Origin: Bryum argenteum
Taxonomy: Eukaryota > Streptophyta > Bryopsida > Bryales > Bryaceae
DNA length: 64,000 nucleotides
Reading direction: 5' to 3'
Assembly: GCA_037043015.1 (NCBI GenBank)
Contig: CM073330.1
Location: 3,311,263 to 3,375,262 of the forward strand
The position numbers were made by a program, and so were the translations under genes. This document shows, in pieces, positions 1 through 64,000 of this stretch; positions within the stretch are counted from its first letter, which is position 1; each line of letters begins with the position of its first letter. The notes under the pieces were generated by a model that saw nothing but the letters and a program-made list of their open reading frames with translations, was not told the DNA's origin and ran no database searches.

Positions 1-54
1 AAATATTGTTATTGTATCTTGGTTAAAGATCAAGCATTCATACTTATAATGTAC

Positions 55-990
55 AAGCTCCAACATAAGCATTTTGTAAACAAATGAACCGAAATAATTA
101 TTATCGTACAATTCAAATTGCATTCAATTTATGTATGAATTAGGCACATTATTATTAAAATTATATCTTCTCTTTTAGTAAGGTTGACAGTTAAGAAAAA
201 CAAAACATAAGATAATTTATTATTTTACTACTTTTCCATTTTTCCAACGAATTTTATTAAAAAAATCAAAGTACAATAGATTATTCAAGAGAAGTAACCA
301 CCATTTATAGTTATCCATTTTCTTCTATGGTATAGTTGGTGTTTTATTCAAATGAACTTTTGTTTCCTTGGAAGATCATCTATAACTCCTAACTTTCCTT
401 AAAACCCGAAACGGATTTTGGAAGTTCCCGCATGAGAAAAAACTCAGCCACCTTTGACCAACTTAATCTAAAGGAAAGTGAAATTTTGTGACTTAAACCG
501 TCTTGCAACAAGGTAATTTAGGGGTTAAGTTATGAATACAAGACTATTTTAGGTCTGTTCTATAAAGTATTTTCTAAATTAAGTATGTGAAAGACCTTTG
601 TCTTATAAATGTATGCTACTATACACAATGTAAATACTTTTTTACAAAATAAATGAAATTTCATCCAATTTATGTATGACAAATACACATTATTACTAAT
701 CTCCATTTGCTCTTTTAGTAGAGAATAAATCATAAGGATACAAAAAAATAAGAAAATTCTCCAAAGATCTACTATACCATGATGACACCAAGTATTAAAA
801 TAAATTTGAAGGTATCATAGATCTTTCAAAGGAAAGTAACATTTATTTATTGTGTTTGATATTATTCAACAATAAAACCATAAAGTTCAAGTACTTAATA
901 AAAAGAAAAATAAACTAACGAAGTATAATAGATTGTTCAAGAGAAGTAACCTACATTTATAGTTATCCATTTTCTTCTATGGTATGAGCA
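55..990. repeat. Diverged direct duplication in AT-rich DNA
   Basis: Two stretches, about 130-340 and 665-990, are diverged direct copies. Both contain a version of ATGTATGA...CACATTATTA...CTCTTTTAGTA and, further on, the almost identical stretch AGAGAAGTAACC..CATTTATAGTTATCCATTTTC (288-330 and 938-980). No coding signal is seen in either copy. The unit may be part of an old transposon, but I see no ends. Confidence 0.6.
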
Positions 991-1199
991 TATACGTTAA
1001 TGTACCTATTTACTTAAAAAAAAACCTATCAATACTATTATACCATTATAGGTATTTTTTCATTATCCAACGACTCTATTTGAACAAATATTTTTGGATT
1101 AAATAGTAACTATGTTATATATTTGTAAGACTCTAGGGCTTGATTTATCAATCAACAATATTCTTTTTTTAAGTATATAATTGTGTACTGATGTTTTAA

Positions 1200-1460
1200 C
1201 CCCTAAAGGCCCATGATGTTTTGGGAGCTTGAAATCCCAACACTGACCACTATGTACTAATGCGGGTACGTCCAATATTTTTGGAAATTTTTGATAACTT
1301 CAACCGTAGGATCTTGAAGTAGACTACCATAGGTAGTAGTGTGAAAATTTTCAACCGTTGGATCATCACTGGATGTGAGATCATAACATTTGAAGTTGAC
1401 TGTAAATTTTTTTTGGCCCTGACCGTAAAAGCCGAATCGGCGGCCGTGGGCCTTTAGGGG
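1200..1460. mobile_element. MITE flanked by TTAA, 261 bp
   Basis: The ends are perfect inverted repeats, CCCCTAAAGGCCCA at 1200-1213 and its complement at 1447-1460, each bordered outside by TTAA (1196-1199 and 1461-1464). TTAA on both sides is the target-site signature of piggyBac-type elements, but the terminal sequence is not one I can assign. The TTAA could also be part of a longer TIR, because TTTAA/TTAAA makes the symmetry run to 19 bp. The interior has no ORF. Related sequence in reverse orientation ends at about 21,458. Confidence 0.7.
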
Positions 1461-1652
1461 TTAAATTAGATTAAAATATCTTGTAATAAAACATAGGACC
1501 TTCCTATAATAGATTCTGTAAGATTCAAGATTGCAATTGTAAAGACTAACTCAGACGGTTATAGCCAAAATTTTTTTTCTTAGTGTAATTTTGATATACC
1601 TATCAATTGAAAATAATAAACTTACTTACTAAAAAAGCTGTTTATTTTGTTT

Positions 1653-1785
1653 CTATGCTGTGGGCGATGCATGCGGAGATTGCATGACCTGCTTGCCCGC
1701 CGCCTGATAAGCAGTACAATACTCCGAGTTGTTCGAATCGTCACCGTCGAAGGCGCTGGAAGCGTCATCACCTTTCTTCTTCTTT
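1653..1785 (-). pseudogene. Possible last-exon fragment, hydrophilic tail
   Basis: Read on the minus strand this stretch encodes a hydrophilic tail that starts KKKKGDDASSAFDGDDSNNS and ends at a TAG at 1653-1655. It stands out because its base composition is much more GC-rich than the surrounding AT-rich DNA. A weak AG lies at the 5' edge. I do not recognise the protein, and no upstream exon was found. It may be a stray exon or gene fragment. Confidence 0.3.
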
Positions 1786-1899
1786 GATATCATAATAAGA
1801 TTTTTTTGAACTAAATCTAAATAGCATTTCTAATGTGTGAATCATTCAATCCAAGCCTTCAAAGGCGTAATTTTAATTCTCTCAAGCTAGTTGTCATTG

Positions 1900-3250
1900 C
1901 TATTATGAAAAAAAGTTTAGTTACATATAATGAATTATAATATAATATAACATAAATTAACATATTAAGATATAATATTATAGAGTATAATATTATACAA
2001 TATAGTACAATAGAATATAATAGTATTTATTAAATCTTACTTAATATCTTTTAATATATTAAGATAATAAACTATAGTATACTATATTATAATATACCAA
2101 ACTTCTTCCTTTTTTTATATTTCGGAGTTAAAGGGGATCGGACTAAATATCAAGTTAAAAATGATTGCAAGTTAAAAAAGGAATAACTAAAAAAATCTTG
2201 CAATATGAATTGACAAATTATAATCATATAGTACAATAATTATAATCATATAGTGTAATAATTATAATCTAACATAACATACCTTAACATAATGGTATAC
2301 AATTTAATATTGCATAATATAGTATAACGTAATATAATGTACTTAAATATAGTATAACATAGTATATTTCATTATAATAGAATATAAAACGATAATATAA
2401 ATATGTTTAAAAACATAATAATATATAATTTTCATATAATATTACATAACATTAATAATGTAATTCATTTTCATATATAAAAATATATCATACTAGAATA
2501 TAATATATTATAAAATAACAACTTCTATAATTTATAAAATATTAAAAAATTTATAATACAATATAATACAGTATAATATAGGAAAATATTGGAAATTATA
2601 GAAAATTGAAGTAAATAATATTATGATATAGTCTAATAAAGTATAGTATCGTATTTTTAGTATACCATAGTACAATATAGTATTATATAGTATAATAGAA
2701 TACAAAAAAATGATTATTTATTTCAGATATATCTTAATCATATAGGGCAATATAATCTATTAATATAACATAACTTAACACAATGGTATAGAAGTTAATA
2801 TAGTTTAATATCCTATCACATAGTATTATATAGTAATATATTCTATCGAATAATTTGTATAATATAGTATAATATATTATGATATATTATAATGTAATAT
2901 AATCTAGAATAATCAAATATAGTACAATATAATAGAATATAGAAGAATAAAAGAATAGCATATAGAAATATACTATAGGAAAATTATATATATATATATA
3001 TTGTTTTGAAGATGTAAAATTATATAATATAATATGATATAATATAATATAGTATGATATAATATAGTATATTTTAATATAATATAATACAACCTACTAT
3101 TATATACTATCATATAATATACTATAATATAATATACTATAATATAATATACGATAATATAATATACTATAATAAAATATACTATAATAAAATATACTAA
3201 ATATATTATATGTTACTCTAATTTTGTAGTTATTATAGTTTATTCAATAA
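1900..3250. repeat. AT-rich low-complexity region
   Basis: The stretch is made of drifting TATAATATA-type units with few other words. The clearest tandem part, about 3110-3195, repeats AATATACTATAAT. No gene is seen. Confidence 0.75.
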
Positions 3251-3589
3251 ATTCATTGATACATTTTTGTATTTTTTTTTCCACTTCTCATAGTTATGTA
3301 TAGATTGTTCAATTTTATAGAGAAAATTATAAGACAATATTGTTTGTAAAAAATAAAAATTGATAATTTGAAATGGGTTTCCCTCCAAAATCACTTTCCC
3401 GCCGAAATTCCTTTGCCGCCTAATACTTTCAAAATTATGTTTTAAAAAGTGGAATCGTTTTTAGAATCCTAAATTCCTAATCAAGACAAAATCCATATTG
3501 CGACAAAATTTGTCGGCTTTTTGCACGATTTCGGGCGTCGAGATACTCTCACGATGTAGCCGTTGAGGTCGGGCTCGGGTTGCATACTC

Positions 3590-3900
3590 TGTCTCTCAAG
3601 TGTCCTTTCATTTTCTTCTCTCTCTCGTTCTTGCTCTCAAGGTGCGCTCCATTTCATATTTCGTTCCGGTGTGTAGGTTCAAGGTTGCGTGTGTGTCGAA
3701 GAAGTTTTAGTTGGTGCTCAGTGCGTCTGATGTAGTTTCGCATTTAGAGTTTTCAGTATTGTTGCATTAGTTTGATAATGATTCATGTTAAGACTCTTGC
3801 TCGTCATGTATTTTTCGACTTCCGTATTCGTAACAAATTTTTGTGCTTGGTTTTTTCAGTTGAGAGCCCTTCTTTTCCTTTGGAAGTTTGCAATTCGCAG
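3590..3900 (+). other. Probable non-coding first exon of the 5.2-8.3 kb gene
   Basis: A pyrimidine-rich leader (TCTCTCAAG, TTCTTCTCTCTCTCG) precedes a good donor, TTCGCAG|GTAAGC, at 3900/3901. A good acceptor, CTTCTTTTTTGTAG|GATGG, lies at 5158/5159, two bases before the ATG at 5160. The implied 1.26-kb intron contains the whole palindrome array. The exon has no long reading frame of its own, so it would be 5' UTR. Its 5' edge is a guess and the splice sites are inferred by eye. Confidence 0.5.
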
Positions 3901-3971
3901 GTAAGCGATGTTCGCAAATTGAGTGCAAGGCATGAATGACAGTGCTTCAACACTTACTATTAATAGAATGC

Positions 3972-5045
3972 AAGTTATCCCCGGGGCGGGGATAACTTCT
4001 ACTGTCTGTGGGGATTATTCATGGAATCTATGCTCCGATGATTATCCACGCCCCGGGGACCACCATGCATCCCCCCAAAAAACCATTATCCCCGGGCCGG
4101 GGATATCATTACTTTCGTGGGCAGTAGAATATTATCCCCGGGCCGGGGATAATATTTTTTGGTTTTCAGTTGCATGGTTATCCCCGGCCCGGGGATAACT
4201 ATGTAACCACCTACCCACAAATATTATCCCCGGCCCGGGGATAATATTCAACTGCCCACGAAATTAATGTTATCCCCGGGCCGGGGATTACAAATCTACG
4301 GCCCAACAAAAAATATTATCCCCGGCCCGGGGATAATATTTTTTGGCGGTTACATAGTTATCCCCGGGCCGGGGATAACCATGCAACTAACCACCAGAAA
4401 ATATTATCCCCGTGCCGGGGATAATATAATTTTGGGCAGTTGCTTAGATATCTCCGGACCGGGGATAATTATGTAACCGCCAAAAATATTATCCCCGGCC
4501 CGGGGATAATATTTTTTGGCAGTTAGTTGCATGGTTATCCTCGGCCCGGGGATAACTATGTAACCGCCAAAAATTATTATCCCCGTGCCGGGGATAATAT
4601 AATTGTGGGCAGTTGCATGGTTATCAGCGGACCGGGGATAATTATGTAACCGCCAAAAATATTATCCCCGGCCCGGGGATAATATTTTATGGCAGTTAGT
4701 TGCATGGTTATCCCCGGCCCGGGGATAACTATGTAACCGCCAATAAATATTGTCCCCGGGCCGGGGATAATATTTTTTGGTTTTCAGTCGCATGGTTATC
4801 CCCGGGCCGTGGATAACTATGAAACCGCCTACTAAGAAATATTATCCCCGGGCCACGGATATTATTTTTGGCGGTTACATATCTCCCCGGTCCGTTGATA
4901 ACCATGCATCGGCTCAAGAAGAAAAATTATCCCCGGGTCGGGGATAATAGTTTTTGGTGGGCGGTTGGTTAGTTATCTCCGGCCCGGGGATAATTATAAT
5001 TTTTGGGTAGTCGCATAAATATCCCCGACCGGGGATATCTATGCA
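3972..5045. repeat. Array of about 24 GC-rich palindromes in an intron
   Basis: The perfect or near-perfect palindrome TTATCCCCGGCCCGGGGATAA (core centre GGCC or CCGG) recurs every 40-47 bp, about 24 times. The spacers come in two kinds that are reverse complements of each other: a TATTTTTTGGCGGTTACATAG type and a CTATGTAACCGCCAAAAATA type. Two palindromes plus two spacers therefore make a roughly 88-bp unit that reads nearly the same on both strands. Spacers are AT-rich and palindromes are GC-rich, which gives a banded composition. Any transcript would fold into serial hairpins. Some palindromes carry one or two changes, for example near 4448, 4620 and 4884. The array lies within the inferred first intron of the next gene. 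Confidence 0.9.
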
Positions 5046-5159
5046 ACCGCTCAAGTTAATATACTACTAGGTTATACTAAACAGATTTCATGTTTTATCA
5101 TCTCGTATGCTATTTAACAAGCACTAAGCTGTCTTGTCAATCTTCTTCTTTTTTGTAGG

Positions 5160-8100
5160 ATGGAGACTTTCGTTGTCAACGGTGTCGATTTCCGTCCACC
5201 AGTTCTACCTGAAGGAGTTGCACAGTGCGAGGGTTTTAGCCGTTCATCATGGGTGTCGAAACGAGTCACTCTTCTGAATGACGCCGGTGTTGAAGTTGCA
5301 AAGCCGCATCATCAATCCGTTGACTCTAGCGTCGTCCCAGAGACTGGTGGTCGGCCTCTTGGATCCGACTTTGTCTGCGTACAGATAGCAGAGTCATTAG
5401 TAGAAGCAGAGGTTCCTTTCAGTTGGATCTACTCTTTGCGTGCATGGCCAATCACGCATGTCCTTCTCAACGGAGCAAGCCTCTCGACCACGACCAACGC
5501 GCCATCTTCAATGCGGCTTGCAAGGTTTTTGGTCGGCCACCACGAGTTGGTCTTCGCCAAAGATCGAGCAAACGTCAAAGCGTCTTGGGATTCACCACCT
5601 AAGAAGGAGTACTTTCTTACACCGGAGTCCATCAACTTTGTTCAACAACTTATTGTTGTCCAAAGAACTGTGTGCAGCCCTATCCTCGAGGCAAAATTAA
5701 AGATTTGAGGTTCCAGTTCTATGTTCGCGGTGATGTTTACTTCAGAAAACATTGTCTCCTTAGTGTGCATGGTCAAGTCCACGAAGCGGCGGACGGAAAT
5801 GACATGATTATGTTGGAGGGTATTGAGGTGTGTTGCGTGGCGTGGTACCTGATTATGGGCGTGTCACGTGCCACATTCTTCCGGTGGAGGTATGCCTATC
5901 AAGACGGACAGCAAGCGGAGGACCATGGAAACTGTGGTTCAAAGAAACCTCGTATCCAGACATTGCAAGCCACAGCATCCCTTCAAGCCATTGTGGAAAA
6001 TGCTGCGGATCTCATGCCGCATCGAACAAAGACTATTGATACGGGCAAGAAGGTTGTGTCCAAGTGCTTGCCCTCTTCCTTCCGCTGGAGGGACAATTTA
6101 CCAGAGGTGAATGCCATCAATGTCGTCCACGGTCTTCCTCCTATATCAAAATCTGCTCTAAGTAGGATCCGGCAAGAATCATTCCAAGAGTACTATTCCA
6201 AGCAAAAGGGTGACACATTTGCTCGTTGTGGTGAATGTGACAAAATCAAACAACTTCGAGCATCCAAAGACGCGAGGCGCGATCGCGCATGGGCTCTTCA
6301 TGATGCCAAATTCAAACGCCATAATACTTCTCAAATGGCGCATAGGTTGCTCTATTATAGTAACCGCTAAGAGTCTGAGACACGGCCCGAATCGTCTTTG
6401 TGCATTATTCATGACAAAATGGATCATTCCAAGACAGCCTCTCCGCAATTCTCACACAAGAGTAAATCGACCGATTCCTTCATGAAATTGCCGGTTTCCA
6501 TCACAGGCATGATTGCTCATGGACACGGAGATGTACGTTACGCACATTACGGCCTCGATATATATCCCACGGATTCTAATCATACTATTGGTTCATTTGC
6601 TCAACTGCTAAGAGATTTGGAATCTCCTCCGAAGTGCTCTTCCAGGCAGTTGTTTGGTGGTGGTAGAAGTAGCCCTCTCTCTGAGGCTGTTTTGGATGGG
6701 GCGGACATGTGCTTGGATTCGCTTGGTCTTCTCCCAGAGGCTCCAATCCCGGGAAAGACTCTTCCTCCGGTGCTACACATGCAGCTAGATAATGCTTGCG
6801 GGGATAATAAGAATCGATTTGTTTTTGCATTCTTTTCACTGCTCGTGTACAAGGGCGTTTTTCGAGAGATTTACTTGGACTTCCTTATTGTGGGTCACTG
6901 TCATGGGCCAAGGCCTCGTTGATAAGCTCGGATGTTCACTCGCTATTAATTTTATAAATAGAACTTCGGCAGTAGAGCTAAAGTATAGCCTCGGCAGTAG
7001 AGCTAAAGTATAGCCTCGGCGAGAGAGCTAAAGTATAGCCTCGGCGAAGAGAGCTAAAAGTATAGCCTCGGCGAGAGAGCTAAAGTATAGCCTCGGCCCA
7101 GATTGAGCCAAGAGGTTAGTATATAAGGGACTCTTATTCATTGTAAACCTAAGTCTTGGATCAATATATTTCTTTTGTAGTTTTTGCTTGTTTTGACAGC
7201 TAGACTCTTACAGTCACACTCATGAGGATATTGATGCTCTTTTCGGGCGATGGAGTAGTAAGCTCAAGACCAACAGCTACCCTACTGTTCCCCTTCTCAT
7301 GAGATCTTTCATGGACACAGAGGATAAGCCGGTAATTCCTCACTTAATTGAGGAAGTTCCGGATTTCAAGACGTTCATCAAAGGTTACCTTTGTGATGGC
7401 GACGAGGCGTTATCTGGGCATACTAGTGCCCAACAATTTAGGTTTTTTAGAGATGCTTCCGGCTGGCCTTTGATGCAGTACAAAATTCTGTGTACGGATA
7501 GCGAGTGGCTTCCTCAAGATAGTGCAGGGGTTAGGTTGTGGAAAGTTTTGCCAAATGGTCAACCTCAGGTTCCTCTTGGAGATCCTACGTTACTAGTTCC
7601 AAACGAAATGAAGAATATAGAAGATATTCGAAAGGGAATTAGTGGTTTTGTGAGCTTGTGGGAGTCCTTGGCGGATGCTGATCCAACTGGCGACTATCGT
7701 AGACATCATGAACAATTCATTTACTATTGGAAAGCAGTTCGTGAGGCTTTAGATTTACCCGTCCCTGCTCCATCAACGTTTAGGGATGGATTTTGGCCTA
7801 CTTCTAGGTACTCTCCAAGTGAAGAGGATCGATTTGAAGATAACGGAGAATTGCGCGAGGAATTTGCTGTTGATCCTCCGTTAAATAGGACAAATACGAG
7901 ATCGTCCACAAGCATCATTCGAGTTGGACGGGATGTTTATGAGGGATACCTACTTGTGCTACGTCCGGCTGATGGAGATCTTAAGAAATTTTGGATAGCT
8001 CGTGCTTTGAGCAACCCAAATGCTAGTGTAGAGCATCCTCAAGAAATCCACATTGAGTATTGGAAGCCAGTATCTTCTAAACATGTCAATCCTGACACTT

Positions 8101-8294
8101 ACGTAGGGTGGGATACAAGAAGAGGTAACTCTTGGTGTAAAGATATGGATTATGATCCAACTTGGGTGGCTACAACATCAATCATGGGAGCTTGGAAGCC
8201 AAGATTTCGTCTTGAAACCGTTAATCCCAAGATGTGCATACCGGAGCTACAAATTTCAATTATTAAGGACTCAATTATCGAGTTTGATGAGTAG
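5160..8294 (+). pseudogene. DUF7869-like transposase-type protein, broken
   Basis: The gene resembles the large transposase-like proteins that carry the domain catalogued as DUF7869. Landmarks in order are: a CCPKNC cysteine motif (about 5660-5680), an LIMGVS.ATFFRWR helix (about 5850), CGECDKIK (about 6230), LCIIHDKMDHSKTA (about 6398), HGHGDVRYAHYGLDIYPTDS (about 6523), LQLDNACGDNKNRFVFAF (about 6780), then VGH at 6890-6898 and THEDIDALF from 7218. The C-terminal part, 7218-8294, is one open frame ending at TGA or TAG near 8294 and includes a Tudor/BAH-like segment that I cannot name. The reading frame changes once in the first 500 bp, and stops lie near 5600 and 6368. A solo LTR (6899-7212) splits the conserved VGHTHEDID motif. 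The start at 5160 fits the acceptor just upstream. Host gene or DNA-transposon gene is undecided; I saw no TIRs around it. Confidence 0.75.
6899..7212 (+). mobile_element. Solo LTR, Copia-like, 314 bp
   Basis: The stretch begins TGTCATGGGCC and ends CTCTTACA, so it has TG...CA ends. It is flanked by the identical 5-bp GTCAC at 6894-6898 and 7213-7217, the usual duplication of an LTR retroelement. It holds a TATA box (TATATAAG, 7120-7127) and about five tandem copies of a 25-27-bp unit containing GAGCTAAAGTATAGCCTCGG (6966-7098). Only the LTR remains, with no internal region. The TSD is intact, and the flanks are two parts of one DUF7869-like gene, so the insertion is younger than that gene copy. 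Confidence 0.85.
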
Positions 8295-9277
8295 TTTTCA
8301 TGTTAATATATAGTTATATTAGATTATATTAGTTTCAATGGTACACCCTTTCTCATTGCAATGTAGCCAATGCAAATTAGAGTAGTATGACACTACTTCT
8401 AGAGATGATTTATCTATTTATAGTAAGATGGTATATCCATTTCAATGTATTTCCATGGGATTATTTCCTTCCATTGGTGTTGTGATAATTTTATTTCTCT
8501 ATAGATATTAATATGTCCTTTGATCGGATTACTTCTTATATATATTTTTCTTTAAAGTAATAATATTCATCATGCATAATACTTTTTGGTCCTTCAAGCT
8601 TGCAATCTATGACTCAAGTAATGAGATGTGAAGTAGTCTCAATATACTTTCCGTCTCAAAATAATGAATATTAATGATCAACAAATATATTAATAGAATT
8701 TTTGGTATCGAGGGTTCAAATTACATTCTTTTGTTGGGTTCATTCGAGTCTAATTTTCAATTAAGTCTCATTTTACTTGACACCAGATTTACTATTTTTA
8801 ACCACTGATTTAAATTGAGATTGCAAATTGTCTCAAAATACTTAATATCCCCTTCAAGGATGATGACTCAAGTCAAAGTAGCCACCAACTGTAGTTCTAT
8901 GTAGTTCTATGAAGAAGCGAGTATTAGAGACGCATTACATGGGGAGTCAAGCCGAGCATGGGGCTGAAGAAGGGCAAAAATTCTCTCAATGTGGTTGGTT
9001 CATTAATTCTAGTTCAAAAAATGAACAAGTCACGTTGAGATGACTTTTGCTCTGCATCGGCTCCAAGTATGGCTTGACTACCCATGTAAAGCGTCCCTTA
9101 GTGTAGTAAGTTCTCACCTTCGACCATCCGCTTTTTGATTTATACCACTTTTCTGACTCTTGTTGTCTCACTCTGCATGAGCTCTGTACAAAATTGGGTT
9201 CTTTTTATTCATTCTGTACGTGAGATTTTTTACTCCGAATTCATTTAAAAAGAAAAGAAAAAAATTGGTTTTTTTTT

Positions 9278-9322
<45 letters not shown>

Positions 9323-11070
9323 CTTAAAATTGTGTTGAAAATTTGCCTATTCATCAATAGTGACTTTGTGTACTTTTACGCTTTATAAGTTTAATCTACT
9401 GATTATTTAAAAACTCAATCATAGGATCTTGAAATTAGCTTCATTGGTTTACTAATCATAATTATCTAGATTTCAAGTGTTAATTCTTTTATGAGATTAT
9501 AATCTTCAAAGTGGAGTGAAAATTCGCTACCGGAAACCTTCAAAAACCAATTTGGATTTTACAAAATTCTAGGGGTTGATTGATAATTGATGAGATTACA
9601 GTTTTGTAGTTGTTCATACTTTTTTTTCTTTTAGTAACTTGCACTATTTTATTTTTTTTAAAATTTTTTTTTTAAATTTTTTTTTAATTTTAATTTTTTT
9701 TTTTTTTTTTTTTTTATTGCTAGGAATTGAAATTTCAATGTGACACCCATTCAATTTCAAAATACAAAATTGTCTCAAGTTGGAATAAGAATTTGAAGAG
9801 CCTCAAGTCATTTATTTTCAATAGTGGTATTTGATCTTGGTCCCCAAAGTTAACCCTAAACTCTCATTCTACATTTAGGGAAATATAATTGCTTTAACAA
9901 CCTTTGAACATTATGATCTCACACTATTCGAATCTAAAATTTAGTAGACATGTACAAATTAGATACACCTCAAACACTAAACCTCTTAATACGTTTAGAA
10001 TGTCAAAAAAGTATTGAAATTCTTCATCGTGCGTTGGGAAAGTGCAATCAGCAAAGAATTTTCGGGAGTTCTCAAAGAATTTTCGGGAGTTCTCGATTGT
10101 AGCTTGGACCAATGATCGGGAAGAAATGATGGCTAGTTTATTATCAGCCGATGGATCTAGCACACTAGTCGGTCCATTCATGAAACCACTGGCTAAAAAC
10201 CCATGAAAACTACAAAATAAATTTCTATTCTCAGTATAAAATAAGGCAATTGCCGGAAGAGATCTGTGAAGAACCGATTGAGTGTGGGAAATGCCGATTA
10301 TTAGTAAAAAAACTTCCCAAACCCTGGCCTGGACTTTTACACAGATTCTGTAGGAGATTCATGAAAAGTAACTGAAAACCCTGCTAAAAAACGCTCGTAA
10401 GACAAATCGTTATAGAAATAACGTACATAACGGCCGGTCCGTTCCTGTCTGAGTGCTGATTATCATGAAAATTGTAGCCCAAATGGTTATCACGAAAGCC
10501 GAAAATCAGGACATTCGAGGCTTATATATGTTACGTACAGACAAATCGTAATTCGTCACGTCATGCACATTCAAGATCAGTTCAAGAACAACGATCATTG
10601 GATAAGATCGGAGACTTATAAAGTGCTCATCTGGGTCAATTTTCAAAATTCGTCACGAGGTATACAGTGTCTGAAAGACGATGGTTCTATCCGACATCTC
10701 GACGTCATGAACACGTACCAATTTGCTTTCTTACGTTCAACAGTTGCTTCGAGCCAGGGATGTTGTGTTTGATCGGTATTCAATCTGTGTCTCGCCGACA
10801 ACGTCGACGCCTTCAAGCGCAAGATTGCTGTGTCGTACAAGATTTGTGGGCGAGGATCGTGGGATTTCGTCCCAAGATGGTCATGGTCTACTAGATTTCG
10901 CATGTATAATCAGGATTGCGTGGAGCAGGGGATTCATCTGCATGCGGTTCCAGACACATTGGAGATCCTGTCGGCGCTCCTGCATCGAGCCTCCGTTCTC
11001 GAAAATCGAGAGCTTCACCAATCTCCGCATCCATATCATTCGGGAGATAGAGCCAATCCAGTGAATCGGG
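8295..11070. other. Non-coding stretch
   Basis: No recognisable gene. It contains long T runs (about 9262-9318 and 9690-9716). A fragment around 9400-9560 has GGATCTTGAA and GAGATTATAATCTTCAAA words, as in the 1.2-kb MITE family. A short duplication, AAAGAATTTTCGGGAGTTCT, lies at about 10,053-10,095. Open frames between 10,560 and 11,060 overlap on both strands and match nothing I know. Confidence 0.6.
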
Positions 11071-11074
11071 GAAT

Positions 11075-11183
11075 TATATAAAAGCATCGGGAGATTCTGC
11101 ATTCATCGCAAGATCGGCAGTTGCAGTAAATGGCGGCATTCTGCGATAATGGCAGGTTTAGGGTGGTTGAAGTTTTCTTTTAG
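11075..11183 (+). promoter_or_regulatory. Candidate TATA box and tiny first exon
   Basis: TATATAAAA at 11,075-11,083 is followed about 50 bp later by an ATG (11,130) that opens a 17-codon frame, MAAFCDNGRFRVVEVFF. The region just upstream is less AT-rich than its surroundings. It could be the start of a decayed gene or an element promoter; no downstream exon was found. Confidence 0.25.
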
Positions 11184-11189
11184 TGACTG

Positions 11190-12765
11190 GATTTATGTAA
11201 ATTTGAGCCATTCTTGGCCGAAAGTGGGTGAAGCTACACTTTTTCATGAGTGCGTCTTAAAAGAAGGTGATATTGTAAAGCATAGTGCTAATCTTTCAAG
11301 TGAAACAAATTTTGATATGGCAAGAATGGAGCTTGAAATGTTGATATTTTTATAAATTTGCCAATCTACATGTTCATTTAAGACAATCTTGAGCTTTTGA
11401 GACTTGTTGCCTACTATTTTAACGCATACTGTGAAGTGATCCATCATTCATGCACTTTATGGCTATCTTTCATTCTTACATTGAATGAAAGTTTTCCAAT
11501 TTGATGACTTTGTAATGCTAGGTTGTTTTGCATTGAGAAATGTACTAAAGTGTCACTTGGAGTCTTGGACATAAACATGTAGCAAGTATACGAGGCTCTG
11601 AAAGCTTTTGATAACATATGCTTAAAAGAGGGTTAGTAGGACCATTACTAATTGAGTGACCAAACTGGAAGGGTGAAGGTGAATGCAACGTTGGTGCATG
11701 AAGTGATACACTACTACAGTGGTGCTTGCACCTTGCTTTTGTTAACAAAAGACCAAAAAATACTACACGTTGTGTCAAGTTGAACTTCAATCTCTAATTC
11801 ATCATCATCAATTATTTGGGTTCGTTAAAGGGAGTTAGAACCTCTATATGGTTATCATCAATATTATATAAAAGATTAGAATACTTATAAGTGCGGACGG
11901 GTTTATGCTAGGCTTGATGCTAAACCAATTGTGTGTTGTTGCAAAACTTTCATGAATGCGTAAAAAACGAGGTAGTCCTTTAGCCCTCCTTTCTACAACT
12001 CTCATATGTCTAAAATCAAATTCGTTTCGCTTGTGCAAGACACAAAGACAACAATGTGTGTGTGCTTGTATTTGTATCTCGGTAAAAGTTTGATTTTTTA
12101 TATGGTTTAGTCCGCCAAGGCATCTTGTATATACAAAGAGTATCCAACACATGACATAATCATTGACACGGATCTATTTGGAACTCATCAAATTGCACGA
12201 ATTCAAGCAACCCATGTTTTCAATAAACATAGCTTTACTAGCCTTAGTAAGTATTTGGATCTCCTGAAGAAACTAGCAGAGGCATTTGTCGTAAAGAGGT
12301 CTTTTGGATTAAAATTCCTAAAGAACTTGTGCAGTTGATAGTTTTTGATATTACAAACCAAGTGGATTGAGGTCAAATAAAAGGAGAGCGCGTGGCCTTG
12401 ACAGTGGCCATCATATACAAGCGACTTAAGCATGATTGTAGTATCTGAAAAGCATGTTAGTATAAGAAGTTCTAGCAAAATCTGAAGCTCAATTATATTA
12501 TATTTTTATGTTGTAGAGTGAGGTTCACTTCAATTACGAAGTCTAGCACTTACCTTTCCTTGCTTCTCACAATTTCCAAAACTTTCACCATTTGCCGCAC
12601 AATTCCTCTTCCTCACCTCGATTCCTTCCGCTATTAGAGTATTCAACAAAAGTGGTAATTAGAATTTTTTATAGAAAGTGAATGATACATGTAAAATAGG
12701 GTCATTCTGTACGAGGAAAACCATGAAAGACAAGGTTCATTATTACAAGAGACTAAACAACAAAG
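11190..12765. other. Non-coding stretch
   Basis: Open frames here are short, on both strands, and match nothing known. No repeats with clear ends were seen. Confidence 0.5.
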
Positions 12766-12769
12766 AGGA

Positions 12770-13790
12770 AATGAGTGCACTCATCTAAGTCATTTGGAAT
12801 AACATTTCTATTTAACGTACAACTCCAACGGCTAACTTGCTTCTTCAGTTACTTTATTGAAGCTTTAATACCTTTAACTTCATTGATTGTACCTTCGCAG
12901 ACTTCGATTACTTTTACGGTAAAGATCTTTGTCCGCTGTGCAATTCGGATGTCTATAAAGATTTGAGCACCTTCGACCCTACTTACTTGAGACTGTAACA
13001 TTTCATCTTTGTGTACCAACATCTGTATCGCTAAATCAGACTCAACTAATAAGACCTAACGATCAGAGAGTGCCATCTCAGTTCTACGAAGAACAGCCTC
13101 TTAATGTTCTTCCTAATGTGACATGTCTTGAAGTTTGGCTCTAAGCTCACAAGATAGTTTTTACACCCAGCTTTGCTCCTCTCCATATTTAGTACCTCAT
13201 CACTTGACGATTTCGGCACATGAACCACCGCCTTTTCTACAGACTTACTCTTACACCCAATGCTTTGTTTTTTACAAATTTGTGCGTGCCTCGGTACTTC
13301 AGCTTTCACTTTCAACTTAAATGAAGAAGGCAATGTTGAAGCAATACATCATTTCTTGCCTAGTGTAGATACCTCTTGAAGTTTATCATCTCCAACCTTT
13401 CCTACAGGATTGCCCTTGGAAACTCTGGCACTTCTACTCTACGGCTCTCTACCAACTGCAAATCTAATCCAATCAACTTGGATATCTTGCAACTCCACTA
13501 TTAAACCACAAGCGAATTGCAAAGTTATCTCTTTCTTAAGCATTTAACCCTCTCATCATAAACACACTGCTAAAGGTCTAAAATGGAGACAACCTCCTCT
13601 TCAATTTGTCGACAGTAGTATTCCTAGCCAAACTTACTGTTCTTTGATCCAAAATACTTGTAGACCATACTCTCAGGCACTTTATCGGCACCAATATCGA
13701 TAACACAAACTCCACGGGTTGCTGGTAGCACCGTACTGTATCTCTCGTACATGAGTGCTAACTCTTGCTCTCAAGGTCCTCCTCCTTTTG
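12770..13790 (-). pseudogene. Decayed coiled-coil gene remnant
   Basis: On the minus strand several broken stretches read like protein. From 5' to 3' they are: ATRGVCVIDIGADKVPESMV and YKYFGSKNSKFG (about 13,640-13,730), RQIEEEVVSILDL (about 13,590), KVKAEVPRHAQICKKQS (about 13,270), and then ESDLAIQMLVHKDEMLQSQV and RVEGAQIFIDIRIAQR (about 12,940-13,060). The last parts have heptad-like spacing. There are many stops and frame changes. I do not recognise the parent gene. Confidence 0.35.
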
Positions 13791-13799
13791 ACATCTACA

Positions 13800-15438
13800 A
13801 GAATGAAATTACGGATTAGGTCAAGAAATATCACCTAAAATGAAACACTCATTTAAATATCCATGTACAATACTGCACAAAGATAATTTTAGAGGAAACC
13901 ATTACAAAGAAACAGATATACAAAGGCCAAGTATAACAACTTGTTGACACTCTCTAGGACGCTCACGGCACCCATGTACCCATGTAACCAGGAAAAGCGT
14001 GCGTCAATAACCCTAATTATTACATTAACTAGTTCACCCTAATTATTACATTAAGTAGTTAATCCTAATTATTCATGGTACTCCAACATTAGAAGGGAAA
14101 AGCAATCGAACAAACTCCAAAAGGCAAACTGGACACGACAAGAGATAATGCGCATGCAAAATTGTGATATACATCCAAAGATAAAAAGGCGAAGGTACCA
14201 ATGACTCAAAGAGGCAAAGCCAGCGAGGCAACCAATTGGACGGTAGACAATGATGATTCTTGGAATTTGAAATCTCCCCTACTAACCGAGTCCCGAGTCA
14301 GGACAATGCCTCAAAGCACGAATGATACCCCAACGTGCTACTTCGTTAGTTATGAAGTGGTCCGAGGTAGATCCGGTTCCAAACGTGACCAGCAGGCAAA
14401 TGCAAGCCATGATTTCCACAAGGCAAGTAGCACTTGATGGTAAGCAACTTGCACATTCATTGTACAATACTTCATTATTTGGAAATTTTCATGTACACAA
14501 TCCTTGTGTAAATAAAGCACTCGCCACTAAGAACCCACATCAACTTTTGGTTTGAAAGTTAGATTTTTTAGCATGATACAGCTTTTCCAAGTGAAGAATT
14601 CGTAACTGAAGGTATGACCCATAAGCATAACAACGATAGTGGCATCGTGCATCAACGGAAAGGCTTGCAGGATCGACATGCAACATGCATCAATACGAAA
14701 GACTTGCAAGATACCAAACATTATCACGCTTCAAAACATTCATGCCAAAAGCTTCTGGTTTGAACCCCTATCTTCCATGATTGTCTACAACTCACTAAGC
14801 AAACATATGCAGAAACAATAGGTGATTTAGCCATCTACTCAGCCATCTGGAGGCCACTTACAAAACTGCAATCAATCAATAATTCCTGGCATCTGGAAAA
14901 GAGGAAGGAAGTGCTCCTATTATTTGGTAACTTCTTTCCTCGAGTCCAGGAGAGTACCTAGAGCTCGTTACATTACAGTGAAAACAAGCATTTACAAGAG
15001 ATGCAAGGAGGCAACTGGGAATGTTTTAGGTTAAGAGTGCGACTGCTGTATATAATGACTGGTTGGGAGTGAAGTATTTAACCAGCGAGGTTCTTCACCA
15101 GGTCTTACCTTAGGCAACGTAGGCATCTAAAGCAGGGAGCCAATCTTGATTGAAGCGTGGATAGCCGCAGAAACGAGTGGGAATGCTTCAGCTTCATGTC
15201 CACGCGCCACAGAATTCCGGAGAGCCAAACAAGCATCACTCTCCTTCGAGACCAAAAGTTTCGGTCTCGAAAAAGGACGCGGGCAGAATTCGGAAACAAA
15301 ATTGCGAACTCTGCACCCCTACACGGCTATTGAAGTACAAATCATTTCGGCCGAATTGGCAGCAGCGAGCGCCATTGTGCCAAAAAATGCACCAATCTTG
15401 ACGTTTCATCTTTACAAAAGCACAAGCTTCCTTGATTG
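13800..15438. other. Non-coding stretch with a small tandem repeat
   Basis: About 14,007-14,074 holds three tandem copies of a roughly 28-bp unit around CCCTAATTATTACATTAA.TAGTT. Otherwise I see no gene. The last few hundred bases before 15,439 lie 3' of the first glycosyltransferase gene and may include its 3' UTR. Confidence 0.5.
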
Positions 15439-17042
15439 CTAGCAAGTTTCTGATGCTGCCAAGTGAGTGTCGTGAAGGAGCCGAACATAAGCTTCGAAGT
15501 TCCTGCGTGATGACCCTCCCGGAGCTCCTGCTTCCCGAGCTTTTATCCTCAGTTGGCGCATATTCTCTCGCACAATCTCTCCTTCTGGCTCAAGTATCAA
15601 ACTCCTCGCCTTCTTCGCTATTTCCTCTTTGCTCACAAATCGCACGGGCAACACTAGCTCGCCCTCTAGCTGCTCCTCCGTGAACGGATTCCCCGTCAGC
15701 TCGATCGCCGCTTTCAACGTGTCCACCAGAAATCTGCAGAGGAACAATCAATGCAGGCGCTGATACAATTGCAATTCTTGCACTGGTACGATTACGATTG
15801 CAATTGTTGCGCTGAAACGATTGCAATTGCAACGGGAATTGAGCCATACCGGCGTGTGAGGTGCTGCTCGGCGAACTTGGGCCAAGCGAGCACCGGCACT
15901 CCAGCGCATATTGTTTCGAGCGTTGAGTTCCACCCACAATGGCTCAGAAACCCACCGACTGCAGGATGCTTAAGAATCCGCATCTGCGGCGCCCATTCTG
16001 AGTAGCACAACCCTCGTTCCTTCACTCGCTCTTGAAACCCTACCGGCAGAAACTCCGTCACCGATACCGTTGCAGACGCCGCAGAGAATCCAGGCGCGCC
16101 CGGCGGTCGCACAATCCACAGGAAGGGGACTCCACTTGCCTCTAATCCCTCCGCGAGCTCCAGCAACTGCTCCGCAGAATTAGTCGCCCCGCTTCCGAAC
16201 GAAACGTACAACACAGATTGCGATTCCCTTCCGTTTAGCCAGTCGACACAAGGATCGCCAGAATCCGATTCCCCATTGTCGTCATTGACATAAGACTCTG
16301 GCAGCAATGGCCCAATATCGAGAATGGACTTCGCTTGCACACCTGGAGATCCGATGACATCGCTCCGCAACGCATCCAGAACAACACTCTCAATATCGTA
16401 AAACGTGTTGAGCAGGATCACGTCTGCAATTCGGAACTTCGCGTGACGAAACTGCATCCAAGCGTACATGGCCGGCTTCAGAAACGGCGTGGGAAGATCC
16501 AAGGCTGCAGTGGGAGGGAGTCCCGGAATGTCCGAAAAGACTCTGTCACGAGTTTCTCGAGTGATTGGAACGAGTCCTTGTTGATAGAGACGGAGCGACT
16601 GCAAAGCGCACGAGAGCGCCAAAGCAGGGGAAACGTACAATAAGTGCTTCGGAATGTGCAACCTGTCGGCGACCTCTTGCGCCCAACACTCGAACATATC
16701 ATGTAAGATACACACAGGTAGACTCAAATCCGCAATCACATTTTCCAGGAGCTCGATCACACGAAGCTCCTCGGAACGAATGGTCCGCACTCGCTCCTGC
16801 CACTCGCCGTGGGAGAGACCGAGCGAGGTCTTGTCGCGCAAAGCGATGATGCGGAGTGGGTAACTGAAAGCTGTGAGTGTTCCCAGAGAGGATTCAAGCT
16901 CCAGTGCGTGTCGATCAGAGACCACGACGGTGGTGACGACCCCCTTGTAAGCTAAGCGCCGTGCGAATTGTAGGAATGGAATCGTGTGACCTGAATCGGC
17001 TCTCGGCACCACCACGACGTGCGGCGCAGTACTGGACCCCAT
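15439..17042 (-). CDS. UDP-glycosyltransferase (GT1), two exons
   Basis: A family 1 UDP-sugar-dependent glycosyltransferase that would transfer a sugar, most often glucose, to a small plant metabolite in the cytosol. Exon 1 is 17,042-15,850 and exon 2 is 15,733-15,439, with a GT..AG intron of 116 bp; the joined frame gives 495 codons, the usual length for the family. The N-terminal domain has the acceptor-site histidine in DSGHTIPFLQFARRL (residues about 16-30). The C-terminal domain holds a full PSPG box, starting WAPQMRILKHPAVGGF and passing through HCGWNSTLE to AWPKFAEQ. The last Gln of the box is the usual contact for glucose. Start ATGGGGTCC at 17,042 gives MGSSTAPHVVVVPR, a typical N terminus without signal peptide. 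The intron lies right after the PSPG box. The gene looks intact; the acceptor substrate cannot be read from the sequence. Confidence 0.93.
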
Positions 17043-19084
17043 CGGTTACACTCTAAATTTATGCCTTGAACTCGAAATGCTTCATCTCGGGATTGCAACT
17101 TGCCCTGCACGAAAGTTGGGCTTGATCGAAACCCTTCCAAATGGCGTGATTTTGCCATCACACACGCTCCGGCCTGTTTACGACCTTTACCGATTGACCT
17201 GCCTAGTGCCCAAAAGTCAGAAACTCTGATGGAACCCTAAGCTAGGAAGCTTCAATGGCGGATTCATAAAAGCTTGCAAGTTTAGGCAGAATTTGCACGG
17301 CCTCGACTATTGTCAGGAGGACCTCAGGTTTCTTCATTGGATCAAAGAGCTGTGACCAAGAGTATTTATCCATTTTTTATTGTCGGTTCTCGGTCCTCGG
17401 TCAGAGATGGAACTACTGTAAGTGGATTTGTCACTCATTGTATAACTTATACAGTGTAAAGTAGATTTAGGGCCAGTTTTCATGTGAGATCCTCCTAATT
17501 GCTCTATTAGACTATTAGAACCTCTTATAAAAATCATGGGTCAATTTCTCGGAACTTGCAAAGTCATTGATGGATTGGAGAACATGGAAGTGGTCAGATT
17601 TTGTAAGACCCTTTGGCTTCCACAAGATGGGTCTTACATGAAAACTGCTCCTAGACCATGATGGGTTGGATTATGCATTGTATATATATCCAAAAGAGTA
17701 AGTTCACCTAACCATTTACTTTATCAACCCCTTCTTTCTTTCATTTTTTCCCCAGTATTCCAATATTCATAAAGATGATTTTGTACTTCTCTTTGTAAGG
17801 TAGCCATGTCCGGTTAATTCTCTCAACCATTTGAACTAGTAATTTTACGTACGCAATTAGTCTTATATCATAGGTCTAAAAAAAGAGGGTTGGTGTAGTT
17901 AGGGGTTCCGTATGTACTACAAAACAATGTGTTGGGACCTACATTTTTTGCTTTAAAGTAAATTTGAAACAAACAACAAATCTTTAGTCCCATGGTTTAC
18001 TAGAATTCTGTTGATTTATCAAAAAAAAATTTATTCAATCAATAACCTAGTCACATAACCCAAAAAGAATAAATAAATAATTATACGGACCACGTTTTCA
18101 TGGTTGATTTTATTCTTAATGTTCTTGTACGCCATGTAAGGTAAGTTGGACCGGGAGCTCCTTCATGGACGATAATAAGTTTCATAGGGCTTTGATCAAT
18201 CTTCATGATCTAAAATGCAAAACGTTTCTTTATAGATGAAAGTGAAATAATTACTCATATTTGGCTTGACATCATAGTATCCTCACTCATCTCTAAGGGA
18301 ACAGACAAGTGAAGGGTGGATCCACACTACAAAGAACTCCTCAGATAAGTGTAGGCAACTTTTTTTTCTTTTTCTTTTTTTTTTTTTTCATATTCAAAAT
18401 CCACACCTGATGTGTTTTTGGTTGTAGTTTGAAAACTCACCAATAGAAGAGTCACACTTTCAACCAATCACAATTAAAAAATTTCCTCTATCTCATGATT
18501 GGTGAACTTCTCCATCGTAGTGCAAATCACCCTTATTTTACCCATAATTATACAAAAAATGCTCACATGGTTAAGTTCAGTACAGATTTCCCATACTGAA
18601 ATCTCCACGCAGTCCACCTTATCGAGGGGAGGGGTTGAATACGCATTACAACATACATGAATGCAGATCATAGATTTGGTCAGCAGCGCAAACGGTAGAA
18701 TTGAAATCGTGATCCAGGGAAAAGTCCTCATAGAAGTCCAAACCTCAACTAACCAGGAAAGTTACTCACCAAGTGCTAAAGTCCTACAACTAAACTTAAA
18801 ACTTAAAACTTAAAACTCCAAACTGAAATCTTATTGCACATTCCTCGAATATCTTACATTCTTTACAAATCTACATCCAGTTAAGTTCCTTTCTTTCCGG
18901 GGTGATTGGATAAATAGGATCATACAACGCAGGCCCTTGGCTAAACAGAGAGAGAATGTGAAATCTACATTTGACAGATAATTATCCTGTTGGATAACAT
19001 TGTGCATGTGCGTTGCGAAGCCCACCTGACTCCAAGTAGAGTATCGCCTTGTTGCACTTTAAATCGACCTTTATGTGTCAGTAA
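17043..19084. other. Spacer between the two glycosyltransferase genes
   Basis: No gene seen. The part next to 17,042 should contain the promoter of the first gene. A T run lies at about 18,360-18,389 and an ACTTAAA repeat at about 18,792-18,816. Confidence 0.6.
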
Positions 19085-20757
19085 CTAAGTAGGATGGATT
19101 GATTGCAAGAGACGAACATAAGCTTCAAAGCTCCGCCGTGCTGAGCCTCCCGGAGCTACCGCTTCACGTGCCTTCATCTTCAATTTGCGTATATTCTCTC
19201 GCACAATCGCTCCTTCCGGCTCAAGCATCAAACTCCTCGCCTTCTTCTCTATTTCCTCCTTGCTAACAAATCTCACCGGCATCACTACATCGCTTTGCAG
19301 CTGCTCTTCGGTGTATGGATTCCCCTTCAGCTCGATCGCCACTTTCGCCGTGTCCACCATAAACCTGCACCAACAATGGTCCGTTTCACATAGTGCTATC
19401 TCCCATTGATCTTGTCAAGGATAAGCTAGGGTGTATAGAAATGGAAGAGTTTGAGGTATTGCACCGCAGTAATGGTGCGTTTCAAATACTGATGTTATCT
19501 TCGATTGATTTAGTCAAAGTTGATCTAGCGGGTGAAGAGAAATGGGATAGACCTGCGATTGAGGTTCTGTTCGGCGAACTTGGGCCACGCGAGCACCGGC
19601 ACTCCAGCGCACACCGTCTCGAGCGTTGAATTCCACCCACAATGGCTCAGAAACCCACCGATGGCAGGATGCTTCAGGACACGCAACTGCGGCACCCATT
19701 GTGAGTAACACAACCCTCGTTCCTTCACTCGCTCCTGAAACCCTACTGGCAGAAACTCCGTCACCGACCCCGTTGCGAGACTTGCAGAGAATTCAGGCGC
19801 GTTTGGCGGTCTCACGATCCACAGAAAGGAGACTCCACTTGCCTCTAATCCTTCCGCTAGCTCCAACAACTGCACTGCCGAATGCGTCGCCGCGGTTCCA
19901 AACGAAACGTACAGAACAGATTTCGGAGCACGCGTATTCAGCCAATCGATACAAGGATGGGGATCCGAGGACCCATCCTCGTCCTCGTTAATGTACGACT
20001 CCGACAGCATGGGCCCAATGTCGAGAAACGACTTCACTTGCACATCATGGGACCCAACGACATCGTTTCGCAAGGCATTGAACACGGTCGCCTCGAAATC
20101 ATAAAACGTGTTAATCAGGATCACATCAGCGAGTCGACACCGTGAGAATCGAAGGAGTATTTGTTCACTGTTAAAGAACGACTGGGGCAGATCCAAAGCT
20201 GCAGTAGGTGGAAGACCCGGAATATCCGTAAACACAAGATCCCTGGATTCCCGAGTGAGGGGGACCAATCCTTGTTGACGAAGACGCTGCTTCTGCAAAG
20301 AGCACGAGAGCGACGCGGCAGAGGAGACGTACAGCATATGCTTCTGAATGTGCAACCTATCTGCAACTTCTTGCGTCCAACACTCAAACATATCACACAC
20401 AATACACACAGGTAACGGAGACCCGAGACTTCTAATCTTCGATTCCAGAAGCTCCACCACACGAAGCTCCTCGGACCGGTCACCCAACAACCGCTGCATG
20501 AGCCATTGCTTGTGGGAAAGCTCAAGCGATGTCTTGTCGCCCAATGAAACGATCCGAATCGGGTAGCTGAAATCTGCGAGTGTGCCCTCCAAGTCTAGGA
20601 CGTGCTTGTCGGTCGATATAATTGTGGTCTCGATCCCTGCTGTTGCTAAGCTCCGCGCAAAGCTCAGGAATGGGATGGAATGTCCGGGCGTGCCACCCGG
20701 CACTATCACAACGTGCGGCGCTATTTGAGTCCCCATTGCTGAATGTTGCACTGCCAA
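19085..20757 (-). CDS. UDP-glycosyltransferase (GT1), paralogue of the 15.4-kb gene
   Basis: Exon 1 is 20,757-19,553 and exon 2 is 19,364-19,085, with a GT..AG intron of 188 bp; the joined frame gives 494 codons. The PSPG box starts WVPQLRVLKHPAIGGF and runs through HCGWNSTLE to AWPKFAEQ. The N-terminal acceptor histidine is in TPGHSIPFLSFARSL. The protein aligns along its whole length with its neighbour, and the intron is at the same place and phase, so the two arose by tandem duplication. The first ATG (20,757) gives MAVQHSAMGTQIAPHVVIV. The second (20,736, MGTQIAPH) matches the neighbour's start and is equally possible. Both genes lie on the minus strand about 2 kb apart. The gene looks intact; substrate unknown. 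Confidence 0.93.
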
Positions 20758-20884
20758 TGCATTGCCCGAAATGAGGTATCCTCGTAGTGCCCATGCTTGA
20801 TTGTGGGACTCTTTCTTGCGAAGTTGTTGGCTATGGCGTGATCAACATCATGTGGTAGATGAAGCTCCAGGATTCATTCTGCAA

Positions 20885-20985
20885 TTGTACAGTCTTGACT
20901 ACTAGCAATGGTACAGTCTTGACTACTAGCAATGGTACAGTCTGATTACTAGCAATGGTACAATCTGCTTACTAGCAATGTGGCC
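20885..20985. repeat. Tandem repeat of about 25 bp
   Basis: The unit TACAGTCTTGACTACTAGCAATGG repeats about four times with small losses. It lies in the upstream region of the second glycosyltransferase gene, roughly 130-230 bp before its ATG, so it could affect that promoter. Confidence 0.75.
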
Positions 20986-21009
20986 AATTGGTGAGCAGGG
21001 AGCAGAAAA

Positions 21010-21460
21010 ATGGGGGTCATGAATCATGTGCAAAACGTTTGCCAAAAATCATTACACAATTTCAAAAGTGACTCAAGTCAAAAGTTTATCACTTTTACAA
21101 GTGCAATCTCCAAAAAGTTCAAAAACAATCTTCATAATGCCCAAAAAAATATGGGAGACAAACTTTGGATGTTATGATCTCTTGAATGATGAACATCCAA
21201 GTGGAAATTTGGAAACAAAAACCAAAAATAATCTTAGGTACAAGATCTTACGGTTGGAATTTTTATTATAGAAAATAATTAAATGTTTGGCTCAGCAGTA
21301 ACTAAAAATAGTCTTATGTCCAAGATCTTACCGTTGGAAGTTTAAAAAAATCAAAAAATAAAACATTTCACATCCCTGGGAGTGCATAGAGGTAGAGAAT
21401 CATTGTTTTGAGGTTTCAAGCTCTAAAAACACACACAAGGATCTTTAGGGGTTAAGATCT
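21010..21460. mobile_element. Diverged relative of the TTAA MITE
   Basis: The right edge, GATCTTTAGGGGTTAA (ending about 21,458), and the stretch before it (TTTCAAGCTCTAAAAACA) match the reverse complement of the left end of the 1,200-1,460 MITE. The word ATGTTATGATCTC at about 21,169 also matches in the same orientation. The left edge is not visible. A further fragment with AACCATTGGATC and GTGAGATCATAATGTTCAAA lies at 21,800-21,865 in the other orientation. Confidence 0.45.
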
Positions 21461-22150
21461 CATGGTTTCCAATCCACTTTCTAGTCGAAATGCTTCTAAT
21501 GAGCTTATTACCATCAAAAAAAGTCTCCAAGTAAATTTAAAACCTTTATCTCAACAACACTCTTGTACTCCCAAAAGCAATCCATTATTCCACAAAAATT
21601 TGACTAAAAAATTAACTATAAATAGATAGAAACATTTGTTGATCCGTGACTATCCAAGACTTTTCTGGACTTCCAAGACCTAAAAGTGCAATTATCTACC
21701 ATCTCATTGAAATTGAGGTTTGGTCAAATTTTCAAATATATATGCACTTTCAACCGGAGGATCTCCCACCTACCTATAATTAATACAATCATACTAACAT
21801 GTAAAATTTGAACCATTGGATCTTTACCATTTGTGAGATCATAATGTTCAAAATTGGTGCAAGTTTTTCTTGTAGCATTGTTTTGTGAACATAGTTTACT
21901 TTGTGCAAAGGATAACAAATATTTATCCCAAAAATATTTTATCCACATTGTATTCCATGTAGATAACCAAGTTAAGTGCGCTTGCGTAAGTATGTAGGGA
22001 CTCATTTGGCATTTTGAACCTTCATATAAATTGTTTTTCTAGAAGATAATACAAAAATCATGATTTGGTAAAACATAAATTATGTCTATTGTACTTGGAT
22101 TTTGAAGAATATGAATTGTGAGAAGATATTTTCACAAGTTTTAGAATTTT

Positions 22151-22300
<150 letters not shown>

Positions 22301-22875
22301 CCTACATCCCAAATTTTGAAAAATTTCGAGAGACTAAAATGAAACTCATTAAGTGACTCAAGTCAAAAGTTTTATCTTGCCTAATTTAAGCTTGAAAACT
22401 AAAATTTGCATTATAAACTTCAAAAATTGGAGAAAGGCTTTGTAAGTTCTTCCACAAACACATTGAAATTCAGGAAATATCTGAGAAACATCTTAAGCAA
22501 AAATATTGATTTTCATCCCTTTATGTAGGTTGCCCAAAATTGCAAATAACTATTTTGGCTTTCTTGGGTCTTTAGGCTGGGGTTATAAAATGATTGTACC
22601 CTTTTATTTCTGTCAAGCACCCAATTTCAAGTAAGCACTATGGCCTCAAGGTCACACAAAGTCGCACAAGGTCAAAACATACTCATATGGCCATATTTAT
22701 TAAATTGAGGCTTTTCACCGTCTCAATTTAATGCTTGATTTTATGTTTTTCTCTGATTTCTTTATTGATCCCATATTTGTATATAATTTTTTACTATGCA
22801 ATGGAAGGTTACAAACCCCATCGTGGAGACATGTCCGGAAGATTTCAAACCCAGCATGGAACACGGCTCTCCGCA

Positions 22876-22959
22876 GTCAACATGGTCGAGTGGTCTGAGG
22901 CGCCAGACTCAAGTTCTGGTCTTCGAAAGGGGGCGTGGGTTCAAACCCCAATGTTGACA
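22876..22959 (+). tRNA. trnL-CAA: tRNA-Leu (CAA)
   Basis: The acceptor arms GTCAACA (22,876-22,882) and TGTTGAC (22,952-22,958) pair fully, with discriminator A at 22,959. The D arm has TGGTCGAGTGGTCTGAGG, a good A box. The anticodon arm is CCAGA-CTCAAGT-TCTGG with anticodon CAA. A long variable arm (TCTTCGAAAGGGGGC) marks a class II tRNA, as expected for leucine. The T loop is TTCAAAC, and the T stem has one G.A mismatch at its base. There is no intron, and TTTTT follows within about 10 bp as a Pol III stop. Confidence 0.85.
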
Positions 22960-23194
22960 CAATTTTTGTTTTCGGTGTGGATTTGGATCGAACTGTTGAA
23001 ATCAAACACAGATACGGTTATCTATTGGCTCATTTTGTCTCGACTAACGAATATGGCTATGTCATCCTCTCTTGAGGGAAGTGTATATAGAGCAAGAATT
23101 TTGACAGAGTTGTGTACACATCGTACCTCGCATGCGTCCCGCCGAAGAGACGTACGTCGCCATGGTCACCCTCGATGATACTGAACGCCGGAAA

Positions 23195-23341
23195 TCTTGC
23201 GGTGATCGATCAGCTGGTTCAATCTTGCTGTGATCGATCAGCTGGTTCAATCTTGCTGTGATCGATCAGCTGGTTCAATCTTGCTGTGATCGATCAGCTG
23301 GTTCAATCTTGCTGTGATCGATCAGCTGGTTCAATCTTGCT
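23195..23341. repeat. 28-bp tandem repeat with TGATCGATCA palindrome
   Basis: Five nearly perfect copies of TGATCGATCAGCTGGTTCAA followed by TCTTGCTG. Each holds the palindrome TGATCGATCA and a CAGCTG E-box-like word. The copies are almost identical, so the expansion is recent. Confidence 0.9.
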
Positions 23342-23349
23342 GAAATCTG

Positions 23350-25020
23350 CCGACGTCACAAAGCATATGATGTAATTATAACTTCCGCCCTGATCAACTG
23401 TAGTATATTTGGCTGGATGACCGCTCCTTAAGAGTGGCATGTCAATCTCTATCTAGCATTTATTTTGCAGACCACAGAGAAGATAATGCAACTTTTCGTG
23501 ATGACAAAAGAAGAATTATTCGTGCTAGTGACTGAGTCGTAGCCAGACACAACGTCTCGAGAGTTCTCTGAAAAGTCTTGCCTTGCATTGAAAGGGAACA
23601 GTTTCTAGCCTGGCAAAGTATTGAAACATTTGAGGCCTCATAGCTCTCCGGATTATGCGATGACCATAACAGAAACTTTGACATTGAGGAGATAGTATTG
23701 TTGACAATGTGAAGTTATGAGACATGCAATTCTCTTGTCTAAAATGACATATAATTTTCCTCGCCATACACACCCGCCATTGTAGAGCTTCTCCTTTAGA
23801 GGACAAGCACTTTGAAAATTTCCATAAACAATCGTAGTTATAAAATCCTCTTAAGCAAAGACCATGCGGAGACTTTTCCATCACTACACACAAAAGTCAA
23901 ATACCTATCTCAAACCCTTTTCACACTACTACAAAGCAGATGAGATTCAAATGGCAGCTGCTCGCAGTATGTGGAGTGAACTACCATTCTTTGGAATCTC
24001 ATGATTTTAGGAGACCTCTTTACAAAAAAATTGTGGTGCTTGAAAAGAGAGAGGATTTAAAAAGTTTGAAAAGAGACCACATTCCGCAATATATAAACTT
24101 ATTTTCTTTTTATTTAATTTTTGATTTTTTTTGGTTTGTTTTCAACGTGCTTTAACAAAAAGGTCACACCTATGTCAAAACTAGCAAGCAAAAGTACGTA
24201 AAATGCATTGAACGAGTGAAAAGTAACCAAAGTTATAAATATTTTTTCTAAAACTTGTGGAATTCAAATTGGTGCCAATTAGATGGCAATGCTTAAATTT
24301 GATAGGACCACATTCGCTACCCAAGAAATTTGTCTTCCTAGTATTTGAATTTCTTTTTAAATAAACATTGACAAATTCAAATGAGGTCGTGCATTCTCAA
24401 CAAACTAGCTAAAGGGACAAGACATGCTTCATTAAGATAGGGAAAAGTTATTCCCTTTTCCAACACACTTGCTATACGACCTACCACCTTTGGCAGCCGC
24501 GAGAGAAACGCTTCATACCTGCCACAACCCTCGCTACCCATCCAACTCTCACTCAAACGTGATGTAAATATAGCAAAGTCATTTAGCTAGTCCGTTGGGG
24601 AAGTTAGGGTGCAATGCCGATGAGGTCCTTTATTTAGCAACCCCTCCTTCCTGACTACATTTAGTTAGTCTGAGGTCCGAAACTCTCTTAAATCAGATTT
24701 AGCATTGGTATATAACCATTTGATTTTACCTACAGGAAGTAAACTTCTAATATAAAGATAAACTCGATTTAAACTCTTAGTTAATGCTCGACTTTGAATG
24801 TTGTGCATTACTTTCATAAATATCTAATCATGTGAATAAATAATGTTTCTGCAGACATTTTTTTTGATGACCCAAGTCGGTGGCCGTCCAACGAATCTTC
24901 CATCTAAGTTCATAATGTCGAATATCGGTCGGAGCGTGTCTGTACAATATGGTTTAGATCACCGACCGGAGAAATTATCGGGGGACCGACCGGAGGTTGC
25001 CATATATTTAATTATTTAAT
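23350..25020. other. Non-coding stretch
   Basis: The longest frame is on the minus strand at 23,525-23,893, is not recognisable, and has no support beyond its length. No repeats with clear ends were seen. Confidence 0.45.
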
Positions 25021-25021
25021 A

Positions 25022-25123
25022 CTCCCTCTGTCCCATTATAATTGTACAATAGGTTCTCTCAAATCTACCTCTGAAGATAGATTTGAAGGACCCTACTGAT
25101 CATTTATAATAGGACAGAGGGAG
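25022..25123. mobile_element. Stowaway MITE, 102 bp
   Basis: It has terminal inverted repeats CTCCCTCTGTCCCATTATAA and the complement, flanked by TA on both sides (25,020-25,021 and 25,124-25,125). TA plus CTCCCTCYGTCCC is the signature of Stowaway, the MITE form of Tc1/mariner elements in plants. Confidence 0.93.
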
Positions 25124-25712
25124 TACCTCAGTACATGTATTAGGCTCTCAAGTTCTCAAATTCAGCATTCAAGCGGGGATCGATCGATTGATCAAGCATG
25201 GAGATGGCCAGCTCGAGGTGGAATTGGCTGATTGTTCGAGCTGTTTTGTTCATGGTACGTTCTGCTCTCTAGCAAATTATTGCTTTTCCGATTCTCAGTT
25301 CAGTAACACTGTCCATATTTCAGTCTCCTTACATTGTCGTTATTACAGTCAACTTGGAGTCACTTGGAGTGAGGTCTATGAGTTGTGCTCTTATGTGTCA
25401 AGCTCAATCATTGTCCTGCTCACTTTCGCCTCAAGGCTCTCTTTTAGACGGATGGAAAGCACAAATCTAGATTCATTCCGAATTTGGGCTTTGAACTCTC
25501 TTTAAAGCTGATCTTGTTTTCTCCATGGTTTCAATGGTCTCTCATCTCTAGAGTAATCAAGGTCATGTACAATCTAATGCAACTTTTCATTGGCGCTAGA
25601 TTTTTTGATCTGCCAGTCATTGCAATAGCTGATCCCAACAATATTGAGATTTCGTGTGTTTTGCATCTCATTTGAGATGATTATGCACTTACAGTCCAAA
25701 CTAAATAAACCT

Positions 25713-25759
25713 CCAATCAAGTACTGTATAAATAATTTCTTAATACAATACTTGATTGG
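25713..25759. repeat. Short inverted repeat
   Basis: CCAATCAAGTACTGTAT (25,713-25,729) and ATACAATACTTGATTGG (25,743-25,759) pair with one mismatch around a 13-bp loop. It may be a stem-loop or the end of an older foldback element. Confidence 0.6.
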
Positions 25760-25941
25760 GGCTGGATGGAGAGCCGGCCCAAACTTTTTTAATATCAACC
25801 AATAGGATCCCTTAATTCTCTCAAATCTGGCACAAGTGCTTTATATTTGGGGCCGGCCAGAAGCACAACTCGTCCTACGTTTTGCTTTAGGTGGCAAGGA
25901 TTTGGTGTCAAACCATCTGGCCTCAAAAGAACAATTGGGAC

Positions 25942-26094
25942 CATTGTTGTCTTACCAAACAAAATTCCTATTTTTTTGTTAAACACAATTTAGATGAGAT
26001 GTACATTTGATAAATTGAAGACGTCTTGGATGTACATCTCATCTAAATTCTGTTTAACAAATGAATAGGAATTTTGTCTGATAAGACAACCTTG
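25942..26094. mobile_element. hAT MITE, 153 bp, related to the giant hAT
   Basis: The two ends, CATTGTTGTCTTACCAAACA and (complement) CAAGGTTGTCTTATCAGACA, pair along arms of about 70 bp, so the whole element folds back. An identical 8-bp ATTGGGAC flanks it at 25,934-25,941 and 26,095-26,102, as for hAT elements. The terminal bases closely match those of the giant element at 33,567-54,525 (CAGGGTTGTCTTATTAGACA). It codes for nothing. Confidence 0.9.
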
Positions 26095-26794
26095 ATTGGG
26101 ACTAGGTTTTTGGTAGCCAATTCCCCATCTAGGACTCGATGGTGCTCCATTGTTGAATCATCCAATGAAACCTCAATTGTCAATAACTTGAAGATTTTTA
26201 ATTTTTTTTTTAGAATTTTTAAAATATTTTAAAATTTATTTCTTTTGAATATTTATGTTCATACAGACTTTGCGGCATCTTGAGGTTTTATTCTTTATTA
26301 TTTTTTATTTGTTTTTTATTTTTTCATACAGACTTTGCGGCCTTCCCGTTTTTATTTTCTATGTTTGAAAAAAAATTATTAATTATTTTTGAAATTATCT
26401 ATAAATTATTTTTTTTCAATATAGAATTTCTTATTCTTCAAAGAAAAATAGAGAAGAGAAAATGAAAGAGATGAGAGTATTCGGTAATTGTCAATCAAGC
26501 TTTGAGAATCCAAGAACACATGAATTGCAAATCTCACCCCGAAATTTGGCTTTAGGGCTTTACAATTACTTGAGGCGGAAGTGCTTAAATGGAAATTTGG
26601 CCCTCAATTTAGACCCGAGGCTTTATATCACTTGAGGTTGAATAGAAGAATTTAAAGAATTTGGGGCCAAATTGAAGCCAAATCCGACCATCCTTCCATG
26701 TGACCCCAGATGTAATGTAAACTGGGCCTAATTAACTTGATTTCATTCTGTCCATCTTGCCTTGTTTGCACCTCTTTTTTCAGAGAATATGATA

Positions 26795-26896
26795 CTCCCT
26801 CCGTCCCATTCTTATTGTCCAATAGGTTCTCTCAAATCTACCTTGAGAGGTACATTTGAAAGAACCCACTGGTCAATAAGAATGGGACAGAGGGAG
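26795..26896. mobile_element. Stowaway MITE, 102 bp, second copy
   Basis: CTCCCTCCGTCCCATTCTTA at one end and its complement at the other, with TA at 26,793-26,794 and 26,897-26,898. It shares the inner word AATAGGTTCTCTCAAATCTA with the copy at 25,022 and has the same length. It lies about 160-260 bp upstream of the F-box reading frame. Confidence 0.93.
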
Positions 26897-27053
26897 TACT
26901 TCAAAATGTTACCGTTAATCCAAGAGCTGAGAGTTCAAATTTAGGATGGTTGTAAGTTTGTAACAGCAAGTGTTGAGCTGGAGAGTTCAGATATCTAGCT
27001 TAAACTTGAAATTGGAAAGCTTACACAAATGAAATGTGCCACTTCTAACCTAG

Positions 27054-28313
27054 ATGAAGTTACTCACATGTTTGCAGATGATAAGACCATCTCGAGCATC
27101 TGGCATGTGTCTTCGATTCCTGGCCCCCGTGAAGATCAAAACCAGGCCAGCAGAAGCGAAGAAAGCACGCAATCTCGACGAATTGCCACCTGAACTCAAG
27201 AAACGTGTTCTACATCGCCTTCCGTTCGAGAAAATCTGCCAACTTAAGTTACTCTCAAAAGAATGGACACGATTTATCGAGAGTGACGAGTTCAGTCATG
27301 GGTCGACGACGTCGACATCCAAGTTAACAGCGTGCTTTTTCTTCATAAAAAATGCAGTCTGGCAATGGGCAGGCTTCAATTCTTCAAGCGGTAAATGGCG
27401 GAGGTTACCTCCTCTCACATTCCTTCCTATCGATTGTGCCCCGGATCCAGATTTGTTCAAGCAGTTTCTCATTTGTGCCAAGAACGGACTCGTGTGCATG
27501 AATTTCTCGAAGTTACCACACGAGGAGCGGTTGATCGTCTTCAATCCGTTGACTCGACGCTGGAAGGACCTTCCACCGCTGCTGCATAGACGGAACCCTG
27601 TGCTCATGCACATGATAGTGGATGAAGCTACACATTCATACCAGATTCTTGTAGCAGGAAGCTCCTCGGCAAGTGACGAGCAACTGTCGAGAATCACGGA
27701 GGTTTACGCATCCAAAACAGAGCGGTGGACAAGAGTGGATAATTTGCCTGGACCAGCGTTTGCATTGAATGATTATCAATCTGGGGTGTTCCAAGATGGC
27801 AACATCTTTTGCATCGGCTTCATGGAGCTTGACGATCAAGTTGTGAAGGGCATTCTGGGGTTCAACATGGTGAAACGAGCATGGTCGACAAAGTGGACTA
27901 ATCATGGTTTGCCGAGCTCCCCCATTCTTCAACTGGTGGAAAACTATGGTGATTTGTATTTGTTTTCAGAGCGAGAATTCGGACGCATTATTGAGCATTG
28001 GGTGGATAGAGTTGAATGGAATCATGATGAAAATAATGAATCGTTTGAGCTTATCAATGTCATTAAGAAGAAAAAGGATGGCGGTCGGAGTCTCGAAGTG
28101 TATCCCGAATTTGCATTGGTTCCATCCACAGTAAGGCATTTGTGCATTTTTAACACCGTTGATCATACTGGAGAAATTTATGAGCTTGAGAATTTCGACA
28201 ATTGTGAGGCTTTACCGACCGTACCAAGACACGGGTTTGGTGGAGAGTTGGGTTTCTTCACTTTGAATTCTCTCTCGTTTGTGATAGAGCCTTCTTTTTG
28301 CATCCAAGTATAG
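27054..28313 (+). CDS. F-box protein with beta-propeller-like C terminus
   Basis: A likely substrate adaptor of an SCF ubiquitin ligase. The F-box is near residues 40-80: LDELPPELKKRVLHRLPFEK followed by ICQLKLLSKEWTRFI, which would bind SKP1. The remaining 320 residues have the spaced W/G repeats of plant F-box kelch or FBA-type proteins, for example SSGKWRRLPPL, FNPLTRRWKDLPPLLHR and SKTERWTRVDNLPG. A single open frame of 419 codons ends at TAG 28,311-28,313. The first ATG is 27,054. A second ATG at 27,078 (MIRPSRASG) follows CATGTTTGCAG, which looks like a splice acceptor, so a 5' UTR intron and the later start are plausible. It looks intact. The target protein is unknown. Confidence 0.88.
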   Translation: MKLLTCLQMIRPSRASGMCLRFLAPVKIKTRPAEAKKARNLDELPPELKKRVLHRLPFEKICQLKLLSKEWTRFIESDEFSHGSTTSTSKLTACFFFIKNAVWQWAGFNSSSGKWRRLPPLTFLPIDCAPDPDLFKQFLICAKNGLVCMNFSKLPHEERLIVFNPLTRRWKDLPPLLHRRNPVLMHMIVDEATHSYQILVAGSSSASDEQLSRITEVYASKTERWTRVDNLPGPAFALNDYQSGVFQDGNIFCIGFMELDDQVVKGILGFNMVKRAWSTKWTNHGLPSSPILQLVENYGDLYLFSEREFGRIIEHWVDRVEWNHDENNESFELINVIKKKKDGGRSLEVYPEFALVPSTVRHLCIFNTVDHTGEIYELENFDNCEALPTVPRHGFGGELGFFTLNSLSFVIEPSFCIQV

Positions 28314-28389
28314 CATAGCAAGCCCAGTATAGCATAGCAAGGACTGGTAAAGCTTGTTGAAAATCCTCAATGTTTTGATTACAGTTTGT

Positions 28390-29003
28390 CAAGAAACAAT
28401 AATTCTTGACTAGTTAGGTATGCCTAGTATTATCTTAGCACGTGACTTGAGGTATAGAAAGAGAAAAATGAGAGTCTTGGTCAGAATGCATGCTTCTTGT
28501 TACTTGAGTACTAGTTGTTCTAAAATTGTAGTGTTCAAGTGCTCCAAGAGGGGTTAGTAGTCCTAGGTCATTGTTGCTATGTCACTAGTAGAAAATGGCA
28601 CTAAAAGTGACGGCCGTAATCAATTGACCGTAATGACACATAGTGCATATTTTAATTGTGATTCTAATGACATCATAATAAATTATTATATTTGTCACTT
28701 CTTCTTATATTTTTTTTACGAATCTATTAGGGTGTGGTATATTCATTACAACCCAAAATAACTAAGAAAAAGTGACACATATAATAATTAATTTTGATGT
28801 TATTAGAAGCACAATTAAAAATTGACACTTTGTGTCATTACGGTCAAGCCATTACGGCCGTCATTTTTAATGCCATTTTCTATTAGTGTGTTCCTTCGGC
28901 ATATCATCTTGTTCATTAGGGTATTCTTAGTATTATCTTAGCAAGTGACTTTTAGGTATAGAAAGAGAAAAATGATAGTCTTAGTCAGAATCTCTGCTTC
29001 TTG
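28390..29003. repeat. Direct duplication downstream of the F-box gene
   Basis: About 85 bp occur twice, at 28,420-28,502 and 28,928-29,003. The shared words are TATTATCTTAGCA.GTGACTT and GGTATAGAAAGAGAAAAATG. The second copy runs straight into a TA-flanked MITE. A sequence like the part between them (AAGAGGGGTTAGTAGTCCTA) is also found at about 59,078. Confidence 0.7.
28583..28888. mobile_element. CACTA-type MITE, 306 bp
   Basis: It starts CACTAGTAGAAAATGGCACT and ends with the complement of CACTAATAGAAAATGGCATT. The arms pair for about 60 bp and include ACGGCCGTAAT and GACCGTAATGACACA. An identical 3-bp TGT flanks it at 28,580-28,582 and 28,889-28,891. It has no ORF, so it would depend on a CACTA transposase elsewhere. 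Confidence 0.92.
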
Positions 29004-29006
29004 TTA

Positions 29007-29172
29007 CAGTGGTGCTTGGATTAAATAAACGTTTTCGGACAAACAAAAACATTGATCTTATCCAAGCGTTGACCATAACAAAACAATGCTTCTTTGCATA
29101 ATAAAGGGACATGGATAGCGTTCTTAACTGAATGTTGATCTTAACGAGGTTGATCTTATCCAGGTACCACTC
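29007..29172. mobile_element. TA-flanked MITE, 166 bp (left copy)
   Basis: Inverted ends CAGTGGTGCTTGGATTA and GAGTGGTACCTGGATAAGAT with TA on both sides (29,005-29,006 and 29,173-29,174). It carries inner copies of GATCTTATCCA. TA targets point to a Tc1/mariner-type element. An inverted copy lies at 59,306-59,470. Confidence 0.85.
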
Positions 29173-32100
29173 TACTTGAATAGTTGTTCTTAAAGGTTGT
29201 AGTTGTTAGCCTCGGTTAGAGCGGATGGAATGCTTTACGAGTTCATCCAGAGCAGCGGAATAGTTTCTTAGGGCAGCAGTGACGGAATGAGACTGAGGGC
29301 AGCTCCGTTCTCGAGAGAAGGGCTTCTACTAAATACCACGGTGTCGTTAGAGTCGGGGACGAGAAGTTCTTGCTTTCTTTTTGTAAAATCTTTGGAAAAA
29401 TATAGATATCGAGGATGGTGGTAAGGAAGACTATGCTGTGCTAAGGAGGTGTTGGAGGTGGTTTGGTAACTCGGAGCAAAAAAGATTGTCGAGGTATGGC
29501 GTAGACGTCCGGAATCCCAGCTGCAATTTTCTGATACCGTGGAAAATGCTGTGAGGACAAAGACACAGAGTGGATGTCGAGAGGTTAGGTTTTCGGCCAT
29601 GACCATTAAGCAATCACAACAAGCAAACAGAGAGAGAGGAGAGAGAGAGAACTTCGATGGGAGAGAGAGAGTGATTGGCTCTTGGCCTTTACATTCATGC
29701 CACAAAATCTAAGTACATTGAAGTATTGATTGAGCTAGCCCGAAAGTGTAATTCTATTGTAACTACTACGGAGTGTCTCTTCTCTTGTTTTCTACTGCTT
29801 ATATTCTACGTCGCACCGTGGAGGTCCTGGAAATCGGGCGGTGCCCTTATCCGAAGTGGTGTGGTGTTCTCCGTCAGCAGCTATTGCCTCCGCCTTGGTC
29901 ACCATGGTGCCTTGTTTGGTGGCTATGGCTGTCGTAACGTGCTTTCCTGATTCGTGCCCGGATAAACCTTTTTCGTGGTAAAAGAGGTTTCCCAAACAAG
30001 AACCCGAGTATTCGTCCACGGAGATCCTGTGAAGTGCAAGGACAACAATTTCCACCAGTTAGCCAACCCGGATTTGCGCTATCCGGGTAGTTTTAGACCC
30101 CCCCCTGTACCCTGTATCCTGGCCTGGAAAAGCTTACCCGGACAGGAGAAGGGAGGGGATTTAGTTTTTATGGTTTAGCTTAGCCTCTGTATTCACCTCA
30201 GAGGGGTTTTCCCCGGATTTAGCTAAGTGGGGGGATTAGACCACTTTTCCCGTTGATTAACGTGACCGGAAAGGTCACCGAGTCTCTCTCTCCTTACCCT
30301 GTTAGGAACTTCCCATATACCTCCCTCTACGCCCGGACTCTAGACCCACGCGCATGTCACAAAGGTTGGTATCCGGTTCTCCTATGGTCCGGTTATCACA
30401 ACTCGATATCTGGGTTAGTAGATCCCGGGTTACTGAACTGGAGTGGCGCGACTGACCCGGAGTTCACCACTATCACCTATACACCAACCTGCCTACCCGG
30501 ACTTCAGCAATCCAGGGGGACTCAACCAAGTGCAGTCTCGGGAGTCGGTTAAACGGCAGGAATCCCTTCCTGGCCGCCATAATCCTAGATGCTGCACGGA
30601 TAGACTGAATCGGTGCCCTAAGCGAGAGGTGCCGTTCGTTGGCCGCCCTCCTCTCATGTTAGCTTCTCTACTCCCCTAACTACTCTCCGTTCAAGGACGG
30701 AACCGCTCTCTCTTGCCCGGACAGCAAGGGCCTCCTGGACTCCGCAATGACCCCGACACCGCATGCAAGACAGGAAACAGGGAGGGATACACACGCTCAC
30801 ACCCACACACACACACCCACACATACATACACAAGGAGAATGGAAGAAAGGGCGTACTTGCAGCTGAATTAGGGTATTACAAAGGCACAAAAAGACCCCG
30901 AGGGGGTATCCTCCCCTCGGCTAAGTAGCAGATCCTCCCTGGATCCCAGAAGAGGACAAAATCCCACGCCAGGGAATCTTTCTAAATCTATCCCTTGTCA
31001 GCCTAGCGCCGTCATTCCCCTACTCGCAATAAAGACACTAAGATCTAACCTAACCCCCGTTAGATGCATCCGCCAGCAACCATATCAGCCCTAGTCCTTC
31101 CTGTTACGCTCACCCGACCTCGCAGCCTCGGCAGTCTCGGAGGCGGCGACCTCCTGGACTCCCAACCCGGGTTGGGAAGTGACCTCCTCCTCCTCGTTAG
31201 CTGTCTCCTGGAGCATTGGGGCGGTCCCTTCGCTCCCTAGGATCTCAGTATCCCCTGAGGGCATCGGGGCTGAGGTGTCCGGGAGTGCCTCCCAGATCTC
31301 CGGGACCTCAACCAAGTCCTTGGGGATGAGGGGGACGATCTCCGCGGTCAGCGCCTTCTCGGGTAGGACCTCGCGGTCAGAGGGCTCCGGCGGAATGGTT
31401 GAACCCGGACAGGGAGGTGTCCGCGGCTCCTCTGTCCCCAATCCGGGTTGCCGGGTATCGGCCTCCCCTTCCTGTCCTGGTTGGATCGTGGCCTCTAGGG
31501 CAAGAATAGGACTCCTGCCCTCGGGGTCCACAGTCCGGTCCGGTGGAATGGGAGAGGGACTCCTTACCCGGGTATCCTCCTCTGTTATCCGGGAAGCCTC
31601 TTCTTCCACCGGGGTTATGCCTTCCTGGCTTGCCTCCGTACTCTCCGGAATGTGCTTGCAGACGGAGTGCAAGGCCCCTGTCTCCCTCGTGGTCTTCTCC
31701 GGGCTCGGGTTTGTTGGCAGGATTGGCTCCTCCATAGCCACGGGGTCGGTGGGCTCTTCATCCTCGATTCTGGCCTCCTCGGTTACTTCGGGGTTGCCCT
31801 GGATGGGGGTATCCTCTACTACTGCAAGGGGAGGTGCCTCCCCGGGAAAAGTCCGGGCCATCTCCCCGATGAGGTCTCTCACCTCCTGGAGAGCCCCTTC
31901 CATCCTTTCCGCAGCCTTCTTCATGTACGCCGCCATCCGGGTTGGGAGGTCCGATCCTGAGGCCTGGAATTGGGCGTCGAGCAGCTGGGCCTTCAGCTGT
32001 GCCTCTCCGGGTGCATACAGGAACCTCCTGAGCCCAAAAAGATGCTGCCGAGCGTACCCCTGCTGCTTGGTCAGCTCCTCCTCCAGCTGCTTAATTTCCC

Positions 32101-33761
32101 GGGCTTGGCGCAGGATGATGAGGGATCCCTCACTGATACTTGCCCGGGCTGCAGCATTTTCGCGGACTAAATCCCTCACCATGTCGGGGTACCACTCCAC
32201 TTGGCCGGTTCGGAGTGCCACTGATATACCGCACATGGCCTTGTGCATCTGGAGGTGCTCCTGCGTGCATACATACAGGGCATGCGCAATTGGCTGCAGA
32301 GGGTGCTCCTCTGTTATCCGGAATGGGGGTACAGGGAGGCTGGGATCGAACTCCGGCCTCCGCGGGGTGAAGTCGTCCCACCCTGGCAACCGGGCTGCGT
32401 TGGAGGGTGTCGCCTCTGCGTGTACCCGGTTAGCGTGGGCAGGCGGATGCGGTGCGGTGGCCTCCCCGTCCTCTGACTCAGAGGACTCCTCTAGCACCTT
32501 CTTCCCCTTCCTCCGGATTTCTCTCTCCCGGGAGATGAGGTCCGCTGAACTGCTGGGATTGCTCGGATAACCGGTTCGAGGGGTTCGGCCCGGGCAGCAG
32601 GAGAGGCGGCCGGGGTTGGTGAAGTGTCCGCCCTCAGCTTTGTGAGCTTCCTCCGGATCCGTGGGCGAGGACTCTCGGCGGGGAGGTCCGCCTTCCTCTT
32701 CTTCGCATATTGCGGGTCTCTCCACTCTATTCCTCCCGTGGCTGTAGGCTGTCCGGGGTCCTCTGCCGGGCTATCTGCCAGGAGAAGTACCTCAGTAGGG
32801 ATGTTCCCCACTGGCACTTCTCGAGTCGGGGTCTGCACTTCCGGAGTAGGGCCTCCTTGCTGTAGAGCTTCCACAGCCTCGGTCTCTCCTGGCGGGGCCG
32901 AGGTTTCCACCCCCTGTTCTCCGGGCAAGGAGGAAGGCTCGTTCTCCACGAACCTCAGGACTCGTCCTGACTTCCTCCGGTGCAGGACGGGAGCCTCCTC
33001 TCCCTCACTATCATTTCCCTGCACCGGCCGGAGGGGTGGTGGCGAGACGACTACGGGGGCCGGAGGGGTCGCCATGGTGACCGAAGAGTCCTCCTCCGGT
33101 CCGGGCAAAGGTGGACCCGGATGGCTCGGTCCGGTGGCAGCTACACTCCGGGTCGCCATCCGGTGAGTGGTGGCTGGCCGGGGTGGAGTGCCTCCCTCCG
33201 GGAGGGGTAGCGGAGCGGCTTCCCTTTGTCTGGGGGTGGCCAATCCTCCAGTGCTGGATCCTGGAGCTCCACCCTCTCCTGCTTGAGATGCTGATTCTCT
33301 CCGTCGAGGCCTCTGCTTCCCTGGACCCGGTGGTCCTGGTGTAGCTGGTGGCGGAGGCGGTGGAAGTGCTCCGGCTCCGGGGTCAGCCACCCTGGGGAGG
33401 AACTTGGCTGCAGTGGGGACTCCGACTCCGGGAATCTCCTCCCCTGGAAACATGTCCCTCCTCTTCTCCATGAGCATTCGGAGGTGCGTGATTTCCCCCG
33501 GATGAAGGCATTCGTATTGTGCGTACAAATGGTACATGTACGGTGCCAGGGGGCACCCCTTTGCGCCAGGGTTGTCTTGCTAGACACAGACGGACGTCAG
33601 ACAGACACGACATGTCAGACAGACATTGAGCCTCAGAATGTCTAATAGAATCTACAGAATCTTTTTTTTACCCTGGATTTACCCTGTCCACGTTGCATCC
33701 TACGTGGCTGCCACGTGGCATGTACAGCTCAGCAATACGGTTCGCGACCGCGCCACGTAGG

Positions 33762-33996
33762 ACTGGACCGGCGGTCGTGTCATCTAGACCGGCGGTCGCC
33801 ATGGCCGGACCGGTGGTCGACTTGGCTGGACCGGCGGTCGCCTTAGCGACCGACGATCGCCATGAGCGACCGACGATCGCCCATGAGCGACCGATGATCG
33901 CCCATGGCGACCGGCGGTCTCGCTGGACCGGCGGTCGCCTATTCTGGCCCCTGGACCGGCGGTCGCCTATTCTGGCCCCTGGACCGGTGGTCGCCT
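33762..33996. repeat. GGACCGGCGGTCGCC cluster 1 (left subterminal)
   Basis: About seven copies of GACCGGCGGTCGCC interspersed with GCGACCGACGATCGCC variants, starting about 195 bp inside the left end of the giant hAT. No gene starts beside it; it lies 3' of the kinase-like gene. Confidence 0.9.
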
Positions 33997-34400
33997 AGGC
34001 TGGCCTTGCATTGGAGGCTTCCCCCGAGTAGAATAAGTCAATTTTTTTATCCCACATTATCCAAAATTCTTCCTTTCACGTTTTTAAACGTAGATGAAGC
34101 ATTAAGAATTCAAGATGAAACAAATTACAACAACCCACAAACCCCTGAAGGAAAGGCTAACATCTACCATGAGGTTTGAAACTCATGTAACACAAAATGT
34201 GGTGACATACATACGTGACTAGTGTAAAAAGGGAACATAATTATAAGAGTTGCAAAAATCTATTAGATTTGGAACAATATGTCAAGAAGTAGATTGTATA
34301 TATTGCAAGTATGAAATGTGAATTACATGGCTAAATGAGCACTCAATGACGTGAGATGGTCATCCAAAGGAGTCTATGAATTGCAAGAAGATATACGATA

Positions 34401-35986
34401 TTATAAACTAATAATCGTGTCCTCTCTAAATACAAGCTCCGGTGGAAGCATATGATATGGTTTCGCCATCAAGTCATTCACCACCTCCGAACAGGTCATT
34501 CTCTCATTTAATTCATGCCTGGTCATTGAGAACACCTTCGTTAGGAATGAATCTCGCACCGTCGAATTCGGTAATAATTCTTCGTCGAATTCGTTATACA
34601 CACCAATCACCGGATGAGCTTGCCAACCGCATACGAATGGATGCTACCGTGGTTGGATGTCGAAGTTCTGGACGTTCAAATTTGTATCTGAACCTTCAGT
34701 CCATAAGTATAGAACAACTCGGGCGCCACCCACCATCGACGTGTCATATCTTCTTTCTTTTTTTTTCCGTCTTGGTATCCGTAACGTGAAGGGTCGTTGT
34801 TCTACTATACGAGATGCCATCCCCCGATCCACACACTCCAATACAAATCTTGGTTCCTCCGAAAGTTGGGAAATGCAATAGTATGTTCGAGGGGATAGGT
34901 CGTTGTGAAGAACTCCGTCTTATGCACGAGATTCATGATGTACACTAAACCCCAAGCTAATTTCATCCTGTCTTTGACGGAAAAGGGTAATTCTGAAAGC
35001 CTCCTTTTGAGTGAGACTCGGAACTTCCTTCACTTTCGACCCGGTGAAGATGTTTGTCGCCGAACTTCTCATCCAACTTCAACATCTCGTGTAGTGATCC
35101 CCCATTCCACCAATATGAGTAAGCTTGAATGTCCTTGTATGCAACGCCCAAAACTTGATAATTCTGGATGATTCAAAGGACATACAAGAGCTTGCGCAGC
35201 AGTCTCTATCCTCCTCTTACAAGATTCATATTCTTGGAAAGCTTTGCTTTAAACTCGACATTTTCTCGAACGTGGTCTACTCCAAGTATCTTCGCCTTCC
35301 GCACTAGTCCATGGCCTCCCTCCATATTGCGGCCTGATAGAGCTTCTATCGTAGCGTCTTGAGGAATCCACACCACCCCCGACCATGTGTCTCGTTCAAA
35401 TGTGGCGAGCAAAGCGGTTTTTTCCCATGACTTCCCTCGGGTTTTATTCTTGCTAAGCTTTTGGATTGTGTGTATCCACCAATCCATCTTGCGTTTGAAC
35501 TGGTCCTCTTCTTGTGTTAGACGCCTCGTTCCAAATCGCTTCTTCCACAACTCCTTTACATTGAAGATGCATTGTTCAACTGTATTATCCATCCACAACC
35601 CGTATTGCGAATAATAATCCACATCTTGGTATTTCTCCGTTTCCTCCATGGCCTTCAAAATTACTGCCGCCAATTTCTTCTTCAGTCTCTCTTTGCCCAT
35701 GCTAACATTCCTGAGGTAGTTGTGCTCTAGGAATTGAGCCTCCGTTTCAGGACTCATACCAATCCATGCATGCTTTTTCCGCAAACTTAGTATAATCTGT
35801 TGTTGGGAATCCGGGTCTGTCTTCTTTTGGGTGTCTCCTCTTCCTCTTATGGCCTCCACTTCCACTAGGTTGTTCCCCTCCAACGTCTGGTGCAAATGTT
35901 TCGGGGGCATCCAGATCCCATGCTTGTTGTCCCTTCCCGTGCTTTTTGGATTTAGTCATCGTCGAAAATCTTGAAAAAACCGGCAA
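34401..35986 (-). pseudogene. Protein-kinase-like gene, decayed cargo
   Basis: On the minus strand from about 35,959 (MTKSKKHGKG; a further ATG is at 35,986) runs a charged N-terminal region of some 200 residues, then a kinase-like domain broken over three frames. Visible kinase landmarks are a glycine-loop-like GGHGLVRK and AKLSK lysine (about 35,235-35,275), IKFWALHTRT and YSYWWNGGSLHEM (about 35,090-35,160), LAWGLVYIMNLVHKTEF (about 34,920-34,960), an ILLHFP catalytic-loop tail and an IGVC.WGMASR DFG-like site (about 34,800-34,860). It ends with a helical C lobe, HELNERMTCSEVVNDLMAKP (about 34,450-34,510). The whole gene is on one strand and reads away from cluster 2. Several frame changes show it is no longer functional. 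The kinase family is uncertain; it is not one of the common plant receptor kinases. Confidence 0.6.
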
Positions 35987-36132
35987 AAAATCTCCCCACT
36001 ATCAATGTGCACCAAACCCCAAAAACTCCTCGAGACGACCTGGCAAAGTCGCATCATTAAGACGAGCAAGGACACAGGGCGGAAGAGAATTGATGGCGGT
36101 TTGGGAAAAGTAATAACAAACCCGCGTTGGGG

Positions 36133-36140
36133 TTTATATA
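36133..36140 (-). promoter_or_regulatory. TATA box of the kinase-like gene
   Basis: TATATAAA on the minus strand, about 175 bp upstream of the ATG at 35,959 and directly beside GGACCGGCGGTCGCC cluster 2. Confidence 0.5.
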
Positions 36141-36147
36141 TCCTTGA

Positions 36148-36513
36148 GACCGGCGGTCGCCCCTACGATCGCCAGCACCGGCGGTCGCCCCAGTCCCACA
36201 TTGTCGCGACAAAAAGCACCGGCCGGTCGCCCTACGTCCCATGATCGCGGCAATTTGGACCGGGCGGTTGCCTGCGTCCCATTGCCGCGAAACAATTGGA
36301 CCGGCGATCGCCCTCGTCCCATTGTCGCGCGAACAATTGGACCGGCGGTCGCCCTACGCCCATTGCCGCGAATAAACAGTACATCGGGCGATCGCCGCCT
36401 CCTCATTGTCGCGATTAGCCGCACCGCGTGATCGCTCTCACCGGACCGGGCGGTCGCCACGCAACGCGATACCTCTATCTGGACCGCGGTCGCCGCTGAT
36501 TTCTGGTCGCCCC
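36148..36513. repeat. GGACCGGCGGTCGCC cluster 2 (between divergent genes)
   Basis: About ten copies of GACCGGCGGTCGCCC and close variants, each followed by CCCATTGTCGCG or CCCATTGCCGCG words. It lies between the kinase-like gene (-) and the first WCHI gene (+), with a TATA box on each side, so it has the shape of a two-way promoter. Confidence 0.9.
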
Positions 36514-36516
36514 GCG

Positions 36517-36524
36517 TATATATT
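36517..36524 (+). promoter_or_regulatory. TATA box of WCHI gene 1
   Basis: TATATATT at the right edge of cluster 2, about 130 bp before the ATG at 36,653. Confidence 0.45.
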
Positions 36525-36652
36525 CCCGATCATACCTAAACTTGTTATTTGGGTTCTATGGCCTAGCGCGTTGTCTTACATCCATTGAATTGGGCCGCAT
36601 GCTTTCGTGCGGGGTAGGTAATAACTATTTGCCATTTTTGGCTATTTCATCC

Positions 36653-38718
36653 ATGGCTACTCTCGGCCAACTTCGGAAGGAAGATAACGACAAGAAGAGG
36701 AAGAGGAAGGGCGCTCCACAACGGAAAAGATTACACGTGCTTCTAAATCCAAATAAGCTTGCATTCGAGGTTGGGAAGATGAACCCGGATATGTGGACGA
36801 TGGCCACTTGCGAATCGTTCATTGAATGGTGTCACATTGACAAGAAATTCCCTCTCTCTCGTCACTATTTTCATCAAGCGCACGAACAAGGCAAATCTTA
36901 AGTTTTGCGAATGCCCAAACTTCAAGCAACGATGCATTGAGGTTTACCAAGTCCTGTATGGCATGCCATGTGTGGAGCGCAACGAGGTTCCATTGTTTCT
37001 TGCTCGTGGAGTATACGCCGAGGTTGCTCTTGGTAAACGAGTGGATTGGACAACTATCAAAGAGGGAAGCATGTAACACGACCTTCAACGAGTGACATTC
37101 CGACATGCATTCTAAGATTCCCCCGACGCTCCTAATGGTGGCATGGCGGTGATGAGGTCTATTACCAAGGCTATGGAAGAGGCTGCCCATCATAGTGCTA
37201 CATCGGAAGAGGACGATGACTCGGATGGTTCGCGGCCTCGTAAGGCGGTGCGTCAAGTTCGACAACCTCTTCCTCCCGCTAGCGTTGTGATTGATGCGGA
37301 TCATCGTCGTAATTTACCTGGCCGTTTCAAAATAGGTGGCTCTCGCCCTCCAATAGCAAGTAATCATCCACCCGTAGTAGAGCCCCATGGTACTTGCATC
37401 TTACCATTGGAAGAACTTGACTCATCTTCTAATCTCAAAGCTCTTCTGAAGAGTAAAGACGACGTCATAGCAAGATTGGAAGCGGATTTCGAAAAAACAC
37501 GAGCAATGTATGAGGAGAAGGTGAAAGAAGGGGAGCAGCTTTCCGTGGAATATGCACGCATGCGCGAGAAGATGCAAGAACTATCTCACGCACGTAACAT
37601 TTGTGGAGATGTAGAGAAATCTGACATGGCGGATGTTGATAGAGTTGTCTTCAACCTTACAGAGGACTTGGCATTTGGAGAAATGTCACCGCAACGCCCT
37701 ACATTGTGCCGTCCTGTGAAAGCTCAGCCATGTGTTGTTAATATGTCGGGCCTCGAACGAGAAGAAGATGTACGATGTGATTCTCAAGATTCTTTATCTT
37801 TACCGCTGTTCCCCCCTATCCGTAATCCCCCTTTCATGTCGTCTGATGGATACAACTCCTTATTAAAGGAAAAGCTACAACTTCAAGCCCGTTTGGAGCA
37901 GTTGTCTGCCACTTACTACCATTGGAAGGTGGCATGTATACTTTCGGTGGATAGAGGGAGACAAGTTGCAGCGGAGCTAGAGAAGATCGATAAGAATTTT
38001 ACTAGTGGAGCTGGTCGGCGAACGTTTGGTATGACCTCGTGGCCGAGTGTGGATACATTGTTTGATAATCTTCCTATGATGGACATCAAGATGCAAGATG
38101 ACACTTCTACAGAGGTTGTAGATTGGAGCAAGGCCGGGTGGAATTTCAAACACCACATGTCGGCACATGTTAATGTAGAATCAAGACATTATTGTGGCCC
38201 AACCCTCCGCATTTGTATTGGATCACTCTACGTGTCCCATATGCCTAAATCCATTTGGACTGAGGGTGGATGGGCTTTAGGCTCTTGTGTCCATATGTAT
38301 CATCCGCGTGTCTTTTAGTTCATTGTTTGACTCAAAGTCGTTGTGCTATATGCAAAGCGCCTTTTCACGAGCGGTTCTACGAGATGTTCAATCTAAGAAC
38401 TTATATGCCACCTTCTTGGGAACACAATGCGAGACTACGACGAGGTTCGATTCTCAGGGTAAAGACCTTATTTGGAGTTGGCGTAGAGGTGAACATGATC
38501 TCGAGAAGAGTACTCCTAGCTCCCAATTGAATTGGGAGACCGACCCAAACGAGATTCTAAGAGTTGCTCCAATACTTGCGGACACGGTCCAGGAGCATGA
38601 GGGTAATCGGATGTTCTTCTTCCAATGCCTTGGAGGCTATTTTGATGTGAGCTCTAATACATTCAAGTGGGGCCCCATCCAATGGGACATCGATGGAATC
38701 AATATGGGAAGAGAGTAA
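36653..38718 (+). pseudogene. WCHI-family gene copy 1, with RING-like C terminus
   Basis: I do not recognise this family. The start CCATGGCTACTC (36,653) gives MATLGQLRKEDNDKKRKRKG, a basic leader. The conserved domain follows: ESFIEWCHIDKKFPL, then after a frame change near 36,895 KQRCIEVYQVLYGM and NEVPLFLARGVYAEVALGK (to about 37,060). After a short break a second open stretch (37,143-38,318) is acidic, then a long coiled coil (for example KDDVIARLEADFEKTRAMYE at about 37,454). The tail holds a cysteine/histidine pattern, WALGSCVHMYHP then, in the next frame, CAICKAPFHERFYEMF, which looks like a RING-type zinc site (38,270-38,400). Cluster 2 lies just upstream. At least three breaks make it a pseudogene. 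Confidence 0.6.
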
Positions 38719-39181
38719 CCGACGGTGAAGGTCGTGCCTCCATGGAAGATTTGGAAGAGTGTCAATATCTTTGAGTCTACTTGGGGGCCACGATACAGTC
38801 TCAAGCTCTAGACTATTTCTTGGATGTACATAGTCCCCTCACAAGAAGGACTTTGCGGGACTTGAAAGACTCTAGAGTTTTAGATCGATCTTAAATGCGG
38901 ATGGTCCATTCAATCGAACTCGTGCAAAGCGCAAACTTCTTGTTGGAGAATGCTCCAACCCTCAGCCTAGTGAATGATAATTACGATATTGTGAATCCAT
39001 ACACTCGAGCATAGCGTATGGTTTTAGCTATATAGGACTATATTCCATTATAGTATTATCGAGTGGTAGCTTTTTGCGCAACAATGTATCTCATTTCCTA
39101 TTGTACTACTTTTTGCATCGATTAAATCAATGGTATGTATTTGGTTCGCTCCTTTGCTTGTGGTCTATCGATTGTACTTTG

Positions 39182-40836
39182 TCAACTTTTATTGTATCTT
39201 ACATCTTCATAGTCCATATAACCCGCCCAACCCCTTGTACCAATGCACAAACACGTACTTACGCATGATGAAAGGTAAAAACAAACTTCCATATATAAAG
39301 AGTATGCGAAAAAGTACATAGAAGAAATTACGTACACTTTCCCTACACCTAAATAACGTAAATCAAATATCGTTTGGTGAATGTTGGGGTTGTAAGTCCA
39401 TCGCCTCTCGTTAAGAATCTTCAACTTTTTCCTTGCCCTTTGAAAAAGTGATCGTTGCGGTTCCAAATCAACGTCGATTGCGTTTATGTTGATGTCATCT
39501 TTTGCGTTACTTTTACGATGAGCCCACTCTGCCCATGCGTCCTCAAATCGAGCATTCTCCTCAGCTACACGTAGTTGCTTTGCGAGTTTTACATTCCGGT
39601 CTTCTTCACTCCATTTCACCAAACCTCTTTAATTTGTCAACTTCCTCCGAGTCTTGCCATATTTACCCGCTAATGCCAAATCCGAATGCGTAGCATCTCT
39701 TTATCTACCTCTAGAGCAATAGATTCTTCAATATCCGTCAACTTATCCCTCCTCTCATTAGGACCCCTTCCAGGTAATTATGTTTAGTCATCCCGCTCTC
39801 GTAGTCTTCTACGGAAAGGTCGTTTTTGAATTTTTCTTCTCGAAAAACTTCTTCTTAGCCTCTTTTAAGTAGCACAAGCATGGTCTCCATGTCGGCTATG
39901 TGGTCTAGAGCTTTTTCGAAACCTCCCGAAATTCTTCTTGTACATCGTATGGTGTAGAAAGGGCTCTTTCTTTGAGGGCTTCCAATTCCTTTCTATTCTC
40001 AAAGTTACTAAATCCAATTCGATGCATGTGACTCTACCTAAATTGTGCAAAAGGATCAAAGTATCCATGGCTTTGGATAATCTTCCACCCACTTTTCGGA
40101 ATGGATTTACCTCAAAGGATATTGCTTCAATCCAATGCAGTGGAGGACTAGTTGGTTCATCGAGCTCGTATTCGTGTGTGTGTTCATCCTCCAAGGATTC
40201 AGAAGAAGACCCTGCTGTGTAAAATTCCGCGTCGGCCTTAGGACTCATAGGTACCGTTCCAATTCCATCTCCTTCAATAGTCTTTGATGTCTCTCCAACC
40301 TCTATTGGTTCGGTCTTCTCTTGTATAGGCAAACGTGGATGCGTCCACCAATGCACCTCCTTCCCGAGAATCATTTCCGCATATGCCATTTGTGCCAAAA
40401 AGTAGGGAACCTCATATTTAAAAATATGGTTGTTACCGTATATCATATGCCAAGCATAGATGCATCTCGCTTTGAATTCGTAATGATGGCACTCTCGGAG
40501 GTTAGCTTCATTCTTGTGCCGATGAATATTGTGCCAATGTAGAGGAAAGAGCTTGTTGATGTGGCACCACTCCACATATTTCTCAGATATGGCAAAAGAC
40601 CACGGCCCCCTCTCATCCTCCCATCCTCTAAACGCTACTAACTTTGGATTCTTCAAGATAGCTCTGCGCTTCTTCGCAATCCGACCTCGCTCATGGCGCA
40701 CCATGGATGTGCCCGCTACAACGGGTAGTGCCTCCATAAGAAAAATTCGTAGAGAAACGCAAAGTCCCTCTACGAGCAAGCAAGCAGCAACTCTGAAGTC
40801 GATACTAGTCAATGCGCGAAAAGGAGGAACTCGCAA
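39182..40836 (-). pseudogene. WCHI-family gene copy 2
   Basis: A minus-strand copy facing copy 1 tail to tail. The likely start is 40,737 (MEALPVVAGTSMVRHERGR), which gives the basic leader seen in the other copies; an earlier ATG in frame is at 40,836. Conserved domain: YVEWCHINKLFPLHWHNI, HHYEFKARCIYAWHMIYG, YEVPYFLAQMAYAEMILGKE. An acidic spacer (SSSESLEDEHTHEYELDE) and coiled-coil region follow, with frame changes after 39,865. The C-terminal piece, 39,182-39,622, starts MVKWSEEDRNVKLAKQLRVA and is helical. Cluster 3 lies just upstream of the start. It is less decayed than copy 1 in its N-terminal 300 codons. Confidence 0.6.
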
Positions 40837-40890
40837 AGTGTGAAAATGGACTGCCCGTCGCGTTCTTAAGCACCGTGTTCTACAAAATGT

Positions 40891-41090
40891 GCACCGCCGG
40901 TCGCTTGCTGGTCCAGCTATCGCCCTATCTGGACCGCCGATCGCCCCAACGACCGACGTTCGCCCATGAACTGGACCGGCGGTCGCCCTAGCGACCGACG
41001 TTCGCCCAAAGCTGGACCGGCGGTCGCCCTAGCGACCGACGATCGCCCTAGCGACCGACGTTCGCCCATGAGCTGAATCGGCGGTCGCCC
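40891..41090. repeat. GGACCGGCGGTCGCC cluster 3
   Basis: About five full copies plus GCGACCGACGTTCGCCC variants in alternation. Lies about 150 bp upstream of the start of WCHI copy 2. Confidence 0.9.
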
Positions 41091-41099
41091 TATTTCACC

Positions 41100-42390
41100 T
41101 ATTTATGTTGAATGCGAGGGCATCAGGTTTCATAGCAGCTCCTACGAGGATGAGAATCATGAGATGAGGATGAATATTGGATGGGGGAGGAATAAAAGAG
41201 CCCTTTAGTTTATAATGTATTAATTTTAAAAATTAGGAATGTATGCATAGGGTAGGAATTTCGGATCGTGGGTCCCATAATTCCCATTTTATGATCATTC
41301 AATTCCTAAGAAATGGACAAGAGATGTGTAAATGGATAATAATGAATGGGAGGAAGGATGGGGTGAGAGTTTTTCGTTCTCTTTGTAGGCATGAATGGTA
41401 TATATTATTTTGTATGGTGTATATTTTAAGAAGTCATATCGTGCCTAATCAGTTATAATAATTGATAAAATGTGAAATCATTTATAGAGCATCAGCCTCT
41501 TCAATGCATGAAAACACTTTAATGAATCTAACGATTCAATACCTACAATCTAAGCATGTAATCCTAGGTAGTCAATTCCTAGCATCTAAATAAGATACCA
41601 TTTCTGTACAAAACTGCACCTCTTATTTTAACATCACATTCAAGAACAATTTCTAGTTTCTTTTTATATCAGTGGAGCCTTTAATATATTATAAGATCTC
41701 CGTATATAATATCCGACTGATAGATTATCCTTGCAATGAGTTTATGGGCTCATAACATTATGAAATTGGTTAAATTGAGTGGGGGGGAGGAATTTGAAAA
41801 TTTTGGCAAGTCAAATAATAAGGCCTTGAAATACAATTAAGTGAATGGGATTAGTGCATATACCCTAGAAAGCACTAAGAGAAATAGTTGCTTACCAAAT
41901 TAAAAGGTGATATATCATGACATATTATATGTTTGGAGAAAAAATGAGTGACCACTATATGAAGGTAAATATTTGAAGTCAAGAAGACTAATGATTTGCG
42001 GACATTCTTATCAACCCATTACTGAGGGTACTTTTGGAACCAATATTTGATGAGTATTTTATGTTGAGAATTTTGAGAATGTTGAAAATTATAATTTTGT
42101 AAATTGTGATTAAACTTGTATTGATCTAAATCCATATTACACCACGAGAGTATCCAATGAGAATAAAATCATTTTTCATGTATCATGGTCACCGCTCTTG
42201 GCAAAATGCCCATGACCATGAGAATCATTTTCAATTGTGAATGAGATATAGGAAGAAGTGAGTGGGAATGAGAGGGAATGAGGGGGGATGAGGGGGATTG
42301 AAGGGGGGAATGGGGGAGATGCTTGAATCGGTTAATTCAAAATTTGAATATTGCATAAAGAGGATCCAAGAAAAAGAGCGGGAGCTCTCG
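41100..42390. other. AT-rich spacer inside the giant hAT
   Basis: No gene seen. The right part (42,255-42,320) is a G-rich tract of repeated GAATGAGGGGGGATGAGGGG. The stretch may be a separate insertion, but no clear ends or duplication were found. Confidence 0.5.
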
Positions 42391-42588
42391 CGAAGTCGCC
42401 CCTGCAGAGTGCCGGTCGCCCCGAAGCGCTCCGCTGAGGCTGGATCGAAACTCTTCTGAAGCTGCACCGGCGGTCGCCCCGGAGGTCTGCTGCAGCTGGA
42501 CCGGCGGTCGCCCTGGAGCGAGTCTTGCAAGAAACACTGGACCGGCGGTCGCCCTAACGATGTCGCCGGGACACCGCCGGTCGCCCTG
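42391..42588. repeat. GGACCGGCGGTCGCC cluster 4
   Basis: About five copies of ACCGGCGGTCGCCC, including CTGGACCGGCGGTCGCCCT twice, some 200 bp upstream of WCHI copy 3. Confidence 0.9.
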
Positions 42589-42637
42589 CCACAGGAGGTT
42601 AAATACAATCGTAATAGGCCGTAGTCGTCACTTTTCA

Positions 42638-42702
42638 GTCCACGTGCCGTGGAATTGCGCATTGTCTGGTGTCGACTCAAAGTTGCCACTTGCTTGCTCG
42701 AT
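42638..42702 (+). promoter_or_regulatory. G-box promoter block shared by WCHI copies 3 and 4
   Basis: CCACGTG (G-box, 42,640-42,646) followed by TTGCGCATTGTCTGGTGTCG and GTTGCC.C.TGCTTG.TCGA. The same order and spacing are found upstream of copy 4 at 47,119-47,180. The block lies between the repeat cluster and the ATG in both genes. Confidence 0.6.
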
Positions 42703-42786
42703 TGGAGGCCAACGTGGACTGCACCATTTTTGGTGTTTTGTATCTAACATCACATCATAGCGGCATTTCCGTGATCGGAGGTAACA

Positions 42787-44232
42787 ATGACTACAATTGC
42801 GGAACGTAAAATAGTACTTGGGGAGCGACGCAAGAAGAGAGGAAAAACACAGAAGAGGAATCACCGTATTCTCCAAGATGCCACTCAACGCGCTTTTCCG
42901 GGGTGGGAGACCGAAGAGGGTGTGTGGAGTCAGACAACAGTGAAGAATTACATTGCCTGGTGCCACATCAGCAAGTTGTTTCCACACTTTCGACATGAGA
43001 CGCACTTGAAATTAAATGCTGCAAATGTGCACTATTGTAAGCATGACGAATTCGTGCAACGATGTATTGAAGTGTGGAGGTTCCTTTATAAAGGCAAGAA
43101 TGTCACTAAGAACGAGGTTTCGTATCATATTGCTCAAATGGTGTATGCAGAGGTAATATTGGAGAAAGTGGTGGATTGGAGCTCAATGAAAAAATCGCCT
43201 CAATACTTCCTTCCAACCAAGTAAGATATTCCAAGAGCCCCATTGAGAGAAAACCCACGAGAAGGACTTACGGCAGCAAGGCATCGGAAAGATGGGGATG
43301 CTGATGATGTGTATGTTTGGGTAAATCCTAATTCTGATGAAGAAGAGGTTAACGAGAGGGAGCATCATACTCCTCTTGTAGAAGGTTCTATTGGTGGCGT
43401 CGAACACTTTCATGTGGGTGAAACAAGCGTGCAAGATTTGGATGTGATTGATGCACCTGTGAAGCACATCGAGGACCTACGAACAGAAGGAGAAGCGGAT
43501 GGCATTGAATACATGGAGGTTGAAGCAATGTTTGGTGCTTGTACTTTGGGAACACCCGAAGTTATAGTTCGGCCCGTTATGAGCGCCTCTCCTCAAACAA
43601 ATGTTAGCGTAGAGGATGGGACTCTAGAATATCCAATGGAAACGATTGAACAGCCAGAAAGAGAAGGAAATGAAGAAGTAGAGCTGGAGAAGGAAGTTCA
43701 AGTAGTCTTCAAAGCGAAACGCCCGAATGAAAACGATGATTCGTGGATGAAGTTGTTGAACAAGGCTTTTGAGAATTATTCATATTTGTTTCATGCTTTG
43801 TCATACGAATGGGAAAAGTGTGTTGAACTCCAACATGACATAGAGGTAATCAAGGATGCAAAAAAGAAGATCCAAGAGGAGGCGACGAATGTTCTCCCAG
43901 CTCTGGTTGCATCAGATCAGGTCGATTATGAGGAAGAGCTCATAAGAAAGACGAAACATTTCGAGGATGTGCATAGGAGATACAAGCGCGTCGACGAATG
44001 GTTTGTTGTCAATGATTGGGGTCGCGAGAAGGATTTTATGGTTGAAGGAGCCAAGGACCAAGGTCATTTTGAGAAGGAGCTAAAGGAACTCATTTCGGCA
44101 TGCGATGCCTTGAGAGCTGAGATCGAAAGGGTGAACCTAGCATCAATAAGATTGAAGGGGAACAAGGAAAAGTTAGTCCTCAATGGAATAGATGGAACCG
44201 TGGATATTGCGAGAGAGGGTCAAAGTTCATAG
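42787..44232 (+). CDS. WCHI-family protein copy 3, best preserved
   Basis: Start ATG 42,787 (MTTIAERKIVLGERRKKRGK). The conserved domain spans residues about 50-140: TTVKNYIAWCHISKLFPHFR, HYCKHDEFVQRCIEVWRFLY, NEVSYHIAQMVYAEVILEKV. One in-frame TAA (43,222-43,224) follows, then the same frame stays open for another 330 codons to 44,232. That part is acidic (NSDEEEVNEREHH), then a long coiled coil (residues about 300-470; ELKELISACDALRAEIERV). The TAA sits in CCAAGTAAGAT, which could also be a donor site of a short intron. Against copy 4, the link region after the domain also seems shifted by one frame. Function unknown: the basic leader and conserved Trp/Cys/His positions suggest DNA or protein binding, and the coil suggests dimers. 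Confidence 0.65.
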
Positions 44233-44239
44233 CGCAATG

Positions 44240-45060
44240 AAACAACCGAGGAGTTGGTCAAAAAGCTACTTGTGCTCATGAGAAGAGGAGAGGTTCTTAA
44301 ATGCAAGGATCGAAGATCTATGTATTGCAAATAAGACAAAGGAGAAATGTCGGAGCTGGTACCATCTAAAAAAAATCTAAAGTACAATGGAAGAAGATTA
44401 GAGTAAGCGGAATCAAGTTTTAGAAAGACGTTGGTGTGTTGGTTATATCCATTTACTTTATTTTATTTGTGAACTGAAAGTTGGGAGATAAGTGCTAGGC
44501 TGGATGTTATACAATGTATCTTTTTGATTATATGATATGTTTTTACTAGTAAGATACCCGTTGAACGATGTTATGTTTATTATTTATATATGCGCACGGT
44601 GTTATTTTAATCATCTTGTTTATTCTTTTTATTTGTTTATTTTTTATTTGAAATGCATGATTTGGAAATATCTAAAAAAAGGTTCTTAGAATGGTATGTA
44701 GGTTCGTAATTATTTAAGTTGGTAGGTTTGTATGTTGGTAGGTTGGTGGATACTTTGGATAGTGGTCTTTTAGAAAATTATGTCGTGTATACCATTCCAT
44801 ATGTATATATAATGATATTGAATTTTGGAAAGCTTTGATTAGTATTAATCCACGATGAAGTAATGATAAATAATTTGTAAAAATTTGGAATCGTAACTAA
44901 GTTGTAAAAGTTACGTATAAATATATGGTGGGATTTAGTTGCAAGTATTTAGAGTCAATGAATATATTTACAAACCCCCCAAAACCTCGAAAGGCAATGA
45001 TTCGTACATGATTTCAAATATGCAGAAAAAGATTTGTAGCAAATGGGGGGGAAGCAGATA
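44240..45060. other. 3' region of WCHI copy 3
   Basis: No gene seen. AT-rich, with scattered T-rich tracts. Confidence 0.5.
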
Positions 45061-45067
45061 TTCGCGC

Positions 45068-45335
45068 CCATCACGTAGACCGCCGGTCGCCCTGTCACCG
45101 TCGTTTGCTGGATCGGCGGTCGCCCTAGCGACCGAAAATCGCCCTAGCGACCGACGATCGCCCATTGCTTGGACCGGCGGTCGCCCCAGCAGGAGGGTGC
45201 GCGGAGGCTCGCGGACACTATTCTCCTTGGTGCACCCATCACGTAGACCGCCGGTCGCCCTGTCACAGTCGTTCGCTGGATCGGCGGTCGCCCTAGCGAC
45301 CGACGTTCGTCCATCCGCTGTATTGGCGGGCGCGG
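45068..45335. repeat. GGACCGGCGGTCGCC cluster 5, itself duplicated
   Basis: It contains two copies of a 70-bp block, at 45,068 and 45,236, that starts CCATCACGTAGACCGCCGGT and runs on through CGCTGGATCGGCGGTCGCCC. It is the one cluster without a clear gene start beside it. The next 1.4 kb is non-coding, so the gene it served may have been lost. Confidence 0.88.
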
Positions 45336-45339
45336 GATT

Positions 45340-46614
45340 TGGAGGTTTTGAATGAAGTTAACACCAAGTATCCTATAGACCTACACCATGCCAAGGTTGA
45401 ATCAAATTAACACCAAGTATTTCCTTCCATGTAAATCCAAGTTCCATGTGGCTTCTTTCATGATTTAATATATTTAATACGGTTAGAGAAAATAATAAAA
45501 CCACCTCCTCCCCCCTTTAGTATAACTTCCTCTATTACTTAGCATCCTACAAAGTCAAAGTAAATCATAACATGTAGATACGTTTCTCTTACGGGAAATT
45601 TTGTTCTTCCATAATTTTTATAAGGTCTTTTTTAGTCAACACAAGTTTTAAATCGTTATCTCTTTCCACAAATCTATTTTCCGTATATCATTCAATATTC
45701 TACTCATTCAAATGACTTACAAGTAAATGATGACCTATAGGTGACATATCCCCACGATTTTCTAAATAACACCATCATTTCCATAGGGTCATCATTAGGT
45801 AGTGTAAGGGTTTAAATTATCCTCTTACCCCCTTTATCTATTTTTTCTTATTTTTTGAAGTTTTGGTGTTTCTAAGTGCTTGCAACCAAAATCCAACCTA
45901 TAGATCCTTTACTCCAACGATTCTTTTTTATAGCTCCATCATGTTCATAAGGTAGTTATTACATAGTCCAATTCTTTTTAAAATATTTTTTCTCTCCATT
46001 TAACTATTTTTTATCTTTTATTTAAAGCTCTACTTACTTCGAAAATTCTATATTAATTTGGGAAAAATAGTACATGTTGTCCTATAATATTTTTGATGGT
46101 TCCATCATTTTTATATGATCCGTATTACCTACACTAAATAGGTAGATTAGTGTTAGATACACTAATATACATAAATAGGCTATAAGTTTTTACTATTAGT
46201 CAATATTTGTACCCTCTACAAAGGTGAAGATGGGGATCCTTACATAGTATTGGAATCGATACTCTTGGTAAAATTTTTATCCCAAAAGTAAAAACTTGTA
46301 GCATTTTCAAATCTTATAAAAATCTAACACTAATGTACTTATTTAGTGTAGTCCAAATGTTCAAATTACATTCCCCACTTTGTTTTCGTATGCATGTGCG
46401 CACAACGCCTACTTTCACATGACTATTTAATTTTTGGAAATTTGGGAAAAATACTTTCATTCCTGTTGTGCCCCTAAGATTTATATTATATTTTTTACAC
46501 AATATGAATCACCTAGGAAAGTTATCAACACCCCTTCTACTCCCTTTTTACTTATATATCATTTTCATAGGGTCATTATTAGGAAGTCCAAGTATTAAAA
46601 TCACATTATTGCCC

Positions 46615-46666
<52 letters not shown>

Positions 46667-46790
46667 TTTTTTAAAACTTTTTTTGTTTTTAGTTTTGATG
46701 GTTCCAAATACTTGCCACCAAAAGTCATTATATACATTCGTTACTACTTTGAAAATTCTGACACACACGCTGGGAGGAAGGTTAGTACTT
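45340..46790. repeat. AT-rich spacer with internal duplication and (TA)n
   Basis: Two diverged direct copies of about 200 bp lie at about 45,740-45,930 and 46,530-46,750. Both hold a version of TTTCATAGGGTCATTATTAG followed later by ACTTGC.ACCAAAA. A TA run lies at about 46,618-46,664. TTAACACCAAGTAT occurs twice near 45,360 and 45,408. No gene seen. Confidence 0.6.
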
Positions 46791-46800
46791 GCTCACGAGG

Positions 46801-47110
46801 TGGACCGGCGGTCGCCCAGTGACCTCCGGTCGCCCACCAGCTGGATCGGCGGTCGCGCGATCCAGAGGTCGCGCCCCCACGCATACGTCGCCCCCTCCCA
46901 CTTGGAGGTCGCGCCCTCTGACCATTGGTCGCAGACCAGGTGGACCGGCGGTCGCCAATCCACTGGATCGGCGGTCGCCCTGGCGACCGACGTTCGCCCA
47001 TCGGGTGGATCGGCGGTCGCCCTGGCGACCGACGCTCGCCTTTCAGCTGGATCGGCGGTCGCCCTAGAACCAAGGTTACATATACGCGCGCGGACACCGC
47101 CAGTCGCCAT
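46801..47110. repeat. GGACCGGCGGTCGCC cluster 6
   Basis: About six copies of TGGAYCGGCGGTCGCC alternating with GGCGACCGACGYTCGCC, plus GGAGGTCGCGCCC variants. It lies about 240 bp upstream of WCHI copy 4. Confidence 0.9.
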
Positions 47111-47118
47111 TTCTCACC

Positions 47119-47180
47119 TCCACGTGTCGGGCCTTGCGCATTGTCTGGTGTCGACCTCTGGTTGCCGCCTGCTTGTTCGA
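47119..47180 (+). promoter_or_regulatory. G-box promoter block of WCHI copy 4
   Basis: CCACGTG at 47,120-47,126, then TTGCGCATTGTCTGGTGTCG and GTTGCC.CCTGCTTGTTCGA, colinear with 42,638-42,702. Its conservation between two diverged copies suggests a shared core promoter. Confidence 0.6.
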
Positions 47181-47350
47181 GCGCTAGAGCGTGCGGTGAT
47201 TGGCACACACGTGCCACACGTGTGCATTTCACACATACATCTTTGCCCGATTTTCGAGTTTTCTAAATTCTGTGTTAGTCCACGGAATAGATATAACTTT
47301 TTTTTGAGTTAGTTTAAAAACTTTCTTCCTTCGTTAGCATTTCGGTGACC

Positions 47351-48056
47351 ATGACGCCTAGCCAGGAGCGGAAGATAGCGAGAGACAAGGACCGCAAGAG
47401 GAAAGGAAAGATGCAAAGGAGATTTCACAAGATTCTCATAGATCCCACGCTACGAGGCTTTTCCGGGGTGGCGCAAGTAGAGGAACCGTGGACCCTTAAG
47501 ACTTGCAAGTGGTACATTGCTTGGTGCCACATCGGCCATTTGTTTCCACACTATCGTCCACGAGTTTCATCGCCGCTTTGACCGCGCAAATTTGCACTAT
47601 TGCCATCACGATGAATTTGTGCAACGATGCATTGAAGTGTGGAAGTTCCTCTACGCCGGTGTGCATGTGGTGAGCAACGAGGTTTCGTACAACATAGCAC
47701 AAATGGTGTACGAGGAGGTAATTTTGCGAGAGGGACGTGGATTGGAGGACGTTTAAAAATCCCCTCAAACAATTAAGCCAACAGAACCCCACATTCCGCG
47801 AGCTCCTTACCCAGGCCAACCCACGAGAAGGGCTTACAACACCCGGGGGTTACAAAGGAGGAATCCTGATGATGAGGACATAGTCCTGGTCGATTCGGAA
47901 GAAGAAGGGACCGAAAGCCGAGAAGTGGATGAAGGGGAGCCGAACTAAACGATGGAGGAAGGTCAGGCACATTTTGATGAAGGGGGGCCAAGCCAAGTTT
48001 GTACAGAAGGGGGGCCAAGCCAAATTTACAATGAAGGGGGCCCAAGCGAAGAATGA
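47351..48056 (+). pseudogene. WCHI-family gene copy 4, short
   Basis: ATG 47,351 gives MTPSQERKIARDKDRKRKGK. Domain: TCKWYIAWCHIGHLFPHY, frame change near 47,570, then HYCHHDEFVQRCIEVWKFLY and NEVSYNIAQMVYEEVILREG (to about 47,730). After another shift near 47,755 the frame reads PTRRAYNTRGLQRRNPDDED and an acidic tail. A final stretch, 47,953-48,056, has three copies of a GGPSQ-type repeat (DEGGPSQ, TEGGPSQ, NEGGPSE) before TGA. The coiled coil of the other copies is missing, so the 3' half is deleted or replaced. Confidence 0.6.
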
Positions 48057-48059
48057 CTG

Positions 48060-48600
48060 GTAGTTAGTTAATCACGTTTTTTTAGCAATTGTAGAAAAGT
48101 AGTGTACTCAATACCAAACACTAAGTGCAATTGCCATTTTGTATGCAAAAACGTTGAATGTGTATATGAAGTTTTTGATTTTCTTCAATTTAAATATTCT
48201 TGGTGAATGAAATCTCACTATTGCATGTGGTATAAGCATAAAGGAAAAACCTTCAATGTCCGAGGTACCATCATTGATACATGGCAATTTTTATCATTCT
48301 TAATTATTTAGGAAACGTGGATTGAGCAATATTCATCACTTTATTTTTTGGATTTGGAGGAAGAGAAGTTAAAACTCTAGTTTCTAATATGAGTCCTTAT
48401 TGTTCTCTCTCTTGCCTTTGCATGTTCCCTTTATTATTATTAATTTTTTTTCTTTTCAAAAGAAAAGCATTATTGCGAATCAAACATTTTTGAGCCACAT
48501 GGTCTCAGGGATTCTAGTTAATAATAGCTGTACTACGTGGACGGTGGACCATGGAATTTGACTTGGAGAGTAAAGTGCTCTTCGTCCGAACAATCTGTCA
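48060..48600. other. Non-coding stretch
   Basis: AT-rich 3' region of WCHI copy 4. No gene or clear repeat seen. Confidence 0.5.
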
Positions 48601-48608
48601 TCGCTAAG

Positions 48609-48760
48609 GCGACCGGCGGTCCAACCAGGTAGGGCTAGGGCGACCGCGAGGTCCAATGAAGCGATGAAGTCAACGCCCGAGCGACCGCCGGTTCACATGG
48701 CGCGACAGCGTTGTTGTTAGGGCGACCGCCGATCTGGCTGTGGCGACCATCGATCTGGCT
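48609..48760. repeat. GGACCGGCGGTCGCC cluster 7 (reverse orientation)
   Basis: Copies here read GGCGACCGGCGGTCCAACC and GGCGACCGCCGATCTGGC, so most of the block is in the opposite orientation to clusters 1-6. It ends seven bases before a TATA box and lies upstream of the transposase remnant. Confidence 0.85.
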
Positions 48761-48766
48761 GTGGAG

Positions 48767-48773
48767 TATATAA
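48767..48773 (+). promoter_or_regulatory. TATA box of the hAT transposase
   Basis: TATATAA directly after cluster 7, about 230 bp before the transposase reading frame at 48,998. Confidence 0.55.
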
Positions 48774-48997
48774 GGAGTCGTTCACGGGCTCGAATTCACT
48801 TTCCTTTGCGCTTGGCCCGTTGTCTTGGGTCTCCCCATGAGAAGCCCCCTGCTCGGTCTATAGGTGCAAAGAGTAACTTGAGCCCTTGTAGTGCGTGTTG
48901 TCGTCACGGTTTCATTGCGGCGGCGGAGGTGCGGTTCGAAACATGGAGCATTCTTCCCAATCCAAATAAGTACGGATAATAGAAGAGACACTCGCAA

Positions 48998-51411
48998 ATG
49001 GGGCGAGTGGCTACGAGTATCCACGGAACGGAACGACAAGCCAAATACTCGCGTGTGCTTATTCGTGGGAAAAGCACGGTCTTTGTAAGGCAACGAGCAT
49101 TAGCTCATTTCGGATATCCTCACAATTCCCATTACCCTGGTGTACGAGGTTGCCCCGTGGAGTTCTCGAGCTATTCCGTGATCATGGAGGATAGTTCCAA
49201 AGAACAACATTTCTTATGCGGATGTTGTTCCGGACTCACGAGTGGATGCCGGCATACCATATGCGGCAAGGGAAACTACGGAGAACATAGATACCCCTCG
49301 CATCAACTCGTACAAGTGCCATCCCCTAACCTAAGGTCTAATCGGTGCCATCCTCTAACAAGGGGAGTCATGGCGGCAAAGAATGGACAAAGGATCTCTA
49401 CACTCTCTAGTGGACGGCGACATGGGCAAAGGAGTATGGAGGATAGTTTTGATCTTGCCATTAGGCAAAATTTGGATGCAAAGTGGGCTTCATTTTTCTA
49501 TGAGGCAAACATTGCATTCAATGTCGTACGACATCCAGCATTCATAAGTGCCGTTCAAGAGACAGCAAAGGCCGGTATTGGTGGATATCAACCACCCTCG
49601 TATCATGCTATTAGGACTACGATGCTCGAGGCGAAGAAGGCGGCTGTGCAAAAATCGGTAGAGGATCGAACAAAACTTTCTATCGAGAAGTACGGAGGAA
49701 CAATATGCTCAGATGGGTGGTCCGATGTCACAAGCAGACCACTCATTAACATGATGCTTGTTTGCCAAGTGGGAGAGGTGTTTTTGGGATCAGTGGATAC
49801 TACAGGGAAGAAAAAGGACATTGCTTATGTGGCAAATGAAATGGCGAAGTACATAGAGGAGGTTGGACCACAAAACATCGTGCAGATATGCACCGACAAT
49901 GCAAGCTCCATGTTAGGTGCTGTGAAGAAGTTGCAGATAGACTATCCTCACTTGTATGGACAAGGTTGTGCGGCACATATTCTAGACCTCCTTCTCGAAG
50001 ATTGGGGGAAAGAGGCGTGGGTTAAGCAATTGGTGGAGCAAGCCAAGAGAGTGTGCACATTTATTAAGGGGTCCCACGTCCCCCTTGCTCTATTCATGAA
50101 GTACTCGCCAAGTCGCACTCAAGGTACCACCCTGCACTCGATTTGCAACAAACTACTTGATGATAGAGCGGTTGTTAAAGCTACAACAACCTCTGAACAA
50201 CATGGTGATCGATCCGGAGTGGCATGTGTTTGTCCAAACATTGTTCAACGAGCAAAACAATCACGATTCTGAGACAAAGGCAAGGAATGTGCGGATTAGC
50301 ATTAGGAGCGATGAGTTAGGGAGAATTGTACGAAGTTTGTCAAAGTAGTTGAACCAAGTACTCCTAGCTCTTCGGGAGTTCGACGGGGAAGTACCAAACC
50401 ATGCCCGGGCGTATGTGATCATGTCGGACCTTAAATAAGGAACACGTGTTCTCTTTGCGTGAACCTCCATTCGAACTATCCCCGACATTGCTACAAAATA
50501 CGAGGATGCATTTCAAAAACGATGGGAGATGATGCTCACAGACCTCCACTATCACGCAGACTTTGTTGAACCCTTATTTGACAAATATTGGAGCAATTCA
50601 AAACAATGGAGAAGCAAGAAGAGCTTTAAACCGGGTCATAAGGAAGCTTAGCGCCCCAATGGGAGTGGTCTATGAGGAAGTGGTGCGGGAACTCATACAA
50701 TATGAGGAGAGGACGGGTCCATTTAACACCAATTCAGAGGCCCCTGATCCAGCTCACTGTGACTTGTTACCACATCAATGGTGGCATCAAGTCGGGGGGA
50801 ATGCCTTGCCAAAAATTGCGAAGAGGATTTTGGCATTGACATGTTCAGCTTCATCATGTGAGAGGAATTGGAGCATGTACTCTTTCGTGCACAACAAAGT
50901 GAGGAATCGGTTGCCAACCCTTCCAAAGCAGAGGACCTTGTGTACATCTATGCGAACGCCAAACTCGAGCGCCAGAAACGTACCAGATCGCCGAGAACGT
51001 GGTACGAAAATTACTTAGAAGAAGAGGACTCTGACGAAGAAGACTATGTACCCGACAATGAATGGGATGATGGTGTATTCATGGATAACTAGGAGGCGGA
51101 TGACGACAATTATGTCAATGACGGTAGCGAACACGACGACCTAGAGAATTGGAATGACAACGAAGGAAACATGACTATTCATGTCAAGGACCCGTTTGAG
51201 TTCGATGACGACCAGGATGTTCCACAACTGCCTCGCCAGTTTGCGGTATTTGCCAAATGACGGACGAAGGAGAAGGAGTGGCAAATTTACAACTCCAAGA
51301 GAGTACCGCCTAGCGAAACAAGACTTGGTAAACCGGATGGATGAAGAGAACATTGGTCCACTTAAAAAAGCGACCTACACTCTAACAACGACGATAAACT
51401 TGAGAGTGTGA
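48998..51411 (+). pseudogene. hAT-family transposase, decayed
   Basis: The gene that would have moved this element by cut and paste. A degenerate BED-type zinc finger lies at about 49,040-49,170 (RVLIRGKSTVF then RALAHFGYPHNSHYPGVRGC; the first Cys pair is lost or out of frame). The DUF659-like catalytic region follows in one frame: ICSDGWSDVTSRPLINMM (about 49,705) and VQICTDNASSMLGAV (about 49,880) carry the expected acidic residues, and GCAAHILDLLLEDW (about 49,970) the helical insertion motif. After frame changes near 50,160-50,270 and 50,560 comes the C-terminal dimerisation part, LTCSASSCERNWSMYSFVHN (about 50,840), and an acidic tail (EEEDSDEEDYVPD, about 51,020). At least four breaks are visible. 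The domain order is that of DUF659-type hAT proteins in plants. Confidence 0.85.
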
Positions 51412-51419
51412 AGGGCACG

Positions 51420-52610
51420 GTTACCACGACAGGAGTTCAAATGGACCAAATTAAAGTGGAACCTAACGATGTATCCAATTCAGGTTGTGTGAGCCATCTA
51501 AATGACTCATTAACATAGATTTGCTTAACTTTGCAAATTTTGTGTAAAAGTTTTTATAAAAAACTTCTAAAAACTCTAATTTATTTTACTTATGTTCTTT
51601 GATTATTTAAGCGACTCTAAATTCTAATCGTAGTATCCATTTTAATTTAATTTCCCATACTAATTTTTTTTTATCGTAGTATTCGGTTAAATAACCATTT
51701 CATTTTATGGCCTCTACTAATTTTCTAACCATATAATTAGTCTAATAGCCCATTTCCGGTTATTCGCCCATACTAATTTCTGGCTACACTAATTAACGGC
51801 CGCCCACACTAATTTCAGCGGAGGCCACACTAATTAACCTCCGCCCACACTAATTTCAGCGGAGGCCACACTAATTAACCTCCGCCCATACTAATTAGTC
51901 AGTGCCACACTAATTAAGTGCCGCCCACACTATATGGTGCGGCGACTACACTAAGTTACATAAAAATGATCTGATAAGTATGAACTCCAATAATTCAAAT
52001 TCACTACGCCTCCTCCCTCACTTAGTGAGTTGAAATTGTCTTCAATTTGATGCTATAAGTAGTTTTCTAGTTTTGCAATTGAAACACACACACAATTTAT
52101 CATTGCTAGTTTTCTTGATGATCAGTAGAAGTTCGTTTTTTCCGTTTCTCTTTTTCAGCGTGGTTTGTGAATCTTCATCTCTGGTGGCTGAAGCGTTGTA
52201 GAATTACCGGTTGTTGCAACGATATTAGTTTCTTCCCGGAGGTGCAATTGCCGGCGACAGTACAACAGACTCGTGGATCGACGTTGTTCAATGACGGTGC
52301 CGGTGCTTGGCGTGTATGTGGTCGGTCGGATTCGAAGCCGGAAGAGAAGTCGTTGTTGAGGTGCACGGGGTTTGTGAGACGATCCTGCCGAAGAGTGATG
52401 GTGCGACGACGGACAAGGTGTAGGAAGTCGTGACATCTCGAGCTCGCCGGTGTTGTTCTTGTTGGACCAGATCCGGAAGCGCTCGTAGAAGGCTTGTGCT
52501 TGAAGGCGAAATTTAATTTTTACTTGTTCATTGTGTAGATGTAGGAAAATTAGTAAGGTGAGACACAAAAATGATCAAAATCGGAGTTAAAATGAGGAAG
52601 TTATGAAGGT
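51420..52610. repeat. Non-coding stretch with CACACTAATT tandem repeat
   Basis: About 51,765-51,955 holds four or five copies of a roughly 41-bp unit made of CCACACTAATTAACCTCCGCC and CACACTAATTTCAGCGGAGG, which contains a short GGAGG/CCTCC inverted repeat. Between 52,155 and 52,568 open frames exist on both strands (minus: AFYERFRIWSNKNNTGELEM), but I cannot choose between them. Confidence 0.6.
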
Positions 52611-52680
52611 TTTTGGTTAGGAAGTTTTTTTTTCTAAACTCTGCTCCCAGTCTGTTTTTCTCAAAACAGTTATCCAATTG

Positions 52681-52865
52681 TTTTCATCCAGCAGCGCTGT
52701 TTTCATCCACAAGCGTTGTTTTCATCCAGAAGCGTTGTTTTCATCCAGCAGCGCTGTTTTCATCCAGCAGCGTTGTTTTCATCCAGCAGCGCTGTTTTCA
52801 TCCAGCAGCACTGTTTTCATCCAGCAGCGCTGTTTTCATCCAGCAGCGCTGTTTTCATCCTCCAA
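52681..52865. repeat. 19-bp tandem repeat
   Basis: About ten copies of TTTTCATCCAGCAGCGCTG with few changes. A 19-bp unit is not a multiple of three, so it opens all three forward frames with the same FIQQRCFHPAALFSSSS-type words. These are not real proteins. Confidence 0.95.
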
Positions 52866-52951
52866 CATTATTTTCGTCGATCTTTTCAACTCGTTGTGTT
52901 GTTATTAATTCCTCGAAAGACGGTGGGAGGATTTTTTAGCTCACAGGTTGC

Positions 52952-53569
52952 ATGGAAGTGGGGTCACCTAGAGTTTCAACCATTCGATCAAGGAATTCAA
53001 CTCTTAACGGAGATGACTCCGATGTACCTCTACAACAATTGTTCCCAAGGGTTACCCAACCTAAAGGGGCCCATACAACTCGTATGGTATTGCCCAAGAT
53101 GGAGGTCAAGATAGAACCAACAAGTCCAACATGCAACCGGGCATTGGCAGTGGCACGAGACGTCGGGCCATCTACACAACCTCGCAATCGTATTACACGA
53201 GGCCAGAAGCGTTTGAGGAAGGCACACGATCGACGATGTCGGAAAGGAGCACGTGTACATGAAGAAGTCCATGCTGGGATTGCTTCATCCAATAATCCGA
53301 ATACACGCGTAATGCGCCATCTACCACTGAACGCAAACGGGATCACTAATGCTTCACGGCCCTTGAAGCGCCTCGTTACAGTGAACAAGAAAACAACCAC
53401 GGACACGGAATTGCGCAATTTGGCGAGTGAGGTTGAGTGTGAAGTACGCAATGAGACAGAGGATGAAGACGAGGATGGCGACCAAAGCACCGATGACTCT
53501 CTAGGTGAAACCGATCCAAACGCAGATGAAGTATCAAGCGACGATACGTATACATTGAAGGATACCTAA
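52952..53569 (+). CDS. Unknown acidic-tailed ORF, last cargo gene of the giant hAT
   Basis: 205 codons from MEVGSPRVSTIRSRNSTLNG to a TAA at 53,567-53,569. A basic middle (RNRITRGQKRLRKAHDRRCR) is followed by a strongly acidic tail (NETEDEDEDGDQSTDDSLGE). The bias of the tail and its codon use look like real coding sequence, but I know no family. A possible acceptor, TAGCTCACAG, lies just upstream of the ATG, so it may be the last exon of a longer gene. It is the only cargo frame besides part of WCHI copy 3 without an obvious break. Confidence 0.45.
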   Translation: MEVGSPRVSTIRSRNSTLNGDDSDVPLQQLFPRVTQPKGAHTTRMVLPKMEVKIEPTSPTCNRALAVARDVGPSTQPRNRITRGQKRLRKAHDRRCRKGARVHEEVHAGIASSNNPNTRVMRHLPLNANGITNASRPLKRLVTVNKKTTTDTELRNLASEVECEVRNETEDEDEDGDQSTDDSLGETDPNADEVSSDDTYTLKDT

Positions 53570-53928
53570 AGACGGGTTATTAGAATTTTGTTATTTTGGA
53601 TTGGAAGCACGAAGTTCATTGTTAGTACTCGGTACAATACTACAATGTACTGCAAGTAGGGCAACTATTAGCTTACAATACTTTGGTATCCTAGTATGTT
53701 TCGGGAGTATAATACATATAGTTTGGTATATGTAATAGTTACATCATATATATGAATACTATGATTATAGACATGCGCAAATTTGTACTATGAAATGCAC
53801 CATTGACCTTGTTTCCAATTAAAAATGTATTCATAAAAATGCTTTGAAGCTCATTTTGTACCAATATGGATATATTTTTCTTGTTTCATATACAACCATA
53901 GTGCTGGTCACATGGGCGCTACCCCTGC

Positions 53929-54316
53929 GGCGACCGCCCGATAGCCATAAGCGACCGACGATCGCCCGGGCGTCGTCGATCGCTAAGTACTAGACCGGCG
54001 GTCGCCTAATAGCGGTTGCCGTGGCGATCGCCGATCGGTATAAGCGGCCGACGACGCCTCCTTCGCGATCGATCGTCGATCGCTCAATCTTGGACCGGCC
54101 GCGTCGCCTACTAGCGATTGCTAGGGCGACCGCCGGTCTCCATCTTCGACCGCCGTCGCCCTACTAGCGATTGCTAGGGCGACCGCGGTCTCCATATCTG
54201 GACCGCCGGCCGCCTTCTCATGGCGGCCGAGCGTCGGCGGTCGCGAGAGGCGACCGACGTTCGCCCGGTGCGACGACCGCCCGATCGCCTAGCGAGGTCG
54301 CCACCGGTGGTCGCCC
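53929..54316. repeat. GGACCGGCGGTCGCC cluster 8 (right subterminal)
   Basis: The largest and most mixed cluster. Units occur in both orientations (TAGACCGGCGGTCGCCTA and GGGCGACCGCCGGTCTCC), mixed with GCGATCGCCGATCG variants. It lies about 210 bp inside the right end of the giant hAT, mirroring cluster 1 at the left end. Confidence 0.9.
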
Positions 54317-56257
54317 ATCGTGACGTGTTTTTGATTTTCCACGTCATTATCAACCCTACGCCACGTAGGAAAATAGCTTTTTACCTCAAGGTAAATCTCA
54401 GCAAGTTTTTTACTATGTAATTTTTGGTACCGTCGACATTTTCGTCGACTCGACGTCTAACAGACATGTCCAATACGACAATTCAGACAGACATTCCCAA
54501 AATTGTGTCTAATAAGACAACCCTGCTTTGCGCTGGTGGTCTTCTTCACCGCGCGGGTAACCACCTCCTCGAGGATATGTCCCCACCCAATCTGTCTCCT
54601 GCCCAGGTAAGATTCCATGATCGCTTTCAGGAGCCGGTTCGACATTGTCTGTGGCTTCTCCGGGTTCAGGATCGGAACTAGAAATCGGAGAAGGCGTCGC
54701 TCCCTTGCATTCACGCAGTCCTCCACCCGGAATCCATCATGCTCGTGTGCCGGGTTGTGGAACTTCCCGATCAGGGAGGGGTCGTTCCTCACCTGAATGT
54801 ATCCGGTGGGGGAGTCCGGGAAGCCATAGGTCGCTCTCCAGCAAGCCTCCTGCCAGAAGTGCGGCTTGGCTCGGACAGGGTTATCTGCAAAGGTCGGTGG
54901 ATCCTGTCCGGACGCGGCCTCCTCAATGATCTCTGCGTCCTCCACGTTCCAGGGCACCCAATACAACCCTGCGCACCCGATCCGTCTGAGATCCTGCACC
55001 AGCTGTGCTCGGGCATCCTCCGCCATCGGAATGCCAGCTTGGATGATCTTACTCCGGGTTCGCGAAGCTCGCTCTCCGGCCATGGTTCCGTACTCTCCTT
55101 CCCCGGGCTATGGCGTACAGGACGGCCGCGTGGAGCAGGAGCGCGCGTACAAAATTTGGGAGCAACAACGTCGACAAGGGCACGAAAAACGAGGAGGAGG
55201 GAAAAAGGGGGGTAACGGCCAAAATTGGCCGCTAAAGACAACGGAGTGGGGGAGGTGGATGGCGGCGCATCATTAATCACGGGCTTTTGTCAGCCCGGGA
55301 CTGTCGGCGCCGCCGCCGGTATTTCCTCCGCCCGGCCCGTCGTTGCTACCCGGCCCGGCGTTGCTGCCCGGGTCGGCAGTCATACCCGGACCGGTACCCG
55401 CCAGGGCAATCATACCCTGCCGCCGTATCCGCCCACCGATACCCTACTGTTGGTACCCGGCCAACGTCTACCCGGTCGGGCTTATCCGGTCGCGGCTAGC
55501 CGGTCTGAGGCAGTCCTTACACTACTAGAATGCTCCACTGCGAACTACGGCCCGGAAACTACGTTTGAGACTCTGGCCTCGTTTTTGCGGATTTTTGCTA
55601 CGTTTATGACGGGCTAGATTTTCGGACCGGCGCTGCTACGTTATCTCGGGGTTCGTACAAATGGAACTACGCTACCTTGGGAACGCGCAGTTCCCCTATG
55701 TAATCGCTGTTATCCTGGTAGGGCGTAAATTGCGGCCTCGGGGGTTTAACGGAGTATGCTATTATGGGATTTCGGCAGTACGACTGGGTAAAGCGGATAA
55801 TGGATTGTACATAAGGTAAGTATGACATGGCATTGCTGTGAGTAGATTTGCCTGGGTTCTTGCATTCCCCGAAATACTAGTAAAAATAGCTGACTTACTG
55901 AAAACGCAAATTCTCGTATCGAATTCCTGAACCACGAGGTGAAAATATAACTAATCGGTGAAAATCCTAGACTATAAAACTCTATCTACAATCCAAAGTA
56001 ATATTTGCTTGGCTTACCCTTGTGTACTTCAGAACCGAGTTTTGGATCTAATTATAAATAATTAGAATTTGACAGTAATAAAAAAGTTTCCAATATCACC
56101 TAGTGAATGAAGTTCAATGGGAAGGGAGTTCCAAAATAAGTGGTATATAAATTATTTTTAATTTTAAATCTGGTGATAATCTCTGTCATGGATATTTATT
56201 CAATATACATATAAGTGTGGGTATCAACAAATATCTTCAGGATTGTATGAAACTCAC

Positions 56258-56566
56258 CTGATACTTAGCGGACATGTTATACCGTTCGATATGTTTATCA
56301 ACGATTGATAGGAACCGCATGCTTGGCTTCTCTTTCTCTGCACATCTACGACATAGACAATACACCTTGAATTCAGGTTGGTGAAATTGATCGTCACTTA
56401 CCGTATCCATCCCCCATCTTCTTTTTCTAGCACTTGTAACAAGCGGAGGTGGTGATTGCATCGAGGTCGTGACGTTGGGTACATCTATGGAGTTCCTAGG
56501 AGTGCAATCTACGACATTCACAACCTTGTGTGTACAAGGCATGGTGCAATTCCTATACAAATTCAA
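56258..56566 (-). CDS. Exon of a CACTA protein with CxC..C motif
   Basis: The minus-strand frame starts at 56,566 or 56,542 (MPCTHKVVNVVDCTPRN). It passes KVYCLCRRCAEKEKP and IVDKHIERYNMSAKYQ, and meets a clean donor, TATCAG|GTGAGT, at 56,258. The C-x-C-x2-C spacing followed by a helix resembles the first exon of TNP2-type CACTA proteins. No following exon was found in the remaining 740 bp to the element's left end, so the gene is truncated. Confidence 0.4.
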
Positions 56567-57129
56567 GTATACAATGCATAAGAACTTAGTACAACAGTAT
56601 AGGACTAAATTTTAGAGCAAATCAATGAACAGGAACACTTCTTCACACAAGTATGGTTAAACTAGAATTCCCTTATTTAAAATATCGAATACGTAATCCA
56701 CAAAATCATATGCTGGGAAATAAAAAATATTAAGAAATGGAAGAGACCAAATAAAATTAAAAACAAACTATTTTCTCTGAACTCACAAGTGATAATGAAA
56801 AACCCGGGCAATTAAGTTATGTAGTTTTAAAGTGGCCACGTCAAGTACAGCACAGAAATTCAAAATCAATAAACCATATCCATGATTAGGATTTCCTATT
56901 ATTACTAATGAGGACGATGGCGAGTTAAAGTTCTGGAAACCCTCGAGCGTTTTCCGTGTTACAGAGCGTTACGTGATTATGCCTACTCTATGGCATGATT
57001 CACCTACCACCATCCTCTGAGAGGGGTCTGGGTCTGGCGAAGCAGCTCATTCTTGGGTTTCTTTCACTTTCTCTCACCTGAAGTTGTGTGTGTGAGCTCT
57101 GAGTTTCTGTTCGTTGAGTTAGTTTTTTC

Positions 57130-57695
57130 GCTTACAGTTTGTTATTTCGTCACCTGCGCAGAGTGCATCGCGTCGTAGTGAGCGAGCGCAATCCGAGAAG
57201 CGCGTCAGTTGTCGAAGTTTTCCGAGCTACTTCTGTTTGCAGGACCCGCTCGATAATCTTAGTTCAGACTCTTGTGATTGTGGCCCAAGCCCATAGTGTT
57301 CTTGAGGGCTTGTTCATGTCGATGAGCGCGACTCAAGGCCACGAGGGGCTTCAGTTTATCACTCAGTGCTTTCAGGGGTTTAGTGTCGTCTATTTTGCTT
57401 GATTAGCTTGACATTTCTGAGTCAATAGCGAGGATAGAAGAGGAACCTGGTCGCATCTTCCTAGTGCAGTGAGGAAGAAAGTGCGCGTACGTCTTCCGAC
57501 GAGGAAAACGAGGATGAAACGTCGAAACCAGCTTCAAGCTCTGATGACTCTGCGGACACGAGCAAGGCTGACAGCGGCGATAGTGACGAAGGAGAGGATT
57601 CAGAGAAGGTGCAAACCGAAGACGAGGACAATGAGAATGAGATTGAAGGTGACGAGAACTCCTCAGATGCTGCGACTTCGGATCACGCTGAGTAA
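57130..57695 (+). CDS. Partial gene with acidic last exon inside CACTA 1
   Basis: A 3' exon runs from an acceptor, TTCCTAGTGCAG, at 57,470 to TAA at 57,693-57,695. It reads EEESARTSSDEENEDETSKP and onward as a Ser/Asp/Glu-rich tail of 74 residues. This reading is in a different frame from the longest Arg-rich frame over the same bases; the acidic frame has the typical low-complexity codon pattern of real acidic tails. Upstream, after an acceptor TCACCTGCGCAG (57,162), a possible exon reads SASRRSERAQSEKRVS. A pyrimidine-rich leader lies at 57,050-57,130. Acidic tails of this kind are seen in chromatin proteins. It could be a captured host gene piece or the element's second protein. Confidence 0.4.
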
Positions 57696-59305
57696 AGCAT
57701 TTCGCAGCTGTATATTAGGGGAGGGAGTCGAATGTAAAGAGTAATGTTATATTTACATTTTCATCTGCATCGGATTTATGTATGTAGATACTGCATATGT
57801 TTCTTTCTACTAAGTTAGGCTGTCTAACTTCATCATCTGCTCTCCTCGACTATATTAAATGCTACAAATAAATCAGAACTTTCTCAAGACTAGTTCAGTA
57901 CTTCTCTATAGTATGATTTCTGTTGTTGCTTGTATTTGACGCATTCAAAGTTATAACATAGAAAATGGTGCCATCATCTCTTAGTGATGCATATTCTGTA
58001 CAAATGAAACGCAAAATTTCTGTTGTAATAAGGGCTGATTTGAATATAAGTAGGTAGGGGGCCAAAATGAGGATTGCACTCCGAACAGTAAGGAAAACCA
58101 CATATCCAATGGCTGCGCAGCGCGAATTAAAATTTTGAGGTTATGACATGGCAAGTTACTATTCGCCGGAAAAATTTCTAATCTGGGAATCATGTGACGT
58201 CAAAAGAGCTACACGTGCCACTTATCTTTGAACTACCCTCCAATAGATTGTTTTATCTAAGGTAAAGTTCCAGGGTAATAAATCAAAACTACAATTACTG
58301 TAGTCATAACTTAAAAGTGAAAATGGAAATTACTATCAAGGGTGAACTCCGAAAATAGAATTACATGTTCAGTCGACTTAATGTATGGTAAGAATAATTT
58401 TTTTACGACCCCAGGACTACCGCAACAGTAACGTTAAAACAACACTCCATGGGAACGCGCTGATCAAGGGAACATAACGTTCCCATTCCAAATACCGTCC
58501 GTAGCTCCACCTACACCCCAACGTAGTGAAATTTTTAATTACGTCTACCTACAACTTCAACTACGTTTTCGGGACGCCGTCTCCGATTTTTTACAGACCA
58601 AATAGCTACGATTTTGGCGTAGTTCACACTGCAACATTCTAGCAGTGTTAGCCGGGTAGTACTCGGTCCGCGAGGGGTCCTCCAAGTATTGTCCGGGTCT
58701 TGTAGCGACCGGGCTGGCATGGAGAGGCCGGACCCTGCCTTAGAGCCCGGGAGCAAAAGCAAAAAAATAAAATTGAAAAAGTAGTGCTACCCTACCCTTC
58801 CCACTGAGCTTAACGATGCTCCCGGGTGGGCAGGTTCCTGGCCAAGCTAACCTTACCCGGTCATTACTCGGGTAGGCCAGTATATGGGCTTTTATTTCCT
58901 CTAATTAGCTACTCCTAACCACTATCCGTACTTTCTCGGGGCAAAAACGAAAAAATGAGGTTTGACAATGGCCTTCGTCAAGTGTATCGTGGTTGCCCTG
59001 TTGCCTTTATTGCTCCCGCCTTGGTCGCAGTGGTTGCCCTGTAACGTCAGTCGGGTAACAGTAGTATTTAGCCAAGAGGGGTTGGTAGTCCTACTTCATT
59101 CTCGCTATGTCTCTTGGGCATATCATTCTTAGAGGTAGCTTGAATATACATTTTGTTCATGCCAACCTCACTAGGGTTTGCTCTTCTTATTTATTTTAAG
59201 GTTGATAAGTCTAAAGTAGTTTTGAGAATGATAACGTATCTTGTATATAATTATAAACATAAATGTTGTTCACAGTTGATGTATAGTTAGTGAGTAAGTT
59301 ATTAT

Positions 59306-59470
59306 AGTGGTACCTGGATAAGATCAACCTTGTTAAGATCAACGTTTAGTTAAGAACGTTGTCTCTGTCCCTTTATTATGCAAAAAAACATTGTTTCGTT
59401 ATGGTCAACGCTTGGATAAGATCAACGTATTTGTCTGTCCAAAAATGTTTCTCTAATCCAAGCACCACTA
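59306..59470. mobile_element. TA-flanked MITE, 165 bp (right copy, inverted)
   Basis: An inverted copy of 29,007-29,172 with ends TAGTGGTACCTGGATAAGAT and TAGTGGTGCTTGGATTAGAG. TA lies at 59,304-59,305 and 59,471-59,472. Inner words such as TCCCTTTATTATGCA match the left copy read backwards. Confidence 0.85.
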
Positions 59471-59563
59471 TAGTATGTACCTTCTATGAAAAGAACTTTG
59501 TCTAACCTCATTGAAAGATTATGATGTGTTATATTTGTTATTATGGTAGATAAGTTCTTGTAT

Positions 59564-59635
59564 TTTATTATTATTTTATTTTATTTTATTTTATTTTATT
59601 TTATTTTATTTTATTTATTTATTATTTTATTTTTT
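59564..59635. repeat. (TTTTA)n microsatellite
   Basis: About 12 copies of TTTTA with small slips at both ends. Confidence 0.9.
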
Positions 59636-59639
59636 TTAA

Positions 59640-60590
59640 TTTTTTGGTCCATATTTTTATAATTGGTGCCAATAAAGTAATAAGAATGTCTATGTTTGCT
59701 AAAGGAAAAGGAAAAATATGTTGTCTTGAAAACCGGGTAGCCTCCAAATAAGTACTTAATTCGTAATGATCGCAAGGTGAATTAGTGGGGTGCTCTTGGA
59801 ATGGCGGGTGATTGGTATAAAGAAAAGGAAGGCTATGAAAATACAAAGTGTTGTCCATTGCAACACAACCAAATTTGCACATTAATTTTGTGAATGCCTT
59901 CATCAGAACGAGATCATAACTCTTCAAAATTAGAGAATGTTATTTCAATAAGGTGGTGGAATTATGAGGTTCGCTTGACTTCGAGAACATACTTATCATA
60001 AGCATGTTCTTCATTTGTTTCTTCTCAATCTTCTCATGTAATCTCAATGATATATTCAATGTTTCAATGAGTTTGTTATGTTATCTTCTTCTACTTGAGC
60101 TCAGCTTTTGAATAAACCATCGCATTGTTATACCACAACAGTGTACCTTACGATAACTTGTACGCGAGTGCAGCTTAATGAGAGGTCTCGAGGCTGGAAG
60201 TAAGTAGAGTAGGTGCGAGGAGGTGCCAGGAGGTCAGAGACAAGCATGTGAGCTGCCAAGCATGAGTTACGAAAGCGAGTGGGAAACTAGAAGGCATGGA
60301 GGTGGAGAGCGTGGAAGAGAGGCTTGGAAGACGTAACCCTCAGTGGCAAGAAGGGGATTATACAGGCTGGCTTGGCAAGCCGGCAGGAGCTCTACGTACA
60401 GGCGAGCACGGAGGAATCTCCGTTTGTAACCCCCTTAATTTCAAACTGAAACACCCGCCAAAACATTTGAAATCCTAGAGAAGTATTCGAACTGGATGAA
60501 ATTATCCAAATCCGATGAATGAAATCCAAATCTGATCGATGAAATCACTTGTCCGAGGGGATTACTCTGTGTAACGTAATGGAAGAGGAA
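59640..60590. other. Non-coding stretch
   Basis: No gene recognised. The part 60,000-60,150 has a poly-pyrimidine and CAATGATATATTCAATG composition like the downstream end of some LTRs, but without a partner I do not call it. Confidence 0.45.
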
Positions 60591-60596
60591 GGCTAC

Positions 60597-63500
60597 CACT
60601 ACTAGAATACGGCCCTGGTAGCTACATTTTTCCCGCTACGTTTTCGGTTTTCGCTACGTTACGGAAATTTCAGACTACGTTTCGTAAGATGTCAACTTCC
60701 CTGTCTCCGGAGCTACGATCGCACTACGTTCTATGGGAACGGCTCTGTATTTGGGGTACGCGAAGTTCCCTCGCACGCGATGTCCTTTGTATGCGGTTTT
60801 TTGACTCTGTCGTAAATCCTGTCAGTTACTGTAACTACACGTGTCCAACGAATAGGAGGGGTTCCGATTGAGTTGGTGCTATTTTTTGGCATTGTCTACC
60901 TAGGTAGATTGTCTATGTTAAATACATACTCAAATGGAAATCACGTGTGATGGTCAATTTCAAGCCGAAATTTTAGAATACTTAAAAGTAAAAGGTCACG
61001 TACTGTGTGGATTTGATGGTAACTTAGTATCTTAACTATTAAATTAAATATTCGTAAGGATAGGTAAATGATATTCCTGGGTTTGGAATTGTTCCTAGTT
61101 GATTGAAATTCACTTATGAAGAGGACATATGGAAACACATAAACCATGAAGTTGTATTGTGAACTTATATTTACAGTAGCATAAGTTTCCCATTAATATT
61201 TCACCACGTTTGTATCGTAATGGAATAACAGTTACGATAAAAAAACGAGGTTGCAAATCTGTTCCGTACGTACGGACATTGTCTAAGATAAAAATTTCTA
61301 CTTGTACTATATCAGTTACTGGAATTCATACTTGCATTGGAATTGGTTTATATTCCGTAAGTCCCACATTATCAACTTCATCCAGCGGGTACGGTTTATG
61401 CTGAACGTATGACTTTGTCTTATGGAGTGGCTGCGATTGCACTCCTATGAAATTACTCAGAATACTGGAAATTGTTAGTTCTCCATACAACCTGTAACAT
61501 CACTCACATGGATAGATAGACATGCAACGGAACAGGAGGCGGAAATACGAAATCCGGTTGTTTTCATAATATCAGAAAAAACTAAGATGATGCGTTGAGA
61601 AATTATAAGATTGTGTTACAAGCGAATGACGTGCTGAAAAGAGCCGCATCCGTAATCTATTCGGTGTGTGACTTGAATAAAATTTGGAAAATACTCGTGA
61701 TTCCCTGCCCATCCTTCAGCAGAACCGTAGAGTAAGCCTCATCACAACCTCGTCTGTACGGAGTGAGAGGAAATCTAAATTATTACATCTCATGGAAGAC
61801 AATAGACTACTTTGAGTTGGAGGTGCTTACTCAACATTCTACCCTACTCCAATGACCGAGCAAAAACTTGGAACCTGCCTGGAGCTTTCTTAAATCTCCA
61901 TGGACCAACCTTGTTATACTTTGACATTTGATGGCGGTCCATGAGCTCTGTACAATCTATGAAAGCGCACCAGAACTTGGACACTAACCGCATTTTCAAC
62001 ATGGTCTGTACCTGGCTGACATGATTTCCCTCTCGTATCCTTGGCACACTTCTTCGGCAACTATGACGTTGGGGATTCCTGAAACGAGTTCCATGCCTTC
62101 GAATCCATCTTCAGGTACAAAGTCAACCTCTCCATTAGCTCACTTCAGTGTAAGCTCCATGCTGAAGGTCTTGCTGCCACCATGGATTTGGAATTCCGTG
62201 CCCAACTGAGGGATTGTGTTTCTGTACATAGCTGCGGACCTTCGTTGACCCGATTTCTGATGTGGCGCCATATTTCGATACTGTGGTCTCCCTATACGAC
62301 ACATAAGCTTCTAAAAACCTTCTTTGCAAACATGAATCGAAAATACTCTCTACACAGATAATACACATTTCAAGAGAATGCCAGGTTCTGTATACTGCCA
62401 ATTGTGAGAGCCATCAACAGTGATGAGATTTCTGAAGCCCATGAGACACTGACTTCGTCTGGTTCTCCCTGCGTTTCAGCGCATGAACGAGTAAACTGTG
62501 AATGCGTGTGAAGCAAATAGTCCTATCCAGATGGTATCAGAAGCTTACCTTGAAATGTCAATTCTTACGTTGACGATACAGTTTCCAGCAATCCCACTGC
62601 TCGCTTTGCAAACCTCTCCGCCGTACCTCAAATCGAAATCATGCGCCGTTTTCTTCATTGAAACAGCCATCACCGTCGTGAGGCTGTATAGCCACTCAAC
62701 TACTTTCCTTGGTAACAAAACATTTACGTGATATGTTAAATTGACTAAAGGCACCATAGTTACGAAGTAAATATCCGGAATTGCTGTTTTAAGCTTACGA
62801 CATCCTTCGTAGCATGATCTCCATTAAGGGATGCACCTTGCAGATTACGTACCTGCCAGGCTTTTCGGCAACTTCACGAGGTTGCATTCACGGTGATTAG
62901 CCACATCTACTCTATCGCGCCTTCGTTGCCGACAAACAGGCCCTTCCAAGGGATATTGCTGCCACCATAGCTGAAATATTCGGACTTTCAGCCGGTTAGT
63001 CCTCAATATTCGCACCCTTCCTGTACAGGACAATATGCACGTTAAATATTTCCCACACACTATTCGATTCTGCCAGAAGTTACTTTCTGGTTTACATCCT
63101 TCTACCCGACCGGAGGCATGATCTGCACTTCCAAGACGAGGCAGCGCTGTATCATTTTCCATTTCTCCATCACTTTCAATGTCCAGTAACTCATTTTCGC
63201 TGGCAAATTGCTCAAAGTCTCCCGGATCCTCCAACAAGGCTATAGGTGTATCGTCTGGATCGGAGTAATAGTCGTCCGCTATCAGGTCCAGAGGTACGTC
63301 ATTGTTGTCGTCAACATCTTCCTCGATTCCCACTCCTTCGCCGGCATCATCATCCGCCTCAACAGATAGTAATTCGGATAATGTTGCATTTCGAGCATTC
63401 AATTTGGCACCTCCTTCGCAAGTGATCTCTGGTCGTATACTGCCGTCAGTAGGCAAAGGGATTACGGGTTCGAGTTCTGATGCAGCAGCCTGAGTTTGTG

Positions 63501-64000
63501 GTCTTTTGTATACTACAAGATTTGCCCGAGGTTTCACCTTAATGGCTAATTTCCAGCCCTTATTCATAGGATCATCCACATAAAACAACTGACTGACATC
63601 CTTAGGAAAAATGAAGGGGTCATCCTCCACCCCTGATGCCCTTATAAATTCGCCTGCCTTAACGCGATTGAAACCACATTCATCCTCTAATACCGTGGCA
63701 TTTGAACCATGCTGCCTAATCACGGAATCCCAAAATTGACACCTGAACAGCACGGTTTCGAAGCTATCAAAATTCAACCTAACAATGTTGTCTATGTAGC
63801 CATAGAACTCTATTTTCTCTCCTCCTATTTCTTACAGTACTGAAATCCCACTGTCAAAAGTAGTTTTCTTGTTCAAATCCCTCGCCATAATGCGAAAGTG
63901 ACTTCCATACGCCCAGCACATACTTTAGAAATGGCCCTTGTCTCCTGGCCCAAGAATAATATCTAGGACCATTTGGGACACCACCTTCTTAGAAGATATG
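60597..64000. mobile_element. CACTA transposon 2, runs past the window
   Basis: The left end is CACTACTAGAATACGGCCCT, preceded by TAC (60,594-60,596), which should reappear at the far end. Subterminal GCTACGTTTTCGG, CTACGTTTCG and ATGGGAACGG words match those of CACTA 1, so both are one family. A minus-strand TNP2-type gene occupies 62-64 kb and reads toward this end. The other terminus is outside the window. Confidence 0.85.
62150..63837 (-). CDS. TNP2-type CACTA protein with DUF4216 domain, C-terminal part
   Basis: The frame enters at about 63,837 and reads KIEFYGYIDNIVRLNFDSFE, then the DUF4216 domain: TVLFRCQFWDS, CGFNRVKAGEF, DDPFIFPKDVSQLFYVDDP, KGWKLAIKVKPR. This is the domain that follows the catalytic region in plant TNP2 proteins. 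A strongly acidic stretch follows (EADDDAGEGVGIEEDVDDNN). Splice sites are clear: donor at 62,853 (CTGGCAG|GTACGT), acceptor at 62,784, second exon 62,783-62,549 ending TTTCAAG|GTAAGC, and a likely third exon from 62,387 (THSLEM-like frame, RTWHSLEMCIICVESIF). Phases agree across the first two joins. A further open stretch (NGEVDFVPEDGFEGMELVSG) lies near 62,030-62,130. The part upstream of the domain (VPNGPRYYSWARRQGPFL) lies near 63,900-64,000. I cannot name the exons after the acidic stretch. No break is seen in the DUF4216 part. Confidence 0.65.

Follow-up and report, generated by a model that had tools for sequence, protein, structure and literature searches.

Can a hAT transposon, usually an element of a few kilobases, span about 21 kb and carry a set of genes of its own? 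The question is raised by a locus within the 64,000-nucleotide stretch of DNA analyzed here (the window), where an earlier note had seen a large hAT element with cargo genes. We find that positions 33567 to 54525 are a single hAT insertion of 20,959 bp, as judged from its ends, its target site duplication (TSD), colinear copies elsewhere in the genome, and an empty site. The 22-bp inverted ends (20 of 22 positions matching) and the perfect 8-bp duplication are exactly as the note had described them, and comparison of the terminal inverted repeats (TIRs) places CAGGGTTGTCTT exactly at both the 5' and the 3' end of the window element, a start that we take to be of the CAGGG type typical of hAT elements. 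The boundaries are as follows:

33559 to 33566: left target site duplication, CTTTGCGC, 8 bp
33567 to 54525: the whole hAT element, defined by ends, TSD, colinear copies, and empty site
33567 to 33588, plus strand: 5' TIR, matching the 3' TIR at 20 of 22 positions
54504 to 54525, minus strand: 3' TIR, pairing with the 5' TIR at 20 of 22 positions
54526 to 54533: right target site duplication, CTTTGCGC, 8 bp

Internal TIRs that, according to the note, would split the region into several elements were not seen: a search within the element with the first 12 nt (up to 2 mismatches) gave three short matches, at 37640, 40203, and 52768, none of which extends as a TIR, and no internal TIR pair dividing the element. 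Joined left and right flanks run uninterrupted at 38 of 40 scored genome places, which provides the empty site; because of this, both flanks can be assigned to one dispersed repeat, in agreement with the note, which saw them as parts of a single, putatively LTR-type element.

The genome searched with the element ends and internal probes comprises 258.8 Mb, and the window lies at positions 3311263 to 3375262 of its contig C10. The host is a plant, contig C12 carrying rbcL next to a 318-aa frame that we take to be accD. Exact matches to the 30-nt 5' terminus number 59 across the genome, and for 29 of them an exact 3' terminus follows on that strand no more than 100 kb away, compared with 3 of 59 in a strand-flipped control; the other 30 lack an exact 3' partner within that distance, a point against the family structure. 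The commonest distance between paired exact ends is 19 to 20 kb, with a range of 2.3 to 78 kb. TSDs were checked in 17 end pairs including the window copy (14 of the 29 exact pairs lie outside this set), and 14 have a perfect 8-bp duplication, two have one mismatch, and one, the 28-kb C5a, has none. First-look candidates, which are not confirmed copies, came to 138 and 136 places for the internal probes and 279 and 309 for the ends, with 40 of each scored. For 17 of the 40 scored 5' ends, a scored 3' end with the same orientation follows no more than 45 kb downstream (random placement gives 0.13), and at 23 of the 40 scored kinase places the kinase probe is followed in order by the transposase probe, in 14 of the 23 at 14.6 to 15.7 kb. 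When the four scored lists were joined, 41 of 89 groups held at least two markers in the right order.

Nine full copies, the window copy included, are colinear, with pairwise identities of 95.4 to 97.6%, and share one gene order: kinase A (minus strand), B (plus), C (minus), D (plus), E (plus), and transposase F (plus). Each of the eight other full copies has its own 8-bp TSD, one of them with one mismatch. The checks that the note had proposed, namely, co-occurring ends, copies with their own duplications, empty sites, and conserved cargo order, all speak for one element family. Departures from the common plan include the shorter element C10c, which lacks A, B, and most of F; the shorter element C3, which has none of the cargo open reading frames (ORFs); and a segment near 44.9 to 46.6 kb, which copy C1b lacks and which C3 has in part (about 1.4 kb) twice, in opposite orientations. 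The genes and one later insert lie in the window copy as follows:

34411 to 35998, minus strand: gene A, protein kinase whose N-terminal region is all helical; broken in the window copy
36650 to 38974, plus strand: gene B, combining an N-terminal domain ("FRGW") with coiled coils and a RING-H2 finger; broken in the window copy
39414 to 40704, minus strand: gene C, FRGW family, about 433 aa (the start codon is our choice); broken in the window copy
42787 to 44331, plus strand: gene D, FRGW family; broken in the window copy, 515 aa open in copy C7 only
47351 to 48053, plus strand: gene E, FRGW family, 234 aa; broken in the window copy, start approximate
48950 to 53566, plus strand: gene F, hAT transposase with DUF659 and hAT dimerization domains and an acidic C-terminal tail; in pieces, start approximate
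51488 to 52943: insert of about 1.46 kb, probably a solo LTR, found only in the window copy among the nine full copies; boundaries approximate

All six genes are broken in the window copy, which is a decayed member of a hAT family whose commonest length is 19 to 20 kb. The transposase remnant that had been reported inside the element is confirmed by Pfam matches to the hAT dimerization domain (PF05699, 5e-6) and to DUF659 (PF04937, 2e-36 to 2e-40). Residues D350, D411, and E732, the last within CERNWS, are invariant in an alignment of 20 transposase sequences, several of which lack the N terminus, and we take them to be the DDE triad; in one copy the transposase is open over residues 1 to 764 of 1042. 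The "acidic ORF" that the note had counted as cargo is ruled out as a separate gene and belongs to the transposase as its C-terminal tail, as a 1060-aa homologue (P0026) shows. In the window copy, this tail is split from the rest of the transposase by the 1.46-kb insert, which is probably a solo LTR because it has TGTGAGC...GCTCACA ends and a 5-bp TSD, GGTTG, and which is absent from the eight other full copies.

The kinase-like gene that had been noticed inside the element is likewise borne out, since gene A matches Pfam Pkinase (PF00069) and has a kinase fold; C10a and C1a are the copies in which it is open, over 516 aa. Its catalytic residues are conserved in two alignments, one of 25 and one of 37 sequences, both taken from a set of 47 matches, and its Foldseek list is that of a generic protein-kinase fold, with no relative closer than generic kinases. 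The four copies of an unknown family prove to be the paralogues B, C, D, and E, here named FRGW, of which only B has a RING-H2 finger. Gene B is open (777 aa) in C10b and C5b. Its RING finger gives a Pfam match below the curated cutoff, and Pfam RING domains are listed for 6 of 25 homologues; fold searches added weak matches, to the RING part only, and the best Foldseek E value, 1.1, counts against the assignment. Gene C is open in C9, C7, and C1b and 99% open in C10a, and gene E is open in 6 of 11 elements examined.

A 14-nt GC-rich motif, GGAYCGGCGGTCGC, is found in the two subterminal zones of the element and ahead of each of its genes. The element holds 45 copies and the rest of the window 1 (shuffled sequences give an expectation of 0.16), or 46 and 1 with a slightly wider pattern, and coding sequence, which makes up 50% of the element length, holds 0 of the 46 (p = 3e-14). 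The arrays, located by motif scan, are these:

33765 to 33994: 5' subterminal array, 11 copies (up to 2 mismatches)
36147 to 36457: cluster between the divergent genes A and B, 4 copies, or 5 with the wider pattern
40891 to 41088: cluster upstream of gene C
42464 to 42552: cluster upstream of gene D
45077 to 45291: cluster with no gene recognized directly downstream
46802 to 47062: cluster upstream of gene E
48609 to 48735: cluster upstream of the transposase gene F
53951 to 54244: 3' subterminal array, 6 copies

All eight clusters are common to 8 of the 9 full copies, and seven of the eight are found in C1b; arrays near both ends are present in all 11 elements examined and also in a 2.3-kb element, C1d. 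From gene orientation and the position of the clusters, a separate transcription unit for each gene is plausible. The note's central claim, a large hAT with a set of cargo genes, holds in that a size of about 20 kb, the transposase domains, the colinear copies, the end pairing, and the empty sites all agree. We are highly confident of the structure: one hAT insertion in a dispersed repeat, belonging to a family of 19 to 20 kb with one gene order and noncoding motif arrays.

Whether the cargo is of use to the element is a separate matter. It might be host DNA that was captured by chance, as in Pack-MULEs, and passively amplified without benefit to the element. The breakage of every cargo gene in the window copy and of many elsewhere would fit such an origin, as would the 2.3- to 78-kb spread between paired exact ends. 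Variants among copies also show no significant constraint: pN/pS was 0.64 among variants confined to a single copy and 0.51 among those that copies share (Fisher p = 0.15), and a codon-phase scan gave only two overlapping windows with p < 0.02, both outside genes; these differences appear mostly to record decay after insertion. Nevertheless, cargo varying between copies, as in the Pack type, was not seen: all eight of the other full copies have the same genes, intact or broken, in an unchanged order. For every cargo gene, at least one other copy has an intron-free frame that is open end to end, and each gene is preceded by the motif that also marks the element ends. Homologues of A, B, and F exist at 29 to 95% identity, with kinase and DDE residues retained in the aligned subsets, and on this evidence capture by chance is improbable. 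No copy with all six genes open was found among the 11 elements examined, so an autonomous copy has not been seen.

A transposon-virus composite of the Teratorn kind, with viral cargo, is very unlikely. The large size of the element and the combination of a kinase with a RING protein, which also occurs in some large DNA viruses, could suggest one, but Pfam scans of 16 frames, covering part of the element, gave no capsid, polymerase, or packaging gene. Viral contigs scanned with the B and F alignments yielded no relative, since none of the 14 pattern matches in one scan and none of the 25 in the other was confirmed. Another reading, a nest of several transposons whose outer ends resemble one element by coincidence, could draw on the insert private to the window copy and on the segment missing in C1b and doubled in inverted form in C3, but is extremely unlikely and in its strong form refuted, because many copies with their own TSDs are colinear between the same ends, there is no internal TIR pair, and an empty site exists.

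For a single cargo-bearing hAT family, the following mechanism may be proposed. F, as a DDE transposase, would bind the TIRs and subterminal arrays, excise the element, and insert it with 8-bp duplications; such cut-and-paste transposition is backed by the TSDs, the empty site, and the dispersal of copies. Copies with a broken transposase would be mobilized in trans. The internal arrays could let an element-encoded DNA-binding protein, either the transposase or the FRGW proteins, jointly control the cargo promoters, to which we give an even chance. By phosphorylation and ubiquitination, the cargo might in turn control silencing by the host, expression, or the activity of the transposase; that these genes would serve the element, and are not host genes carried by chance, is in our judgment about evenly poised. 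A more specific version, which we consider rather unlikely, is a self-regulating "genome within a genome" in which the four FRGW proteins would bind the 14-nt arrays sequence-specifically and, together with the kinase and a RING ubiquitin ligase, counter host silencing or tune transposition, a VANC-like system arisen independently in a hAT element.

The element shares with the hAT superfamily (Ac/Ds, Tam3, Tol2) CAGGG-type TIRs, 8-bp TSDs, the hAT dimerization domain, DDE residues, and subterminal arrays. It differs in its size of about 20 kb in place of a few, its five extra genes, and arrays that precede every gene and are not confined to the ends. By analogy, these arrays resemble both Ac-type subterminal repeats and VANC-target arrays. 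VANDAL elements are of the Mutator type, and their motif differs in sequence from the one found here. The likeness to the VANDAL/VANC anti-silencing system of Arabidopsis lies in the arrays: according to the accessible text, that system uses a short motif in dense, copy-number-variable arrays that are mainly noncoding (PMC5735166), and the arrays here are likewise dense in the noncoding parts.

Giant cargo-bearing KDZ and EnSpm elements and the 14-kb fungal ToxhAT are already known. ToxhAT is likewise a large hAT with passenger genes, but it is fungal and linked to horizontal transfer of one gene, and the accessible part of its description does not mention dozens of related copies that all carry one fixed set of six genes (PMC9594970). 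The KDZ, EnSpm, and Sola-1 giants of brown, green, and red algae, as far as the available text describes them, generally exceed 10 kb and reach more than 30 kb; they resemble the present element in giant size, accessory genes, nested inserts, an often-broken transposase, and hosts with a long haploid phase (PMC12477816). They belong to other transposase superfamilies, whereas the vehicle here is a hAT and the host a plant whose plastid appears bryophyte-like; in Ectocarpus, hAT elements account for only 0.05% of the genome according to a table in the same paper (PMC12477816). Some fungal hAT7 and IS3EU elements also combine a DNA transposon with accessory genes (TET/JBP or alpha-kinase), including a kinase beside the transposase, but in the text available IS3EU elements encode an alpha-kinase and the cargo of hAT7 is a dioxygenase, whereas the present kinase is of the Pfam Pkinase type (PF00069), is accompanied by four FRGW paralogues, and lies in an element with TSDs of 8 bp, not 7 (PMC12730594). 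Among the literature matches listed (titles and abstract openings, with few subscription papers and no bioRxiv preprints), none reports a land-plant hAT of giant size whose gene set is fixed, and a whole-word search of the accessible text of a 2019 review of giant eukaryotic transposons gave 0 hits for hAT.

With a multicopy plant hAT of giant size and fixed gene content, the giant DNA transposons gain a superfamily and probably also a lineage. Its motif arrays offer a direct way to test how a single element may control a number of the genes that it carries. A bryophyte host, if that placement is right, would fit the proposal, made in the part of the algal study available, that giant elements are tolerated by hosts with a long haploid phase (PMC12477816). 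If the VANC-like version were true, counter-defense would have allowed a hAT element to reach a size of 20 kb in a land plant whose haploid phase is dominant.

The giant element, a 20,959-bp hAT insertion at window 33567-54525, has a left end that reads CTTTGCGC/CAGGGTTGTCTTGCTAGACACA and a right end that reads ...TGTGTCTAATAAGACAACCCTG/CTTTGCGC; as the earlier note had claimed, its inverted ends match at 20 of 22 TIR positions, and the 8-bp duplication CTTTGCGC is present at both element ends. The window was placed at G000:C10:3311263-3375262, and the genome searched comprises 258.8 Mb in 25 contigs, with rbcL located on contig C12 and adjoining a 318-aa frame that we take to be accD. The host is thus a plant, and its plastid sequences may point to a bryophyte, probably a liverwort. 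Elsewhere in the window, ARAGORN predicts a tRNA-Leu (caa) gene at 22876-22960, and two inverted arms of 170 nt flank the insertion (29005-29174 and 59303-59472, 89% complementary), perhaps parts of dispersed repeats. A 153-bp palindromic element at 25942-26094 with perfect 8-bp duplications ATTGGGAC is a hAT-type MITE; its ends (CAAGGTTGTCTTATCAGACA on one side) are close to the giant element's TIR, and it perhaps belongs to a related family.

The two ends of the giant element belong together. Using end probes of 234 nt (5') and 226 nt (3'), with the best 40 places scored for each (279 and 309 candidates at first look), 17 of the 40 scored 5' places are followed by a same-strand 3' place no more than 45 kb downstream, compared with 0.13 for random 3' placement. 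Exact 30-nt termini, whose counts are not restricted to the best 40 places, occur genome-wide 59 times (5' type) and 55 times (3' type). The joint occurrence of both ends, which the earlier note had proposed to check, is found for 29 of the 59 exact 5' termini (same strand, ≤100 kb) versus 3 of 59 in the strand-flipped control; for the other 30, no exact 3' partner lies inside these limits. Fifteen of the 29 pairs are 17.6 to 24.4 kb long, of which 8 fall at 19.2 to 20.0 kb, while 8 are shorter (2.3 to 12.1 kb) and 6 are longer (28 to 78 kb).

TSDs were compared in all 17 scored end pairs (the window copy, 10 elements examined whole, and 6 examined at their ends), which include 15 of the 29 exact-terminus pairs; the mutated end of C2 was judged by eye. 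The proposed search for other copies with their own duplications was borne out, as 14 of the 17 pairs, window copy included, have perfect 8-bp TSDs, two have one mismatch (C10a and C4), and one has none. The last, C5a (G000:C5:18137013-18165055), is a 28-kb end pair with nonmatching TSDs, possibly reflecting recombination between two elements. Empty sites, also sought at the earlier note's suggestion, are likewise present: the window flanks, joined with one TSD, run on without a break at 38 of the 40 places scored (the best 40 of 162 first-look candidates; best match, 97%), and the remaining two correspond to the right flank of the window itself and to a match starting within a few nucleotides of the duplicated site.

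Comparison of cargo order between copies revealed nine full-length elements of 17.8 to 21.0 kb that are colinear, with pairwise identities of 95.4 to 97.6%. Of the 40 kinase places scored, 23 have the transposase probe following in order, in 14 cases at 14.6 to 15.7 kb. The window copy has one additional insert of ~1.46 kb (51488-52943), whose TG...CA ends and 5-bp GGTTG duplication are most simply those of a solo LTR; it sits in the transposase tail and contains a 19-bp repeat array (TTGTTTTCATCCAGCAGCG and variants) near 52659-52905. Among the shorter elements, the 11.3-kb C10c arose by deletion, and C1d (2.3 kb, G000:C1:11335896-11338186) resembles the giant element only near the ends. C3 (12.1 kb, G000:C3:11191780-11203859) has the giant's ends and is partly made of C1d-shared sequence, with no cargo ORFs found; this shared sequence is present in several copies, and a 1.4-kb giant-element segment also occurs, both in both orientations.

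At ≤2 mismatches, the window contains 46 copies of the motif GGAYCGGCGGTCGC (0.16 expected from 100 shuffles), 45 of them within the element; a slightly wider pattern gives 46 copies inside and 1 elsewhere in the window. The 46 element copies form eight clusters:

Two subterminal zones, one cluster each
Between the divergent genes A (kinase, -) and B (RING-H2, +)
Upstream of gene C (-)
Upstream of gene D (+)
Upstream of gene E (+)
Upstream of gene F (hAT transposase, +)
45.1-45.3 kb

Coding sequence makes up 50% of the element but holds none of the 46 copies (p = 3e-14). All eight clusters are found in eight of the nine full copies, window copy included, and seven in C1b, with 45 to 71 motif copies per full element; C1d has motif arrays close to both ends. 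A 19-nt version of the motif has 108 genome-wide occurrences versus 0 for the reversed control. The cluster at 45077-45291 has no recognized gene downstream and adjoins a segment (~44940-46640) absent from C1b; together they may mark a lost or unrecognized gene.

None of the six genes is open in the window copy, and none of the 11 elements examined has all six open. Open frames were found for A in two elements, B in two, C in three (99% open in a fourth), D in one, and E in six; the longest open run of F covers residues 1 to 764 of 1042, in C1a. Protein-collection homologues number 47 for A, 25 for B, and 22 for F, mostly from contigs of a few kilobases. Comparing copies reveals no significant constraint on the genes (pN/pS, 0.64 for single-copy versus 0.51 for shared variants; p = 0.15), and a codon-phase scan gave no signal inside genes, both of which count against functional cargo; the case for cargo function therefore rests on the fixed layout and on catalytic residues that distant homologues have kept.

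The element inserts in hAT fashion, has spread through the genome, keeps a fixed gene order in its full copies, and carries motif arrays. In Ac, transposase binds at the ends and subterminal arrays; the transposase here would similarly bind the element ends and subterminal arrays, and copies with a broken transposase could be mobilized in trans. The motif arrays may place the cargo promoters under shared control, and the kinase, RING, and FRGW proteins (the paralogues B to E) would act in the element's favor. The nearest working analogy, alike in layout but not in sequence, is VANC, described in PMC5735166 as an element-encoded protein with a short target motif in variable arrays in noncoding parts of VANDAL21.

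By every defining feature that could be tested here, the giant element is a hAT, but its size, stereotyped gene set, and motif arrays ahead of each gene are unusual. Giant KDZ, EnSpm, and Sola elements carrying accessory genes have been described in algae (PMC12477816), and fungi have both the 14-kb ToxhAT (PMC9594970) and hAT7 and IS3EU elements that sometimes carry TET or alpha-kinase genes (PMC12730594).
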